A stretch of DNA of 64,000 nt from Ostrinia nubilalis (Eukaryota; Arthropoda; Insecta; Lepidoptera; Crambidae): contig NC_087104.1 in assembly GCF_963855985.1 (NCBI RefSeq), positions 6,820,001-6,884,000 of the forward strand. The letters run 5' to 3'. Below the pieces are notes generated by a model. That model was not told the origin of the DNA, did no database searches, and saw only the letters and a program-made list of their open reading frames with translations. Position 1 is the first letter of the stretch, and each line of letters starts with the position of its first letter. Shown here in pieces: positions 1 to 64,000 of this stretch. The position numbers were made by a program, and so were the translations under genes.

Positions 1-325
1 AATAGGTATTATCAAAAAGGTGGTTTCATGCGAATTTGAAGAAAATATTTCACCCCCAAGGGTGGAAAATTGGGGATGAACTTTTTTATACGCAATATTT
101 TTAATTTTTAGTTTTTTTTTTGTGTTCACGCATTTGAAGTCGGTTTTATTTTTTTTAAAAGTTATCATTTGTTATTAATACGTCTGTAACATGCCAGCAC
201 GTATCTGCTCAAAGCAACGTGAAGCTATCACGTATCTTTTCAAGAAATCGAGTGACGGAAAAATACGGCGCTGAATATTCTTGAAAGGCGATTGTCGTCT
301 TTTGCTTTTTACTCTTTTAGTATAT

Positions 326-499
326 CGGCGCAGACCACCGATTTTTAGTTGGCCGATAGTTGGGCCCGATTTTAATTTGTATGAAGAATCGGCCAAATCA
401 AATCGGTGTAATATGCGCACTTCCATATATGCCCATACTAATCAATTTTATTGCAAGATTAAACTATCGGCCGACGAAAAATCAATGGTCTGCGCCTAG
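326..499. mobile_element. Short MITE-like inverted repeat
   Basis: The left end cggcgcagaccaccgattttt and the right end aaaaatcaatggtctgcgcc are inverted copies, and inner segments (ggccgatagtt / aactatcggcc) also pair. No coding capacity. Confidence 0.7.
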
Positions 500-1873
500 G
501 CTTAGAGCAGTAGTAACTATCTATCAGGGAGTGGAGAAATTATGGAACTATATCGCTATATTTCTGAGCAAATAGCGGCCCTAATTACATACTTGGGTGA
601 AGCGCCACCAAGACAGCTGATTGGGTAATTCCGTCGTTGTTCTTTGCCAAATTCGCTGAACCGATATTCACCGCGCTGGCACGCAGCCACCCACAATATA
701 ACGCGCACTTGTGTCGCGGAGACGCGTTTTATGTTACAAATCGCCGCTTAACTCCTAACGTAACGTTCAATACTTTAGCTATTGCCTACAACGCTTTGCT
801 GAAACAACCGTCGGCTTAGAAAATGCGGATTCCTCTTTTCAAAAAATAAAGCGGCTGCTGTTCTCTTAAACTGATGATTCAATGAATTGTTACATCGTTC
901 TTAATAACTATAAGTTTGCTACTAAACCATATAAAGGTTTCTTTACCTACCTTTCAACAAAGTAGGTATATCGCGCCTTTCATGGATATCAGTGCTGCTT
1001 TGAATAAAAACGTTAACAACTTGATGTTTTGTCATTTACGAAACCGCTGAGTGAGAAGTAATCATTGAATTTAACTGGCAAAGTTTTTATAGCACCGTTA
1101 AAACTTGGCTTGCCTTCAATAAAACCATCTGAGTCAACTTTGTAAGCTTTGTTAACCTTATCTTGAGTATATTTTCATCAGGATAATGACATAAATAACA
1201 TGTTAATAAATATTCTAATTTATTTATTTAGTTAACGTTGTATTCTTGCCATCTCTACTTCATCCAGAGAAAATGAGTTCGATTAAAAAAAAATTACTTT
1301 GTACAACTGTTCCCAATTCGAACCTGATTGTCCAAAAAGATATTTTACATAAATCTTGCTTATTCGACTTAAAGTTCGACCGAAATAATAATATTTTATA
1401 CTTATACCAATTACTCACATTTTCTACCAATTTTATAGTCAATGTTTCTTCAATATGAATTAAGGTAGACATCAAACAATTTGGGAGCGGAGAATCAAAT
1501 ATTAACCTTCGGCAACTGAACAGAAAGAAACCAAAAAACGTAGCCAGCCTTTATTGCGAATATTTCCCACCATTTCCGTGTTTTAATGGTAAAAAATTGA
1601 CATAATTTCCACGCCGTACATCACGACTCGAAATTGAATTGCCACCGGGGCTTCTTAGGCTTTCGTCCTTTTTCTCTTTCATCACTTGTTAATGCAAAAA
1701 AATCTCCAAAAGTTTTCTGGCACGGAATATTTTTATGTATTTTGCGACGTATTCGCTTAAAATATTCTTTGGAAGTTTACTACTCAAAGTAAATTATGTT
1801 TACTGGATTATATTATACTTTGATATGAACTTTGTAATTGACTTCATATACTCGTAGAAGTAGAGATAGAATA

Positions 1874-1987
1874 AGGCTAAGTTGCACCATCTTACTTTTG
1901 ACAAACGTCAAAAATCTGTCAAACGCCATACAAAAAACACCGGTTAACGTATAGTTACGGTAAAAGTTATCTGGTGCAACTCAGCCT
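1874..1987. mobile_element. 114-bp MITE with TA flanks
   Basis: The ends aggctaagttgcaccat and atctggtgcaactcagcct are inverted repeats flanked by TA. Internal tttgacaaacgtcaaaa is a small palindrome. Confidence 0.7.
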
Positions 1988-2751
1988 TAGAAATGAAAAT
2001 CAAACCAAATCTTTTTTTAAATAATTTATATCACAAAATCTGCCTGTTCCTTTCTATAGCAAAAGGGAGGTGAAGATTAGATAGTGTAGTTTCAAACAGT
2101 GATATTTTATCTGTAACTAGAAGCACATAACACTGCTGCTTATCTTTCAACGCACTCTACTGGTTTTTAGAGAGCGTAAATCAAGATAACTATGTGCAAC
2201 AAAAACGCTTAGTTGATATAAATAAGTTGTCGAGTAAATAAAATACATTTTACTTTTTCAGGGCATCCTCCAAATAAGTTCGAGACAAAATATCTTATTC
2301 AACCTTACACAAAGCGTATTCAGGCCCATTTCTCGTTCACGGGTGCTCTGATTTTCATTTTCCCAAATCTTTTCCTGCATCTCCAATACAATGTCGTTAG
2401 TTACAGAAGACCCCGAGGTAAAGGGAATTTATGTTTATTTATTCAGCATTCTATCATGATCGGTTTCTGATAAACGATATTGTCAGAAATTCACTTCAAT
2501 AGAGTAGGTGCCGGACAAAATTTTCCTCGAGATTCATTACTTCCTATTTCCACAATAACTAGATAAATTTTGTTTTATTTTATTATCTTGTCTTGTGGGG
2601 TTTGCAAGAAAGTATGTTCTATCTATCTTTAATCAAACCAGCCCGTGTCTATAGCATAGAGTAGGTACATTTGCATGTGTATATTTATCATGTAGAAATA
2701 TTTTTGTATCCGTTAACATAAACAATAACCTACCTAATCATTCATTCGTTT

Positions 2752-2806
2752 CAGCCATTAGACGTCCACTGCTGGACAAAGGCCTCCCCTAAGTATTTTC
2801 ACAACG
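2752..2806 (-). mobile_element. RTE 3'-end relic
   Basis: cagccattagacgtccactg is nearly the reverse complement of the 3' end of the full RTE copy (about 8030-8049), followed by the matching ggacaaaggcctcccc. Confidence 0.7.
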
Positions 2807-4749
2807 ACCTAACCTAATCATTATTCTTATCAATATTGACCTATTCTAATTCTATTCTGTCTTTAAGAATATTTGCTAAACCATATAAAATACACGTTAA
2901 TATACTTAAATTATTTCACCTTTCACCCTTTAATGTCTCACTCAGTATGGAGGCATCTCAACAACCCTCCATTTGCATTGTATGACAAGCCATTTATTTT
3001 ATTATGCTAACGTGTAATATTCAAAATGAGTAAGTAGACGGTGTGGGAATAATTCAATCGCAACGTACTTATACTTTTCACGAGGTACCTATTTTGTATG
3101 AAAACATTTAGCAATCCAATAAATGTTACTCGTTATCTAGGTAAAAGTAAAGGTAAAGTATGCTTAAATATTATTAAAGGTCAATGCTATAATTAAGTAA
3201 ATTAATATTATAATCTCTAATATGATTCTATTTTTTGATAAAGTGAAATTACTGAGTCAGATGTCACACAAATAAATAAGCTTTGCTCGATGATAATAAG
3301 CTTATATTTCAATTAACCTTTCATGCTGAAGTATCAAGAAGGTTTCTCGTATCGCTATAACAAAATATATTTTACACTAATATCAAGTATCAAAGAAATC
3401 CCACAAACGCTCTTCAACAACGCGACCTAATGAGACGACACTTTATGACTTGAACAGTATCGAATTAAGGCTCGGAGGTTGAACTTACTTCGTCTACTTA
3501 GCAACAGGTCGTTATGGAAACTCTAATAAGAAACTGACTGAAGAACTTCAAATACCAACATTCAGAAAGCCAAACTACTCTTAGTTAATTTTCTCTCCAC
3601 ATTGTATGGTACATTTTCCTTTTAAATTAAATCCCTTATAAAATAACACAAAAGACCTCAAACAACAAAGGCTAATTTACATACAGACCTTTACAAATAA
3701 TCCTACAAAAATATGCCTACCTGTCACTCTATCTCTAAGGCACATACTATCCAATTTTCGCAGAAACAACGTCTAACCAAACTGTCCGTTCTTTTCTGGA
3801 GATTTTTATCTTATACCGTACAGAGATGTTTATGTTATACCCACGGCAATATCCTTAGAGAAAATTGCGTCCCACAATCTAATAACCGAGACACCTCCGC
3901 AATGTCCAATTAAGGGCAAATCTGAGTTATTCCAACTGTTTTTCCCTCTTAATCCATCTTCGTCTACAATACTACTAATTAAGATATGAAACTAATCAAG
4001 AATAAAAATAATATAAGATCGCCCTTGACTTGTTTGCCTCTAGGTATACGAGTTTTCTTTAATAATATGAACAATGTTATTAGAATATAAAATCCACTTA
4101 TTTTTCATCGGACAAAAATTTGATTTATTCGCAATTTAGCCCTCATCAACTCGCTTTAATTTCGTAACGCCCAAGAAAAATGTTTTTCGAATTTTCGAGA
4201 GACCACTCAGTTGTACAGTCCTCCCACGGTTGTAAATAAGGCTTTACGGGGTTAGATATAAAGGCGAAACGATGTTTGGTGACCACACCCTTGTCGTGTT
4301 CTGTGACCCTTGTCCGAACGCCTTATCTTTGCAGGACCTCATTAAGCGGGCTCAGCATTCTGATACCTGCATTGATAGAAGGCTGCTCTCGAATAGATTA
4401 AAGGGTTAATTAACATTCCTTTATATTTCAGTAAAGCGTGAAAGAGAATACTTAATTCAAACAAATCTATGAGGGGCCGTAGCTAGTTCAATTTGCAGTT
4501 AATTTGATTAGAACTGTATTAAAATGTAATAGATTAGATAATAACATGAAAGCTTTGTTTCTAACATAATAACACTTACACAATAGAGGCTTAACTGGGC
4601 AAATTGAACCATAAGCTTACTATTTAATAATTCTACCAGGATAAAAACTACACATACTTTTAAAGGAAACTACGCAAGTTGGCTCGATATTAAAAAACAC
4701 AAACCATTACATAAGTGCAAATTAAAAACACTGCTAACGAACAGCTGTT

Positions 4750-7700
4750 CTCCAAAAACCGGCGGGGCGGCCCAATTCCGCCGATGTGTTAACATTTTTT
4801 CGTCAATCCGCCGTCCTATTTTTATTACATACCCCGATTTTTAATTTGGAAATTGGGCGTGGAAGGCGGCAAATATCAGCTTGTAGGGCTGTCTGCCGTG
4901 TGGGGACGGCCGTAAAGAATACAATTCCCCACCGCCAACAGGAGGCGTGTCGTAAGAGGCGACAAAATCCTGTAGCACGAGATGGGCAGCAGCGTCTGCG
5001 TGCGAAATTTATAAAAAACTGCGCTCGCCAACACGCCTGCCAAGCGTGGCGAGTATCGGCAATGATCCCCCCAATGAGGAACACAACAGCGACCAGGCCC
5101 CCAGTCTCCGGTAGCCCCGCAGTTCCTGGCTACGGTAGCGGTCAGGGTAGCAGCGGGGCGGGGGGTGCTAAGAATCTCCGGAGGCGGACTGGCTACCCAC
5201 ACCAACGACGACTGGCCCTGGTAACGCATAATATACGCACATTGAGGACTGACGATAGGATCACAGAGTTGGAAGACGAACTGAGTAGGTTGCGATGGAG
5301 TATAATGGGACTATCGGAAGTCCGACGAGAGGGCGAGGACACGATCACTCTAAAATCCGGCAACCTACTCTACTACCGGGAGGGCGAACAACTGTCCCAA
5401 GGTGGTGTCGGGTTTCTCGTCCACAAGTCCCTCATTAACAACATCATCACCATCGGAAGTGTGTCGAGCAGGGTTGCTTACCTGATACTCAGAGTATCCA
5501 AAAGATACTTGCTGAAGGTAATTCAGGTATACGCACCGACCTCTACACACCCAGATGAGGAAGTAGAGGCTATGTATGAGGACATAAGTAGGGCCATACA
5601 TACTACTAAAACCTACTTCAATGTTGTTATGGGGGACTTCAACGCGAAGCTAGGCATGCGAAGTGATGATGAGCTGAGAGTGGGGCAATTTGGATGTGGG
5701 CAACGGAACCCCAGGGGGCAGAGGCTGGCCGAATTTCTGGAGAAGGAAGACCTCTTTGCGATGAACTCCTTCTTCCAGAAGCCGCCTCATAGGAAGTGGA
5801 CATGGATGAGTCCCGATGGTTCTACGAAAAATGAGATTGACTTCATCATGACCACAAAGCGACGAATATTTAGTGATGTCTCCGTGATCAACAGGGTGAA
5901 AACCGGTAGTGATCACCGAATGGTCAGAGGCATACTAAATATTAACGTCAAGCTAGAAAGATCCCGTCTGATGAAGTCTATGCTCCGACCCTACAATTCC
6001 CATATCCACTGCCCCGAGAGCTTTCAGCTCGAGTTGTCAAATCGCTTTGCATGCCTGGAAAACTGCGAGTCAGTGGATGAGATCAACAACGGGTTCGTAG
6101 AAACTGTCCAGGCGGCTGGGCTTAAATTCTTTAGACCTCGTCGTAAAGACAAGCCGCAAAAGCTCACCGACCACACCCTCAACCTCATGGCAGAACGACG
6201 TGCAATGACGCTGCAGTCCTCCGTTGACGCTACGGCATATAGGCAGCTCAATAGACAGATAAGGAAGTCCTTGCGACATGTTATTCGCAACTTTAATACT
6301 AACAGTATTAAAGAGGCGATAGAGCGGAACCAAGGCTCCAAAGTGTTCGCAAGAGACAACTCTATTGGGCAAAGCCAGCTGACGAAGCTAACGACGGCGG
6401 ACGGTAGTGTAACGTCAACAAAAGCCGAGGTTCTGGGTGAGATCGAGAGGTTTTATGGACAGCTATATACCTCGGTCACCAAACCCGTTGATAGCTCAAC
6501 TTCAGATCCAAGAGCTAAGCTAACTCGACACTATACCGAAGATATCCCGGACATCAGCCTATACGAGATTAGGATGGCTCTCAAACAGCTAAAGAACAAC
6601 AAGGCACCGGGTGATGACGGAATAACATCGGAGCTTCTGAATGCGGGTGGAACACCGATACTGAAAGTCCTTCAGAGACTCTTTAACTCCGTCCTACTCC
6701 AGGGAACTACGCCAGAGGCATGGAACAGAAGCGTGGTGGTGCTCTTCTTCAAGAAAGGTGATAAGACCTTGCTGAAGAATTACAGACCCATCTCGCTTCT
6801 GAGTCATGTCTACAAACTGTTTTCGAGAGTCATCACGAACCGTCTCGCGCGTAGGTTCGATGACTTCCAGCCTCCCGAACAAGCCGGATTCCGAAAAGGC
6901 TATAGTACCATAGACCACATCCATACGCTGCGGCAGGTTATACAGAAGACTGAGGAGTATAACTTGCCACTATGCTTGGCGTTCGTGGACTATGAGAAGG
7001 CCTTCGATTCGATTGAGACTTGGGCAGTGTTACAATCTCTCCAGCGGTGCCGTATTGACTATCGGTATATCGAGGTGCTGAAGTGCTTGTACAAAAACGC
7101 CACCATGTCGGTCCGAGTACAGGAGCAGAGCACGAGGGCGATTCCACTGCAGCGAGGCGTTAGGCAGGGAGATGTTATATCTCCGAAACTGTTCACCGCT
7201 GCATTGGAAGACGCTTTCAAACTCCTGGAATGGAAAGGATTCGGCATAAACATTAATGGCGAGTACATCACTCACCTTCGGTTTGCCGACGATATTGTGG
7301 TCATGGCAGAATCGTTGGAAGATCTTGGCACAATGCTCGAAGACCTTAATCGAGTTTCCCAACAGGTAGGCCTGAGGATGAACATGGACAAAACGAAGCT
7401 TATGTCGAATGTCCATGTTACGCCCTACCCAGTTTCAGTTAGGAGCTCAATTCTCGAGATTGTCGACAAGTATGTCTACCTCGGACAAACGATCCAGCTA
7501 GGTAGGTCCAATTTCGAGAAGGAGGTCAATCGTCGAATCCAACTCGGCTGGGCAGCGTTCGGGAAACTACGCAACATCTTTTCGTCCAAATTACCTCAAT
7601 GCCTGAAGACTAGAGTGTATAACCAATGTGTGTTACCAGTGATAACTTATGGCTCGGAAACGTGGCCTCTCACTATAGGCCTTATACAGAAGCTCAAAGT

Positions 7701-8065
7701 TGCACAGCGTGCTATGGAGAGGGCTATGCTTGGTGTTTCTTTGCGAGATCGAATCAGAAATGAGGAGATCCGTAAACGAACCAAAGTCGCTGACATAGCC
7801 CGACGGATTAGCAAACTGAAGTGGCAATGGGCAGGGCACATAGTACGCAGAACTGACGGCCGATGGGGCAGAAAGGTTCTGGAATGGAGGCCGCGTACCG
7901 GAAAACGCAGCGTGGGACGTCCACCTACAAGGTGGACCGACGACATCGTAAAGGTAGCAGGGAAGCGCTGGACGCAGGCCGCTACCAATCGATCAACATG
8001 GAAAGCATTGGGGGAGGCCTATGTTCAGCAGTGGACGTCCTATGGCTGAAATGATGATGATGATG
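4750..8065 (+). mobile_element. RTE-clade non-LTR retrotransposon, apparently intact
   Basis: One long open frame is followed directly by an (ATG)n tract at 8051-8065, the simple-repeat 3' tail usual for RTE elements rather than poly(A). The 5' boundary is not defined; the GC-rich start near 4750-4785 probably belongs to it. No clear target-site duplication was found. It lies in sense orientation in a Dscam intron. Partial copies of the same family occur at 2752-2806, 28349-28556 and 61622-61785. Confidence 0.85.
4786..8049 (+). CDS. RTE-type endonuclease / reverse transcriptase
   Basis: A 1,087-residue frame without stops. Residues from about 142 to 390 form an apurinic-type endonuclease: VTHNIRTL at the start, SEVRREG, GDFNAKLG and the catalytic GSDHRMVRG near residue 372. 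The reverse transcriptase spans about 590-880, with NYRPISLLS, AFVDYEKAFDS, RGVRQGDVISP and the catalytic FADD box near 832. The C-terminal region has WAGHIVRR and GRPPTRWTDDI, typical of RTE elements. The protein nicks target DNA and copies its own RNA. The first 130 residues are unlike the rest and may be upstream sequence read from an early ATG. With all key motifs present, the copy could be competent or very young. Confidence 0.92.
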   Translation: MLTFFRQSAVLFLLHTPIFNLEIGRGRRQISACRAVCRVGTAVKNTIPHRQQEACRKRRQNPVARDGQQRLRAKFIKNCARQHACQAWRVSAMIPPMRNTTATRPPVSGSPAVPGYGSGQGSSGAGGAKNLRRRTGYPHQRRLALVTHNIRTLRTDDRITELEDELSRLRWSIMGLSEVRREGEDTITLKSGNLLYYREGEQLSQGGVGFLVHKSLINNIITIGSVSSRVAYLILRVSKRYLLKVIQVYAPTSTHPDEEVEAMYEDISRAIHTTKTYFNVVMGDFNAKLGMRSDDELRVGQFGCGQRNPRGQRLAEFLEKEDLFAMNSFFQKPPHRKWTWMSPDGSTKNEIDFIMTTKRRIFSDVSVINRVKTGSDHRMVRGILNINVKLERSRLMKSMLRPYNSHIHCPESFQLELSNRFACLENCESVDEINNGFVETVQAAGLKFFRPRRKDKPQKLTDHTLNLMAERRAMTLQSSVDATAYRQLNRQIRKSLRHVIRNFNTNSIKEAIERNQGSKVFARDNSIGQSQLTKLTTADGSVTSTKAEVLGEIERFYGQLYTSVTKPVDSSTSDPRAKLTRHYTEDIPDISLYEIRMALKQLKNNKAPGDDGITSELLNAGGTPILKVLQRLFNSVLLQGTTPEAWNRSVVVLFFKKGDKTLLKNYRPISLLSHVYKLFSRVITNRLARRFDDFQPPEQAGFRKGYSTIDHIHTLRQVIQKTEEYNLPLCLAFVDYEKAFDSIETWAVLQSLQRCRIDYRYIEVLKCLYKNATMSVRVQEQSTRAIPLQRGVRQGDVISPKLFTAALEDAFKLLEWKGFGININGEYITHLRFADDIVVMAESLEDLGTMLEDLNRVSQQVGLRMNMDKTKLMSNVHVTPYPVSVRSSILEIVDKYVYLGQTIQLGRSNFEKEVNRRIQLGWAAFGKLRNIFSSKLPQCLKTRVYNQCVLPVITYGSETWPLTIGLIQKLKVAQRAMERAMLGVSLRDRIRNEEIRKRTKVADIARRISKLKWQWAGHIVRRTDGRWGRKVLEWRPRTGKRSVGRPPTRWTDDIVKVAGKRWTQAATNRSTWKALGEAYVQQWTSYG

Positions 8066-8370
8066 AGGGCTGTCGGCCATTGTAAAATTTAAAATATTTT
8101 CATTGCATTTTCTTGCCTGCCTTTTATACAAAAAGAAGTTTATTAGTGACAGAAACATTCTATAACATTCTGTTATAATCAGTTTCATTTCATTCTCGAC
8201 ACAGCACAACACTCATAAGGCTGGTTAGCGTTTTTGACGACCCTAATTAGGTAGTATAGCAATCAGATTATGCAAATTGAAATTACCTAATGTTGTACTC
8301 GTATAACTCAGCCAGTTTAGTTGCTATTCTTTATTACTATTCTTATTCTGTTTTTAAACAGGCAGACAGT

Positions 8371-8545
8371 TGTGACTGAGTTTGTTGCGGCGCTTCTTCT
8401 CAGCACTTGCCAAATGTTTGTCTCGAAGCGCTGGTAGGGCAAAGTAAGAATGAGACATGTAGTATAGGCTCCTTAAGAGCATTTGACGATTTGTAAGTAC
8501 TAATTCAATTAGTTTAAACGAATAAAAATAATTTTGATTTTGGTT
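8371..8545 (+). mobile_element. Non-LTR retrotransposon 3'-tail-like fragment
   Basis: cgcttcttctcagcacttgc to taaacgaataaaaataattttgattttg resembles, from memory, a 3' tail common in lepidopteran genomes. It ends in a simple ttttgattttg repeat. Family not determined. Confidence 0.4.
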
Positions 8546-10293
8546 GACTTTTTAAAATCTTGAATGTAGTCAAAGAGCTTCTCGGAAACGTAGGTACTCT
8601 ACATGAATGCAAACTTCATAAAATGTACGAATGTAACTCGCTATCCGTTGCAGTGGTTATTTAATAAAATAAATACATGTCGCCAGCCATAATTCAAACG
8701 AAACTTTAGCCGGTTAAGGGGTGACCCAGATCTGTCAGCATCGAATCGCATTTCGGAGAGCCTTGTCGGGCCGACATTCGATCGCGTTAAAAGAAAATCA
8801 TTCGGTTGAACAATCGCTAATAATGCTTTTGTATTTGTCTAATGTCTTCGCTTTTTTTTTTGTTTAACAACTGTTACGAAAGATTGAAAACGTCGCCTTT
8901 ATAGTTCGATATAGGTACATTTTTAGACATTAAATTACTTGTGTGTTTATTGTAAAAGGATTGCGACTCGCAAATTGTACTGTTTATAAAAAAATAAGTA
9001 GGTAAGTAGTGCTTACTCATACTTAGCCTAAATTACTAACTCATATCCATTGCCTATTTGTCAGCAGTTACTTAAAGCATTTTCCAGAGAATTATAGCCT
9101 CGAAAATCGTGAAAAGTGGCAGCCGGTTAGATGTAGGTCGACTTTAACTGGCGAAATTTTATTTCGTGCTCCGTTTGCGAACTCCGCGGAGTTCGGCGTC
9201 AGTGGCGCCACTTGTAAGCGAACAATTTTGTTTTCGATAGTTAAATCACTTTACATTATTTATGATTTATTTGAGGGATATAGGTATGTATAGCCAGCGA
9301 AAGAACTTGAATAACGTAGGACACTGAATTAAATTAATAAATTATTAAAAAATCATCTTTACTTATGAAAACATACGAGACGTTTGTGTTTGTAATGTTG
9401 TAATTTTATAGTCTAACTAATAGTAGTAAGTACATCACATAATGCTCATTATAGCCTTTTTGAGTAGTGTTACTTATACCAAAACCAAAAAACTTAAAGT
9501 TGCAGCACTTTTGTCTTAAAGGGTCGAATCCAAAAACTTGACAAATACTTTTTATGCCGTTTTCTTAGTCCGCGCGAATATTGTAGAGTCCACGTAAAAC
9601 TTCCAGTCGTAAAGATTCCGCTGCTCTTATGGAGTGTAGTAAAATAAGTGTTATTTTTAAGTGTATATGACGATAAAGTGCTAAGTATACCCAATGTTAT
9701 AAGGGCTTACTTTTATACGCAATTCCAGAACATTTTACGCCACTTTTCATATGATTATTTTAGCAGTTGCCATAAAGTATTATACCTGAAGATCCAGATT
9801 CATGTTTTATGGGTGCATCCACACCGAAGTAACTTTTCAGGAGAATAACATTTGCATAACATTTTGTAACATAACGTAGAGTAACTTTTTGCGGCTTTTG
9901 TGTGTGTGTAATTTTTGGATGTTACATTTTGCAAAATTAACTGGCTCGGTTAATATTTCTGTAGGTATTGCTCGCGTGCTTTTATAAAATTAATAGATAA
10001 TGGAGACGCCATAAAAGAAGAAGCCTATATAGGGACGTGACTGGTAGAACAATAGATGAAGTTACAGCACATTCCTAATTGTTCTCTTCTTTTTGTCATG
10101 TCGACAATAAACCTACACAATGCCAGCCCAAAACTCTGCTACAAGAGTGGCGTTGTCAGTGGCATTCATTAAATCTTCCTGCGTGCAGTTGTTTGGGCAT
10201 GCAGGGCACGACATCATATTATACTATGTTTCATCGACCGTGGAAAACAACCACACATTTATCGATATTTATAATTTCTCTCAATTGTCACAG
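8546..10293. other. Intron sequence with nothing recognised
   Basis: AT-rich, without a splice-flanked coding frame, long repeat or transposon end that I can identify. Confidence 0.5.
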
Positions 10294-10455
10294 ATGGTCA
10301 AACGTTGCCGTTGAACAGAAGACAGAAGGTATTCCCCAATGGGACCCTGATAGTGGAGCAAACACAGCGCGGGGAAGACGCCGGGACCTACACCTGTCAG
10401 GCGGCCAACAGGCAGCGGCATGCAGCCAGACGAGACGTAGAAGTACAGATACTGG
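10294..10455 (+). CDS. Dscam: Dscam exon: C-terminal half of Ig6
   Basis: Acceptor cacag before 10294 and donor gtttgt after 10455, phase 1 to 1. The product contains FPNGTLIVEQ and the Ig cysteine signature DAGTYTCQAAN, ending VEVQIL. It is the first exon of the gene recognisable in the window. A decayed copy follows at about 10491-10665. Confidence 0.85.
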
Positions 10456-13400
10456 GTTTGTAGAGACTTTAGAGGCTTTTACTGAACTTACAACAGAAGG
10501 TATACCCCAATGAGACCTTAATAGTGGAGCAGACACCGTGCGGAGAGGACGCTGGGACCTACATCTGTCTACCTGTTATAGCCGGCCAAAAGATAGCGAC
10601 ACGCGGCCAGTCGTGACATAGAAGTGCAGATACTGGGTTTGTATAGCCATTCAAGGGTTTTTACTTACCATATACATATTTCATCCCTGTACTGTCTAGA
10701 TGTGGGGAAGTATTCCTTCCCCCTATAGGACATTCATAAATAAGGTAATCGCATCGTGAAAATGTTACACACCTACTTATACCAACATTTGTCAAGGATT
10801 CGAAGAAAAGCCTGGTAGTGTTAATGGAAATGTACCAAATGGCCACGCAAAAAAAGTCCAGCCTTTTGTTATAGTGTTATCTCAGCGGTTTAAGTAACAG
10901 ACCACTCATCCCCAAGCTACTTATTACTCGGAATACCAACAAACACTAGTATCTAGAATTCCGAATTTTCAAGTTTCAATTCAACGAGTGTTGTATGTAA
11001 AAGCTTTTGTTTCGTCTCTACAAAGAGTAATGTCTTGATACAAAACAGCATTCTCACCACAAAGCTGTTAAGCTTTATCTTCCTTAATCAAGTTTCACCC
11101 ATTCCGAACAATCTTCCTGAACAATAACACAAGTTTCGTGAGCTCATGAATCCCTATGGCAACTGCCACATACCCGTCATGCTTCAGTGGAAATTTGAGT
11201 ATAAACTTTCTCATTTTCTGTAGTAAGATTTAAAGCGCTATAAAATCACGAATTCAAGAGGGGCGGAGTTACTCATCCGTAATTCATTAAAGTTAGCGCG
11301 TTTACCGTTCCCGCGGCATCTACGGAGCGTTAAAATTCTAGCTTTCCGGGTTAATAGAGCAATAAAGTGGAAATATAAAAAATCAGTACAAAATTTCCTC
11401 ACTGAGATGAGGCAGGAAAACGGAGATTTTATACTAATTAACTTTTACTTAAATGTAATAGAAGAATTTGCTCAAAATAATTTGGACTAAGTAGCGTTTA
11501 GCGTGTAAAACCGTGAGTAAACGCTTCCGCACAATTTCATCTTGAACGAGAAATTAAGAAATGCTTTTGATATTTCAGTTCAACCGAAGATCCTGCCTAT
11601 TCAACCGCTCACGAATTTTCTGAGGGAAGGGATGAGGGCGGCGATTTCTTGTCAAATATTGGAGGGGGATTTGCCTATTGCGTTTCGGTGGGAAAAGAAT
11701 GGGCAGCCGGTGACGTCATCGCCGTATGCGCCGAGTGGGATCATCACGAGACGGATGGACGAGTACAGTGCTTCGTTGGTGATAGAGCACATCACGTCGC
11801 TGCATAGTGGGAACTACACGTGCATTGCTTCGAATGTCGCTGGCTCAGAGCGGTTCACTGTACCACTGACCGTCAATGGTAAATAATTTGTTTGTTTTTA
11901 AAGTAACTTTACCTATATTTTTAAAAAGAAAAACATAATATCTGTTATAGGTCTTTCACCAGCTGAATTCCGTCTTGTTCTGTGATGTAAAATAAGCGAA
12001 GTGACCATTTATTATCCAATTCTGTACATTTTTATCGTAAGCTAAGTAATATTTTACGATGTTTATGTTTAGGTATAGTTAATTGCCAACTCTTAACTAT
12101 AACTTTGTATCTGAGGTAGTTTTATCAGATATGGTTTTCTGACGCCAGTTCCACCGAGGTGGCGCTTGGAGCCGAACGACGTGGCCGTAGCGGCTGGCCA
12201 GGACGTCACACTGCAATGCCAAGCGGACGGATACCCAAAGCCTAGTATTACATGGAAAAAGGCCGTAGGTAAGTCTACAATCACAAATACATAGATACAT
12301 TTTTTAATTTTAGCCCGACGTTTGAAAGCCCTATTTATCCTATTTACAAAAAATATTGAAGTCATACTATACTTAAATTGGTGATAATCTTTTATCTCTT
12401 CGTCTCAGCAAAATACAATTCGTTCAGTTTAATCTTGTCTGAGCTACGTCACAAGATGACAACTTAAGTAGTATTACTAGCTAGGGAGTATTCCCTAGCT
12501 AAACTATGCTACTGGTCATTAGAAATTGTTGTAATGGTTATAGGAAAACCCGCCATTTCAGGCAGATCATTAAGCATTCCGCGCTTAGCGGGAATAGAAA
12601 TTACGTCTTACTAATTCGACGGTCCATCTGAAGCCGGCCTCCTGCGTAAAAGGTCCCGCGGGCTCCATTACTAGAGAGTCAATTTGAAAAACAGAACCAA
12701 TTAGGTACAACTGTGTTTTCTCAGTCTCGAATAGAAGTATCTTATTACTATTTCAATTAAATGGTATCGTTACGTGTACATTAGGTTTTATTATAAAGCA
12801 GCAATTAAAAAAAACCATCTGTAAGTCACAGACTTGACGTAGCGTGGTTCATCGTGAGACGAAAACTATTTAATTGTATGGAATATCGCTGCGCAAACGT
12901 CTCACCCTTACTAAATGTGTTCCAAAATGTTATCATAGAACCATAGTATAATAACGAGTTGATAGAACCGCAGTACTTATTATTATTCTGTGATAGAACT
13001 GTTTCCCTACTTTACATATCGTTAAGTTCTATAAAAATCAGTAACTTTTCAGAAGAGCAAATAAAACTTTCACATAGAATATACTCGTGCGTGGTGTACC
13101 ATTCTGTTACTGATGCGTAATTTGTGAGTTTCTTGTTTCCTATTGACCCAACCGAGTATTTAACAAGTGGCATTAAAACTTTTTCAAACCAACTAATTGT
13201 CACTTAGGTACGTGGTGTTATATCGTTCAGTAAATTATATTTTGTTTTTCTCAACCAGGCAACACTCCCGGGGAATACAAGGACTTCATGTTCGAAGGCA
13301 GCTCCCGAGTGCTGGAAAACGGCTCGCTGGTGTTCGAGCGAGTGGCCAAGGACAGCGAAGGCCACTACCTCTGTGAAGCCCGGAATGACATTGGGGCTGG

Positions 13401-16400
13401 ACTCAGCAAGCTCATCTTCCTGAAAGTTAACGGTGAGTTTTTTATCTTCAAAGGCAGTTCATGCGTCTTAGTCAACCCTCGCGGATGTTCGAGCGAGTGG
13501 CCATAAAAGTTTCTAAAGTTAAACGGCTGACGAACAACATAATGACTCCGCTACGACACTGCGTGACTACGCTACGATCAGTGGCGTAACTACAGGGTGG
13601 CAGGACTGGCAAAATGCCACGGGCCCCCGACCGAGCTCAGAAAACAAACTTGAATTGATAGTAGTAATTCATGAGCTTATGATACCAACCAACACAACCA
13701 TGAGCTAGGGCCCCCCTCAATGAATTTGCCACGGGCCTCGGATGATACAGTTACGCCACTGGCTACGACGCCACGTGCTACGATGCTACGTGACTACGCT
13801 ACGATGCTACGTGACTACGCTACGACGCTGCGTGACTATGCTACGACGCCACGTGACTATGCTACGACGCCAAATACATTACCTACTTTATTTTACATCC
13901 CCAAATGATGTTCTGAAAATAATTTACTATTCTTCTATCTCATATAAATTACCTTTATTAACAATACCATAACACAAAAACAAGCCTGCAAAAAGCATAC
14001 CTAATAATCATTTTACTTACATTTAATAATCCCCATTTTGCGAGGTTACTTGCAAACAAGGTCTAACCTCGTTTGGAAAGTATCCTAGCCTATTTGTTTT
14101 ACGTCCCTTACTCTACATTCTGTTACTTTTATGATGCGTAAATGCGTAACTGGGTAAACCACGTGCGTGTATTTGCACAATACAGTCGGCCACATTATTA
14201 AAAATACCCGTTTTTCAGTAAATATTACAACATTCTTTCAAATCGAATCACTTGTTTCTAAAGCTGACTGTACCTACGTCTCTGCATAAAGTTATAAAGC
14301 CAAAAATATAAAAGTTTGGATCCCTGTGCCCTCGCAAAATTCTCATTCGCATGGGTATTACTCATTTTTCACCCTCATAGTCGGCTGTAGTCAAAATTCA
14401 TTTAAGCTTTTACAACCTTTTAAGAACGTTGAATGAAATTACTTTTCTTTATAAAAATGGAGCCGACTTATATAAAATGAGATATTTAAAAAGCCACTTA
14501 AGGATCTAATGTAATTGAAACACCAATCAGCACCAGTATTTTTTACAAAAGAAAATCTGTATAAATGTTGAATGCACAAGTCAGAAGGTTTTAGGCTGCT
14601 TTCTCCATTACCTACAAAACTATAAAATTAAAATAATAATGCATAGATATTATATAAAAAATAACATTCATTTTATTCACTTCTTCGTAAAGCTGCTAGT
14701 GTATCTACATAAAGTTAAATTAATTGCCCAACAAGGAATATGATAGTGTGGCATTTCGTCGAATTACCCGACTCTCTAAACTTTGGTCTATATCAAAACA
14801 AAATCAGGGCAGCTCTGCAAATATACACGTAAACGCTTGTGAAATTAGAAACTAGACCATACGAAGTATACAAAACCAGGAATTCCAGGAATTGCCAGTA
14901 AAACCGCACTTTGTGGCCAGCAAGCCGATGAAATACGGAGTTTCCACAAACAAGTTAGGTGTACTCGAAGCAAGCTATGCTATTAAACTCTCTTACGAGT
15001 ATTTAAAAATAAACTAACTTTGTTAACGATGCAATATATTTTCTGTGAGTATCCGCCAATTTGGCTGCATGGATTTCGTTTTGTAACTAAAGTCGAAACT
15101 TTGAATTTTTACATCCCCCTTGAGTATTGAAGGATGCCTCTCAAACTTTTATCTCTTTACCCCTTTCAAATGTTTTACCAAAAACTTTCCCTATGACTTG
15201 AAATCTGACAACAAACCAATTCTAAAACACATTGGACTCGTGTTTAAGAATGTCACAAAATTGGTTTACGATCTTCTTTACTTTAAGCCCTAAAAACCCA
15301 AAAAGTCCATATAACTAAAAGTCTAGGATAGCCAGATTTGATATCTCCCCGGCGTACACTATTATTATACTGCAACACGTGTTGGTACTTGCTTTTATGA
15401 CTGAACCACGAACAAAGTTAGTCTAGTTTCGCCTGATGAATATTTTATAGAGCGGTGTCCACCAAAATTGCCAGTCTCACACAGCGCTCCGTCCAAATTA
15501 ACGTCTATTGTCTAAGGCCAGTCATTTAATTCAACTGACCTCAAAGGATCCATTCAATTTATCATCAAAGTTTGCGCCGAATATATCTGTATAGACCGTA
15601 TAAATACGAAGGCATCTTTTTGTCGATCCCTTGAAAAGTTGTGGAATGTCTTGATGAAAGTCGTCACCACGATGAGCTTCGGCGGAGCGGGCCGCGCGAC
15701 CGTACTCAAATGAAAATTCTTTTGCGTCATTATTGCTTTGTAGCCAGCCCCGAGCTGCCCCCAGTTGTAAAAAAGACATTAACAGCCGAATATATTCGAC
15801 GCTTCGCCAAGAAAGCCTTACTTATTTTAACAGCCGACTTAAATGTGCGAATCAAATGTGTCAGTTTACGAAAGTAATTGGATTTCCGCCATCGAACGTT
15901 TGATGGTACGATTTTATGTACAGACCGTTATAAAACAACGTTTGATATCAGGAATGATATAACTCAGTATTTATCGTAGAAAACGTAAATAAATAGCAAA
16001 TAATGCTACAGTTATGTTCAGAATGTCTAAAATAAACAAATTATAAACGTAAACAAAAGCTACATGAAACAGCTTTAAAAAAAAGAATAACGACTAGGTT
16101 CATAATAATTTAGATTTAGATAACGTTATAAGTTACAAGGCAGAATACAAATTTCATCTCTTTTGTATTCACTAAGGAGAAAACTAAATAAATAGACTGA
16201 ATAGCCACCAATGTCGACCTTTCATTCCGGCCATAATTCAGTTTCGCACAATAATACCTTCTGAGTCACGTAATGGCGCAAAGTTCCCATGTAAACGCCC
16301 TCGTCGGGGCAGTTTTATTTTAATTCTATAGAATTCCGCAGCCTCCCCGATAACTCGTGCAAATTGTCCGCTGTCCCATTGTACTTAGCTCAAATTAAAG

Positions 16401-19400
16401 GAAGTCCATTCTCTCAATGCTCTGAACGCCTTACGACGGCCGCTTCGAAGCGATCGGGACTTAGGGTCCTCAATGGATTCTCGATAAAAGAAAAATGTGC
16501 TAAGAAATTGCACGTTAGTTTTATTAATTTGTGCAAAAAGATAACCTATAGGTTATTAGTAAAGTTATCGATTGAAAAACGCTCCAAGTAAATATTTGTA
16601 TTTCCAAGAAAACTGTACTTGAAAATGAAATGAAAATGAAAATATTTATTGCCAGAATCAATGAAAACTTTGAAGAAAACGTGTTTTGTCATATTTTGCA
16701 GCCGTCGTCAGTCAGATTTTCATAACATTTTCTCTCACTCGTCGTGTGTGTCTACGTAAACTTACTAACAAGAAAAATCTCTCTCTGCACAAAGACTCAT
16801 ATAAGCAAATTGTATTGTTTTTTCAGCGACCTAACCTAGGCATTTCTAAAGTAGGTCATATGGCCGGGCATGCCAGAACAAAAGCTTGTATGAAATATTA
16901 ATTTAAACTTTTCATAATTAGCAGTCGCGCTAGGCTTTTATAAGTTGACTTTTTTACCGAGGTGCACGATTAATTAAAACAGTTGATAAAATTAATTATT
17001 TTCAGGATGATGGATGGTGATTACTTACTTTTGTCGTCCTCTTAATATTTCTTTGGTATTTAAATACTTTCCCCGACAAGGCTTTATTTAATGAAGAAGT
17101 TGGATCAATTGACTACATTATGAATGAATTCAGCTATAGCTTAAACGTTTTATTAAACGTGGTAAAGTCGACGATAAAATGAACTACGTATGTTTCAGTT
17201 TTTGCTGTTTTTTCTTGCCTTCGTAGTGAACATAACTTCGTCACCAGTGGAAGTAATACAGTGTTTGTATTGACTTCGTTGAAGACGCGCGTCTGAGCGG
17301 AAACTCGATGAGCGACACAATAGGTCTCTTATTTATTGGAGACAGTCGTCTGCTAGAATAGTGTTAAGTAAGGTACTACATGTTAATGTTATTTAGAATA
17401 GAAGGAGCATGTATTATAACATATTACAGATTCTTATTTAATTTAATTAAAAATAATGTTACAGCTTTTGAGCTTTTCGTCAAAATTTAAATAGGTATCA
17501 AAACTTCAGGTAGTTTTGAACGGTAATATAAATAGGAATGGAATACGATAGCCGAAAGTAATGTTTGATTTGCATTCCACGGATTGTTTTCCGATGCTCT
17601 CCTGTCATCCGAATGAAAAATTCGTATCAAACTGACGTATTTTCCTGGTAAAAGCATAGGTGCAATTTCCCGACTCGGACGTGATATCCGATAACAAATC
17701 GATCGTATTGTGATGTATCCTAGCTGTGTTTTCGGAATCGAGTAAAACCCGATTTAGGAAGGTATGTGATGGATTTCAAAGCTCAGTTCATTGCACCGAT
17801 AGTAAAAATGGATAGGAATTAAACATGACACAATTATTCCTTATCTAGCAGACTGAAAATGTCTGGTAACTATAATATCTTGTAGCTGCGTGTCACAGCC
17901 ATTCTTGCTGTAGGAGACAGTTGGCGGCTAGACTTGTCCCTGTACTTTGTGCTCTGTGTGCTGACTCTACTCCAAAAGCAATTAGAGAATCGTGCTAGTC
18001 ATTTTAAACTAACTCTACTTTATATTAGGTCAGTAGATTTACAATAAAGTCATGATAAAAGCCAATAGAAATTACAACAATGGTAGATGTTTTGCCAAAT
18101 AAAAAATAAAAAATAATTTTATAAACAGCGTTTCACTCATTCGAATTGCAAATCGAATCAACCAAAAACAATTTCATAATGCTTCGCTGCTCCATTCAGA
18201 CAATGAAATACCCATCTCTCCATAACAAAAACGGCTCATTACTATTCCATCGTTAACACCATCAAAGGTCCTATCCTGCCTTCGTATCGTACGTGACAAG
18301 TGTTTTTCTCACATTCGCACTCGGTCACCTGTGAAGCAATAATAGGGGACAATTTGTTGTGTGGACGCGCGTCGGAGCGGAAAACTCGATGGGCGGCGTG
18401 GCAATACGTCTCCGTTTATTGGAGACGGGCTAGGACGAGCCGAGCGTGTCTGCACCGCGGTATTGGCTTTGTGGAAAGCAAATGTGGTGAAATATGGTTG
18501 AAACAGTCACCCTATTTTAGATAGAGTTTGATATTTACTACAATAGTTGCTGAAATTAACACTGTGCCCAACTAGCTTACATACGTACGCTTTTGATGCG
18601 TACATTACTTTATTGATTTGAGTCAACCACCGTAAAGTAAGTAGGGACTTAGTTATAAGTACGAGATAATGGGCGTCGATATAATATCTACCTACGTTCT
18701 CCACTTCATTGACGCTGTATTGACTTTGTGAAAATGGAAATATGGTTTGATATTTTCATTTCATAAGGATTTCACTTTAAAGCAGATATTGAAAGTGTTT
18801 TCAGTTCGATTAGGCTGAAACTTCCCACACCTCAACATTATAATTTCATAGATCTGATCAAGTATCGAAGCTTTATAGAGTTGTTTTATTGGGAACTTTA
18901 CTGCTACTCTTAAAATTGCTTCCAATGTTGCTTTGTAAGTTATTCGATTTAGGTTAATATCTTAACCGACGTGTCCGCGCCGACCAGTCGCCACTCAACT
19001 TCCATGCCATACTACCCTCAATGAAGATTTGTGATCTGGAGCATTGCTAGAACTTGTTAGCTACAAACAGCCGTAAAAGAAAATCCCCCAGTTCGATTCC
19101 CGTCGACGAACGCCCCGGTCACGTTCGAGACCAGTTTGTAAACAGTTCCGCTTCCAACCGTAATCGTATTTCCCGCTTGTTTATTTCGGTTTGACACGAG
19201 CCCCAGAAAGTTTACAGACTCCTTACTTACGTCCTATTTGCAGGGCCCGAGTAAACGTTTAACTTTGCAATCCAGGATTTAGCATTTTGTTGACTTGATT
19301 GCGCGGTGAGAGGTCCCTAATGGGACCAGGGTTCAGTCCTCAATTAAGTGAAAGAATCGCTATTTATAACGTGAAAATAACAAAATCATAGCTACTAAAG

Positions 19401-22400
19401 CAATGGAAGACCATATTTTTTTGTTCTAAAAATTTTATTCACGTAATGAAAATTAATTTCCCCACTTTCAGTGGCCATCTTTGCAATGGTTTTTTATAGA
19501 CCGAAGGCAAGAAAACGCCATAAAAAGAGTATTGTAGGCGAACATACACACATTAAAACACTAGCAACAACTACTCTTGTTACTTTGTACATATTCAAAT
19601 CAGAAGCCCCAGTTTTCTGACCCTCAAACCGTAATCGTCCAACTTTCAAGCACCAAGGAATAGATTTCCATTTTAAAAGCGTCCGTTTTATTATAAGCGG
19701 TAAATCATAAAAATGTGAGGTCCGTAAACAAAGTGGTGGCCTATAAATTACAAGCGGCCGCGACGCGGCTCGACCCAGCGCCTGTAAATCTCCCGGTGTC
19801 GCACCCTCATTTCGGTAACAATATCTTTAGCTTTTTAAAACCCTCGGCTGAAAGGGGAAAATTGGAAATCACTGTAGGTTTCATAAAAATATGAGAAATA
19901 CTTATGGTTTATTGTGTAAGAGAATACAAATTGCTTTCCTAGTAATAGAAAGGGGGGAAATATCTGCGAAAAGCAGCCTGTAGGTACCTACTCCAGTTAC
20001 CGGTCTTACTTATCAAAGCATCATCATACCTACACACTGTTCGATGAGCAATCACATTATGGCAGCTGAAATTCTATAGCTGCATAGTAAATAACAATGT
20101 AATTGATATTACAATTTTGCAATGTTTTCTTAGATACTTCGTTCTTTACCGAATTCTTCTTTATCATCTAGTTTCCAATTATCAACTGTTGTGTATGTGG
20201 GTAGTTATAGATTAACAAATGTATGTGACCACCACCCATGTTGTAGAAATAAACCAGTGTGTCTTTAGCAAGCAGTTGTTTCACTCGCGTCCCACGTCTC
20301 ATATTTAACAGTGGCGACGTTTACCCACACTTAAGAAAAAAAAATGTCGCACTTCGGAATTCTCTCCAGCTTCGACCACACACTACAAAATTGGGCTACT
20401 TACAAAAGTCGCATTGCCCAATGGTTCATCGCTAATGAGATCGGTGCGAAAACGGATGGAGACGGGGTCAAAAGGCGAGCGATACTACTGAGCGCACTCA
20501 GTGACACTACCTACGGGCTCGCAGCTGACCTGGCGTTACCGAAGAAGCTCGACGAAGTCACCTATGAAGGAATTTTGAAGCTCCTGGATAAACATTTCAC
20601 GCCGAAATTATGTGGTTTCAGCGAGAGGCATAAATTTTATGCTGCGGTTCAGGAGTTAGAGGAAACTCCATCACAGTGGGCGGCTCGACTTCGGGGCCTC
20701 ACGGCCCATTGCAGCTTCAAAAACATCGAGGAGACGCTACGAGACCGTTTTATAATGGGGATGTTACCGGGCCCCGAGAAAGAAAAATTGTTTACGCAAG
20801 ATGTGGATACGTTGGAACTGGCGAAAGCGGTGGAGATAGCGGAAAGCGTGCGGAGCGCGCGTTTCGGCGCCGCAGCCGCCGCGAGCAGCGCTCCACAACA
20901 AAATCAGCTGTTCAAGATCAACCCACGGCCGAACAATTCGTCAAATGCCCGGGCATCCAAGGAAAAGTGTAGTGTTTGCGGGTATACAAATCACAAAACG
21001 GCACAGTGTCGATTCGCGAACTATAAGTGCAAAAAGTGTAACACAAAAGGCCATCTACGTAGAATGTGCAAAGTGAACGTAATTACTAATGAGGAAGGTG
21101 AGAGCGATGATGACGGTAAGTTGTTTGTTATTCGTGCTCACAGGGGAGAACCTATGACAGAATTTGTATCATTGAATGGGGTAAGATTAAAATTTGAGAT
21201 CGATAGCGGATCGGCGGTCACGGTTATGTCAGAAAAGGATTTTTCTACTCATTTTACGAGCGTGCCATTATCAGCGACTAATAAACGGTTATGTTCATAC
21301 ACTGGAGACCGCATAAACTGTGTAGGAGTAGCTAGGCTACCAGCGGTGTATTTGGGATGCACGAACATTTTAGACGTTTACGTCGTCCGTGATGGCGGTC
21401 CGCCTCTCTTAGGTCGTGATTTTATATCACTATTTAATTTACAACTATCTCCTTGTAATTACGTAAGCGACGTCAAAACAGACGAATCGTTAGTAATTAG
21501 TCAGCTACAAATGCGTTTCCCACAAGTGTTTGCAGACAAATTGGGCACATTTAATAAATATACAGTTAAACTACATTTAAAAGATAATGCCAAACCAATG
21601 TTTTTTAAAGCGCGGCCAGTTGCTTTTGCGCTGCGCGATAAAGTCGGGAAAGAGATAGAACGATTAGTCGCGCTCGGGGTGCTAAAACCGGTTGATAACG
21701 CCGAGTACGCGTCACCCATAGTCCCAGTACTCAAGCGCAACGGCTCTGTTAGACTATGCGCAGATTATTCCGTTTCCATTAATAAGCAACTGATTGTAGA
21801 TCATTATCCACTACCTACAATTAACGAATTGTTTTCAAAACTACACGGAGGTAAACAGTTTTCCAAGCTAGATTTATCAATGGCGTACAATCAATTTTTA
21901 CTCGATGAGGAGTCACAGAACATAACTTGCATAAATACTCATCGAGGGCTTTTTAAATATACGCGATTAGTGTTCGGATTAGCAAGCGCCCCGTCTATAT
22001 TCCAGCGCGCGATGGAAAACGTCCTTGCCGGGATGGAGGGCGTGCTTTGCCTGCTAGACGACGTCCTCGTCACGGCTGACAATAAAAAAACCCACATGGA
22101 AAGGTTGCATGCTGTTTTAGATAGATTACAAAACGCGGGATTGACATTGCAAAAAGAAAAATGTGAATTTTTTAAAGACGAAATTAATTACCTAGGTTAT
22201 GTTATAAATCAATACGGGCTAAAAAAATCACCGGATAAAGTTAAAGCTATTGTGGATGCTCCAGTACCTACCGACATAAACAAGTTACAGTCATTCTTAG
22301 GGTTAGCAAACTATTATAGAAATTTTGTTCCCGGAGCGTCTAGTGTACTGAGCCCCTTATATGATTTATTAAAGAAGGGTACAAAATGGAATTGGTCGGA

Positions 22401-25400
22401 GGTACATGATAAGGCTTTTAAGGATATTAAGAGTATTTTGGCATCAGAAAAAGTACTCGCACACTTTAATCCTGATGCTAAAATAATTTTAACGGTGGAC
22501 GCTTCTCCTACTGGACTGGGAGCCATACTTTCACAGGTGGGTTGCGATGGATTAGAACGACCGATTTCGTTTGCATCGCGAACTCTTAATCCAGCTGAGA
22601 AACGGTATTCGCAAATACAGAAAGAGGCAACTGCGATTATCTTTGGAGTTCGTAGATACCATCAGTATTTATTTGGCAGATCGCATCCCTTTGTTTTACG
22701 TACCGATCACAAACCCTTAATTTCAATTTTTGGGCCATACAAAGGTGTTCCCGAGGTATCTGCAAATCGTTTACAGAGGTATGCAATGTTTCTAAGCGCA
22801 TATAACTATAGCATCGAATACGTACGCAGCGGAGATAACAGCGCCGACTATTTGTCTCGCGCCAGTCTGCCCGAGCCAGGGGCGGGAGCGGGCGCGAGCG
22901 CGGGCAGCGATATAAATGTTGACCGCGCTTCGTATATTAATTTCGTTGTCGAGGGCAGTATGCCAGTAACGTTAAATATTTTACAAGCGGAAACTACTAA
23001 AGATGATATTTTGACTTTAGTTACGAAATATGTCACAAACGGCTGGCCTAAGAAAGTCACTAATCCGAAGTTAATTCCGTATTTTTTGTGTAGAAATCAG
23101 TTATCTTATGAGAACGGTTGCCTAATGAGAGGTCATAAGGTAGTTATACCCGTAAAACTCCAGAATTCAGTGATTAAGGAGCTACATAATTCTCATCTTG
23201 GCATAGTAAAAACAAAAGCTGAAGCAAGGTCGCGTTTCTGGTTCCCGGGAGTGGATGCTGCGTTAGAAAAAATGGTAAGTTCATGTAATATTTGTTTACA
23301 ACTACGACCGACGCCGCCCAAAGCTCCCCTCGCACCTTGGAAGTACCCTTCCGAACCATTTTCCAGGCTACACATTGACTTCCTAGGTCCAATTAACAAC
23401 CGTATGTTTTTTGTGGTTGTGGATGCACATACAAAATGGTTGGAGGTGTACGATATGAGCAACGTCACTACTACTTTATCGGTCGTGGAAAGGTTATACG
23501 ATTTTATGTCAAGGTTTGGATTACCACAAACTATAGTCAGTGATAATGGCACAGCATTTACTTCTCAGGAATTTAAACAATTTTGTTTACTAAATGGCAT
23601 CGAACACATAACCTCACCGGCCTACCATCCATCAAGTAACGGCCAGGCTGAAAGTTTCGTAAAAATCGTAAAACGTGGGTTAAAATCGGTTTTGTTGTCA
23701 ACACAAAATTTGAAACAATTAAAATTAATGTTACACAAGTTTCTATTTGACTATAGAAATTCGGTACATTCTGTCACAGGTAAATCTCCAGCTGAATTAG
23801 TGTATGGACGCAAATTACGATCTCGTTTGGATTTATTTAATCCCTTACAGTCGGTCGCTCCGCCTTCCTCATTGATAAATGACGTAACGAATAAACAGTG
23901 CTTACAGAGTAAAAACTACGGCGGGAAAAATAAACAATGTTTTTCAAATGGCGATACAGTGTTATATAAAAAACATTTTGGAAATAACAAGTTTCATTGG
24001 TGCATGGGTACTGTTTTACGAAAAAAAGGCAATGTGTTATATTTGTTAAAGGACGTTTTATCAAATTCAATTGTTAAGAAACATAAAAATCAAATAGTGA
24101 TGTATAAAGGCGATTCAATCTCTCAAAACACCACCACATATTTAGATGATGAGAACTCTGATAAAGCCAGTTCTACATTGCAACAGTCTTTAAATTCGCA
24201 GGAACCATTATTACCCGAGGGGGGAAGAGTGGAAAGGGAACTACCAACTAATTCAACCTGTCCCACCACTGATAATCAGGTTCTTTCTAGAAACCCCACG
24301 AGGTTGCTGCGAAACATCCCTAGAGTAGATTATAAAAAATATTTGTAATAATTATTGTGTAAGAACGTTAATGTTAATATTAAAGGAATGAGGGGAGGAG
24401 ATGTTGTGTATGTGGGTAGTTATAGATTAACAAATGTATGTGACCACCACCCATGTTGTAGAAATAAACCAGTGTGTCTTTAGCAAGCAGTTGTTTCACT
24501 CGCGTCCCACGTCTCATATTTAACATCAACCAACTGTACTTCATGGAATAAATCACATGATCTGCCTTACAAGCAATCAAGAATGCAATCTCACTACAGC
24601 CTATAAGCCTATACAACGCCTTTGCAAACAGCTGTATGGTAAGCTCCCCTTACGCCCGGCTTATTGCTCTGAAATCAATATGCCGTTGATATGCAGATGT
24701 GTGCGATTGTTACGCCGGCTAATAAACTGGTAACTGCCTTAGACTCGGAAACAACAGCTATTAGCAAATCGAATCTGTTTCTAACGGTTCGAAATCACTG
24801 TTCGATTTTCAGTAAAATCTTATATTCACTAGGGGACAAACATCACGCGATATATCGCTAGAGAGATGAGATATGTCTGGCACGGGCGATTTATAAAAAA
24901 GATCCCGTAACAAATGTATATACCTACATTACTTTTTCAAATTATTTATTAGTACCTAAGTATTCTTGTAGACTTGTAGAGTATGTTTGATTAAATTCTA
25001 AGCAAAATCAAAATATAACTACTTAAAACAATGGCTTATGAAGTGAAAAACAAAGCCTGTTTAGTGCTCAGAACACAACTCCAAGGAAACTGCATAGCGG
25101 TTAAATTTTATAATGCAGCTGGAAATTTTAAACGATGTACTTAGGTTCAGGGCGAAATATAATGCATAAATAATGACTTAACCACGACTACAACATGTCT
25201 CTCTAGAATACTGCTACTAAAATAATGCAACTAAGGCTGGGCTGCATTTGGAGTACAATCTATTCAGACTGAAAAAAGGAAATAATGTGATATCATAGAT
25301 ATTATTATAACGGTCTGAGGTCACTGATTATGGTTTAGCCAACCCTTCTTACACCAAGGATTATAGTGAATGAAGAATTGATGCCTGACTTGGGTATATA

Positions 25401-28400
25401 CGAAACTAAAATTTTCCAGTTTAAACAAAGACGTCAGCAATGGCGTTTAAGCAGCGCGCCTCACCGTGCACGTACCATTTAGATTAAACTCTAAACATAG
25501 GACAACATACATATAACTCTTAGGAATAAATTTGGGAATAATACCTACTTACCAATGTTTTGGGCCCACAGCACCAGCAAGGTTTCCAATGAAGAGCAAA
25601 ACGGTGCAGGTCACAGTAGGGCAGGCAGCCCACCTCCAGTGCGCAGCGTCTGGTGACGCGCCTTTGGAAGTGTCCTGGCGCACTGCCCATCATCATACCA
25701 TCGCACACCATTTGGACACGCGGTGAGTTTGAAGAACTGGATCAAGGATTACCTACGTTCACCTTTCCTTTTAGTTAATTTGTATCTACAAGCACTTGTC
25801 ACACAATAAGTAATAAATGTTACTAGTCCAAAAGACTGCCAAACGTCTGGATTAAACATCCGTTAGTAATATTAAATCATCTATTAGTAATTACTAAAAA
25901 AAAGTAGGTAAATGACACTAATGAAAGGCGACGATTAGTAAATAAAATAAATTTGTACTTCCATGTTTTCCAGGTACACGATTCGAGAACAAGTCCTCGA
26001 CGATGGACTGGTTTCTGAACTAACCATCCTACAGACCTATCGACAAGACACTGGTGCTTTGACCTGCCGTACGTCTAATACTTACGGACAAGACGAAATG
26101 CTCATACACCTGGTAGTACAAGAGGTGAGTAGAAAAGATAACCTGCTAATCTTAGACTATACGATCAAGATATAACTACACGAGAATGAAGATTTGGTGA
26201 AGCAATTAATAACATAGATAAATTTTACCAGGTTCCTGAAATGCCAAAGAATATAAGGATAATAGACCAGCAATCGAGGTCTATCCAAATATCATGGACT
26301 CAACCGTACGCTGGGAACAGCCCTATCATCAACTATATCGTACAATATAAAGAAGCTCCAGGTATTTATATGGGACCTCTATACTATCGAAAAGTTTCTC
26401 AATTTGGTTAATAATAATGAATTTCATTATACTTAATATACTTCAAACTTATATTACTTTTCACCAAATGGACGAGGCATAGTTTTTAATCCTTTAACTA
26501 CTTTGCAGAGTCATGGCCAACAACCCCACAAAAAGTGATAGTTCCTGGTAGCGTGACGTCTGCTAGCGTTCAAAATCTACAACCTGCGACTTCCTACCAC
26601 TTACGAATCATTGCCGAAAACAGACTGGGACAGAGCGAACCAAGCCAACTCATCCAAGTGACTACCACTGAAGAAGGTAACACCTTTATTCAATCATAAA
26701 GTTGAATTTTCTTCTTGCTAGACTTGCCCAAGAGATGCCAATGCTTTTAATGGTGGACCTAGCTTATCCAGTAAATGCTCCTTACTCGTAGCTTGGAGAC
26801 CATTCACTTTCTAAGCTACAAAAAGTGATAATCTTAATTATTTTAAGATCAAACAGTTTAGAAGACACATTATTCCTTTTCCAGTACCAAGTGGTCCTCC
26901 ATTGGACGTCAGAGTGGAAGCGAAGAGTTCAACCGAACTGATCGTCAGCTGGGAACCACCACAACGTGATCTTTGGAACGGAAACATTCTGGGATATTAC
27001 GTTGGATTTCAAGAGGTAAGTTACATTGGAATTATGCTATAACACTGTAAGTGTTCAATCTCTTTCTTCTTGGCCACGGAGAGACATACACTGACAAGAT
27101 AGTATTGATCGTAAAACAGAGAGTTGTAACCATTGGTAAAAGTCTGTTCAATAACTAACCATTATTATACCTACCCTAAATTCTGCTTAGCCCAAGGCTA
27201 ACTGCAGGAGAATATCAATTGCATTAAGTTCGCCTTTTGTGCCCTATTCAAGTACCCTATTTAAATAAATAACCATCCACCAATAATTTCATTGCAGCTG
27301 AACAGCAACAGTACAATCCTAAGCGCGAGCGGCCCGGGCGGCGCCTCATACACCGTGAGGACAGTAGAAGGGGCAGGCACGGCTAGAGCCAGGACTACAC
27401 TATCGGGATTGCAGAAGCACGCTGCCTACGCTATTGTAGTCCAGGCCTATAATAGCAGAGGCGCTGGACCTGCGTCCCCTCCCACCACTGCCACTACTAT
27501 GGAAGATGGTGAGTGCTATGAATTGCGATAACAATGAACGGTGTTACCAAAGGTGTTTTTTCTTGCAAATTGCGGAAGACAAGACACAGGATGATAGAGT
27601 TAAAAACCATTTTAAAATACTTTTCAGTACCGAGTCTACCACCAGGGTCTCTCCAGTGTACAGCAGTGAGCTCTCAATCTGTGCGTGTATCCTGGGAACC
27701 ACCGCCAATGCGCGGGCGCAACGGCGTACTTCAAGGATACAGGGTCACGTATGCTCCTGTCACTGACTGGTATGGTTAGTATACCTTTATGTCTTTTGGT
27801 ACGCACTATTTATTCTTTTCGTGTTTCTTATTGTTGAGATTGGTATCGTGATCGATTTTGTTAAAATAATTTGATGAGAAGACAATAGCCTAGTTACTTA
27901 GTTTTGATGTCGGTCTATTTATTCGAAGGTCACTCTTGGTTCGACCGATACCATACCATCGACCGCTAAACTATTTCGATGATCAAATTAAAGTAGGTAC
28001 GAGTACCTACAGTAGAATGTACACAATCCTCGTAACTAAACTCACAACACAATCGCACAACAGCTTGATGAACATCATAATTTACCTACGAAGTAATCCA
28101 AGTAAGACTTTCTCCCAATCTCCAGGAAACGAAGACGCAGTGACCAAGCAAATATCGGGTCTGCACACCACGCTGTCAGGGCTGCGTCGCTACACAAACT
28201 ACTCTGTGACAGTCTGCGCCTTTACCGCAGCGGGGGATGGAGTCAGGGCTGCCCCGGTCTACTGCCACACTGAAGAAGATGGTGAGTCCTGGTAGATATG
28301 ATGATAATGGTACAAAAATTAGAAAAGTTTACTTTAGTTACCGTCACCGTAAGTTACCGTTGGGGCAGAAAAGTTCTCGAGTGGCAATCACGGGCCGGAA

Positions 28401-31400
28401 GACGTAGCGTGGGCAGGCCTCCAACTAGATAGACCGATGATCTGGTGAAGGTCGCGGGAAGAACCTGGATGCGGGCATCGCAGGACCGGTCTTTATGGAA
28501 AACCTTGGGGGAGGCATTTGTCCAGCAGTGAAAGTCATTTGGCTGAAACGAACGAACTTTAATATGTGACGCGCCCTGCGACGCATCGACAGCCCTAGCA
28601 CCGAGCGCGGAGATTTTGACAACCCTACGGCTGCGCGGCCGCACGCCGCACGGACCGAGTTAATATAAGAGACGGCGGCGACCGCGGGCGCCTAGCATTC
28701 GCTCGGGAGCCATCGTAACAGCCAGACGATCGCGCGCGCGTCTACGGCTAATTACGCAAGAGTCCCTAGCGAATAGCTGCCCTCACTGTTCCCACTAACC
28801 TGGCTCGATAGGACTTTCGGCTCGCGCGGTTTCCGTGACACGAGCGAACCATCGTTGCCTGTATACACATTCCAATCCTTACCGAGTGCATGCTTTACTC
28901 AATCCCGACCTGCGGTAGCAATCCCGCTGCCACCCTTCCTGGATTCCTCCCCACCCGCCACGTAGGTCCTAAGCCTTTTTACCTTTGGTACTCGAACCCC
29001 CACTTCGTTGACCTCGGTTACCGATTTGGTGAGCGGACCGTCCTACCCCCCCTAGTTTATAAGTATCCAAACTAACACTTGCTAAACCTCGCACAGGGCG
29101 CCGCCCCTCTCGCGGATTACGTAAACTAGTTTCAGGACGCGAACCGGGCGCGTCGCTATCCCTCTTGTCATAGTAGATTTGCAATTGTGGAATAACTTAC
29201 TCATTATTTAAATAATAGTAATTTAGAGTCAGTGAAACTAGAATAAGTAAACTATTGTGGAACCTGAATTATAAGTGCTATTGTGTTATTGATTGTGCGT
29301 TTCCTTGGTCAAATATCCCTGTAGGCATCCTGGATAGGTACACATCCCTCATCGCAGAAGGCGAACTGGGACTTAGTACTTAACAGCGGGGTGTCAGACT
29401 GAGCTAGCTTAGACGCCCCGTTGCAATGGCGCCCAACTGAATAACCCACGGAACCTACAGGGAACACCAGATCGCTAGACACAAGCGAAAGACCAAAAGG
29501 AAAACAAAACTTCGCACCAAATTGATAATCACACATGTCAGAACCGACATCTTGGATATACAAACTCAAGAAGACAGAACTTGAGAACGAGTGCAAAAGA
29601 AGAAACATAAAAACGGAGAACAGAACCGTACAAGAACTGAGACAGAACCTCACAGAAGTACTCAGAACCAAGCAGTCCCGTCAACCAGTCCAGTCCGCCA
29701 GTAAGTCCGCCGAAAACAGTGAGTCAGAAACCGATTTCGAAGACACAGAGATGCACCAAGAACTAGACAACGACAAACCAAACATGTCGTACACCATGGA
29801 TCAGACCGAAAACATAACATCCAGATGGAACATAAGTTTTGACACATGCAACGACCCAGTGGAGTTTTTAGAGCAACTGGACGAACTAATATCGTCGGGC
29901 GAGGTCAAGCCAGATAAAGTGCTCAAAGTGCTCCCCAGATTCCTGAAAGGTAAAGCTGTACTGTGGTATAGAAATAATAAAAACTCGTTCACTACATGGA
30001 ACGAATTCATAGAACTCTTCACGTTGACATTTGTGAGCCGTGACAGTGACCTGTTAGCTAAAATAGTGAACTATAGGCAACATCACCGCCAAAAATTCAC
30101 AGACTACCTCATTGAAATACAAACACTCATGCGCAGATACGCGAAAATGTCAAAAGAAGAAGAAATAAATAGAATCTACGAAAACATGAACGCAAAATAC
30201 AAGTTTTATATCAAGAAATCAGAAGCAGACTCGGTAAGCAAATTAATACAACTGGCAAACGACTATGAAAATGTCACAGCAGAACGTCAAACTAGCTTCA
30301 CAGAACGAGAACCACGAAATAACTACCACGAAACAAGCACAAATCAAGAACACAAGGAGGCGGCGTCATACATACACAATTACAACACAAATACTTGCTG
30401 CTGGAGCTGTGGAAAACAAGGACACTCCATGAAAGATTGCAGAAGTAAGAAAATACTATTTTGTAACGGTTGTGGCAAGATCGGCAAAATGAGTAAACAG
30501 TGTTGTAAGAAAACAAGTGAGTACACACAGTCCATGACAATAAACACAAGTCCGCAAATTAAAGATAACCGTCCATTCGTAGATGTATCGATACTAGGCG
30601 AAAAATATCAAGCACTCGTAGACACCGGCGCCACAAGATCATACATCAACGACCAAGTGTACAAGAAATTCGTGAAAAGAAACTTGAAACCGAAAACAGT
30701 AAGCATAACAGCTAGCATGACAGATGGGCACACAACTCGAATTAAAGAAGCACTAGACTTGCAAATTAATATAAAGGGAAAAACAATTAACCACCAAGTG
30801 TTATATCATCCACAAATCAAGAGCATACTGATAGGCATGGATATATTGAACAGAATAGGAGCCAAAATAGAATGGCCCAAAGATAGTACCAAGCAAGGGG
30901 AACAAGTGGGAACAACGTCAAAAAAAACTACAGAAGCCAACATCGTACCTACATACGAAATGGCCGTAAGAACAGAAGAAGAAACACTGACAAGTAAGAA
31001 AAAACACAAGACCAAACTCGCACACGAAAAACCAATCAAGAAAAAAGACTATTCACGGAACCCTAAAAATCAAGAAATAATAAATAAACACGTAACACGC
31101 TTAACACTAGAAAAACAAAAAGACTGGATCCAAAAGAAAATTCAAGAACTACAGAAAAACGGAAACAAAGATTATAAAATGTCAAATAATAATTTACACA
31201 GGAAAATAACAAATCACGCATACGGACCAAGAACAGAAGCATCACCAGACTGGAAATTATGCATAAACAACAAAGAAAAAGACCAGATTCTCAAAGAAAA
31301 CCACGATACACCAATCGCAGGCCATCTAGGAACAGCAAAAACACTGAACAAAATATCACAGAGATATTATTGGCCCGGTATGTACAGAGATGTGTCAACG

Positions 31401-34400
31401 TACGTCAAGAACTGCAAAACCTGTCAAATCAACAACGCACGCAAAACCTGGAGCGTAGTGTCTACAAACCCGAGTAGATCACTACCCATATCATCAAACC
31501 GGTCCACAGACTGGACCGAAATCCTCGATGTCGACACCGTCGACTACCCACAAGACCTGGACTGGCGCGAGTCCGGCCCTGGAGAGGAGCCGACCCGAGC
31601 TGAGGACCAGACCAGGAGGCGGCCGGGGAGAAAGAAGAGGCGCGGCCAAACCCAGAACCAGCTGAACAAGGCCAGTAACATTTACTCGTAGCTTAACTTT
31701 ATACCTAAGTTAGGTTTCTAATAGATAGATACAAAATACATAGTAATTATCTAGTCAATTCTCGTGAAAGTAAATTCATCAATATTAAAAACAAGTCAAT
31801 AATGTAAAAGTATTAATTAACATTACATAGCAACCCTGTATTACATAGCAACCCTGTATAATCTAGATCATTCAGTTCTTGAATTTAATCTCGTCAAATA
31901 TCACATAATATCAATAACCTATAACTATTAATTAACATTACATAGTAGCCCTGTATTATTTAAATAGTTCAATTGTTCTATTTAATCTCGTTAAATAACT
32001 ATTGACGCAAATCACATTGTTATTTACTCGTAACTCGCAACCTAAACTCACATAAATAACAAACCGGTTTGCTACGCGTCAATAGTACTACCAGTTTCTC
32101 GATAACTTTTAAATAGTAAACAAACATTGTAAGAACGATTCACCGAGCGAGCTCATTTGCATATTATCAGTGAAACGTATTTTTTCTATTCACCACGGGC
32201 GATCAACAGCACTCGCTTACTAGATGAATCATAACTAGATTTTACCTGCCTAATGTTTGCGCCGTCGCGCCAGGCTGCATTCCATTAGGAAACATTATTG
32301 TAATTAAAACTTAACCCCTTAACTGCCATTATCTTGTATAACTTTTAGTAATTATAGAAATTATTAACATTAATCAGATGCCTGTTCCGAGTATGGTAAT
32401 TTAAATAATTAAACTAGTAAACTAGAAATATTAATAACAAGTGCCATGAATACGATTATTGTATTAAAGAAATATTTCAAGAAATACTCGTAATAACAAA
32501 TTAAACAACTCGTTTAATTAACTCATTAGTTAATTGTAAACAAAAGGTCAAAGGTATCTTAATAACATTGTTTCAAAACTAAGTTAGCTAAAATTAGCGT
32601 TTAATTAGTTCATTGTAAGCAAAAAAATTAAAGGTATCTTAACAACATTGTTTCAAAACTAAGTCAGCTAAAATTAGCGATTAACGGGTTAATTGTAAGC
32701 AAAAGGTCAAAGGCACCTATCTTAACAACATTGTTTCAAAACTAAGTTAGCTTATATTAGCGTTTAATTAGTTCATTGTAAGCACAAAAGTTAAGAGTAC
32801 CTTAACAACATTGTTTCAAGACCAAGTTAGCTAATATTGTTATAAGTAAATAAATGTACTGTCATGTTTTAAATAAAGAGTTATAATTGGGCTAATGATT
32901 AATTACAAATTCAGTCATGTTTTACATTTTTATTTTTCACTCGTTATGAAGTTACCCAAAAATAACTTATTATTAACATGACTTTTAGTTGTTCTTAAAG
33001 AACCTTTATGTACCAGACTTGTGATTTTTCCAGGTAAAAATCTCCAAAACAAGGGAGGATGTGACGCGCCCTGCGACGCATCGACAGCCCTAGCACCGAG
33101 CGCGGAGATTTTGACAACCCTACGGCTGCGCGGCCGCACGCCGCACGGACCGAGTTAATATAAGAGACGGCGGCGACCGCGGGCGCCTAGCATTCGCTCG
33201 GGAGCCATCGTAACAGCCAGACGATCGCGCGCGCGTCTACGGCTAATTACGCAAGAGTCCCTAGCGAATAGCTGCCCTCACTGTTCCCACTAACCTGGCT
33301 CGATAGGACTTTCGGCTCGCGCGGTTTCCGTGACACGAGCGAACCATCGTTGCCTGTATACACATTCCAATCCTTACCGAGTGCATGCTTTACTCAATCC
33401 CGACCTGCGGTAGCAATCCCGCTGCCACCCTTCCTGGATTCCTCCCCACCCGCCACGTAGGTCCTAAGCCTTTTTACCTTTGGTACTCGAACCCCCACTT
33501 CGTTGACCTCGGTTACCGATTTGGTGAGCGGACCGTCCTACCCCCCCTAGTTTATAAGTATCCAAACTAACACTTGCTAAACCTCGCACAGGGCGCCGCC
33601 CCTCTCGCGGATTACGTAAACTAGTTTCAGGACGCGAACCGGGCGCGTCGCTATCCCTCTTGTCATAGTAGATTTGCAATTGTGGAATAACTTACTCATT
33701 ATTTAAATAATAGTAATTTAGAGTCAGTGAAACTAGAATAAGTAAACTATTGTGGAACCTGAATTATAAGTGCTATTGTGTTATTGATTGTGCGTTTCCT
33801 TGGTCGAATATCCCTGTAGGCATCCTGGATAGGTACACATCCCTCATCGCAGAAGGCGAACTGGGACTTAGTACTAAACAGCGGGGTGTCAGACTGAGCT
33901 AGCTTAGACGCCCCGTTGCAAATATAGTAACAGAAGCTGTTAAAAATATGGCAGCATTCTTGAGTGCGATAACTTGAAACCTACTTACAATCGACTCCCT
34001 CTTTTCTACTGTGTAGGTTGGAGCGATTGCAATTGTGACGTCAACGTGCTGTTACACACGCTAACATCTTATTGCCATCAACATAAGGCTCAAAACGTTT
34101 TTCATTTTCTAGTTCCCTCGGCGCCAGCAGACATAAAAGCAGTGGTGTCCTCCCGAAACAAGATCCTGGTTTCGTGGCTGCCTCCCGCCGCACCTAACGG
34201 AGTGCTGGTTGGATACACGCTGTATATGAGCGTCATTGAAGACGGCAGAGAAGTGAGTGCATCGACTTATTACTTCAGTATAAAATACTCTTTTAGATGT
34301 CTATCAGGAATAGGACATAGTCTTTCCGTGCATGTCGTAAATGGCAATTAAGGGACAAATATACAATCATCAGGCCTCCTCAATTTAAGTATTTGGCTAG

Positions 34401-37400
34401 AATGGGGAGTGTAGGTCAAATCCTTGAGAGCTTGTGAAACTAAATGACCTGATGATGATCATGTCAACCAGAATCATAAAGCGCTTTCAAAATGATGTGA
34501 TTGTACTATATTATGTAGTAACAAAATAAATGTTAAATGGAAAATAAACCTGTTGTGATTTCATATTGTTTAGATTAATAGGATTATTATTAGGTACTTA
34601 CAATATTTCTTTCCTTTTTATAGTTTTTGTAGAAACCTTCCAAATATAGTAATCTACCCCTAAATATGAATACGCTTTAAACCATTGCATGCCCCTTCCC
34701 GCACACCAAAGATCTGAATAAGGTGTCACCGTTGTTCCAAGGAGGGCACCCACAAACGCATGCTGTCGCCCAGTACGCTGTCCCACGAGACGTCGCGGTC
34801 GCCTCCGAGGGCGACGCACCAGTTCTGGGTCTCAGCGTCTACGAGGCTTGGCGAGGGAGAGACTACCAGGGTCGTTACTGTGCTACCCTCGGATTCTGGT
34901 AAGAAGTTCCATCTAATTCATCATAGCATAGATAGACCTTCAGATATTGTCGCCCATCAAGTTCTCCCACGAGACGTCGAGGTCGCCCCCGAGGGCGACG
35001 CACCAGTTCTGGGTCTCAGCGTCTACGAGGCTTGGCGAGGGAGAGACTACCAGGGTCGTCACTGTGCTACCCTCGGATTCTGGTGAGAAGTTCCATCAAG
35101 TTGATCATAGCTTGGGTTCTATGTTATGTCTTCGGATCGTCTAAACCTTAAATTTATCGAGACTTCAGACCTTTACAACTCTTCCCGAATAGTCCAGTAT
35201 TAAATGATGGTCTTTACAAAACTTTTCCACTTTAGAAACGTTTACTTTATCTCACACGTTTGACAATTCATTCTAGTTCCCGCGCGAATAACATCGTTCA
35301 GCCGCAGTATCGTCACCCCTTGGAAGGAGAACATCTCCCTGTCCTGTAACAAAGTTGGCGTACCCACGCCTTCTACCATTTGGAGTATGAATGGCGCTAC
35401 TTTGGAATCCACACTGAGGAAGAATGTTAGCAACGATGGGACTCTTGTTATTAGGTAAGCAATGAATCTTCCAGACTCATTACTGTTCTTTTGTAATGCA
35501 AAGGAAACAAAATATCAAATTCAAATAATGCCTATCTACCAATCAATGGGAAGAATAGGCAATAGTTTTAATTGGTATCAGTAAACAAAGAAATAATGAA
35601 CTATAGATAACAACCAATAAGAATCGTCGAAATAACATTTAAGATTTAGTAAGAGCGCAAAATTAATTTTCAAGAACTTAAAAATAATCTATATTGATGA
35701 TACCGCCCTTTGACCTGTTATCTTTATTCAATACGAGCTACCTAATATAACTGAAGTACCTACTTCCCACTAAATATCAAACGTCATAACTCTTTTCTTC
35801 GACAGTATGACCCAATACGCCGACAGTGGCAACTACACCTGTTCAGTAGAGAACATTCACGGAAGAGACGAAGTCACCTACAGTGTAGAAGTGAAGGTTC
35901 CTCCTCAGCCACCGGTCCTAGCAGTGGTAGACTCATATGCAGACTCCCTGCATTTACAGTGGAGCGACCAGGGCGATGGGGGCAGTCCTATTCTTGGTAA
36001 GTCAAGATATTTATTTTAGCTTTTGCCACAGTTTTGAACATTATTAAGGATCAAATAAGGTCACCTATAGCGTGGAAGTGAAGGTTCCTCAGCAGCCACC
36101 GGTTTTGGCAGTAGTAGACTCGTATGCAGACTCCCTGCACTCCTTGCACTCTATGAAGATACTGTTTCTTCAACCTTATTGAGGGTGAGATGGGGTCACC
36201 TACAGCGTGGAAGTGAAGGTTCCTCCCCAGCCGTCAGTTCTGGCCGCGGTAGACTCGTACGCAGATTCTCTGCACTTGCTGTGGAGCTACCAGTCCTATT
36301 ATTGCTAAGTCAAGAATAGTCAAGCCTTTGTCGAATACAATACTGGAAAATACGTCGAAAATAATGGCAGCAACTAAACCTGTTCAGTAGAGAACATCCA
36401 CGTACGAGATTAAGACAAACGTTGTATTCTTTCAGGATACGTAATAAATTACAAACGCGAACACGGTGACTGGGAAGAATTGCAAGTGGAAGCGGGCACT
36501 TCGGAGCACGTGTTGCCGAACCTTTGGTGCGGGACTCGCTACCAACTGTACATTACCGCCTTCAATAGGATTGGGACTGGACTGCCGTGTGATATCGTCC
36601 ATGCATACACTAAAGGCACAGGTGAGTGGATAGAAGACCAAGCCTTTGGTCTTATGGAGCACTAGCTACAGTTCTAAGTTTTGAGTAGACCATAATATGT
36701 TGGAGTATTGTTTGATTAATCTTTCTAAACACAAAATTTTCATTTCAGTTCCAGTGAAACCCAAACATTCCCAAATGATAACACTAAACACAACGACGGT
36801 AACCGTGTGGTTGGACTCATGGGGAGACGGCGGCTGCGGCATTCTTTACTTCGTCATCGAGTACAGGGAGATCAGTCAATCGCAGGTAATTTTCAAATAT
36901 GATATTCAGCTATCTAACCTGTAACATGTCGGTAAGAAATCATCGACCCTTTTGCTAAACTGCCAGCAGAATACCAGTGCTCGTGACGCGCTCTCTTCCG
37001 TCACGGCTTATACTGAGCAGTTGCCATTTTGGTGCATGTACCTTACTGTTTGGTTTTATTAAATCTAATTGTTATTTTATTTTGTACTTTCTTCTTTCTT
37101 TCTAAAACTGAGTCATCCATAATTTCAGTGGCGTCTAGTATCGAACAGCGTGCAGGCCACGGAACGCGTCTTCAGCGTGCCCGGCCTGACGCCCGCCGCG
37201 CACTACCAGCTGCGCATCACGGCGCACAACAACGCGGGCCACGCCGTGGCCTTGTACAACTTCACCACGCACTCCCTCAGCGGCAGTGAGTGTCCGACAC
37301 TAGTGTCACAGACTCACAGCGAGTGTCACGTGACCGCCTGACGCCCGCCGCGCACTACCAGCTGCGCATCACGGCGCACAACAACGCGGGCCACGCCGTG

Positions 37401-40400
37401 GCCTTGTACAACTTCACCACGCACTCCCTCAGCGGCAGTGAGTGTCCGACACTAGTGTCACAGACTCACAGCGAGTGTCACGTGACCGCCTGACGCCCGC
37501 CGCGCACTACCAGCTGCGCATCACGGCGCACAACAACGCGGGCCACGCCGTGGCCTTGTACAACTTCACCACGCACTCCCTCAGCGGCAGTGAGTGTCCG
37601 ACACTAGTGTCACAGACTCACAGCGAGTGTCACGTGACCGCCTGACGCCCGCCGCGCACTACCAGCTGCGCATCACGGCGCACAACAACGCGGGCCACGC
37701 CGTGGCCTTGTACAACTTCACCACGCACTCCCTCAGCGGCAGTGAGTGTCCGACACTAGTGTCACAGACTCACAGCGAGTGTCACGTGACCGCCTGACGC
37801 CCGCCGCGCACTACCAGCTGCGCATCACGGCGCACAACAACGCGGGCCACGCCGTGGCCTTGTACAACTTCACCACGCACTCCCTCAGCGGCAGTGAGTG
37901 TCCGACACTAGTGTCACAGACTCACAGCGAGTGTCACGTGACCGCCTGACGCCCGCCGCGCACTACCAGCTGCGCATCACGGCGCACAACAACGCGGGCC
38001 ACGCCGTGGCCTTGTACAACTTCACCACGCACTCCCTCAGCGGCAGTGAGTGTCCGACACTAGTGCCACAGACTCACAGCGAGTGTCACGTGACCGCCTG
38101 ACGCCCGCCGCGCACTACCAGCTGCGCATCACGGCGCACAACAACGCGGGCCACGCCGTGGCCTTGTACAACTTCACCACGCACTCCCTCAGCGGCAGTG
38201 AGTGTCCGACACTAGTGTCACAGACTCACAGCGAGTGTCACGTGACCGCCTGACGCCCGCCGCGCACTACCAGCTGCGCATCACGGCGCACAACAACGCG
38301 GGCCACGCCGTGGCCTTGTACAACTTCACCACGCACTCCCTCAGCGGCAGTGAGTGTCCGACACTAGTGTCACAGACTCACAGCGAGTGTCACGTGACCG
38401 CCTGACGCCCGCCGCGCACTACCAGCTGCGCATCACGGCGCACAACAACGCGGGCCACGCCGTGGCCTTGTACAACTTCACCACGCACTCCCTCAGCGGC
38501 AGTGAGTGTCCGACACTAGTGTCACAGACTCACAGCGAGTGTCACGTGACCGCCTGACGCCCGCCGCGCACTACCAGCTGCGCATCACGGCGCACAACAA
38601 CGCGGGCCACGCCGTGGCCTTGTACAACTTCACCACGCACTCCCTCAGCGGCAGTGAGTGTCCGACACTAGTGTCACAGACTCACAGCGAGTGTCACGTG
38701 ACCGCCTGACGCCCGCCGCGCACTACCAGCTGCGCATCACGGCGCACAACAACGCGGGCCACGCCGTGGCCTTGTACAACTTCACCACGCACTCCCTCAG
38801 CGGCAGTGAGTGTCCGTCACTAGTGTCACAGACTCACAGCGAGTGTCACGTGACCGCCTGACGCCCGCCGCGCACTACCAGCTGCGCATCACGGCGCACA
38901 ACAACGCGGGCCACGCCGTGGCCTTGTACAACTTCACCACGCACTCCCTCAGCGGCAGTGAGTGTCCGACACTAGTGTCGCAGCGGCCGCAGCGAGCGTC
39001 ACGTGACCGCCTGACGCCCGCCGCGCACTACCAGCTGCGCATCACGGCGCACAACAACGCGGGCCACGCCGTGGCCTTGTACAACTTCACCACGCACTCC
39101 CTCAGCGGCAGTGAGTGTCCGACACTAGTGTCACAGACTCACAGCGAGTGTCACGTGACCGCCTGACGCCCGCCGCGCACTACCAGCTGCGCATCACGGC
39201 GCACAACAACGCGGGCCACGCCGTGGCCTTGTACAACTTCACCACGCACTCCCTCAGCGGCAGTGAGTGTCCGACACTAGTGTCACAGACTCACAGCGAG
39301 TGTCACGTGACCGCCTGACGCCCGCCGCGCACTACCAGCTGCGCATCACGGCGCACAACAACGCGGGCCACGCCGTGGCCTTGTACAACTTCACCACGCA
39401 CTCCCTCAGCGGCAGTGAGTGTCCGACACTAGTGTCACAGACTCACAGCGAGTGTCACGTGACCGCCTGACGCCCGCCGCGCACTACCAGCTGCGCATCA
39501 CGGCGCACAACAACGCGGGCCACGCCGTGGCCTTGTACAACTTCACCACGCACTCCCTCAGCGGCAGTGAGTGTCCGACACTAGTGTCACAGACTCACAG
39601 CGAGTGTCACGTGACCGCCTGACGCCCGCCGCGCACTACCAGCTGCGCATCACGGCGCACAACAACGCGGGCCACGCCGTGGCCTTGTACAACTTCACCA
39701 CGCACTCCCTCAGCGGCAGTGAGTGTCCGACACTAGTGTCGCAGCGGCCGCAGCGAGTGTCACGTGACCGCCTGACGCCCGCCGCTCACTACCAGCCAGT
39801 GGCGGATTTACAAATTTGCCGCTAGTAGGCCATTCAATTTTTGCCGCCCCTACCTACTGACTTTTGAAATTCAATACGTTAGTTTAATCCCGTTATTAGT
39901 ATGATTTTGAACTTAATGATATTTCTGTCAGTTAATAGATTATTATTGCAACCCGCTATGTACTGAAGAGTTTAATGTTGACCTAAAAACAGCAGTATGT
40001 ACTAATCCTAAGGTGGGGAAAGGCATGACCTAAAAATACCTACACTATGTGAACACAGACAAAATAATGTGTGGTCAGTAAACATTGTTTTTGGTAAATA
40101 TTTTTTATTGCACTTAACAGTTTAAAAACAATACAAACAATTTCTATTAAAATATAACATGTTAACAATCCAGTTACTGGTGACAGACAATGAGATCAAA
40201 TAAGTTTTACATTATTTTCTTGCGAGATTTTAAATTTGCAAAATCATTAATTATAAATCGTCGTATAAAATCTTTTTCATAAGTTCTGACTCTGCACAAA
40301 AGAGATAAAGCATCAATAGGCCAGTAGAATTAAACACAAAAATGAATTAAATCGGAAATAATTCCTACTAAAGATTTTAGTGCTTTAATGGCTTCATTAG

Positions 40401-43400
40401 TTGCCCATAAAGACTCCTAGGTTTACGACTTCGACGGAGTTGTGCTTAAGTGGTGGGGCCCCCCGAAAGGGGCGCTTTTTCGGTTTTCCGGTTATACCGC
40501 GTAAAGGACTTACCCTATCGAAAAGTGGTCTTCCTGACGGTTGAAGGAAATTTAATCCTGCATTAAATAAGACCAAATTCGTGTGTTTTGAACAAACAGT
40601 TCTCGTGCAAATGTTCGGCAAAGTAGAAAATATGTGTATAATTAATGACCCTCTCCACGTCCAATAGCTCGTTACCCGCAGGCTTCCAAGTCTTGAAAAG
40701 GAGCGCCTCAACCAGTGTAACCCTATCAAGGCTTATGAGCTGGATGCGCCTATCCTTGTTCGTCCCAGCCGTTCCTTATCTGCGGTTGCTGCACCTCTTC
40801 CTGGCACACACCTGAACGACTCTGTGTTACCTACTGTGGCTGCCCCTCTTCCTTGTATCCTCCTGCACGACTGCGTTGCCTAGCCGTATGCCTGGTCTAA
40901 GGTTCGACGCCAAAAATCAACAACAACAAGTTCATATTAAAACGCTGAAGAGTTTTTTGTTTGTTTGTTTGAACGCGCTAATCTCAAGAATTACTAGTTT
41001 GATTGAAATAATTATTTTTATGTTGAATAGCTCATAAATTGAGGAAGGCTATAGGATATATACAATCACTCTACGACTAATAGAGGCGAAGCAGTTAAGA
41101 AAAATGTTGCAAGCACGGAAAATAGTATTTAAACTATTTTCACGCGTACGAAGTTGATTTTGTGGCGTCGAACCTTGGACCAGGCATATGGCTAAGCAAT
41201 GCAATCGTACAGGAGGGTACAAGGAAGAGGGGCAGCCACATTAGGTAACACAGAGTCGTTCAGAAGAGTGCCAGGAAGAGGTACAGCAACCGCAGTTAAG
41301 GAACGGCTGGGACGAACAAGGATACGCGAATCCAACTCGTGAGCCTTGACAGGGATACGCTGGTTAAGGCGACCCTTTACAAGGCTTAGGAGCCTACAGG
41401 TGACGAGCTATTGGACGTGGAGAGGGTCATTAATTATACACATATTTTCTACTTTGCCGAACATTTGCACGAGAACGGTTTGTTCAAAACATATGAATTT
41501 AGTCTTATTTAATGCAGGATTAAATGCCCTTCAACCGTCAGGAAGACCACTTTTCGATAGGGTAAGCCCTTTACGCGGTATAACCGGAAAACCTAAAAAG
41601 CGCCCCTTTCGGGGGCTCCCACCACTTAAGCACAACTCCGTCGAAGTCGAAAACCTAGGAGAGTCTTAATGGGCAACCAAAGAAGCCATTAAAGCAAATT
41701 TTTTTTGTAGGAATTATTTCCGATTTAAAAGCTAATTCTACTGGCCTACAAGCTTTTCTTGACTTAAAGTAGATCGTAGATAGTTTTTAACCCGTTTTAA
41801 GCAAGAAAAGCTTCTCACCTGAATAATTTGTCACCGGTGTGCACAGAGCCGTGCGACGTGCTATATCCAGTATAATTAGCTAAGAACTACTTAAAGGTAA
41901 ACAGAAAGACCAAGGCTTAGTAATACAGGGTGGCCCAGAAGAAAATTCACTTTTGAAAATTCAAGGAAACGAAAACTGTACCTACATTTTTATAGGACTT
42001 AAATATTGCAATTTAAAGAAAATTTTATGCAATTTATTTTTAAATTTACCTTTATTAAATTACATCGCCCAGGAGATTTCCTTGACGCTTACAACATTCG
42101 ATCAACATACATCAAAATCTTGGAATGCGTTCGTCAGAATTACCTCGAAACCTATTTTAAATTTTTTGCCGAATGCTCAGCTTCAGTTGCTGCATGGTTG
42201 TTGTATTATAAAAGTATACTCTATTCTTAATGTAACACCACAAAAAATAATTTTCTGGAGTGAGATCAGGTTCTGGATCAGGATCAGGAGATATGGGAAC
42301 ATGTCTCTTACCATATAAATGCTCTCAGTTGAAGTGTGACACGTAGCCCCATCTTGATGAAACCAAGTGCTCCGGTCATAACCTTGCGAATCTTGCAGCT
42401 TTGAAATCAAAAAGCTTTTCAGCCTACCAGTATAGCGCTCTCAAAAATTAACCATCCTTTCAATGCAACAAACCAATTAAGCAGTGGTGAAATCTCACTG
42501 CCTCTAAGAAGCGCTAATCTCATTCCAGCAGACTTCTTTTTGTGGGGTTACCTTATGAGCAGAGTATACTCTAATAATCCAAAAACTCTGCAGCATTCAT
42601 CCATTCTGAATCCATTTTGAGGTAACTCTAAGGGCTCCTGCACACGACGCCGCCACTGCGCCGCTACACTGTTCATAAGCACCGAGTAAAACCGCCGCCG
42701 CGCCGCCGCCGCGCCGCCGCCGCGCCGCCACCACGCCATCAAAGCATAATTTCGCACGCGGCGCGGCGGCTGCGCGGCAGCGGTGTTCACGCGGCGCGTA
42801 TAAACAGTGCAAAGGCGCGGCGACGGCGCGCGGCGGCGCACAGTGGTCTGAAAATGAAGGTCCCATACCATAGAAACTTAATGTCAGAAATTAATAAATA
42901 AAAATATGTATTGTGTTTAGTATACCTCCCTTTGTTTTACTAATATAGTATGAAGGGTATGAGTAGCTCCATGTGTGAGAAAAAAAATATTTAATTTTTT
43001 TTTGTATGGAAAAAAACACTTAAAGTGGATTTTTTTTAAACTGAATAGAACTGAAGAGCTGGTACTCACATGAGCTATTGCACCATACACGGCGATCAAG
43101 ATGACATACAATTCTTGTGCCTTTGGGTGCCGCTTTGCATGTACCAAGCTTTGGAAATTTTGAATTTTCGGTAGGTGATCTTTCAAGTCTTTGATGTTAT
43201 TTTATGAAGTTATTAACCGCTTTCAATACGAGAATAGTATGTAAATTAATACTCATATAACTAGGAATATACTAGGGATATTTTGAAAATAATTTTTATT
43301 TAAAGAAATATAAAAAAATAAAAAGTTTAATCATTGAATGAAGTTACCAACCACTTGGTAACTGACATTGTTATTAGTTACTAACCTGCTAATGACGTTT

Positions 43401-46400
43401 TAATGAAAATAATAGAAATCAATATTGATTAAATAAACAACTTAAAAATCGAACTGCCTAATAGGCCAGTAGAATTACATTTGAAATCGGAAATAATTCC
43501 TACAAAAGATTTTATTATTTTAATGGCTTAATTTGTTATCCATTAAGACTATCCTAAATTTTCGACTTCGACGGAGTTGTGCTTAAGTGGTGGGGGCCCC
43601 CGAAAGGGGCGTTTTTTCGGTTTTACGGTTATATCTCGTAAAGGACTTACCCTATCGAAAACTGGTCTCCGTGACGGTTGAAGGGCATTTAATCCTGCAT
43701 TGAATAAGACCAAATTCATATGTATTGGACAAACCGTTCTCGTGCTTATCTTTGAAAAAGTACAAAATGTACGTATAATTATTGACCCTCTTTACGTACA
43801 ATGGCTCGTCACTCGCAGGCTCCCAAGCCTTGTAAAAGGCCGACTCAACCAGCTTAACCCTGTCAATGCTTAAGAGCTGGATGCACCTATCCTTGTTCGT
43901 CCCAGTCGTCCCTAACTGCGGTTACTGCACCTCTTTCTTGCACTCTCCTGAACGACTCTGTGTTTCCATACCAGGCATCGATTAGGCAACGTATCGAATG
44001 GCTGGGACGAACAAGATATAGGCGCATCTAGCTCGTAAGCCTTGACAGGGTTACACTGGTTGAGGCGGTCATTTTCAAAACTTGGAATCCTGCGGGTATC
44101 GAGCCATTGGACGTGGAGAGGATCATTAATTATATGTACATTTTGTACTTTTTCGAAGATAAGCACGAGGACAGTTGGTCCAAAACATATGAATTTGGTC
44201 TTATTAAATGCAGGATTAAATGCTCTTCAACCGTCATGAAGACCAGTTTTCGATAGGGTAAGTCCTTTACGCGTCCGAAAAATGCCCCTTTCGGGGGCCC
44301 CCACCACTTAAGCACAACTCCGTCGACGTCGAAAATTTAATGGGTTACAAATGAAGCCATTAAAACAATAATATCTTTTGTATGAATTATTTCCGATTTC
44401 AAATGTAATTCTTCTGGCCTATTACGCAGTTCGATTTTTTAAGTTGTTTATTTAATCAATATTGATTTCTATTATTTTCATTAAAACGTCATTAGCAGGT
44501 TAGTAACTAATAACAATGTCAGTTACCAACTGGTTGGTTACTTCATTCAATGATTAAACGTTTTATTTTTTTATATTTTCAAAATAAAAATTATTTAAAA
44601 ATATCCCTAGTATATTCCTAGTTATATGAGTATAAATTTACATACTATTCTCGTATTGAAAGCGGTTAATAACTTCATAAAATAACATCAAAGACTTGAA
44701 AGATCACCTACCGAAAATTCAAAATTTCCAAAGCTTGGTACATGCAAAGCGGCACCCAAAGGCACAAGAATTGTATGTCATCTTGATCGCCGTGTATGGT
44801 GCAATAGCTCATGTGAGTACCAGCCCTTCAGTTCTATTCAGTTTAAAAAAAATCGACTTTAAGTGTTTTTTTCCATACAAAAAAAATTAAAATATTTTTT
44901 TTCTCACACATGAAGCTACTCATACCCTTCGTACTATATTAGTAAAACAAAGGGAGGTATACTAAACACAATACATATTTTTATTTATTAATTTCTGACA
45001 TTAAGTTTCTATGGTATGGGACCTTCATTTTCAGACCACCGTGCGGCGGCGCGGTAGCGGCGTCGTGTGCAGGAGCGCTTACGAAAGTTTTCCAAAATGT
45101 TGATGTATGTTGACTGAATGTTGTAAACGTCAAGGGAATCACAAATGTAGGTACGATAAAATTTATAAAAGAAAGTAAATTTTAAAATAAATTGCACTAA
45201 ATTTCCTTTAAATTGCAATAGCTAAAGTTCTACAAAAATGTACAGTTTTCGTTTCCTTGAATTTTCAAAAGTGAATTTTCTTCTGGGCCACCCTGTAAAA
45301 CAATACACGAAGTTGTGGAGAGATGGTGCTCGTGCTAGGCTCCAAAGATCCTGTGTTACGAGTTTTTTATTTTATTTTTATTGAAACGCTATTGGAATAT
45401 TTTAAAATTCATGATCACATTAGTACCTAAGTATACAGGGTGTTAGGTAAATGGGTATATGAGCCGACACTAGCCCATGTTAACATGGTCATATAAATGG
45501 TTTGGTGAAGTCAGAAAATTGATATCTTCATTTTAATAATTTAAATTTTCATAGAAATCGGATTTTATAAAATTTATTTTGTATGAATATTAAAAAAATT
45601 AAAATGATGATATCAAATTTCTGACTCCACCATACCATTTATATGCCCATGTTAACATGGGCTAGTGTCGGCTCATATACCTATTTACCTAACACCCTGT
45701 ATATTACAGTGCGTTTATTAATCGTTTATTTATATATGGATTGTGTAGGTAAACGTATAATTATATATTTTTACCTGTAAAAAAAAATTTGCTAAATTTG
45801 CCGCCCCTCTAATTCTGCCGCCCTAGGCACTGGCCTACTTGGCCTATTGGTAAATCCGCCACTGCTACCAGCTGCAGTTGATGACCACGGTTGATCCCTG
45901 TGCTGATATGACTTGAGACTACTTGCTGTTTTGTTTTTTTGTGGTTGTTTGACTACATCTGACTGCCTAAGCCTTTTTGCCAGAGCAAGGCTCAATCCAC
46001 CTCTCAATTTGGTCTATTCATCTATGAATTCCTTCCCTTCCTTTGATCACCTATGGATAAGAATACTTAGGTGATCAAAGTGGACTTCTTATACATGGGT
46101 GATCAAAGGACACTAAAGTGTCGCCTGGAGTCCACTTTGATCACCACGATGATCTAATCCAGGTGATCAAAGACCCTCAATTCAGATACAGTCTATACGT
46201 ATTTAGGTCTAATTTTGCCTGTTCTCTTCCAGTGCTAGACGGCGAGCTATCACCGCCGGTGCCGGCGGCCGGGGCGCGGTCGCTGAGCGGCGCGCGCGTC
46301 ATATTACCGGCCGCGCTGTCGCTGCTAGTGCTGGGCGCGCTCATCGCCATCGTGTTGCTGGTGCGCCGGAATAGTAAGTAAAATAAATATAAATAAACAA

Positions 46401-49400
46401 ATTTTCTTTGGACAATTTCACACGCCGCTATCTAGCCCCAAAGTAAGCAGTTAGTATGCTCGTGTTATGGATGCTAAATAAGAAATGATCCTTTACTAGA
46501 CCAGCGTCACAGACTGTCGCCCTCATATCGTCTTATATGCGTATATTTACGCCACGTATAAGGAAATAGTTAAACTTTATTCGCCGCTAGATGGCGTTGC
46601 TGGCAAATTAACTTGCGGTGATAATGTCGTTGTTTATTTTGTCGTCACATAAGTAAACTCGGACGATCTTTTGAATACACACATCCTTTTTCAAAAACAA
46701 AAAAGCTGAACGTCCTTTTTCAATGTGACTTTGTTACAATGGATGTAAATTAATATCCTTTAACATGGCCAAATTTTAGTTTGTAAATAATTTCTGTTCT
46801 ATGTATATCCAGAATCGGGTGGCACAGAGACAGCAGCGGCAGAGAGTGGCGTAGGCGAGTCGCCGTCGGTAGCACAACTACAGAACAAGGTCAACCGCGA
46901 CCAGCAGTACTTAGCGGCGCGCGCACAGCACCCGCCGCCGCCGCACCACTACAAGCACGCCAGTAACGGTCGGTGAATTGTGAACTCTATTAACATACAT
47001 AAGGTCTATAATGCGTCGCCGTCAGTAGCACAGCTGCAGAATAAGGTCAACCGTGACCAGCAGTACTTAGCGCCGCCGCACCATTACAAGCACGCCAGTA
47101 ACGGTCGGTGCATTGTGAACTCTATTAACATTACATAAGGTCTATAATGCGTCGCCGTCGGTAGCACAGCTGCAGAATAAGGTCAACCGTGACTAGCAGT
47201 ACTTAGCGCCGCCGCACCATTACAAGCACGCCAGTAACGGTCGGTGCATTGTGAACTCTATTAACATTACATAAGGTCTATAATGCGTCGCCGTCGGTAG
47301 CACAGCTGCAGAATAAGGTCAACCGTGACCAGCAGTACTTAGCGCCGCCGCATCACTACAAGCACGCCAGTAACGGTCGGTGCATTGTGAACTCTATTAA
47401 CATTACATAAGGTTGATAATGAGTCGCCATCGGTAGCACAGCTGCAGAACAAGGTCAACCGCGACCAGCAGTACTTAGCGCCGCCGCATCACTACAAGCA
47501 CGCCAGTAACGGTCGGTGCATTGTGAACTTTATTTAGATGGCATACGGTTGAAAACGACTTATTTCAGCACTGCTTAAAAAGGGTTAAAAGTCTACTACG
47601 TGTCCAGAATAAAACGCTTTTTAACTCTGATGTAACCAATCGCCTTTTTAACTTATTAAATCCACTGCTCCAATGCAATGGAGGGAAATTCTGTAATTAC
47701 ATCCATCTCAAAAAATCAATAAAATTAGTTAATTTAAACTTACAAATTCTCGTCGCCATTTCCAGAATACATAGAAGACATCTGCCCCTACGCCACGTTC
47801 CAACTAACCAAGCCGACGGCCTACAGCGAGAGCAGCTACAGCGGCAACGTGTACAGCGGGCCTTACCACTCCGTGCGGGGCTCCTTCGTCTACCACGACT
47901 TGAAGCAGAACGACAAGTATAAGGTACGTCACAAGACACGGAGAAAGACACGAAAACAACTGCCCCTACGTCATGTCTCAACTGACCCAAGTCTACAGTG
48001 GCAACGTGTACAGCGGGCCTTACCACTCCGTGCGGGGCTCCTTCGTCTACCACGACTTGAAGCAAAACGACAAGTACAAGGTGAGTCATCCAGGACACGA
48101 AGAACTAGGTACCCTGATATCCAGCTGACGGCAGAAAACCAATAACCCAGAAGCGTGTAATGCAATGTCAATAATAAGGCAGAAGGTTACTCACAAACGT
48201 TGAATCAGCAGTCATCATCATCAACTCATTTATTCTCCACTGCAGAAACATGGCAGGGAGATTTGACCCACACTCCTCACGCTAGAAGCCAGGCCCTGGT
48301 GTGGAGACGGTCCTTCATTAGTTGCTGTCACTTCATTAGTTGCTGTAACTTACAAAAACTTTTTAATGACATTGGCAAGACCCGAATTAATATTTCCTTT
48401 TGCGCAATGCGGATGTTGAAGTACTAACTACAGTCCGTTTAAATTCATTGTATATTTCTTTGAACAGGGCAAAGAGCCAGAATACACGAAAGTTAGAAGA
48501 AAAGGGAATAGACTCCGCGATCCTCACTCTGAGAGCCAAGGTACGCCCACCAATCACATTCGAACAGCTTGTCTATAAGTAGTTAGACTAATTAGTTTCG
48601 TTAGTAGACCGCACCTTCTATTGATTAAGTTTAATAATTTACTTTTACCCGTTGAGTATTAAAATTTGACATACTAATCGCCTTTTATGCAACCTGATGG
48701 GAGCGTAAAATGGTGTGTAATTTATAAAGGTAAGCATGCACTGTATGTACCGTAACCACTGAACACTATTTTATTTGAGTACTAAACTAAAAGAATAAAC
48801 AGGGCAAGCTAAATAAAACCGTTTCAAAAAGGATTTTTCCACTTGAGCGTTCGATTCTTGCCAATTTTAATAATTGATAGTGGCAAGACCACTTTCATAA
48901 TTGATTCTTGCCACTTTCATAATTGATTCTTGACATTTTGGCTCTTGTTTCTTGCCAAATGGCTGTTAGTACTTTAATTAAACAGAAGTCAGTGCCCGTA
49001 ACATACGTCAGTTTTATTTGGTTTCTTTGATTGTAGTTCGTTTCATCGTATCAATAGAGTGTAAAATCCCCATGCCTGCTTAAGAATGTTGTTCTCATGC
49101 GCTTTTTGTTTGCTTTAGTGTAATCTCGCTGACATTGTGATCATATTTATACAACACCGCATATACATTTTCATGTGTCATGTGCAACTTAGTCGCTGCT
49201 GTTGTGATGCCATGAAATATTTACATAATACTAAATAATTACGCTTGATTTATGGAATTAAACACGAAGAATTAAAAATTTACGTTCAATAATCTAATTA
49301 CAAATAGGTAACACGCGGCGGCTCAAAGCCACCCTAAAGGATTTTATTTAAATTTATAAATTGTCATAGCAATAGTTTAACATTCATTTCATAACCCTCT

Positions 49401-52400
49401 TTCTAAGTTCGTCTACAAAAATTGGTTCCTCTTCTCAAAAGCAAAAGATCTTAAAGTCACCTTATTGAGGAAATTAATAAACAAAACAAATCTTGTAAAT
49501 GACGAATACAGTTATCGATTTTAGTTTCGAAACTCCGCTGCTGCTGCTGCAATTGTTTGCCGTATAGCTAATCATACAATTCAATAACGATGGCGAACTT
49601 AGAAATCAGGGGCTAGCTTCAGTCTCAAAATCAGAACACACATCAATTGGCACTTTCATGACACCACACAGCAGCTGTTGACCGCCTCTACCCCCTCTGA
49701 CTAACCGTTTGCATTGCAGAGTCGGACAACTTGGGCTCGACGGACTCGGAGGTGAAGAAGATACTAACGCTGCACCTGCCCATTACAGAGTACGAGGACG
49801 ACGCGAGCGACGACGCCAGCGCGCCGCATTCCGACAGCGAGCCGGCGGCCAGGCTGCGGCCTACACACCCTCCTACTTGTTAGTAGTCCACCGCGATAAA
49901 GCAAAAATTTGCCCAATGCCTCATAGTGAAATATGCCCCACAACCACTTATTCCTTGCGAGACATTTTTGACTACATTAACAGCGACAAAAAACAGCCGC
50001 CAAGCTGCGGCTTAAGCACTTACTTGTTAGTAGTCCATCTCAAGGTAGCACATTTTGCCCAATCGTCTGACATTAACAAAACCTCCAAAAACTAGGTAGG
50101 TACGTGTCAAACATTAGAATCACATCTCAGACCCATCGTTCAGCGAGTGACGACGCCAGCGCGCCGCATTCCGACAGCGAGCCGGCGGCCAGGCTGCGGC
50201 CTACTCATCCTCCTACTTGTTAGTAGTCCATCCTGAAAATGGCATACTTTGCCCAACGATGCAAACGTTTACATTGCCCAAAAGTCTGGCTGCCTCACTG
50301 ATAATATTCCCTAATTCACTCATCAATCCGCCCTAATTTTCAAGTGACCCCTATGAAAACAAAATCCTGTTGTGTTCAAATCTAATTTGAGATTGGTGGT
50401 GAAAACGGGCATAATGCTACTAAATATTTGAGACATTTTTGAAATTATTGAAACCATACAAGAATCTGACAGCGAGCCTACTCATCCTCCTACTTGTTAG
50501 TAGTCCACCTCAAGGTGGCATACTTTGCCCAATCGACTGACATTAACAAAACCTCCGAAAACTACGTGTAAACCATCCCAAAATGGCATTGGTACTTTAC
50601 CCATCGTTAGGCAAATGACGACGCCAGCGGGCCGCATTCCGACAGCGAGCCGGCGGCCAGGCTGCGGCCTACTCATCCTCCTACTTGTTAGTAGTCCATC
50701 ACAAGGTGGCATACTTGCCCAAAGCGTCATAACAAAATAATATTTTATCCTATAGCAAAACCCTAAAAAAACACTCATACCTCTGAGATATTTTTGACAA
50801 CATTGACAGCGACAAGAAACAATCCGATTACGAATCCGCTGCCAAGCTGCGGCTTAAGCACTTACTTGTTAGTAGTCCATCTCAAGGTAGCACATTTTGC
50901 CCAATCGTCTGACATTAACAAAACCTCCAAAAACTAGGTAGGTACGTGTCAAACATTAGAATCACATCTCAGACCCATCGTTCAGCGAGTGACGACGCCA
51001 GCGCGCCGCATTCCGACAGCGAGCCGGCGGCCAGGCTGCGGCCTACTCATCCTCCTACTTGTTAGTAGTCCATCCTGAAAATGGCATACTTTGCCCAACG
51101 ATGCAAACGTTTACATTGCCCAAAAGTCTGGCTGCCTCACTGATAATATTCCCTAATTCACTCATCAATCCGCCCTAATTTTCAAGTGACCCCTATGAAA
51201 ACAAAATCCTGTTGTGTTCAAATCTAATTTGAGATTGGTGGTGAAAACGGGCATAATGCTACTAAATATTTGAGACATTTTTGAAATTATTGAAACCATA
51301 CAAGAATCTGACAGCGAGCCTACTCATCCTCCTACTTGTTAGTAGTCCACCTCAAGGTGGCATACTTTGCCCAATCGACTGACATTAACAAAACCTCCGA
51401 AAACTACGTGTAAACCATCCCAAAATGGCATTGGTACTTTACCCATCGTTAGGCAAATGACGACGCCAGCGGGCCGCATTCCGACAGCGAGCCGGCGGCC
51501 AGGCTGCGGCCTACTCATCCTCCTACTTGTTAGTAGTCCATCACAAGGTGGCATACTTGCCCAAAGCGTCATAACAAAATAATATTTTATCCTATAGCAA
51601 AACCCTAAAAAAACACTCATACCTCTGAGATATTTTTGACAACATTGACAGCGACAAGAAACAATCCGATTACGAATCCGCTGCCAAGCTGCGGCTTAAG
51701 CACTTACTTGTTAGTAGTCCATCTCAAGGTAGCACATTTTGCCCAATCGTCTGACATTAACAAAACCTCCAAAAACTAGGTAGGTACGTGTCAAACATTA
51801 GAATCACATCTCAGACCCATCGTTCAGCGAGTGACGACGCCAGCGCGCCGCATTCCGACAGCGAGCCGGCGGCCAGGCTGCGGCCTACCCATCCTCCTAC
51901 TTGTTAGTAGTCCATCACAAGGTGGCATACTTTGCCCAATCGACTGACATTAACAAAACCTCCAAAAACTACATGTCAAACATTATAATCACGTCTCAGA
52001 CCCATCGTTCAGCGAGTGACAACGCCATACAGCGAGCCGGCGGCCAGGCTGCGGCCTACTCATCCGCCTACTTGTTAGTAGTCTATCGCGATAAGGCAAA
52101 ATTTTGCCCAACGCCTCATAGCAAAATATGCCCCACAACCACTTATTCCTTGGAGACATTTTTGACTACATTAACAGCGACAAGAAACAGCCGCCAAGCT
52201 GCGGCTTAAGCACTTACTTGTTAGTAGTCCATCTCAAGGTGGCATACTTTGCCCAATCGACTGACTTTAACAAAACTTCCAAAAACTACGTGTAATCGAT
52301 CCCAAAATGGCATTGGTACCTACTTTAACCTTCGTTCAGCGAGTGTCGACGCCAGCGCGCCGCATTCCGACAGCAAGCCGGCGGCCAGGCTGCGGCCTAC

Positions 52401-55284
52401 ACATCCTCCTACTTGTTAGTAGTCCATCACAAAGTGGCATACTTTGCCCAACGTTGCAAACGTTGACATTGCCCAAAACCCTGACTGCCTCACTGATATT
52501 TCACAGCAGACCCCTCAAATAGTCAAGTAACATTTTGTGAGTGTAATGAATTTTGATGGTGGAAACGGGCACAATGCTACCAAACATTTGAGACATTTTT
52601 GAAAACATTGAAACCACACAAGAATTTGACAGCGAGCTCACCGCTAGGCTGCGGCCTACGCACCCCCCTATTTGTTAGTAGTCCACCTCAAGGTGGCATA
52701 TTTGGCCCAATCGACTGACATAAACAAAATTTCCAAAAACTACGTGTAATCCATCCTGGAATGGTATTGGTACTTTACCCTTCGTTCAGCGAGTGTCGAC
52801 GCCAGCGAGCCGGCGGCCAGGCTGCGGCCTACACATCCTCCTACTTGTTAGTAGTCCATCCTGAAAATGGCATACTTTTCCCAACGATGCAAACGTTTAC
52901 ATTCAAAAGTCTGGCTGCCTCACTGATATTCCCTAATTCACTCATCAATCCGCCCTAATTTTCAAGTGACCCCTATGAAAACAAAATCCTGTTGTGTTCA
53001 AATCTAATTTGAGATTGGTGGTGAAAACGGGCATAATGCTACTAAATATTTGAGACATTTTTGAAATTATTGAAACCATACAAGAATCTGACAGCGAGCC
53101 TACTCATCCTCCTACACCTACACTCACAAGGTGGCATACTTTGCCCAATCGACTGACATTAACAAAATTTCCAAAAACTACGTGTAATCCATCCTAAAAT
53201 CGTTCAGCGAGCGACAACGCCAGCGCGCCGCATTCCGACAGCGAGCCGGCGGCCAGGCTGCGGCCTACGCACCCCCCTATTTGTTAGTAGTCCATCACAA
53301 GGTGGCATACTTTGCCCAATCGACTGACATTAACAAAACCTCCGAAAACTACGTGTAAACCATCCCAAAATGGCATTGGTACTTCACCCATCGTTCAGCA
53401 AGTGACGACGTCAGCGCGCCGCATTCCGACAGCGAGCCGGCGGCCAGGCTGCGGCCTACACATCCTACTTGTTAGTAGTCCATCCTGAAAATTGCCCAAC
53501 GTTGGCTCACCTCGCTAAATACAAAAACCCTGACCACCTCACTAATATTTCACAGCAAACCCCTCAAATAGTCAAGTGTCATTTTGTGACTGTAATGCTA
53601 CAAAATATTCGAGACATTTTTGAAAACATTGAAACCACACAAGAATCTGACAGCAAGCCGGCGGCCAGGCTGCGGCCTACGCACCCTCCTACTTGTTAGT
53701 AGTCCATCTCAAGGTGGCATACTTTGCCTAATGACTGCCTCACAAAAAAATCTCCACCACCGCAGAACCACTCGTTTCTTAGGCATTTTTGGAAACATCG
53801 GAATCACAGACAAACATTTAATCCAACAGCGAGCCCGCTGCGAGGCTGCGATCGACTCATCCCCCTACTTGTTAGTAGTCCATCCTGAAAATGACCCAAC
53901 GTTGGCTCACCTCGTTAAATACAAACCCCTGACTGCCTCACTAATATTTCACAGCAAACCCCTCAAATAGTCAAGTGTCATTTTGTGACTGTAATGCTAC
54001 CAAATATTTGAGACATTTTTGAAAACATTGAAACCACACAAGAATCTGACAGCGAGCCCGCGGCGAGGCTGCGGCCTACGCACTTCCCTACTTGTTAGTA
54101 GTCCATGATTGGTATACTTGCCCAATGACCCCCTCCCCTGGGACTACGGGTGTCTATGGGCGACGGTAATCACTTACCATCAGGTGATCCGTCTGCTCGT
54201 TTGCCTCCTGTCACATAAAAATAAAAAAACTGCTACTAATAAAGTATTTTTGTAAGGCTGGTTTTAGTGTCACGCGGACCGTCCGCACGGCCAATCTGTA
54301 TGAACTTCTAGGGAGCGTTTTAGAGTTATGCCGTCCGGAGGAACCGCTCCCTAGCAGTTCATACAAATCGGCTGTGCGGAGCAATTCGCACTGACAGTCC
54401 GCGTGACACTAAAACCAGCCTGATAGATCCAAAGCAACCACTTGCAAACCATCAAGCTGAAAAGAAGGTACTTCCCCATCTAACCTCACCACCGCATTTA
54501 AATTGACCTCTATTCCAGACCCGAGCGTAGAGCGCGAGGAATCTTCCTCTTCATCAGAGAACTCCGTAGGAGGTGTGGTCCGAAAGGCCTTCCCTTCCCG
54601 AAAGGGGAAGGCAGGCGTCGGGAAGCGACACGTGAGATCCTCTAGTGGCTACAGCAGCCACAACGACGAGACTACCTTCAGGTAAAGTTAGTGTCGAATA
54701 CGGATTGTGGAATCAGACCTTTGGTTTCGCCTGGGCGCATCGTTACAGTCAAAAATTGAGAGAATACATCGACTATTTTAAAAGTAACGATCTCCTATCA
54801 GTTCCTGAATAATCTGCGCCGCGTTTAAATATGAATTTTTAGAAGAGCTTTGCTGATGGATCCACTTGGGCGATTCATGAGGTAACTGATTCTGTGATCC
54901 GTATTGTCTTCACAACAACCGCTTCCATAACTTTGGCTACTTATAAATCAATGTTCAACAGCTTTAATCTACCCTCAAGCGACCTATCTACTAAATCTTA
55001 GTTACAGACGCGTTTTCGATGTTTGATGTTGATATTGACCAGCCTATGTAAAGCAACATGCAGCATGCGCATAAAAGCCAAAAGTTTGGGAAACTGGGAA
55101 TCCCCGCCCAAAGACTAAATCGACCGCCGGTTCCAGCATATCCAACTACCCGTCGTTCAACGAGCGCATCCACCCGCCGTCGCGCTTCTCTGACGACACT
55201 GAGTGCGACGCGCCTGCGCGCCGCAAGCGCCACCACCACCACGCCGAGCACAAGCCGCGTGAGGCCTTCCAGATCAATGTCTGA
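10294..55284 (+). CDS. Dscam: Dscam-family cell adhesion receptor, 3' 26 exons (5' end outside the window)
   Basis: Homophilic neuronal cell-surface receptor of the immunoglobulin superfamily. The joined exons give, in order, half of Ig6, Ig7, Ig8, Ig9, FN1-FN4, Ig10, FN5, FN6, one transmembrane helix and a cytoplasmic tail, which is the diagnostic Dscam order with Ig10 between FN4 and FN5. Conserved Dscam phrases include PPRW and WKKA in Ig8, YTIREQ in Ig9, VPEMP at the start of FN1, WNGNILGYYVGF in FN2, EDICPYATFQL in the tail and FQINV at the C-terminus. All 25 junctions are phase-compatible, giving 4,145 coding bases (about 1,380 residues). The Ig7 exon is single, so a Dscam2/3/4-class paralogue is more likely than Dscam1; which one cannot be settled here. 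N-terminal Ig1-Ig5 and the first half of Ig6 were not found in 1-10293. Introns hold large transposons and many partial exon copies. Confidence 0.95.
10491..10665 (+). repeat. Decayed downstream copy of the Ig6 exon 3' part plus donor
   Basis: The sequence repeats the parent exon from cagaaggta through the segment encoding EDAGTYTC and on to the end motif gatactgggtttgta, including the donor and some following intron. An insertion after the TGT codon and in-frame stops make it non-coding. Confidence 0.8.
11579..11878 (+). CDS. Dscam: Dscam exon: complete Ig7 domain
   Basis: A single 300-bp exon (acceptor tatttcag, donor gtaaat, phase 1 to 1) encodes a whole Ig domain with EGMRAAISCQILEGDLP and GNYTCIASNVAG. 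It corresponds to the alternatively spliced exon 9 cluster of Dscam1 and the duplicated Ig7 exon of fly Dscam2. No second Ig7 exon was found between 10455 and 12149. Confidence 0.92.
12149..12268 (+). CDS. Dscam: Dscam exon: N-terminal half of Ig8
   Basis: Acceptor gacgccag and donor gtaagt, phase 1 to 1. The product begins VPPRWRLEP and contains VTLQCQADGYPKPSITWKKA, the first cysteine and tryptophan of an Ig fold. Confidence 0.92.
13259..13432 (+). CDS. Dscam: Dscam exon: C-terminal half of Ig8
   Basis: Acceptor tcaaccag and donor gtgagt, phase 1 to 1. The product has NTPGEYKDF and the second Ig cysteine in SEGHYLCEARNDIGAG, closely following the Dscam Ig8 pattern. Confidence 0.93.
13441..13530 (+). 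repeat. Decayed copy of the Ig8 C-half exon
   Basis: Immediately after the exon, the intron repeats its parts: aaaggcagttcatgcg matches the segment encoding GSSRV, gttcgagcgagtggcca is identical to the segment encoding FERVA, and aaagttaaacggctgac matches the exon end with the donor GT changed to GCT. An internal deletion and stops mean it is not coding. Confidence 0.75.
13525..13875. repeat. About 21-bp minisatellite, (ctacgctacgatgctacgtga)n-like
   Basis: Variants of a unit of about 21 bp built from gctacgatgctacgtgacta recur from about 13540 to 13870, interrupted by a small hAT-like element. The open frames across it are a by-product of the repeat. Confidence 0.8.
13579..13761. mobile_element. 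Small non-autonomous hAT-like MITE
   Basis: It begins CAGTGGCGTAAC and ends with the inverted GTTACGCCACTG. It is flanked by gctacgat and gctacgac (7 of 8 matching, as expected for an 8-bp target duplication), although the surrounding minisatellite could give that match by itself. No coding capacity is visible. Confidence 0.65.
17284..17345 (+). repeat. Dispersed repeat, copy 1 (copy 2 at 18364-18428)
   Basis: gacgcgcgtctgagcggaaa...ctcgatg...ttattggagacag is closely related to the segment at 18364-18428, in the same orientation. The GC-rich segments stand out in an AT-rich intron; nature unknown. Confidence 0.65.
18364..18428 (+). repeat. Dispersed repeat, copy 2
   Basis: gacgcgcgtcggagcggaaa...ctcgatgggcgg...ttattggagacggg, second member of the pair. 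Confidence 0.65.
20187..20310 (+). repeat. 5' LTR of the mag-like element
   Basis: Begins TGTTGTGTATGTGGG and ends CATATTTAACA. No difference from the copy at 24402-24525 was noticed. It contains AATAAA (gaaataaacc), a likely polyadenylation signal. Confidence 0.95.
20344..24348 (+). CDS. Gag-Pol polyprotein of the mag-like element
   Basis: A 1,334-residue uninterrupted frame. Gag ends with two zinc knuckles near residues 209-242 (CSVCGYTNHKTAQC and CKKCNTKGHLRRMC). A protease with the DSG active site follows near 286. The reverse transcriptase has the catalytic pair in LLDDVLV near 568, and the RNase H has TVDASPTG near 718 and RTDHKP. The integrase carries an HHCC finger, then HIDFLG, SDNG and QAES, giving the DDE triad near 1010, 1066 and 1101. 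Gag and Pol are in one frame with no shift site. There is no envelope frame. Confidence 0.93.
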   Translation: MSHFGILSSFDHTLQNWATYKSRIAQWFIANEIGAKTDGDGVKRRAILLSALSDTTYGLAADLALPKKLDEVTYEGILKLLDKHFTPKLCGFSERHKFYAAVQELEETPSQWAARLRGLTAHCSFKNIEETLRDRFIMGMLPGPEKEKLFTQDVDTLELAKAVEIAESVRSARFGAAAAASSAPQQNQLFKINPRPNNSSNARASKEKCSVCGYTNHKTAQCRFANYKCKKCNTKGHLRRMCKVNVITNEEGESDDDGKLFVIRAHRGEPMTEFVSLNGVRLKFEIDSGSAVTVMSEKDFSTHFTSVPLSATNKRLCSYTGDRINCVGVARLPAVYLGCTNILDVYVVRDGGPPLLGRDFISLFNLQLSPCNYVSDVKTDESLVISQLQMRFPQVFADKLGTFNKYTVKLHLKDNAKPMFFKARPVAFALRDKVGKEIERLVALGVLKPVDNAEYASPIVPVLKRNGSVRLCADYSVSINKQLIVDHYPLPTINELFSKLHGGKQFSKLDLSMAYNQFLLDEESQNITCINTHRGLFKYTRLVFGLASAPSIFQRAMENVLAGMEGVLCLLDDVLVTADNKKTHMERLHAVLDRLQNAGLTLQKEKCEFFKDEINYLGYVINQYGLKKSPDKVKAIVDAPVPTDINKLQSFLGLANYYRNFVPGASSVLSPLYDLLKKGTKWNWSEVHDKAFKDIKSILASEKVLAHFNPDAKIILTVDASPTGLGAILSQVGCDGLERPISFASRTLNPAEKRYSQIQKEATAIIFGVRRYHQYLFGRSHPFVLRTDHKPLISIFGPYKGVPEVSANRLQRYAMFLSAYNYSIEYVRSGDNSADYLSRASLPEPGAGAGASAGSDINVDRASYINFVVEGSMPVTLNILQAETTKDDILTLVTKYVTNGWPKKVTNPKLIPYFLCRNQLSYENGCLMRGHKVVIPVKLQNSVIKELHNSHLGIVKTKAEARSRFWFPGVDAALEKMVSSCNICLQLRPTPPKAPLAPWKYPSEPFSRLHIDFLGPINNRMFFVVVDAHTKWLEVYDMSNVTTTLSVVERLYDFMSRFGLPQTIVSDNGTAFTSQEFKQFCLLNGIEHITSPAYHPSSNGQAESFVKIVKRGLKSVLLSTQNLKQLKLMLHKFLFDYRNSVHSVTGKSPAELVYGRKLRSRLDLFNPLQSVAPPSSLINDVTNKQCLQSKNYGGKNKQCFSNGDTVLYKKHFGNNKFHWCMGTVLRKKGNVLYLLKDVLSNSIVKKHKNQIVMYKGDSISQNTTTYLDDENSDKASSTLQQSLNSQEPLLPEGGRVERELPTNSTCPTTDNQVLSRNPTRLLRNIPRVDYKKYL
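24402..24525 (+). repeat. 3' LTR of the mag-like element
   Basis: Second copy of the 124-bp LTR, preceded by the purine tract and followed by the target duplication tcaac. Confidence 0.95.
24531..25571. other. Long Dscam intron (right part)
   Basis: No further gene, repeat or transposon end recognised before the Ig9 exon. Confidence 0.5.
25572..25722 (+). CDS. Dscam: Dscam exon: N-terminal half of Ig9
   Basis: Acceptor gcccacag and donor gtgagt, phase 1 to 2. The product begins APARFPMKSKTVQVTVG and carries the first Ig cysteine and tryptophan in LQCAASGDAPLEVSW. The histidine-rich stretch HHHTIAHH after the tryptophan is unusual. It is separated from the Ig8 exons by a 12.1-kb intron holding an LTR element. 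Confidence 0.9.
25974..26124 (+). CDS. Dscam: Dscam exon: C-terminal half of Ig9
   Basis: Acceptor tttccag and donor gtgagt, phase 2 to 0. It encodes YTIREQVLDDG and LTCRTSNTYGQDEM, ending LVVQE, matching the YTIREE and MIVQE landmarks of Dscam Ig9. Confidence 0.95.
26232..26361 (+). CDS. Dscam: Dscam exon: FN1, N-terminal part
   Basis: Acceptor ttaccag and donor gtattt, phase 0 to 1. The product begins VPEMPKNIRI and includes ISWTQPYAGNSPIINYIVQY, the first fibronectin III domain after Ig9. Confidence 0.93.
26509..26676 (+). CDS. Dscam: Dscam exon: FN1, C-terminal part
   Basis: Acceptor tttgcag and donor gtaaca, phase 1 to 1. It encodes LQPATSYHLRIIAENRLGQS, the typical FN3 core with the AxNxxG-like turn, and ends VTTTEE. 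Confidence 0.93.
26885..27015 (+). CDS. Dscam: Dscam exon: FN2, N-terminal part
   Basis: Acceptor ttttccag and donor gtaagt, phase 1 to 0. It encodes VPSGPPLDVRVEAKSS and WEPPQRDLWNGNILGYYVGF, very close to the Dscam FN2 consensus. Confidence 0.95.
27298..27508 (+). CDS. Dscam: Dscam exon: FN2, C-terminal part
   Basis: Acceptor cattgcag and donor gtgagt, phase 0 to 1. It encodes LSGLQKHAAYAIVVQAYNSR, then GAGPASPPT, the end of an FN3 fold. A GC-rich insert encoding SGPGGASY lies in the loop. Confidence 0.93.
27628..27774 (+). CDS. Dscam: Dscam exon: FN3, N-terminal part
   Basis: Acceptor cttttcag and donor gttagt, phase 1 to 1. It encodes VPSLPPGSLQCTAVSSQ and GYRVTYAPVTDWY, matching the YKVVYAPSDEWY region of Dscam FN3. 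Confidence 0.93.
28126..28281 (+). CDS. Dscam: Dscam exon: FN3, C-terminal part
   Basis: Acceptor atctccag and donor gtgagt, phase 1 to 1. It encodes LSGLRRYTNYSVTVCAFTAA, then GDGVRAAPVYCHTEED, the conserved end of Dscam FN3. Confidence 0.93.
28349..28556 (+). mobile_element. RTE 3'-end relic
   Basis: ggggcagaaaagttctcgag to gggggaggcatttgtccagc follows the last 200 bp of the RTE frame (the region encoding WGRKVLEW and GRPPTRW) with stops. The LTR element inserted just after its end. Confidence 0.85.
28565..29425 (+). repeat. 5' LTR (861 bp)
   Basis: GC-rich first half, AT-rich second half. It contains a TATA-like ttaatataag near 28660. Small open frames inside it recur in the other LTR and are not genes. 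Confidence 0.93.
29535..31691 (+). CDS. Gag-protease fused to an integrase zinc-finger remnant
   Basis: A 718-residue frame. The N-terminal part is Gag-like with a capsid-type segment (FLKGKAVLWYRNNK). A CCHC knuckle CWSCGKQGHSMKDC lies near residue 288, with a degenerate second one after it. The aspartic protease ALVDTGATRSYI is near 358. After a Lys-rich linker comes an integrase H2C2 finger (GHLGTAKTLNKISQRYYWPG to CKTCQI, about 594-630). The frame then passes into an acidic/basic tail with no homology seen. Reverse transcriptase, RNase H and the DDE core are absent, so the element needs enzymes from elsewhere. Whether the joined protein is functional or a chance open frame is unknown. Confidence 0.85.
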   Translation: MSEPTSWIYKLKKTELENECKRRNIKTENRTVQELRQNLTEVLRTKQSRQPVQSASKSAENSESETDFEDTEMHQELDNDKPNMSYTMDQTENITSRWNISFDTCNDPVEFLEQLDELISSGEVKPDKVLKVLPRFLKGKAVLWYRNNKNSFTTWNEFIELFTLTFVSRDSDLLAKIVNYRQHHRQKFTDYLIEIQTLMRRYAKMSKEEEINRIYENMNAKYKFYIKKSEADSVSKLIQLANDYENVTAERQTSFTEREPRNNYHETSTNQEHKEAASYIHNYNTNTCCWSCGKQGHSMKDCRSKKILFCNGCGKIGKMSKQCCKKTSEYTQSMTINTSPQIKDNRPFVDVSILGEKYQALVDTGATRSYINDQVYKKFVKRNLKPKTVSITASMTDGHTTRIKEALDLQINIKGKTINHQVLYHPQIKSILIGMDILNRIGAKIEWPKDSTKQGEQVGTTSKKTTEANIVPTYEMAVRTEEETLTSKKKHKTKLAHEKPIKKKDYSRNPKNQEIINKHVTRLTLEKQKDWIQKKIQELQKNGNKDYKMSNNNLHRKITNHAYGPRTEASPDWKLCINNKEKDQILKENHDTPIAGHLGTAKTLNKISQRYYWPGMYRDVSTYVKNCKTCQINNARKTWSVVSTNPSRSLPISSNRSTDWTEILDVDTVDYPQDLDWRESGPGEEPTRAEDQTRRRPGRKKRRGQTQNQLNKASNIYS
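31692..33044. repeat. AT-rich non-coding interior of the deleted LTR element, with tandem repeats
   Basis: No coding frame. A unit of about 80 bp with acattgtttcaaaactaagt is repeated four times at about 32525-32845. A looser pair of repeats with attacatagcaaccctgtat lies at about 31815-31990. Confidence 0.85.
33060..33920 (+). repeat. 3' LTR (861 bp)
   Basis: Near-identical to the 5' LTR, directly preceded by acaagggagga and followed by the target duplication aata. Confidence 0.93.
34113..34252 (+). CDS. Dscam: Dscam exon: FN4, N-terminal part
   Basis: Acceptor ttttctag and donor gtgagt, phase 1 to 0. It encodes VPSAPADIKAVVSSRNKILV and WLPPAAPNGVLVGYTLYMS. The preceding 5.8-kb intron holds an LTR element. 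Confidence 0.92.
34742..34898 (+). CDS. Dscam: Dscam exon: FN4, C-terminal part (copy a)
   Basis: Acceptor gttccaag and donor gtaaga, phase 0 to 1. It encodes EGTHKRMLSPSTLSHE, then FWVSASTRLGEGE and VVTVLPSDS, matching FWVTASTTIGEG and AMPSD of Dscam FN4. Copy a is chosen as the default because it is longer and fills the expected length. A near-identical exon lies 45 bp downstream. Confidence 0.88.
34944..35082 (+). CDS. Dscam: Candidate mutually exclusive copy of the FN4 C-terminal exon (copy b)
   Basis: A second copy of the preceding exon with its own acceptor (gaccttcag) and donor (gtgaga). It is phase 0 to 1, exactly as copy a, and its open frame starts ILSPIKFSHE where copy a has EGTHKRMLSPSTLSHE. 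After that the encoded residues appear identical, with only a few DNA changes. Including both copies would break the frame, and the 45-nt gap is probably too short to be spliced as an intron. The acceptor has a weak pyrimidine tract, so use is inferred. It may simply be a recent tandem duplicate. Confidence 0.55.
35277..35454 (+). CDS. Dscam: Dscam exon: N-terminal part of Ig10
   Basis: Acceptor cattctag and donor gtaagc, phase 1 to 2. It encodes VPARITSFSR and ENISLSCNKVGVPTPSTIW, with the first cysteine and tryptophan of the Ig domain that sits between FN4 and FN5. Confidence 0.93.
35806..35996 (+). CDS. Dscam: Dscam exon: end of Ig10 and start of FN5
   Basis: Acceptor ttcgacag and donor gtaagt, phase 2 to 1. 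It encodes ADSGNYTCSVENIHGRDE (second Ig cysteine), the linker VKVPPQPPVLAVV and the FN5 strand LHLQWSDQGDGGSPIL. Partial copies follow in the intron. Confidence 0.93.
36053..36411 (+). repeat. Three partial, scrambled copies of the Ig10/FN5 exon
   Basis: Copy 1 (36053-36140) and copy 2 (36191-36313) repeat the part encoding VTYSVEVKVP through SYADSLHL. Copy 2 also reaches the splice site, where gtaagtcaag has become ctaagtcaag. Copy 3 (36363-36411) repeats the earlier part around NYTCSVENIH. All are broken by stops or lost splice sites. Confidence 0.85.
36436..36621 (+). CDS. Dscam: Dscam exon: FN5, C-terminal part
   Basis: Acceptor tctttcag and donor gtgagt, phase 1 to 1. It encodes GYVINYKREHGDWEELQV and LWCGTRYQLYITAFNRIGTG, matching the LLCGSRYQVYATGFN region of Dscam FN5. 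Confidence 0.95.
36749..36885 (+). CDS. Dscam: Dscam exon: FN6, N-terminal part
   Basis: Acceptor catttcag and donor gtaatt, phase 1 to 0. It encodes VPVKPKHSQMITLNTTTVT and WGDGGCGILYFVIEYRE, the conserved WxDGGC motif of FN6. Confidence 0.95.
37129..37285 (+). CDS. Dscam: Dscam exon: FN6, C-terminal part
   Basis: Acceptor aatttcag and donor gtgagt, phase 0 to 1. It encodes WRLVSNSVQATERVFSV, LTPAAHYQLRITAHNNAG and YNFTTHSLSG, the end of the ectodomain before the stalk. The exon is GC-rich. Its last 101 bp, with the donor, start the tandem array that follows. Confidence 0.93.
37185..39795 (+). repeat. 152-bp tandem array built from the FN6 exon 3' end and its donor (17 complete units and a partial)
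   Basis: The unit runs from cctgacgcccgccgcgcac through the end of the FN6 exon, its donor ggca/gtgagt and about 50 bp of intron. Unit starts recur every 152 bp from 37185 to 39771. Two units carry a gcagcggccgcag variant and are 153 bp; otherwise only single-base changes are seen (near 38065 and 38817). The 18th unit is cut by the hAT-like insertion at 39797. Each unit keeps the donor, and an AG 26 nt after it opens a stop-free 126-nt phase 1-1 block. Confidence 0.97.
40319..41746. mobile_element. Foldback element, first copy
   Basis: Ends GGCCAGTAGAATTA and its inverse, flanked by TA. Arms of roughly 580 bp (about 40319-40905 and 41165-41746) are inverted copies sharing acttcgacggagttgtgctt. 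The centre contains a Helitron-like fragment (aagaaaaatgttgcaagcac to cacgcgtacgaag). Confidence 0.8.
42315..42590. pseudogene. Broken mariner-type transposase fragments
   Basis: Minus-strand WFHQDGATCHTS (about 42330-42365) and plus-strand ADFFLWGYLMSRVYSN (about 42525-42576) are two adjacent conserved motifs of mariner-family transposases, here on opposite strands. This shows an internal inversion and loss of function. Confidence 0.7.
42630..42860. repeat. GC-rich (GCCGCC)n-like island inside the mariner-like element
   Basis: A strongly GC-rich block with cgccgccgcgccgccgccgc repeats in an AT-rich element. The right arm holds only its edges (about 45035-45075), so it was deleted there or inserted on the left only. 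Origin unknown. Confidence 0.7.
43464..44419. mobile_element. Foldback element, second copy
   Basis: Same family as 40319-41746: GGCCAGTAGAATTA at the left, its near-inverse at the right, TA flanks, and the shared arm sequence cggagttgtgcttaagtggt. It sits at the centre of the larger palindrome. Confidence 0.78.
45436..45699. mobile_element. Foldback MITE
   Basis: CAGGGTGTTAGGTAAATGGG at the left is inverted at the right (with small differences), flanked by TA. The arms share cccatgttaacatggg and cover most of the 264 bp. Tc1/mariner-type target choice. Confidence 0.85.
45873..46232. other. Intron end before the transmembrane exon, with a GGTGATCAAAG motif cluster
   Basis: It starts with a diverged remainder of the FN6 array unit (gctgcagttgatgaccacgg). 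Between 46045 and 46172 the 11-mer ggtgatcaaag occurs five times in both orientations (starts near 46046, 46070, 46097, 46130 and 46161). No coding frame. Confidence 0.7.
46233..46373 (+). CDS. Dscam: Dscam exon: extracellular stalk and transmembrane helix
   Basis: Acceptor cttccag and donor gtaagt, phase 1 to 1. It encodes a Pro/Ala-rich stalk (LDGELSPPVPAAGARS), a hydrophobic helix VILPAALSLLVLGALIAIVL, and then RR, a positive-inside stop-transfer signal. It is separated from the FN6 exon by the 152-bp array and a 6-kb transposon. Confidence 0.9.
46813..46968 (+). CDS. Dscam: Dscam exon: juxtamembrane cytoplasmic segment
   Basis: Acceptor tatatccag, phase 1 to 1. It encodes ETAAESGVGESPSVAQLQNK, then VNRDQQYLAARAQ and PPPPHHYKHASN. 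The donor is gtcggt at 46969 or gtaacg at 46963; both keep the frame, so the last two residues are uncertain. Four partial copies follow. Confidence 0.82.
47005..47525 (+). repeat. Four 136-bp tandem copies of the juxtamembrane exon 3' part plus donor
   Basis: Copies starting near 47013, 47149, 47285 and 47421 repeat the segment encoding SPSVAQLQNKVNRDQQYL and HHYKHASN, the donor context cacgccagtaacggtcggtg and following intron. A stretch of about 20 bp (GCGCGCACAGCACCCGCC) present in the parent is missing from all four, so they descend from one shortened copy. The acceptor-like AGs available lead to in-frame stops. Confidence 0.92.
47766..47923 (+). CDS. Dscam: Dscam exon: cytoplasmic tail, EDICPYATFQL segment
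   Basis: Acceptor atttccag and donor gtacgt, phase 1 to 0. It encodes EYIEDICPYATFQLTKP and YSGPYHSVRGSFVYHDLK. The ICPYATF phrase is shared with the Dscam1 tail. Several tyrosines (YSGPYHSV, FVYHD) are candidate phosphorylation or adaptor sites, which is inferred only. Confidence 0.93.
47940..48083 (+). repeat. Downstream copy of the EDICPYATF exon with intact donor
   Basis: The intron repeats the exon from tgcccctacg through gacaagtacaaggtgagt, keeping the reading frame and donor but with a shortened middle and no parent-like acceptor. A weak AG at 47943 would give a phase 1-0 exon like its parent, but only 20 nt downstream of it. Confidence 0.85.
48468..48540 (+). CDS. Dscam: Dscam exon: cytoplasmic tail, PEYTKVRRKG segment
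   Basis: A 73-bp exon with acceptor ttgaacag and donor gtacgc, phase 0 to 1. It encodes GKEPEYTKVRRKGNRLRDP, then HSESQ, a basic segment joining the two conserved tail parts. Confidence 0.88.
48541..49719. other. Dscam intron with a short cttgccactttcataattga repeat
   Basis: AT-rich. Around 48855-48960 the phrase ttgattcttgcca recurs about three times. No exon or transposon end recognised; the flanking exons join in phase. Confidence 0.5.
49720..49878 (+). CDS. Dscam: Dscam exon: acidic cytoplasmic segment
   Basis: Acceptor cattgcag; donor gttagt at 49879, phase 1 to 1. It encodes ESDNLGSTDSEVKKILTLHL, then an acidic Ser/Asp stretch (EYEDDASDDASAPHSDSEP) and LRPTHPPT. The donor itself contains in-frame stop codons, so unspliced RNA would end in PPTC. 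The downstream exon fits only if this donor is used. The 3' end is copied about 20 times downstream. Confidence 0.85.
49985..54115 (+). repeat. Degenerate array of about 20 copies of the acidic-tail exon 3' end and donor, with an 842-bp higher-order repeat
   Basis: The core ggcggccaggctgcggccta followed by catcctcctacttgttagta recurs irregularly, usually with flanking intron (caaggtggcatactttgccc, ctgacattaacaaaacctcc). A block at 49996-50837 is repeated with no difference noticed at 50838-51679 and begins again at 51680, a higher-order period of 842 bp. Copies further right are more diverged. Seven copies are bounded by an AG acceptor and the gttagt donor with open phase 1-1 frames. Confidence 0.93.
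54120..54240 (+). mobile_element. Non-LTR/SINE 3'-tail-like fragment
   Basis: gggcgacggtaatcacttac, then caggtgatccgtctgctcgt and a short A-rich end. From memory this conserved tail is very common in lepidopteran genomes. Family assignment is uncertain. Confidence 0.55.
54256..54420. mobile_element. MITE with 25-bp-class inverted ends
   Basis: Left end ggctggttttagtgtcacgc is exactly inverted at the right end (gcgtgacactaaaaccagcc). The inner parts gaacttctagggagcg / cgctccctagcagttc also pair. The flanking triplets taa and tga leave the target duplication unclear; PIF/Harbinger-like is possible. Confidence 0.75.
54519..54681 (+). CDS. Dscam: Dscam exon: Ser-rich and basic cytoplasmic segment
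   Basis: Acceptor tattccag and donor gtaaag, phase 1 to 2. It encodes PSVEREESSSSSENSVGGVV, then a basic stretch (RKGKAGVGKRHVRSSSG) and YSSHNDETTF. The serine cluster in an acidic context looks like casein-kinase-type sites (inferred). Confidence 0.88.
55137..55284 (+). CDS. Dscam: Dscam last exon, C-terminus FQINV and stop
   Basis: Acceptor ggttccag, phase 2. It encodes SISNYPSFNERIHPPSRFSD, a basic/histidine run RRKRHHHH and EAFQINV before TGA at 55282-55284. The hydrophobic C-terminus could bind a PDZ domain (inferred). Confidence 0.92.
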
Positions 55285-58230
55285 GGCCTCTGAGACCACT
55301 AGCAGGCTCACTTTGTAACGTACTCGTTGACGGGCAACTAACGCTAAAAATGAAAATTTGGGCATCCCCAAAATCTAAATCCATCACAACGCTCTGACCT
55401 TCCAGGCCTTCCAGATCAACATCTGAGGCTACTAATATCTAGCAGGCTCTTTTAATGCTAATTAGGTACGGGCAACTAACGCTAAAATCCAAGTTTGGGA
55501 ACGGAATATCCATCCAAAAACTAAATGCACTACCACGCCTCAGAGCACAAGCCGCGCAAGGTCTTCCAGATTAACGTCTGGGGTCTTTGAGGCCACTTTC
55601 AATTCATATTCACTTTATAATATACTCACCTATGTGGGCTATTTTGTAAATTATGACGTTATTTCGTGGTAATGCCGAGCTGAATCAACAATGGAGGACT
55701 CTTCTTCCTTCTTATTTTTCTCCCGTAAAATATTATACTTTTAGCAAGCTGTGACTGCCCTAAAATAGCCCGGTTAGGGCACCTCGAGATTTCGAGTATC
55801 TTAGCGAAGTCAAAGCTCCAGATCTTTCCGATTCGCTCTAGAGCCTCTGTATCAACAATTAGGGTGTAAACTCTGTCCAGAAGTTATAAGATCCTGTTCT
55901 TTTCACGTTTGACAAATGTACTTGGATATATACTTCTCGTTAAAATTACAAAAAATATTATGACGAATTTTAAAATACTTAAAAACAAACAAACGAAATT
56001 GGCCTCGTCATTTGTGTTTGCAAATGAGTACAAAAATATTACATCTTTTTAAAGAAATTATGTGCTAAATCGCAACTGAAGCTCAATTTTCTTACTTATA
56101 GACAAATGGTGAGCGGACTAATTTACTTATGTTTTCTATCGTTAATTGTCTCGTAATGCTTGTGAATAATTATTTCTGAACGTTGCCAAACACTGAATTA
56201 TCGTACTGCTGATAATATTGTACATATAGTGTGTAGTTAGGTAAACATAGTCAATACGGTTACAAATACTCTTTAGTGGCGCATACAATAATCATTTTTA
56301 TATTCCGAAATTGAGTATTTTAATAACATTGTATAATGAACGGTGTGAAACAACGCCACAAGTGTGACAAATATATCCACACTCGGGCTCTCTGCCGTAG
56401 GTCCGATGTGATTAATTGAAATTAGTATAAAAGTAATTTTACTAACCACTACTGCATCTACTAATACAATCCATTAATTTCAAAATTACTTGACACTGCT
56501 TCCATAAAATTATGACCCATCAATATAAAGAAATAGCTTTAAAAATTGTCTAATTTCAATCAATTGCAACGCACCAGTCGTTATGTAAATATTATTGTAA
56601 TTAATGTGTACTTACGACTATCGAATGTAAAACTAAGGAGAACAATAATTAAAATTAAAAATATATTTTAAACTTAATGCCTTATTGACCAAAGTCTTAA
56701 AACTAGTTGCGGATGCGATTGAAAAATCGTATCCGATATTTAAATTATTGTTTAATTGTTGTAAAGTTTATGAAAACACACGTTTTCATTGAAATGTCTT
56801 ATCATTGTCTATAACAGTAAGATTTGAAGTTTGTAAATTGGGTACTTCCAAGTGCATAATAATATTTATATCGTAGAAGTAATCGTTTGTGATGTGCCAA
56901 CTGTGCAAAACTATTGCAATTTATTATCATGAAGTGTATGCAAGATAATGTGGACGCCCTTATAGTTTTATTCACGCTATTTTGAAGATTTTCCCGCGAT
57001 TTTTATACATAGCTCTGTTACATTGCCAAGTCGCTCTTTAATCTATGCATTTGTTTGTAATCTATGACTTCTTAACCCACCGCTATCCGAGAGATTTTTC
57101 TAAGATTCGCGCTTTATACTCGAGTACTAATAGTCGAATTAATCATACTAGTAATATACGATCCTCAGTAAACAGTAACACAAGACAATACACTTACCTA
57201 TAGTTTTTTGGTGAATACGGCAGAAAGTTAACTTTGTATATCTCTTAATAGAATTTGCCAAATTGTTCTTCTTCTTTATGGAGTTTATAAAACAAGTGTA
57301 ATAGCATAAATCGGTCGCACTTATAACTTTTAAGATTGGTTGACAACGAATTGTCACCCTAGTGTTTCAATGTCAGGACATAAAGTCACGTGGTTTCGAA
57401 TTTCACTATTAGATTAATTTTATATGAGTTACAAATATTTACTAAATACATTCTGGTAATTTAGTGGGTGCCTAAGTAAAGACACTACAATTTTATTGCA
57501 AAATCGCTCCTACATCTGACTAAAACAGAAGAAGGGGAGGAGCTAAGTGACACTTCCCCTCGCACTGAATCACAGCATAACCAAAAACCAACTTAATTAA
57601 ATGTCAAATAAGTTCGAAATTAGATTGATTTAATCACGCTACAGAAAACCATCGACTTCGTCATTTTGGTAATTTCTAATAAAAGAACCTCTATGTACAT
57701 TTGAAGTGTATCAGTATGTTGTAGTCATAGTTTATGAGTGTTGAACACTTAACGCGGAGTTTTGTATTCAAAGACACATTTTTACGTGAGTTGTGTGGTT
57801 TTTAATGATTTACAATCGTTTGCGTTGACTCTCTTTAGTAATTCCAACGAAGACTGCCCTATATTTAATTGAGATCTATTTTATATAATCTAGACACAAA
57901 TACCTAATGCTAGTTAATCGAAATCATTATGTAGTTTTAGTAGTCAATGAGATAATGGTTTTAATGAAATTACTATTTGCAATTGGAAACGATTTCGTTT
58001 TGATCACGAGCGAGGTTTTAAATATTTGCAAATATTAATGTTATCATTTTTATTCTAGTCATTTGAATTCTGACTCGTCTAGTCAACGTACCATATCATT
58101 TTTAAACGTTTTGTTACTATACGTGGATACACATGAATAATGTAAGGGTTAGTTAATCATGTTGTTACAGATATGTTTTTATAAAGCAAACAAATGAGTT
58201 ATTAGGACAGTATGATGTGAACGAAATAAA
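55285..58230 (+). other. Probable Dscam 3' UTR
   Basis: AT-rich sequence after the stop codon with no recognisable coding exon. Its first 330 bp hold the last-exon copies. A polyadenylation signal AATAAA lies at 58225-58230, about 2.9 kb past the stop. A long 3' UTR suits a neuronal gene, but the true cleavage site cannot be fixed from the sequence. Confidence 0.5.
55341..55610 (+). repeat. Two decayed tandem copies of the Dscam last-exon region
   Basis: The unit comprises the end of the last intron (aagtttggga...ggaat...cccaaagactaaat), part of the exon and its 3' flank (gggcaactaacgctaaaa). Copies lie at about 55341-55490 (ccttccagatcaacatctga) and 55491-55610 (gagcacaagccgcgcaaggt). Neither keeps the full exon. 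Confidence 0.85.
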
Positions 58231-58697
58231 AAAATCATTTACTTTAAATGTGTTTATTTTATAATTTAAATATCATTCCTAACAGTACTAAAATAACTAT
58301 GGTGAGTATATTTTGTACACGGTTAATTGAACAAGGCTTTCACGGCAGTGTGCCTATTGCTAACAGTTTCCTTAAATTAGACAACAAAATATACAAAATT
58401 ATTTATAAATGAATTTTCTATTGTTTCGCTTAATTGAGACACATTATGTACAAATCATTATTCGTTTAAAAACGCGATCGCATCAATTTATTTATTTATT
58501 TTATCAAAATAATTTATTGCTGTATTTTACATATTTTAAAAAAAATATTGAACCTTAAGACAAACTAATAAAGTTCAAAATATGGTGGGAACTATAAACC
58601 CATCGCCTTGCCTTATAAAGGCATCTATTAAAATTTTTCTACTCATACAAGAATACAAGTGATAACATACTTGGCTCAGCACTGCCGTGCGCCCCGA

Positions 58698-58854
58698 TCA
58701 GTCGCTGTCACTGTCATCCGCTGTAAAGTCGTAGGGGCGGAACTTGGCGCGAAACTTCGTGACGTAGATCTCCTCGTCTTCCCGACTGAGTAAGCACTGC
58801 CGCCAGTCTGCTTTGTCGTCGCAGTTCAGGATCGGCGGGCCTGATAGTACATCC
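58698..58854 (-). CDS. Cwf19l1: Cwf19l1 last exon
   Basis: Acceptor atttccag. It encodes [38 protein letters not shown] and [13 protein letters not shown] with TGA at 58700-58698, matching the family's DWRQC and F-PYDF ending. Confidence 0.95.
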
Positions 58855-61800
58855 CTGGAAATAATTTGTCATTTTAATTCGCGGCGATTCGCAAATGAGG
58901 GTTTAAAGGGTAAGTTAACAAAACGACTGCTTATCATAATGGTGCGTCTACGCTGGGTGAACACTCAAGAGCAAGGTGAGCAGGATGACCAGCTGCCGCG
59001 CGAGCCCGTTCGCCCTTTGTGGGCGCACCATAAAACAAACAAATGCATAATGTTTCTTAGTTAGGACACAGTTTCTATTTTGAAGTAATCCAGAGAAAAA
59101 TATTGGCAGTGATAACAAATTAAAAGTTAACCCGTTCATTGTCAACAGAGAGATACAATAGTAAAACAATAGGACGTGAACTATTTAGGTGTGGGTGGGA
59201 TGTTAAACAAAAAACTATTGACGAACTAGAGCTCAAAAACTGAACTCCGACAAACGATTCTCCGACATTACGTTAACCCTTACACGACCATAAGACATCT
59301 AAGACTAAATATAAGTAACGTATTATTATTTTTATTTGTTTTGGGTCTAAAATAAAGAAATATCACCAGAAAAACAAAATGGGGTGCACAGTTTTTCTGA
59401 AATTTCATGGGAAATATTTTTCCCTGTGGGCTATAAGGGTAAATGTAATAATAGTAAGGTTTGGCTCATAAGTATTTTATTTACAAGGGTCTGTAATGAC
59501 TGTACATGTAAAATTATTTATTATTAGATAATTTTACATGTCTTGTGTCATGTGGTGGTGATTCTCAAGATTGCTCAGGAGCGGTTCTTCTACGCAGGGT
59601 TCTTTGTGCAACTCTATGTACACTCAGTACGCGTTGTTCATAGCATTATCTATCTAGAACATAAAAAAGAGACACAACCGCCACTGTGGTCTAGTAGAAA
59701 GACCATCTGTTTCATAGCCAGAGGTCGGTCCTATTCTCATTGGGGGCAGATTTATATTCTGTTTGGTTTGGTTGGTGACAGGGCTTGTTTTTAGTCCACC
59801 TGGCTAGCTACCACCATCATACCAAAACAAGTCTGTCGCCATAACAACAATGCTAGCTAGCAGCATTGTTGTGTTCCGGCAGTTGGGAGGTAATATAGCC
59901 AGTTCCTCTGTTCTTGAGGATTCCGGGTGATGCTCGCCTACACCTTCAGCCTGATCATCATTTTCCATCAGGAGAGATGTTGGCTAAATAAGAATATGAT
60001 AAATGCGCAAAGCCTTATGAGTATTATGATAAAGCTCATAAAGGCTTTGCTTTGGTCCATTAGGTCCACACAACCCAGTATATTATTGCACCGCTGGATC
60101 ACTTCCGTGCTTCTAACATATTTTTTTGAGTGGTTCCTGCTTGTCTCCTCTTTACTGTAGCACTATCTAGGCATTTCTGTAATAAAAGTAGATAAACATA
60201 ATAAAAATACATGAAAACAGTAAATTACTAAAAAGTATTACATATACTAACAATATAATAAATATGCCTGTTATGGACCACAGGGAAGAATATCTCTAAA
60301 GATAATTTGGCATTATTGGGTATTTGTGCTCATTATCTGCAGTTTGCTTTATTATTACATAAAACTGTACTTACCGAATAATATAAAACACGTGAAGAAA
60401 GACAGTAAATATATTATTACAAGTCTAAAAAACTCCAGAATATTACGAAGTTCGGCCGGTGAATGTTTTGGTTTTGGCGCAAGAAAAATTCGACAATTCT
60501 TTTTTTTATCCAAGTTCTGGAAGACATTAGCTACCTTGATTATACGTTCTATTATGACATTCAGTAAAAAAAATATCGATTGGATAATAATTAAATAATT
60601 AATGACGAGTTTTAAAGAAGGGAAAAATATTTCTCTTGGTCGTGAAAGGGTTAACCGGACTATTCGACTATTTCCGATAAAGGTAAAACGCCTTTGTTAG
60701 AGTAGTGTAATGTCTGATTAAAGTCACGTCGAAATTAAACGGTGTCGGTGTAACGTAATGTCGAAGAAACTTGTCGAAGTTCCGTTAGTACGCCTTTAAC
60801 AAAAACTTGCCTGCCAAACTGTATAGGGAAGTTCGGTTTGGTCCTGGCGAATATCTGGTCTCCGGTAGGCAGGTCGGCGTGGAAGTACGGCGAGCCCGGC
60901 AGCGCCACCTGGCTGATGTCTGCGTAAGGCGGCAGCACTTCGAGCTGGATGCTATTGATGCCCGCTTCATCCTGAAGAAATATTTGAAGGCTTGAGGTAA
61001 AAAAAAAATACGAATCGAATTTTGAATCTCTTTTTTTAAAGTCGGTTAAAAAGATACTCTTGCACAAAAAACAGACAAATAAAGGAAGTAGGTGGAATCA
61101 ATTAACAGCAGTTAATTGATGCCGGTATCGTTCTGGAGAAGCATAGCGTTCAAGAGCGTGAGGTGCGTGCTTCATATAAAAAATAATAATACCTAAAGCT
61201 TACACGCGAACTTAATTCTGTTACTGGAAAATTTTGCTAGAAAGTTAGTTACGATCTGCTATTTCCGAAAATGGCGCGTAGAAGTTATTTAGATAACTCA
61301 GTATGGCACTTATGGCAAGTTGTAAAACAAATTTATCGAGTGGCAACACTGTGCAGTGGAATGTTGTGTTCGTTTCGAATCGCGGGAGTTGCGGTTAATT
61401 TGTCGATTCATCGAAATATAAATTAATGTGATAGTAACGTGTGGTGAGCAGAGCCCTAAACCAAGTTTTAGTAAGAAAAATCTGACCTAAGTGACTTGAA
61501 AGGAGTTTTGAGCATCATTTCTTAATATGGTAAGTTTCATAAGACTAATAACAATAACAAAAGATAACTACCCTACTTTGGACGGCCACGTTTTGGTGTA
61601 CAATCCCCTAACGTTCGTTTGTATCAGCCGAATCACGTCCACTGCTGGACAAAGGTCTCCCCCAAGGAATTCCACAACGACCGGTCCTGCGCCGCCCGCA
61701 TCCAGGCACCTCCCTCGACCTTCACCAGATCGTCAGTCCATCTAGTGGAGGGCCTGCCCACACTACGTCTTGCGGCTCCCCCCTAACGTAGTCACTACAT

Positions 61801-64000
61801 AGTATAAAACAAAGTCGCTGTCCGCTGTCTGTCCCAATATAAGCTTAGATCTTTAAAACTACGCAACGGATTTTGATACGGTTTTTTAATAGAGTGATTT
61901 AAGAGGTTTTTTAGGACACTTAGCACCCGTGCGAAGCCGGGGCGGGTCGCTAGTTTGTGAATAAACTTCTGATTTGTGTACCAACCTGGAAGACCTCTAA
62001 TATCTGCGGCACGGAGGCTTTCGGTACCGGCACCGACTGTATCTGCATGTGGGACGTGCGGAAGTTGCGTTCGAAGAACACCACCGCTAGGTCCATTGAC
62101 GCGTAGAACTTCTTCAATGCTTCCTTGAACTGCTTTATTTCTTTTACTATTTCATCTGGCGCCTGTGAATAAAATATACAAATTGTTTTTATTACCCACA
62201 TTTGAAGTTTTTACTACATCTATATTTTGAAAGAGAAAGGTCACTGATTGACTGACTGACTCACTCACTCATTACGAAATTTCAGAAACTACAAGTGCTA
62301 GGACTCAAGTTTTGCATGGGGGTTCCTTTTAGAACGTAGGTGCTCACTAAGAACGGATTTTACGAAACTCCACCCCTAAGGGGGTAAAACGGAATCTACG
62401 CGTACGAAGTCGCGGGCGGCCGCTAGTAGTTGATAAATATGAAAAGTATAAGAGTATGAACTACTACTACGTCAGGCAATCTTTTGACAGTATGAAAAGA
62501 GTGCAGTCGGATGTATAGGTTTGAATTTTGGCAACTTGTACGACATAGCAAGTTTTTCATCATCGCCATTTTTTTAAGGAAAATGAACTCTAATGTGTGT
62601 CAAAAGTAATATGTATTTGAAACTTACCTTTGTAACGGACTGATGATGAGCAATAGGTAGAATCAACGCGTGGTAAGGAGTCAGCGGTCCTTTAGCCAAT
62701 GCTAAATAACAATGCGTACCAACACTTATTACTAAATGCTTCTCGACCGTTGGTGATGATAGACAAAACCAACAGCTATCTGGAATAGAAAAATCAGTTA
62801 TCAGTCATTTTAAAACAGTATTTTCGCCAATTTATTTGAGATTATTTACTGCTACTGAGACCTTATATACAAACCCGATCAATATAAAAAATAGATGATT
62901 GACGAAAAGGGCTGAAAATGGAAAAACAAACCTGGATCAAATTCTCGCTTTTTTCTTTCTGAATTATTGCCATCTCTTCTTTTCCGTTTCCCATGATCAT
63001 CATCTGGAGCATCCATGTTGTAGAAGAATTGTCCATTGCCAGTAACCTAAAAACCATAATAAAAAATAGTAATTTTTATTTTATTTTGCATCAATTTATC
63101 ACATTGTTTTAGGACATTAATTTGTCAATAATGTCCTAAGGGGAAGGAATGTTAAAGTTTGACATTTGCGATTAAGTTTAAACTGTACTGCAACCATAGG
63201 TAACTGTATTGCAAGTTGCAACCATAGGTGCTTAGTCTGTGTCATGTGTTTTAAAAAACAATTTACCTTCACAACCTTCCCAGGTTGATGTTGCTTAAGT
63301 AGGTCTACGTCATACGGACATGGTGTCTCATCGGTGGTGGCTTGCAAGAGGTCAGTCATTCTCATCCTTGAGATAGGCTGCAGAGAGCAGGCGTAAACCC
63401 ATTTCTCCTTCATTTTGTTACCAACGGGCGCTAAACCTATGAACCTTGTGGCAGATTCTCGGTAGTCTTGATGCATGCTCTGATTTCTGTAGAACAAATA
63501 GGTTATTCATTATCATTAGGATATTATACCAAAGCTAAAAGACAACTACTTCTTTATGGGACAAAAGCCATATCTTAAAACTAAATAGATCATTTTAAGA
63601 TGTAATTTATGATAATGCAACTTAAATTTTTACCTGTATGGTTGTCTTTCATAGTATTTGCTAGTTGATGGCACAAAATGATACCTTGGTTTTATATGAA
63701 TTGATAACCAAGCCAGGAGATCTGAAAGATTTTCTTTTTCTACATCAATCTGTAAAAAATTCACTGATCAAATACATCATTTTTACATTAATAGAGAACT
63801 GACTAACTAGATTATTAAGCAACACAAAACTACAAGCCCTCATTTAAAGATTATACTAGGAATGATGATAAAAATGTTGAAGTATAACAAGGAGAACAGT
63901 TGAGATGCAAGAACATGCCAAGTCAATTTTTTTACCTGTTGATTCTCATCCTTCTCAATCCCAAAGGGCCACAACGTGGTTATCAGCACGTCCACACCCC
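58698..64000 (-). CDS. Cwf19l1: CWF19-like protein 1, C-terminal eight exons (5' part beyond window)
   Basis: Homologue of the spliceosome-associated Cwf19/Drn1 family, linked to lariat-intron debranching. Eight exons join in phase (1,163 coding bases, 386 residues) from [13 protein letters not shown] through [30 protein letters not shown], a basic linker (HGKRKRRDG), the CwfJ C-terminal domain 1 with [13 protein letters not shown] and [12 protein letters not shown], and domain 2 with [15 protein letters not shown] and FRPYDF at the end. The AHH run fits the HIT-like active region of the family. The last intron uses a GC donor. The gene is convergent with Dscam; TTTATT motifs near 58490-58515 are candidate minus-strand polyadenylation signals. 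Confidence 0.95.
58855..60810 (-). other. Last Cwf19l1 intron (GC-AG)
   Basis: A 1.96-kb intron with donor GCAAGT and acceptor ttccag on the minus strand. It contains a near-perfect hairpin at about 59503-59543 (acatgtaaaattat / ataattttacatgt) and a SINE-like insertion at about 59665-59990. Confidence 0.8.
59665..59990 (+). mobile_element. tRNA-derived SINE-like element
   Basis: gtggtctagtagaaagacca resembles a tRNA-type A box and agaggtcggtcctattctc a degraded B box. About 250 bp later comes a tail with cagcctgatcatcattttcc, seen in lepidopteran repeats. It is not a functional tRNA. Confidence 0.45.
60811..60971 (-). CDS. Cwf19l1: Cwf19l1 exon: CwfJ C-terminal domain 2 (GC donor)
   Basis: Acceptor tttcttcag, phase 0 to 2. 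It encodes [33 protein letters not shown] and KPNFPIQFG. The family requires the next residues to be R-D/E-V-L, which is obtained only if the exon ends at CAG followed by the GC donor GCAAGT. Confidence 0.92.
61622..61785 (-). mobile_element. RTE 3'-end relic
   Basis: Reverse complement of the RTE 3' end: cacgtccactgctggacaaa, then tcgaccttcaccagatcgtc and gtggagggcctgcccacact, matching the region encoding GRPPTRW with mutations. Confidence 0.8.
61790..61954 (+). mobile_element. Helitron-like non-autonomous element, 3' end
   Basis: It ends cacccgtgcgaagccggggc...gggtcgctag, a short hairpin followed by CTAG, as in Helitrons. Upstream aaaactacgcaacggatttt is a familiar body sequence of such elements in Lepidoptera (from memory). 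Confidence 0.5.
61986..62162 (-). CDS. Cwf19l1: Cwf19l1 exon: CwfJ C-terminal domain 1, end
   Basis: Acceptor attcacag and donor gttggt, phase 0 to 0. It encodes [40 protein letters not shown] and [13 protein letters not shown]. Confidence 0.95.
62215..62432 (+). mobile_element. Second Helitron-like fragment
   Basis: tcactgattgactgactgac, then cacccctaagggggtaaaac and a terminal gtacgaagtcgcgggcggcc followed by gctag. A similar hairpin plus CTAG layout to the previous element, from a different family. Confidence 0.45.
62628..62779 (-). CDS. Cwf19l1: Cwf19l1 exon: CwfJ C-terminal domain 1, start
   Basis: Acceptor tattccag and donor gtaagt, phase 1 to 0. It encodes [17 protein letters not shown] and [19 protein letters not shown], with the paired cysteines and histidine motif of the CwfJ_C_1 domain. 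Confidence 0.96.
62932..63046 (-). CDS. Cwf19l1: Cwf19l1 exon: basic linker
   Basis: Acceptor gtttttag and donor gtttgt, phase 0 to 1. It encodes [19 protein letters not shown], then [15 protein letters not shown], a basic, probably nuclear-localising linker. Confidence 0.9.
63267..63486 (-). CDS. Cwf19l1: Cwf19l1 exon: FIGLAPVGN segment
   Basis: Acceptor ttctacag and donor gtaaat, phase 2 to 0. It encodes [29 protein letters not shown] and TDETPCPY, a conserved block of the family. Confidence 0.95.
63634..63749 (-). CDS. Cwf19l1: Cwf19l1 exon: KPRYHF segment
   Basis: Acceptor tttttacag and donor gtaaaa, phase 0 to 2. It encodes [16 protein letters not shown] and [19 protein letters not shown], the signature end of the N-terminal metallophosphoesterase-like domain. 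Confidence 0.94.
63936..64000 (-). CDS. Cwf19l1: Cwf19l1 exon (cut by window edge)
   Basis: It encodes [20 protein letters not shown] and ends with donor gtaaaa in phase 0. The opening residues match the GVDVLLTS segment of the family. Confidence 0.9.

Follow-up and report, generated by a model that had tools for sequence, protein, structure and literature searches.

Short local duplications have been described in several systems. As reported by Pace et al. 2009 (PMC2671141), repair-mediated proximal duplication leaves copies within 5 kb (mean 162, median 147 bp), and the partial exon copies, or echoes, described below from the moth Ostrinia nubilalis resemble these in being short, similar-sized local duplications repeated over evolutionary time. 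However, its authors left out copies less than 50 bp from the source as tandem, whereas the moth copies are tandem, and partial exon/intron sequence was present in only 4 of 824 human donors, whereas exon ends dominate in the moth. Proximal duplications so defined lie more than 50 bp from their sources, which are mostly non-exonic; the moth copies adjoin their source, and 12 of 23 local repeat clusters are exonic. Nick repair is another route to short tandem duplication. Like minisatellite slippage and Okazaki-flap duplication (PMC12633238), it resembles the moth case in its head-to-tail units and their growth into arrays, but such general models probably do not predict a polarity anchored on exons and spanning the donor. 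Intron gain by tandem duplication likewise involves a duplication across an intron–exon boundary; in that case a new intron arose from a segment over the intron 1/exon 2 boundary, on the acceptor side, whereas in the moth it is the donor side that has been duplicated, with all copies remaining within the existing intron.

The mutually exclusive exons of the Dscam1 clusters are whole exons with an acceptor and a donor. These clusters (PMC1397879, PMC8042237) share with the echoes the tandem copying of exons in a Dscam gene. Unlike them, the echoes do not carry acceptor and donor on each copy, an acceptor being retained only in copies of the Ig2b exon. A search of the open-access literature, with most subscription journals outside its scope, found no description of such exon echoes.

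Downstream exon copies in Dscam2

The window comprises 64,000 nucleotides of the O. nubilalis genome, and its gene is the lepidopteran Dscam2. Compared by eye at the protein level with the Galleria and Cydia orthologues, the 35 exons show no added break. The first-pass annotation had proposed that at least nine exons are followed by partial copies of themselves. All nine sets were recovered by window self-BLAST, tblastn using Dscam2 of Galleria and Cydia, and local searches (Ig8 weakly), and three more exons were found in 40 kb fetched upstream (C17:6788368, 6796801 and 6807133), so that 12 of 35 exons have downstream copies. The exon-flank search gave 11 of the 12; Ig8 was added from an exon-blind self-comparison, because its copy falls in the flank that the first search skipped. 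The features in the window, all on the + strand, are as follows.

10294..10455, +, Ig6 exon, parent (tblastn 100% identity, splice sites)
10493..10665, +, Ig6 echo, one copy (~84% in gapped alignment; unit 171 bp; donor GTTTGT kept; no acceptor)
13259..13432, +, Ig8 exon, parent (tblastn, splice sites)
13441..13503, +, weak Ig8 echo (mid-exon, 64 nt, 75%; offset 156 bp; donor not reached)
34742..34898, +, FN4 exon, parent (tblastn, splice sites)
34948..35111, +, FN4 echo (93%; unit 184 bp; donor GTGAGA)
35806..35996, +, Ig10/FN5 exon, parent (tblastn, splice sites)
36060-36139, 36187-36315 and 36370-36417, +, three Ig10/FN5 echoes (first without a donor, second with the mutated donor CTAAGT, third ending before it)
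37129..37285, +, FN6 exon, parent (tblastn, splice sites)
37329..39796, +, FN6 echo array (17 downstream matches, period 152 bp)
46813..46968, +, juxtamembrane exon, parent (tblastn; end fixed by reading frame)
47015..47534, +, juxtamembrane echoes, four copies (donor GTCGGT kept; spaced at 156 and then at 136 bp)
47766..47923, +, EDICPYATF exon, parent (tblastn, splice sites)
47993..48104, +, EDICPYATF echo (92-94%; weaker protein-level homology already from 47952)
49720..49878, +, acidic-tail exon, parent (donor GTTAGT; tblastn, splice sites)
49996..54135, +, tail-exon echoes (14 to 20 depending on the query; 842-bp higher-order repeat; shortest spacings 150-191 bp)
55137..55284, +, last coding exon, ending at the stop codon, no donor
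55404-55449 and 55528-55597, +, two last-exon echoes (coding end across the stop codon; presumed 3′ UTR)

For the tail, the exon-flank search counts 20 matches, whereas a 101-nt query picks up 14 in addition to the parent. All 16 full aligned FN6 copies carry the donor GTGAGT and are 97-99% identical to the parent. Neither of the two units tested is dispersed: the FN6 unit has 18 genome matches, all inside its array, and the tail unit has 15, all at the Dscam2 locus.

The echoes are head-to-tail tandem duplications on the same strand with a regular period. The duplicated unit begins inside the exon and crosses the 5′ splice site. Eleven echo-bearing Dscam2 exons have a donor, and in 10 of them the intronic end of the unit lies 8-69 nt beyond it; the copy comes next, either at once or a few tens of bases later. 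Across Dscam2 and the other genes considered below, 19 of 25 loci have units of 135-190 bp; at the remaining six the spacing from parent to first copy lies outside this range (L036 97, L049 126, L050 203, L032 211, L031 230 and L038 281), and that of L052 is mixed, being 140 by its 3′ part. Two spacings occur within one array at the juxtamembrane exon, L037 and L052. The starts of Dscam2 copies correspond to points between 22 and about 140 nt into the exon, apart from those of Ig2b (outside the window), which start at its first base, retain the acceptor CAG plus the donor, and carry a 1-nt deletion. No unit read in sequence includes a whole acceptor.

That copies keep the 3′ end and donor of the parent, as first proposed, is mostly borne out: of 50 aligned copies, 46 have an unaltered donor GT (42 before by-eye donor placement at L029, L038 and L044), a count that leaves out the tail, last-exon, Ig8, third Ig10, L031 and L049-L052 copies. 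It fails for Ig8, for the last exon, and for one Ig3b and one Ig10 copy that end before the donor. Loss of the parent acceptor is likewise general, apart from the Ig2b CAG. Three of the 12 Dscam2 sets are exceptions in detail: Ig8 (no donor in the copy), the last exon (donorless) and Ig2b (AG kept). The proposed sense orientation and downstream position were confirmed by a recheck over Dscam2 giving 60 sense matches, no antisense match and one upstream match, four exon sides being too short for searching. The lone upstream match, at the linker exon (C17:6811275), is weak (41 nt, 80%); downstream copies at 12 exons versus upstream at one depart from symmetry (binomial p = 0.003). Identity to the parent runs from about 72% to 99%, in keeping with a recurrent process of varied age.

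Parent–copy differences at codon positions 1/2/3 number 43/25/128 across 24 copies, a tally in which the frame of L044 is one base off and seven differences are misbinned. Third-position divergence (18.5%) is near that of the intron (16.9%), whereas divergence at positions 1 and 2 is 5.4% against about 8.4% expected for fully neutral copies (half the intron divergence), which makes some constraint on the copies, or biased mutation, possible. Frameshift indels occur in 4 of the 24 copies, and there are four nonsense differences. The excess at position 3 is also steeper than would follow simply from a constrained parent paired with a neutral copy.

Concentration on exons and occurrence in other genes

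The exon-blind self-comparison yielded 23 local repeat clusters in 104 kb, with all 12 echo exons among them; these 12 fall in the 8.4% of sequence formed by exons plus 80 nt (binomial p = 7e-8). Among the 11 other clusters, three are dispersed repeats (D1008, D1902, D39806), two sit inside an LTR-like element, flanked by its terminal repeats, one consists of 21-bp repeats and one corresponds to the linker exon's upstream match. Unique non-exonic tandem arrays in the locus are D33472 (165 bp) and D10249 (106 bp), and non-exonic tandem pairs are also present in 160 kb of arbitrary stretches (n = 16), where pairs L013, L022 and L027 were not traced to dispersed families. A nucleosome-size preference among non-exonic pairs was considered and dropped, as D1008, D39806 and L025 form one dispersed family and D1902 and L019 another; the unit-size claim therefore rests on the exonic loci. 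Echo exons are GC-rich (61% versus 53%, p = 0.004). Nevertheless, among sequences of at least 55% GC in this locus, repeat clusters overlap, by eye, only 1 of 33 non-exonic 150-bp segments versus 11 of 21 exons, a comparison that leaves out 47 such segments from random stretches. GC content probably contributes yet would be insufficient alone.

The pattern had been read as a property of Dscam, and a survey of other genes had been named beforehand as the test of that reading. A random draw of kinase exons largely overturns it: 4 of 16 have an echo, a frequency similar to the 12 of 35 seen in Dscam2 (Fisher p = 0.75), and none of these echoes lies upstream or antisense. Two of the four, however, copy little of the exon (about 8 and 30 nt). 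Echoes likewise occur in kinesin, tyrosine-kinase, ABC and channel genes; further cases are a kinase exon neighbouring a sampled one (L044) and a channel-gene exon in a stretch chosen regardless of genes (L028). Outside Dscam2, 13 echo loci were read, and each has its echo downstream and spanning the donor; L029-L032, L049, L050 and L052 were chosen for repeated profile rows and are evidence on structure, not frequency. A coordinate-level survey of kinesin (93 of 93 rows), PTP (48 of 48) and tyrosine-kinase rows (102 of at least 152 matches) revealed at least 16 same-range neighbour groups, with none in the 48 PTP rows. The first member is longest or tied in 12 of the 16 groups listed; the other four are L050, L052, C7 (L051) and C5, of which the first three were read in sequence. 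L050 and L052 prove to be ordinary echoes in which the first copy carries the acceptor. An apparent counterexample with an upstream partial copy, C7 (L051), contains no repeat when read in sequence. Dscam1 rows outside its two exon clusters have no same-range neighbours by eye, a weak result, as the same sensitivity reveals only four Dscam2 exons.

Proposed duplication mechanism and competing explanations

Our preferred account, to which we would give an even chance, is that tandem duplication recurs in units of about nucleosome size, has a hotspot at coding exons and is filtered through selection on splicing. Both the exon excess and the polarity are observed, but what causes them we infer. 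The unit size may mirror a mononucleosome or an Okazaki fragment. Exons carry positioned nucleosomes, and this positioning could make them preferred duplication sites. A 3′-shifted duplication would leave acceptor, exon and donor intact, its sole addition being a spare downstream donor that would be transcribed second and mostly ignored; a copy nearer the donor than the minimal intron length could not be spliced in as an additional exon. The gap to the donor exceeds that minimum at the tail exon (117 nt), L036 (about 94), L044 (103) and L038 (251), and the L036 and L038 copies contain little exon. A 5′-shifted or intra-exon duplication would place a competing acceptor first, or break the frame, and be lost. 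Unequal exchange or rolling-circle copying might then grow some copies into arrays, such as that of FN6. The donorless last exon, likewise echoed across its stop codon, speaks for the selective filter, as does the third-position divergence close to that of the intron. The lower-than-neutral divergence at positions 1 and 2, the three Dscam2 exceptions, the spacings outside the usual range and the lack of groups in PTP and Dscam1 weigh against the account. If mutation is symmetric, the strict polarity, with one weak exception, demands that selection would remove acceptor-spanning products very efficiently.

The main rival requires no purging. Under transcription-linked, inherently polar mutation, a break, R-loop or stalled polymerase past the 5′ splice site would lead repair or template switching to re-copy the preceding 150 exon bases. 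The absence of whole acceptors from the units and the narrow range of intron breakpoints beyond the donor suit this account. Moreover, a rough hand estimate based on the few unique non-exonic tandem pairs puts the number of acceptor-spanning events at the background rate below one, and their absence would then need no selection. The echoing of the donorless last exon and the unique non-exonic arrays D33472 and D10249 fit it poorly, and we regard it as rather unlikely. Exon-derived microDNA circles, rolling-circle copied and reinserted beside their source, could supply ready-made arrays, and microDNA is reported to show exon enrichment and nucleosome-length periodicity (PMC6511871). The 16 near-identical FN6 copies would suit such an origin, but Ig6, FN4, EDICPYATF and L038 have a single copy beside the parent, reported sizes of mostly 200-400 bp exceed most units here, and FN6 and tail units are absent elsewhere in the genome; the idea is improbable.

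Random short tandem duplications without exon preference, the exonic ones being noticed more easily beside a conserved parent, are already disfavoured and seem a poor prospect. A constrained parent roughly halves similarity decay, and non-exonic pairs do occur in arbitrary stretches, but the exon-blind search found all 12 echo exons within a small fraction of the sequence, near-identical arrays are exonic too, and a twofold detection bias is probably too small for the observed excess. A gene-specific process building Dscam alternative exons has very little to recommend it: although the gene is a Dscam paralogue and Ig2b copies have CAG and donor, those copies carry the 1-nt deletion, the others have no acceptor, the Dscam1 rows (a weak test) show no neighbours, and the echoes in kinase and other genes make a gene-specific reading wrong. 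Equally hard to credit is assembly artefact or mobile-element capture: copy number in long near-identical arrays such as FN6 is prone to assembly error, but copies that have diverged by 7-25% and carry individual differences are not products of misassembly, and a mobile-element or retrocopy origin was rejected, as the units hold unspliced intron starts, lie in sense beside the parent and, for the two tested, are undispersed.

Significance for exon evolution

Exon duplication is a main source of alternative splicing, and the step before selection is rarely seen. The copies had been proposed as the raw process behind the variable-exon clusters of Dscam; they are not ready precursors of such clusters, because nearly all of them have no acceptor. 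A broader view, which we advance tentatively and think somewhat doubtful, is that a genome-wide polar mutational process copies exon 3′ ends, together with the 5′ splice site, into the intron that follows, each step being about the size of a nucleosome. Such a process would be aimed by chromatin or transcription rather than sequence, would affect between about a quarter and a third of the exons sampled, and would seed donor-bearing pieces for later splice variants or exons. For annotation, donor-bearing exon pieces in the introns of this genome are a hazard, as they could be miscalled as exons. One genome here presents one polarity at many stages, from near-identical copies down to about 70% identity. 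If the cause is mutational, gene structure would be steering where duplication happens; if it is selective, the echoes amount to a natural assay showing which duplications of part of an exon are compatible with splicing.

Exon echoes in Dscam2

The window, drawn from an assembly of 495 Mb in 52 contigs, was studied together with the 40 kb upstream as a 104-kb region of NC_087104.1 (C17). A protein search with the joined exon translations identified the gene as Dscam2 (96% identity to Galleria mellonella Dscam2). From tblastn matches to the orthologous proteins of Galleria and Cydia, combined with splice-site scoring, 35 exons totaling 5,904 bp were mapped, a few with hand-set ends (linker, Ig5, juxtamembrane); exons for residues before 92 of the orthologue query, P0001, were not found in the 104-kb stretch. 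Sense copies downstream of the parent exon, termed echoes, occur at 12 of the 35 exons. All nine echo sets reported by the first-pass annotation were recovered in place, although the Ig8 set is present only weakly, and three further echo-bearing exons lie upstream of the window (C17:6788368, 6796801 and 6807133). A strand and side recheck, covering all exon sides but four of insufficient length, returned 60 sense matches, no antisense exon copies and a single upstream match, a weak one of 41 nt at the linker exon (C17:6811827). Self-comparison blind to exons yielded 23 local repeat clusters in the 104 kb, 12 of them exon echoes; with exons plus 80 nt covering 8.4% of the region, this excess (p = 7e-8) is not explained by chance.

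Echo copies adjoin their parent exon. In Dscam2, homology starts 22 to ~140 nt inside the exon, except in Ig2b, where it starts at the exon's first base. The gap from donor to first copy is 8–69 nt in 10 of the 11 echo-bearing Dscam2 exons that have a donor and 117 nt at the tail exon; three loci outside Dscam2 likewise exceed that range (L036, 94 nt; L044, 103 nt; L038, 251 nt). Parent-to-first-copy spacing is 135–190 bp at 19 of the 25 loci examined at sequence level (Dscam2 supplies 12 and the rest of the genome 13, L052 being entered as 140 by its 3′ part). The proposal that echoes mostly keep the donor is supported: of the 50 copies aligned, 46 have GT there (donor position partly assigned by eye). 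Copy–parent identity ranges from 72% (last exon) to 99% (FN6), which bears out the suggestion of a recurrent process with copies of varied age. At two junctions read by eye, microhomology was absent in L038 and about five bases long in L036. Echo exons are richer in GC than the others (61% vs 53%, p = 0.004), yet just 1 of 33 GC-rich non-exonic windows of the locus falls inside a repeat cluster.

Parent–copy differences at codon positions 1, 2 and 3 numbered 43, 25 and 128 across 24 Dscam2 copies. In a smaller set of 14 copies taken with their intron parts, where the L044 reading frame was set wrongly, divergence was 18.5% at third positions, 16.9% in intron parts and 5.4% at first and second positions. 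With neutral copies and constrained parents, first- and second-position divergence is expected at about half the intron value; the observed value is lower, which may reflect a mutational bias, weak constraint or the common descent of copies within an array. Members of the same array do not count as independent observations in these figures.

Other repeats of the locus

Only two of the eleven non-echo clusters are clear unique intronic arrays, D33472 and D10249.

Non-echo repeat clusters of the 104-kb region
D1008, D1902, D39806: dispersed repeats
D71796, D72525: between the terminal repeats of an LTR-like element
D53543: 21-bp repeats
D31275: upstream match of the linker exon
D14423, D57284: short pairs, spaced 316 and 1,080 bp
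D33472 (L012), C17:6813472-6814722: unique intronic array, ~165-bp unit, all five genome matches there, no coding match recognised
D10249: unique intronic array, 106-bp unit

One dispersed family of ~290 bp consists of two tandem halves of ~142 bp (C17:6781008-6781298; C17:6819806-6820098, reaching window position 98; L025:1153-1469), and a second family of this two-halves kind, with a period near 157 bp, includes D1902 and L019. Larger elements and repeats were also observed.

Mobile-element-like and large repeats (window positions)
4738-8049: 1103-aa open frame with endonuclease- and reverse-transcriptase-like sequence, intron before Ig6; we take it to be LINE-like
28357-28551: 195-bp piece, 72% related to the 4738-8049 element
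20187-24525: LTR-like element, identical 124-bp terminal repeats, 1337-aa open frame; presumably a recent insertion
28564-33921: 863-bp direct repeats, 99.8% identical, around a 720-aa open frame and a 79/159-bp tandem array (32525-32838)
39797 onwards (FN6 array end) and 13577 onwards (after the Ig8 echo): passage into CAGTGGCG-type starts, which we assume to resemble DNA-transposon ends (putative)
40315-44421 (intron separating FN6 from the TM exon): large direct repeats, diverged (84% and 80%)

Echoes in other genes

The pattern had been regarded as one of Dscam genes, a view that did not survive a wider search. A genome search for protein-kinase exons gave 138 rows, and 16 exons were drawn with a fixed seed from the 97 partial rows and read in 2-kb stretches. 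Echoes of the Dscam2 type were found in four (L036, L037, L038 and L047), the copied exon part being short in L036 (~8 nt) and L038 (~30 nt); none of the 16 had upstream or antisense copies, and at L044 the exon neighbouring the sampled one carries an echo. This rate, 4/16, does not differ from the 12/35 of Dscam2 (Fisher p = 0.75). Sixteen stretches were positioned at round coordinates, irrespective of gene content; one of them (L028) holds an exon that has been echoed twice. Its gene is taken to encode an ion channel, given the Ion_trans rows on either side. Loci chosen for repeated profile rows rather than at random also carry echoes: kinases (L029, L030, L031), an ABC gene (L032), kinesins (L049, L050) and a tyrosine kinase (L052).

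By coordinates, 16 groups of same-range neighbours were identified among the 93 kinesin and 102 tyrosine-kinase matches listed, with the first member longest or tied in 12 of these, and none among 48 PTP rows. Sequence reading of four groups gave three echoes and one false case (contig C7). Dscam1 (contig C6) showed no same-range neighbour among rows outside its two exon clusters, at a sensitivity that reveals just four Dscam2 exons. The L052 array (C16:6368551-6370300) alternates two unit types and recalls the Dscam2 tail-exon array, and a single kinase exon accounts for a further six rows, ~390–630 bp apart, at C13:4757784-4761746 (coordinates only).

Origin of the echoes

The simplest account, to which we give an even chance, has two steps: tandem duplications recur, with coding exons as a hotspot, and splicing then filters the products. 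With a 3′ shift, the unit would leave acceptor, exon and donor in order, the extra donor being transcribed second; with a 5′ shift, a second acceptor would come ahead of the exon. A unit lying within the exon would break the reading frame. As a further filter, a donor-to-copy gap below the minimal intron length could not be spliced out, which fits the short gap at most loci, although four exceed it. The main rival, a mutation process polar by itself and tied to transcription across the donor, seems unlikely yet is to be weighed seriously. The last-exon echo crosses the stop codon, which fits a filter better than a donor-bound machine. The two accounts differ in their predictions for young population variants. 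Echo unit size is similar to nucleosomal and Okazaki-fragment lengths. It is also like the 147-bp median reported for human proximal repair duplications (PMC2671141).

Assembly artefact is ruled out for old, diverged copies, while the FN6 copy number could still be wrong. Mobile-element capture is disfavoured because a genome-wide search with the FN6 and tail units found neither outside its own locus. An exon cluster is rejected because echo copies, apart from those of Ig2b, have no acceptor; the idea that echoes are the raw process behind Dscam exon clusters is likewise not supported. Ig2b (C17:6796801-6797300, upstream of the window) keeps CAG and donor in two near-complete extra exon copies, which have a 1-nt deletion and ~26-nt gaps between; judged by sequence, they are the nearest thing at Dscam2 to a would-be mutually exclusive exon.

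Donor-spanning exon echoes were not described in the literature searched. Tandem duplication as such is known; its anchoring to exons, its polarity and its frequency appear to be new.
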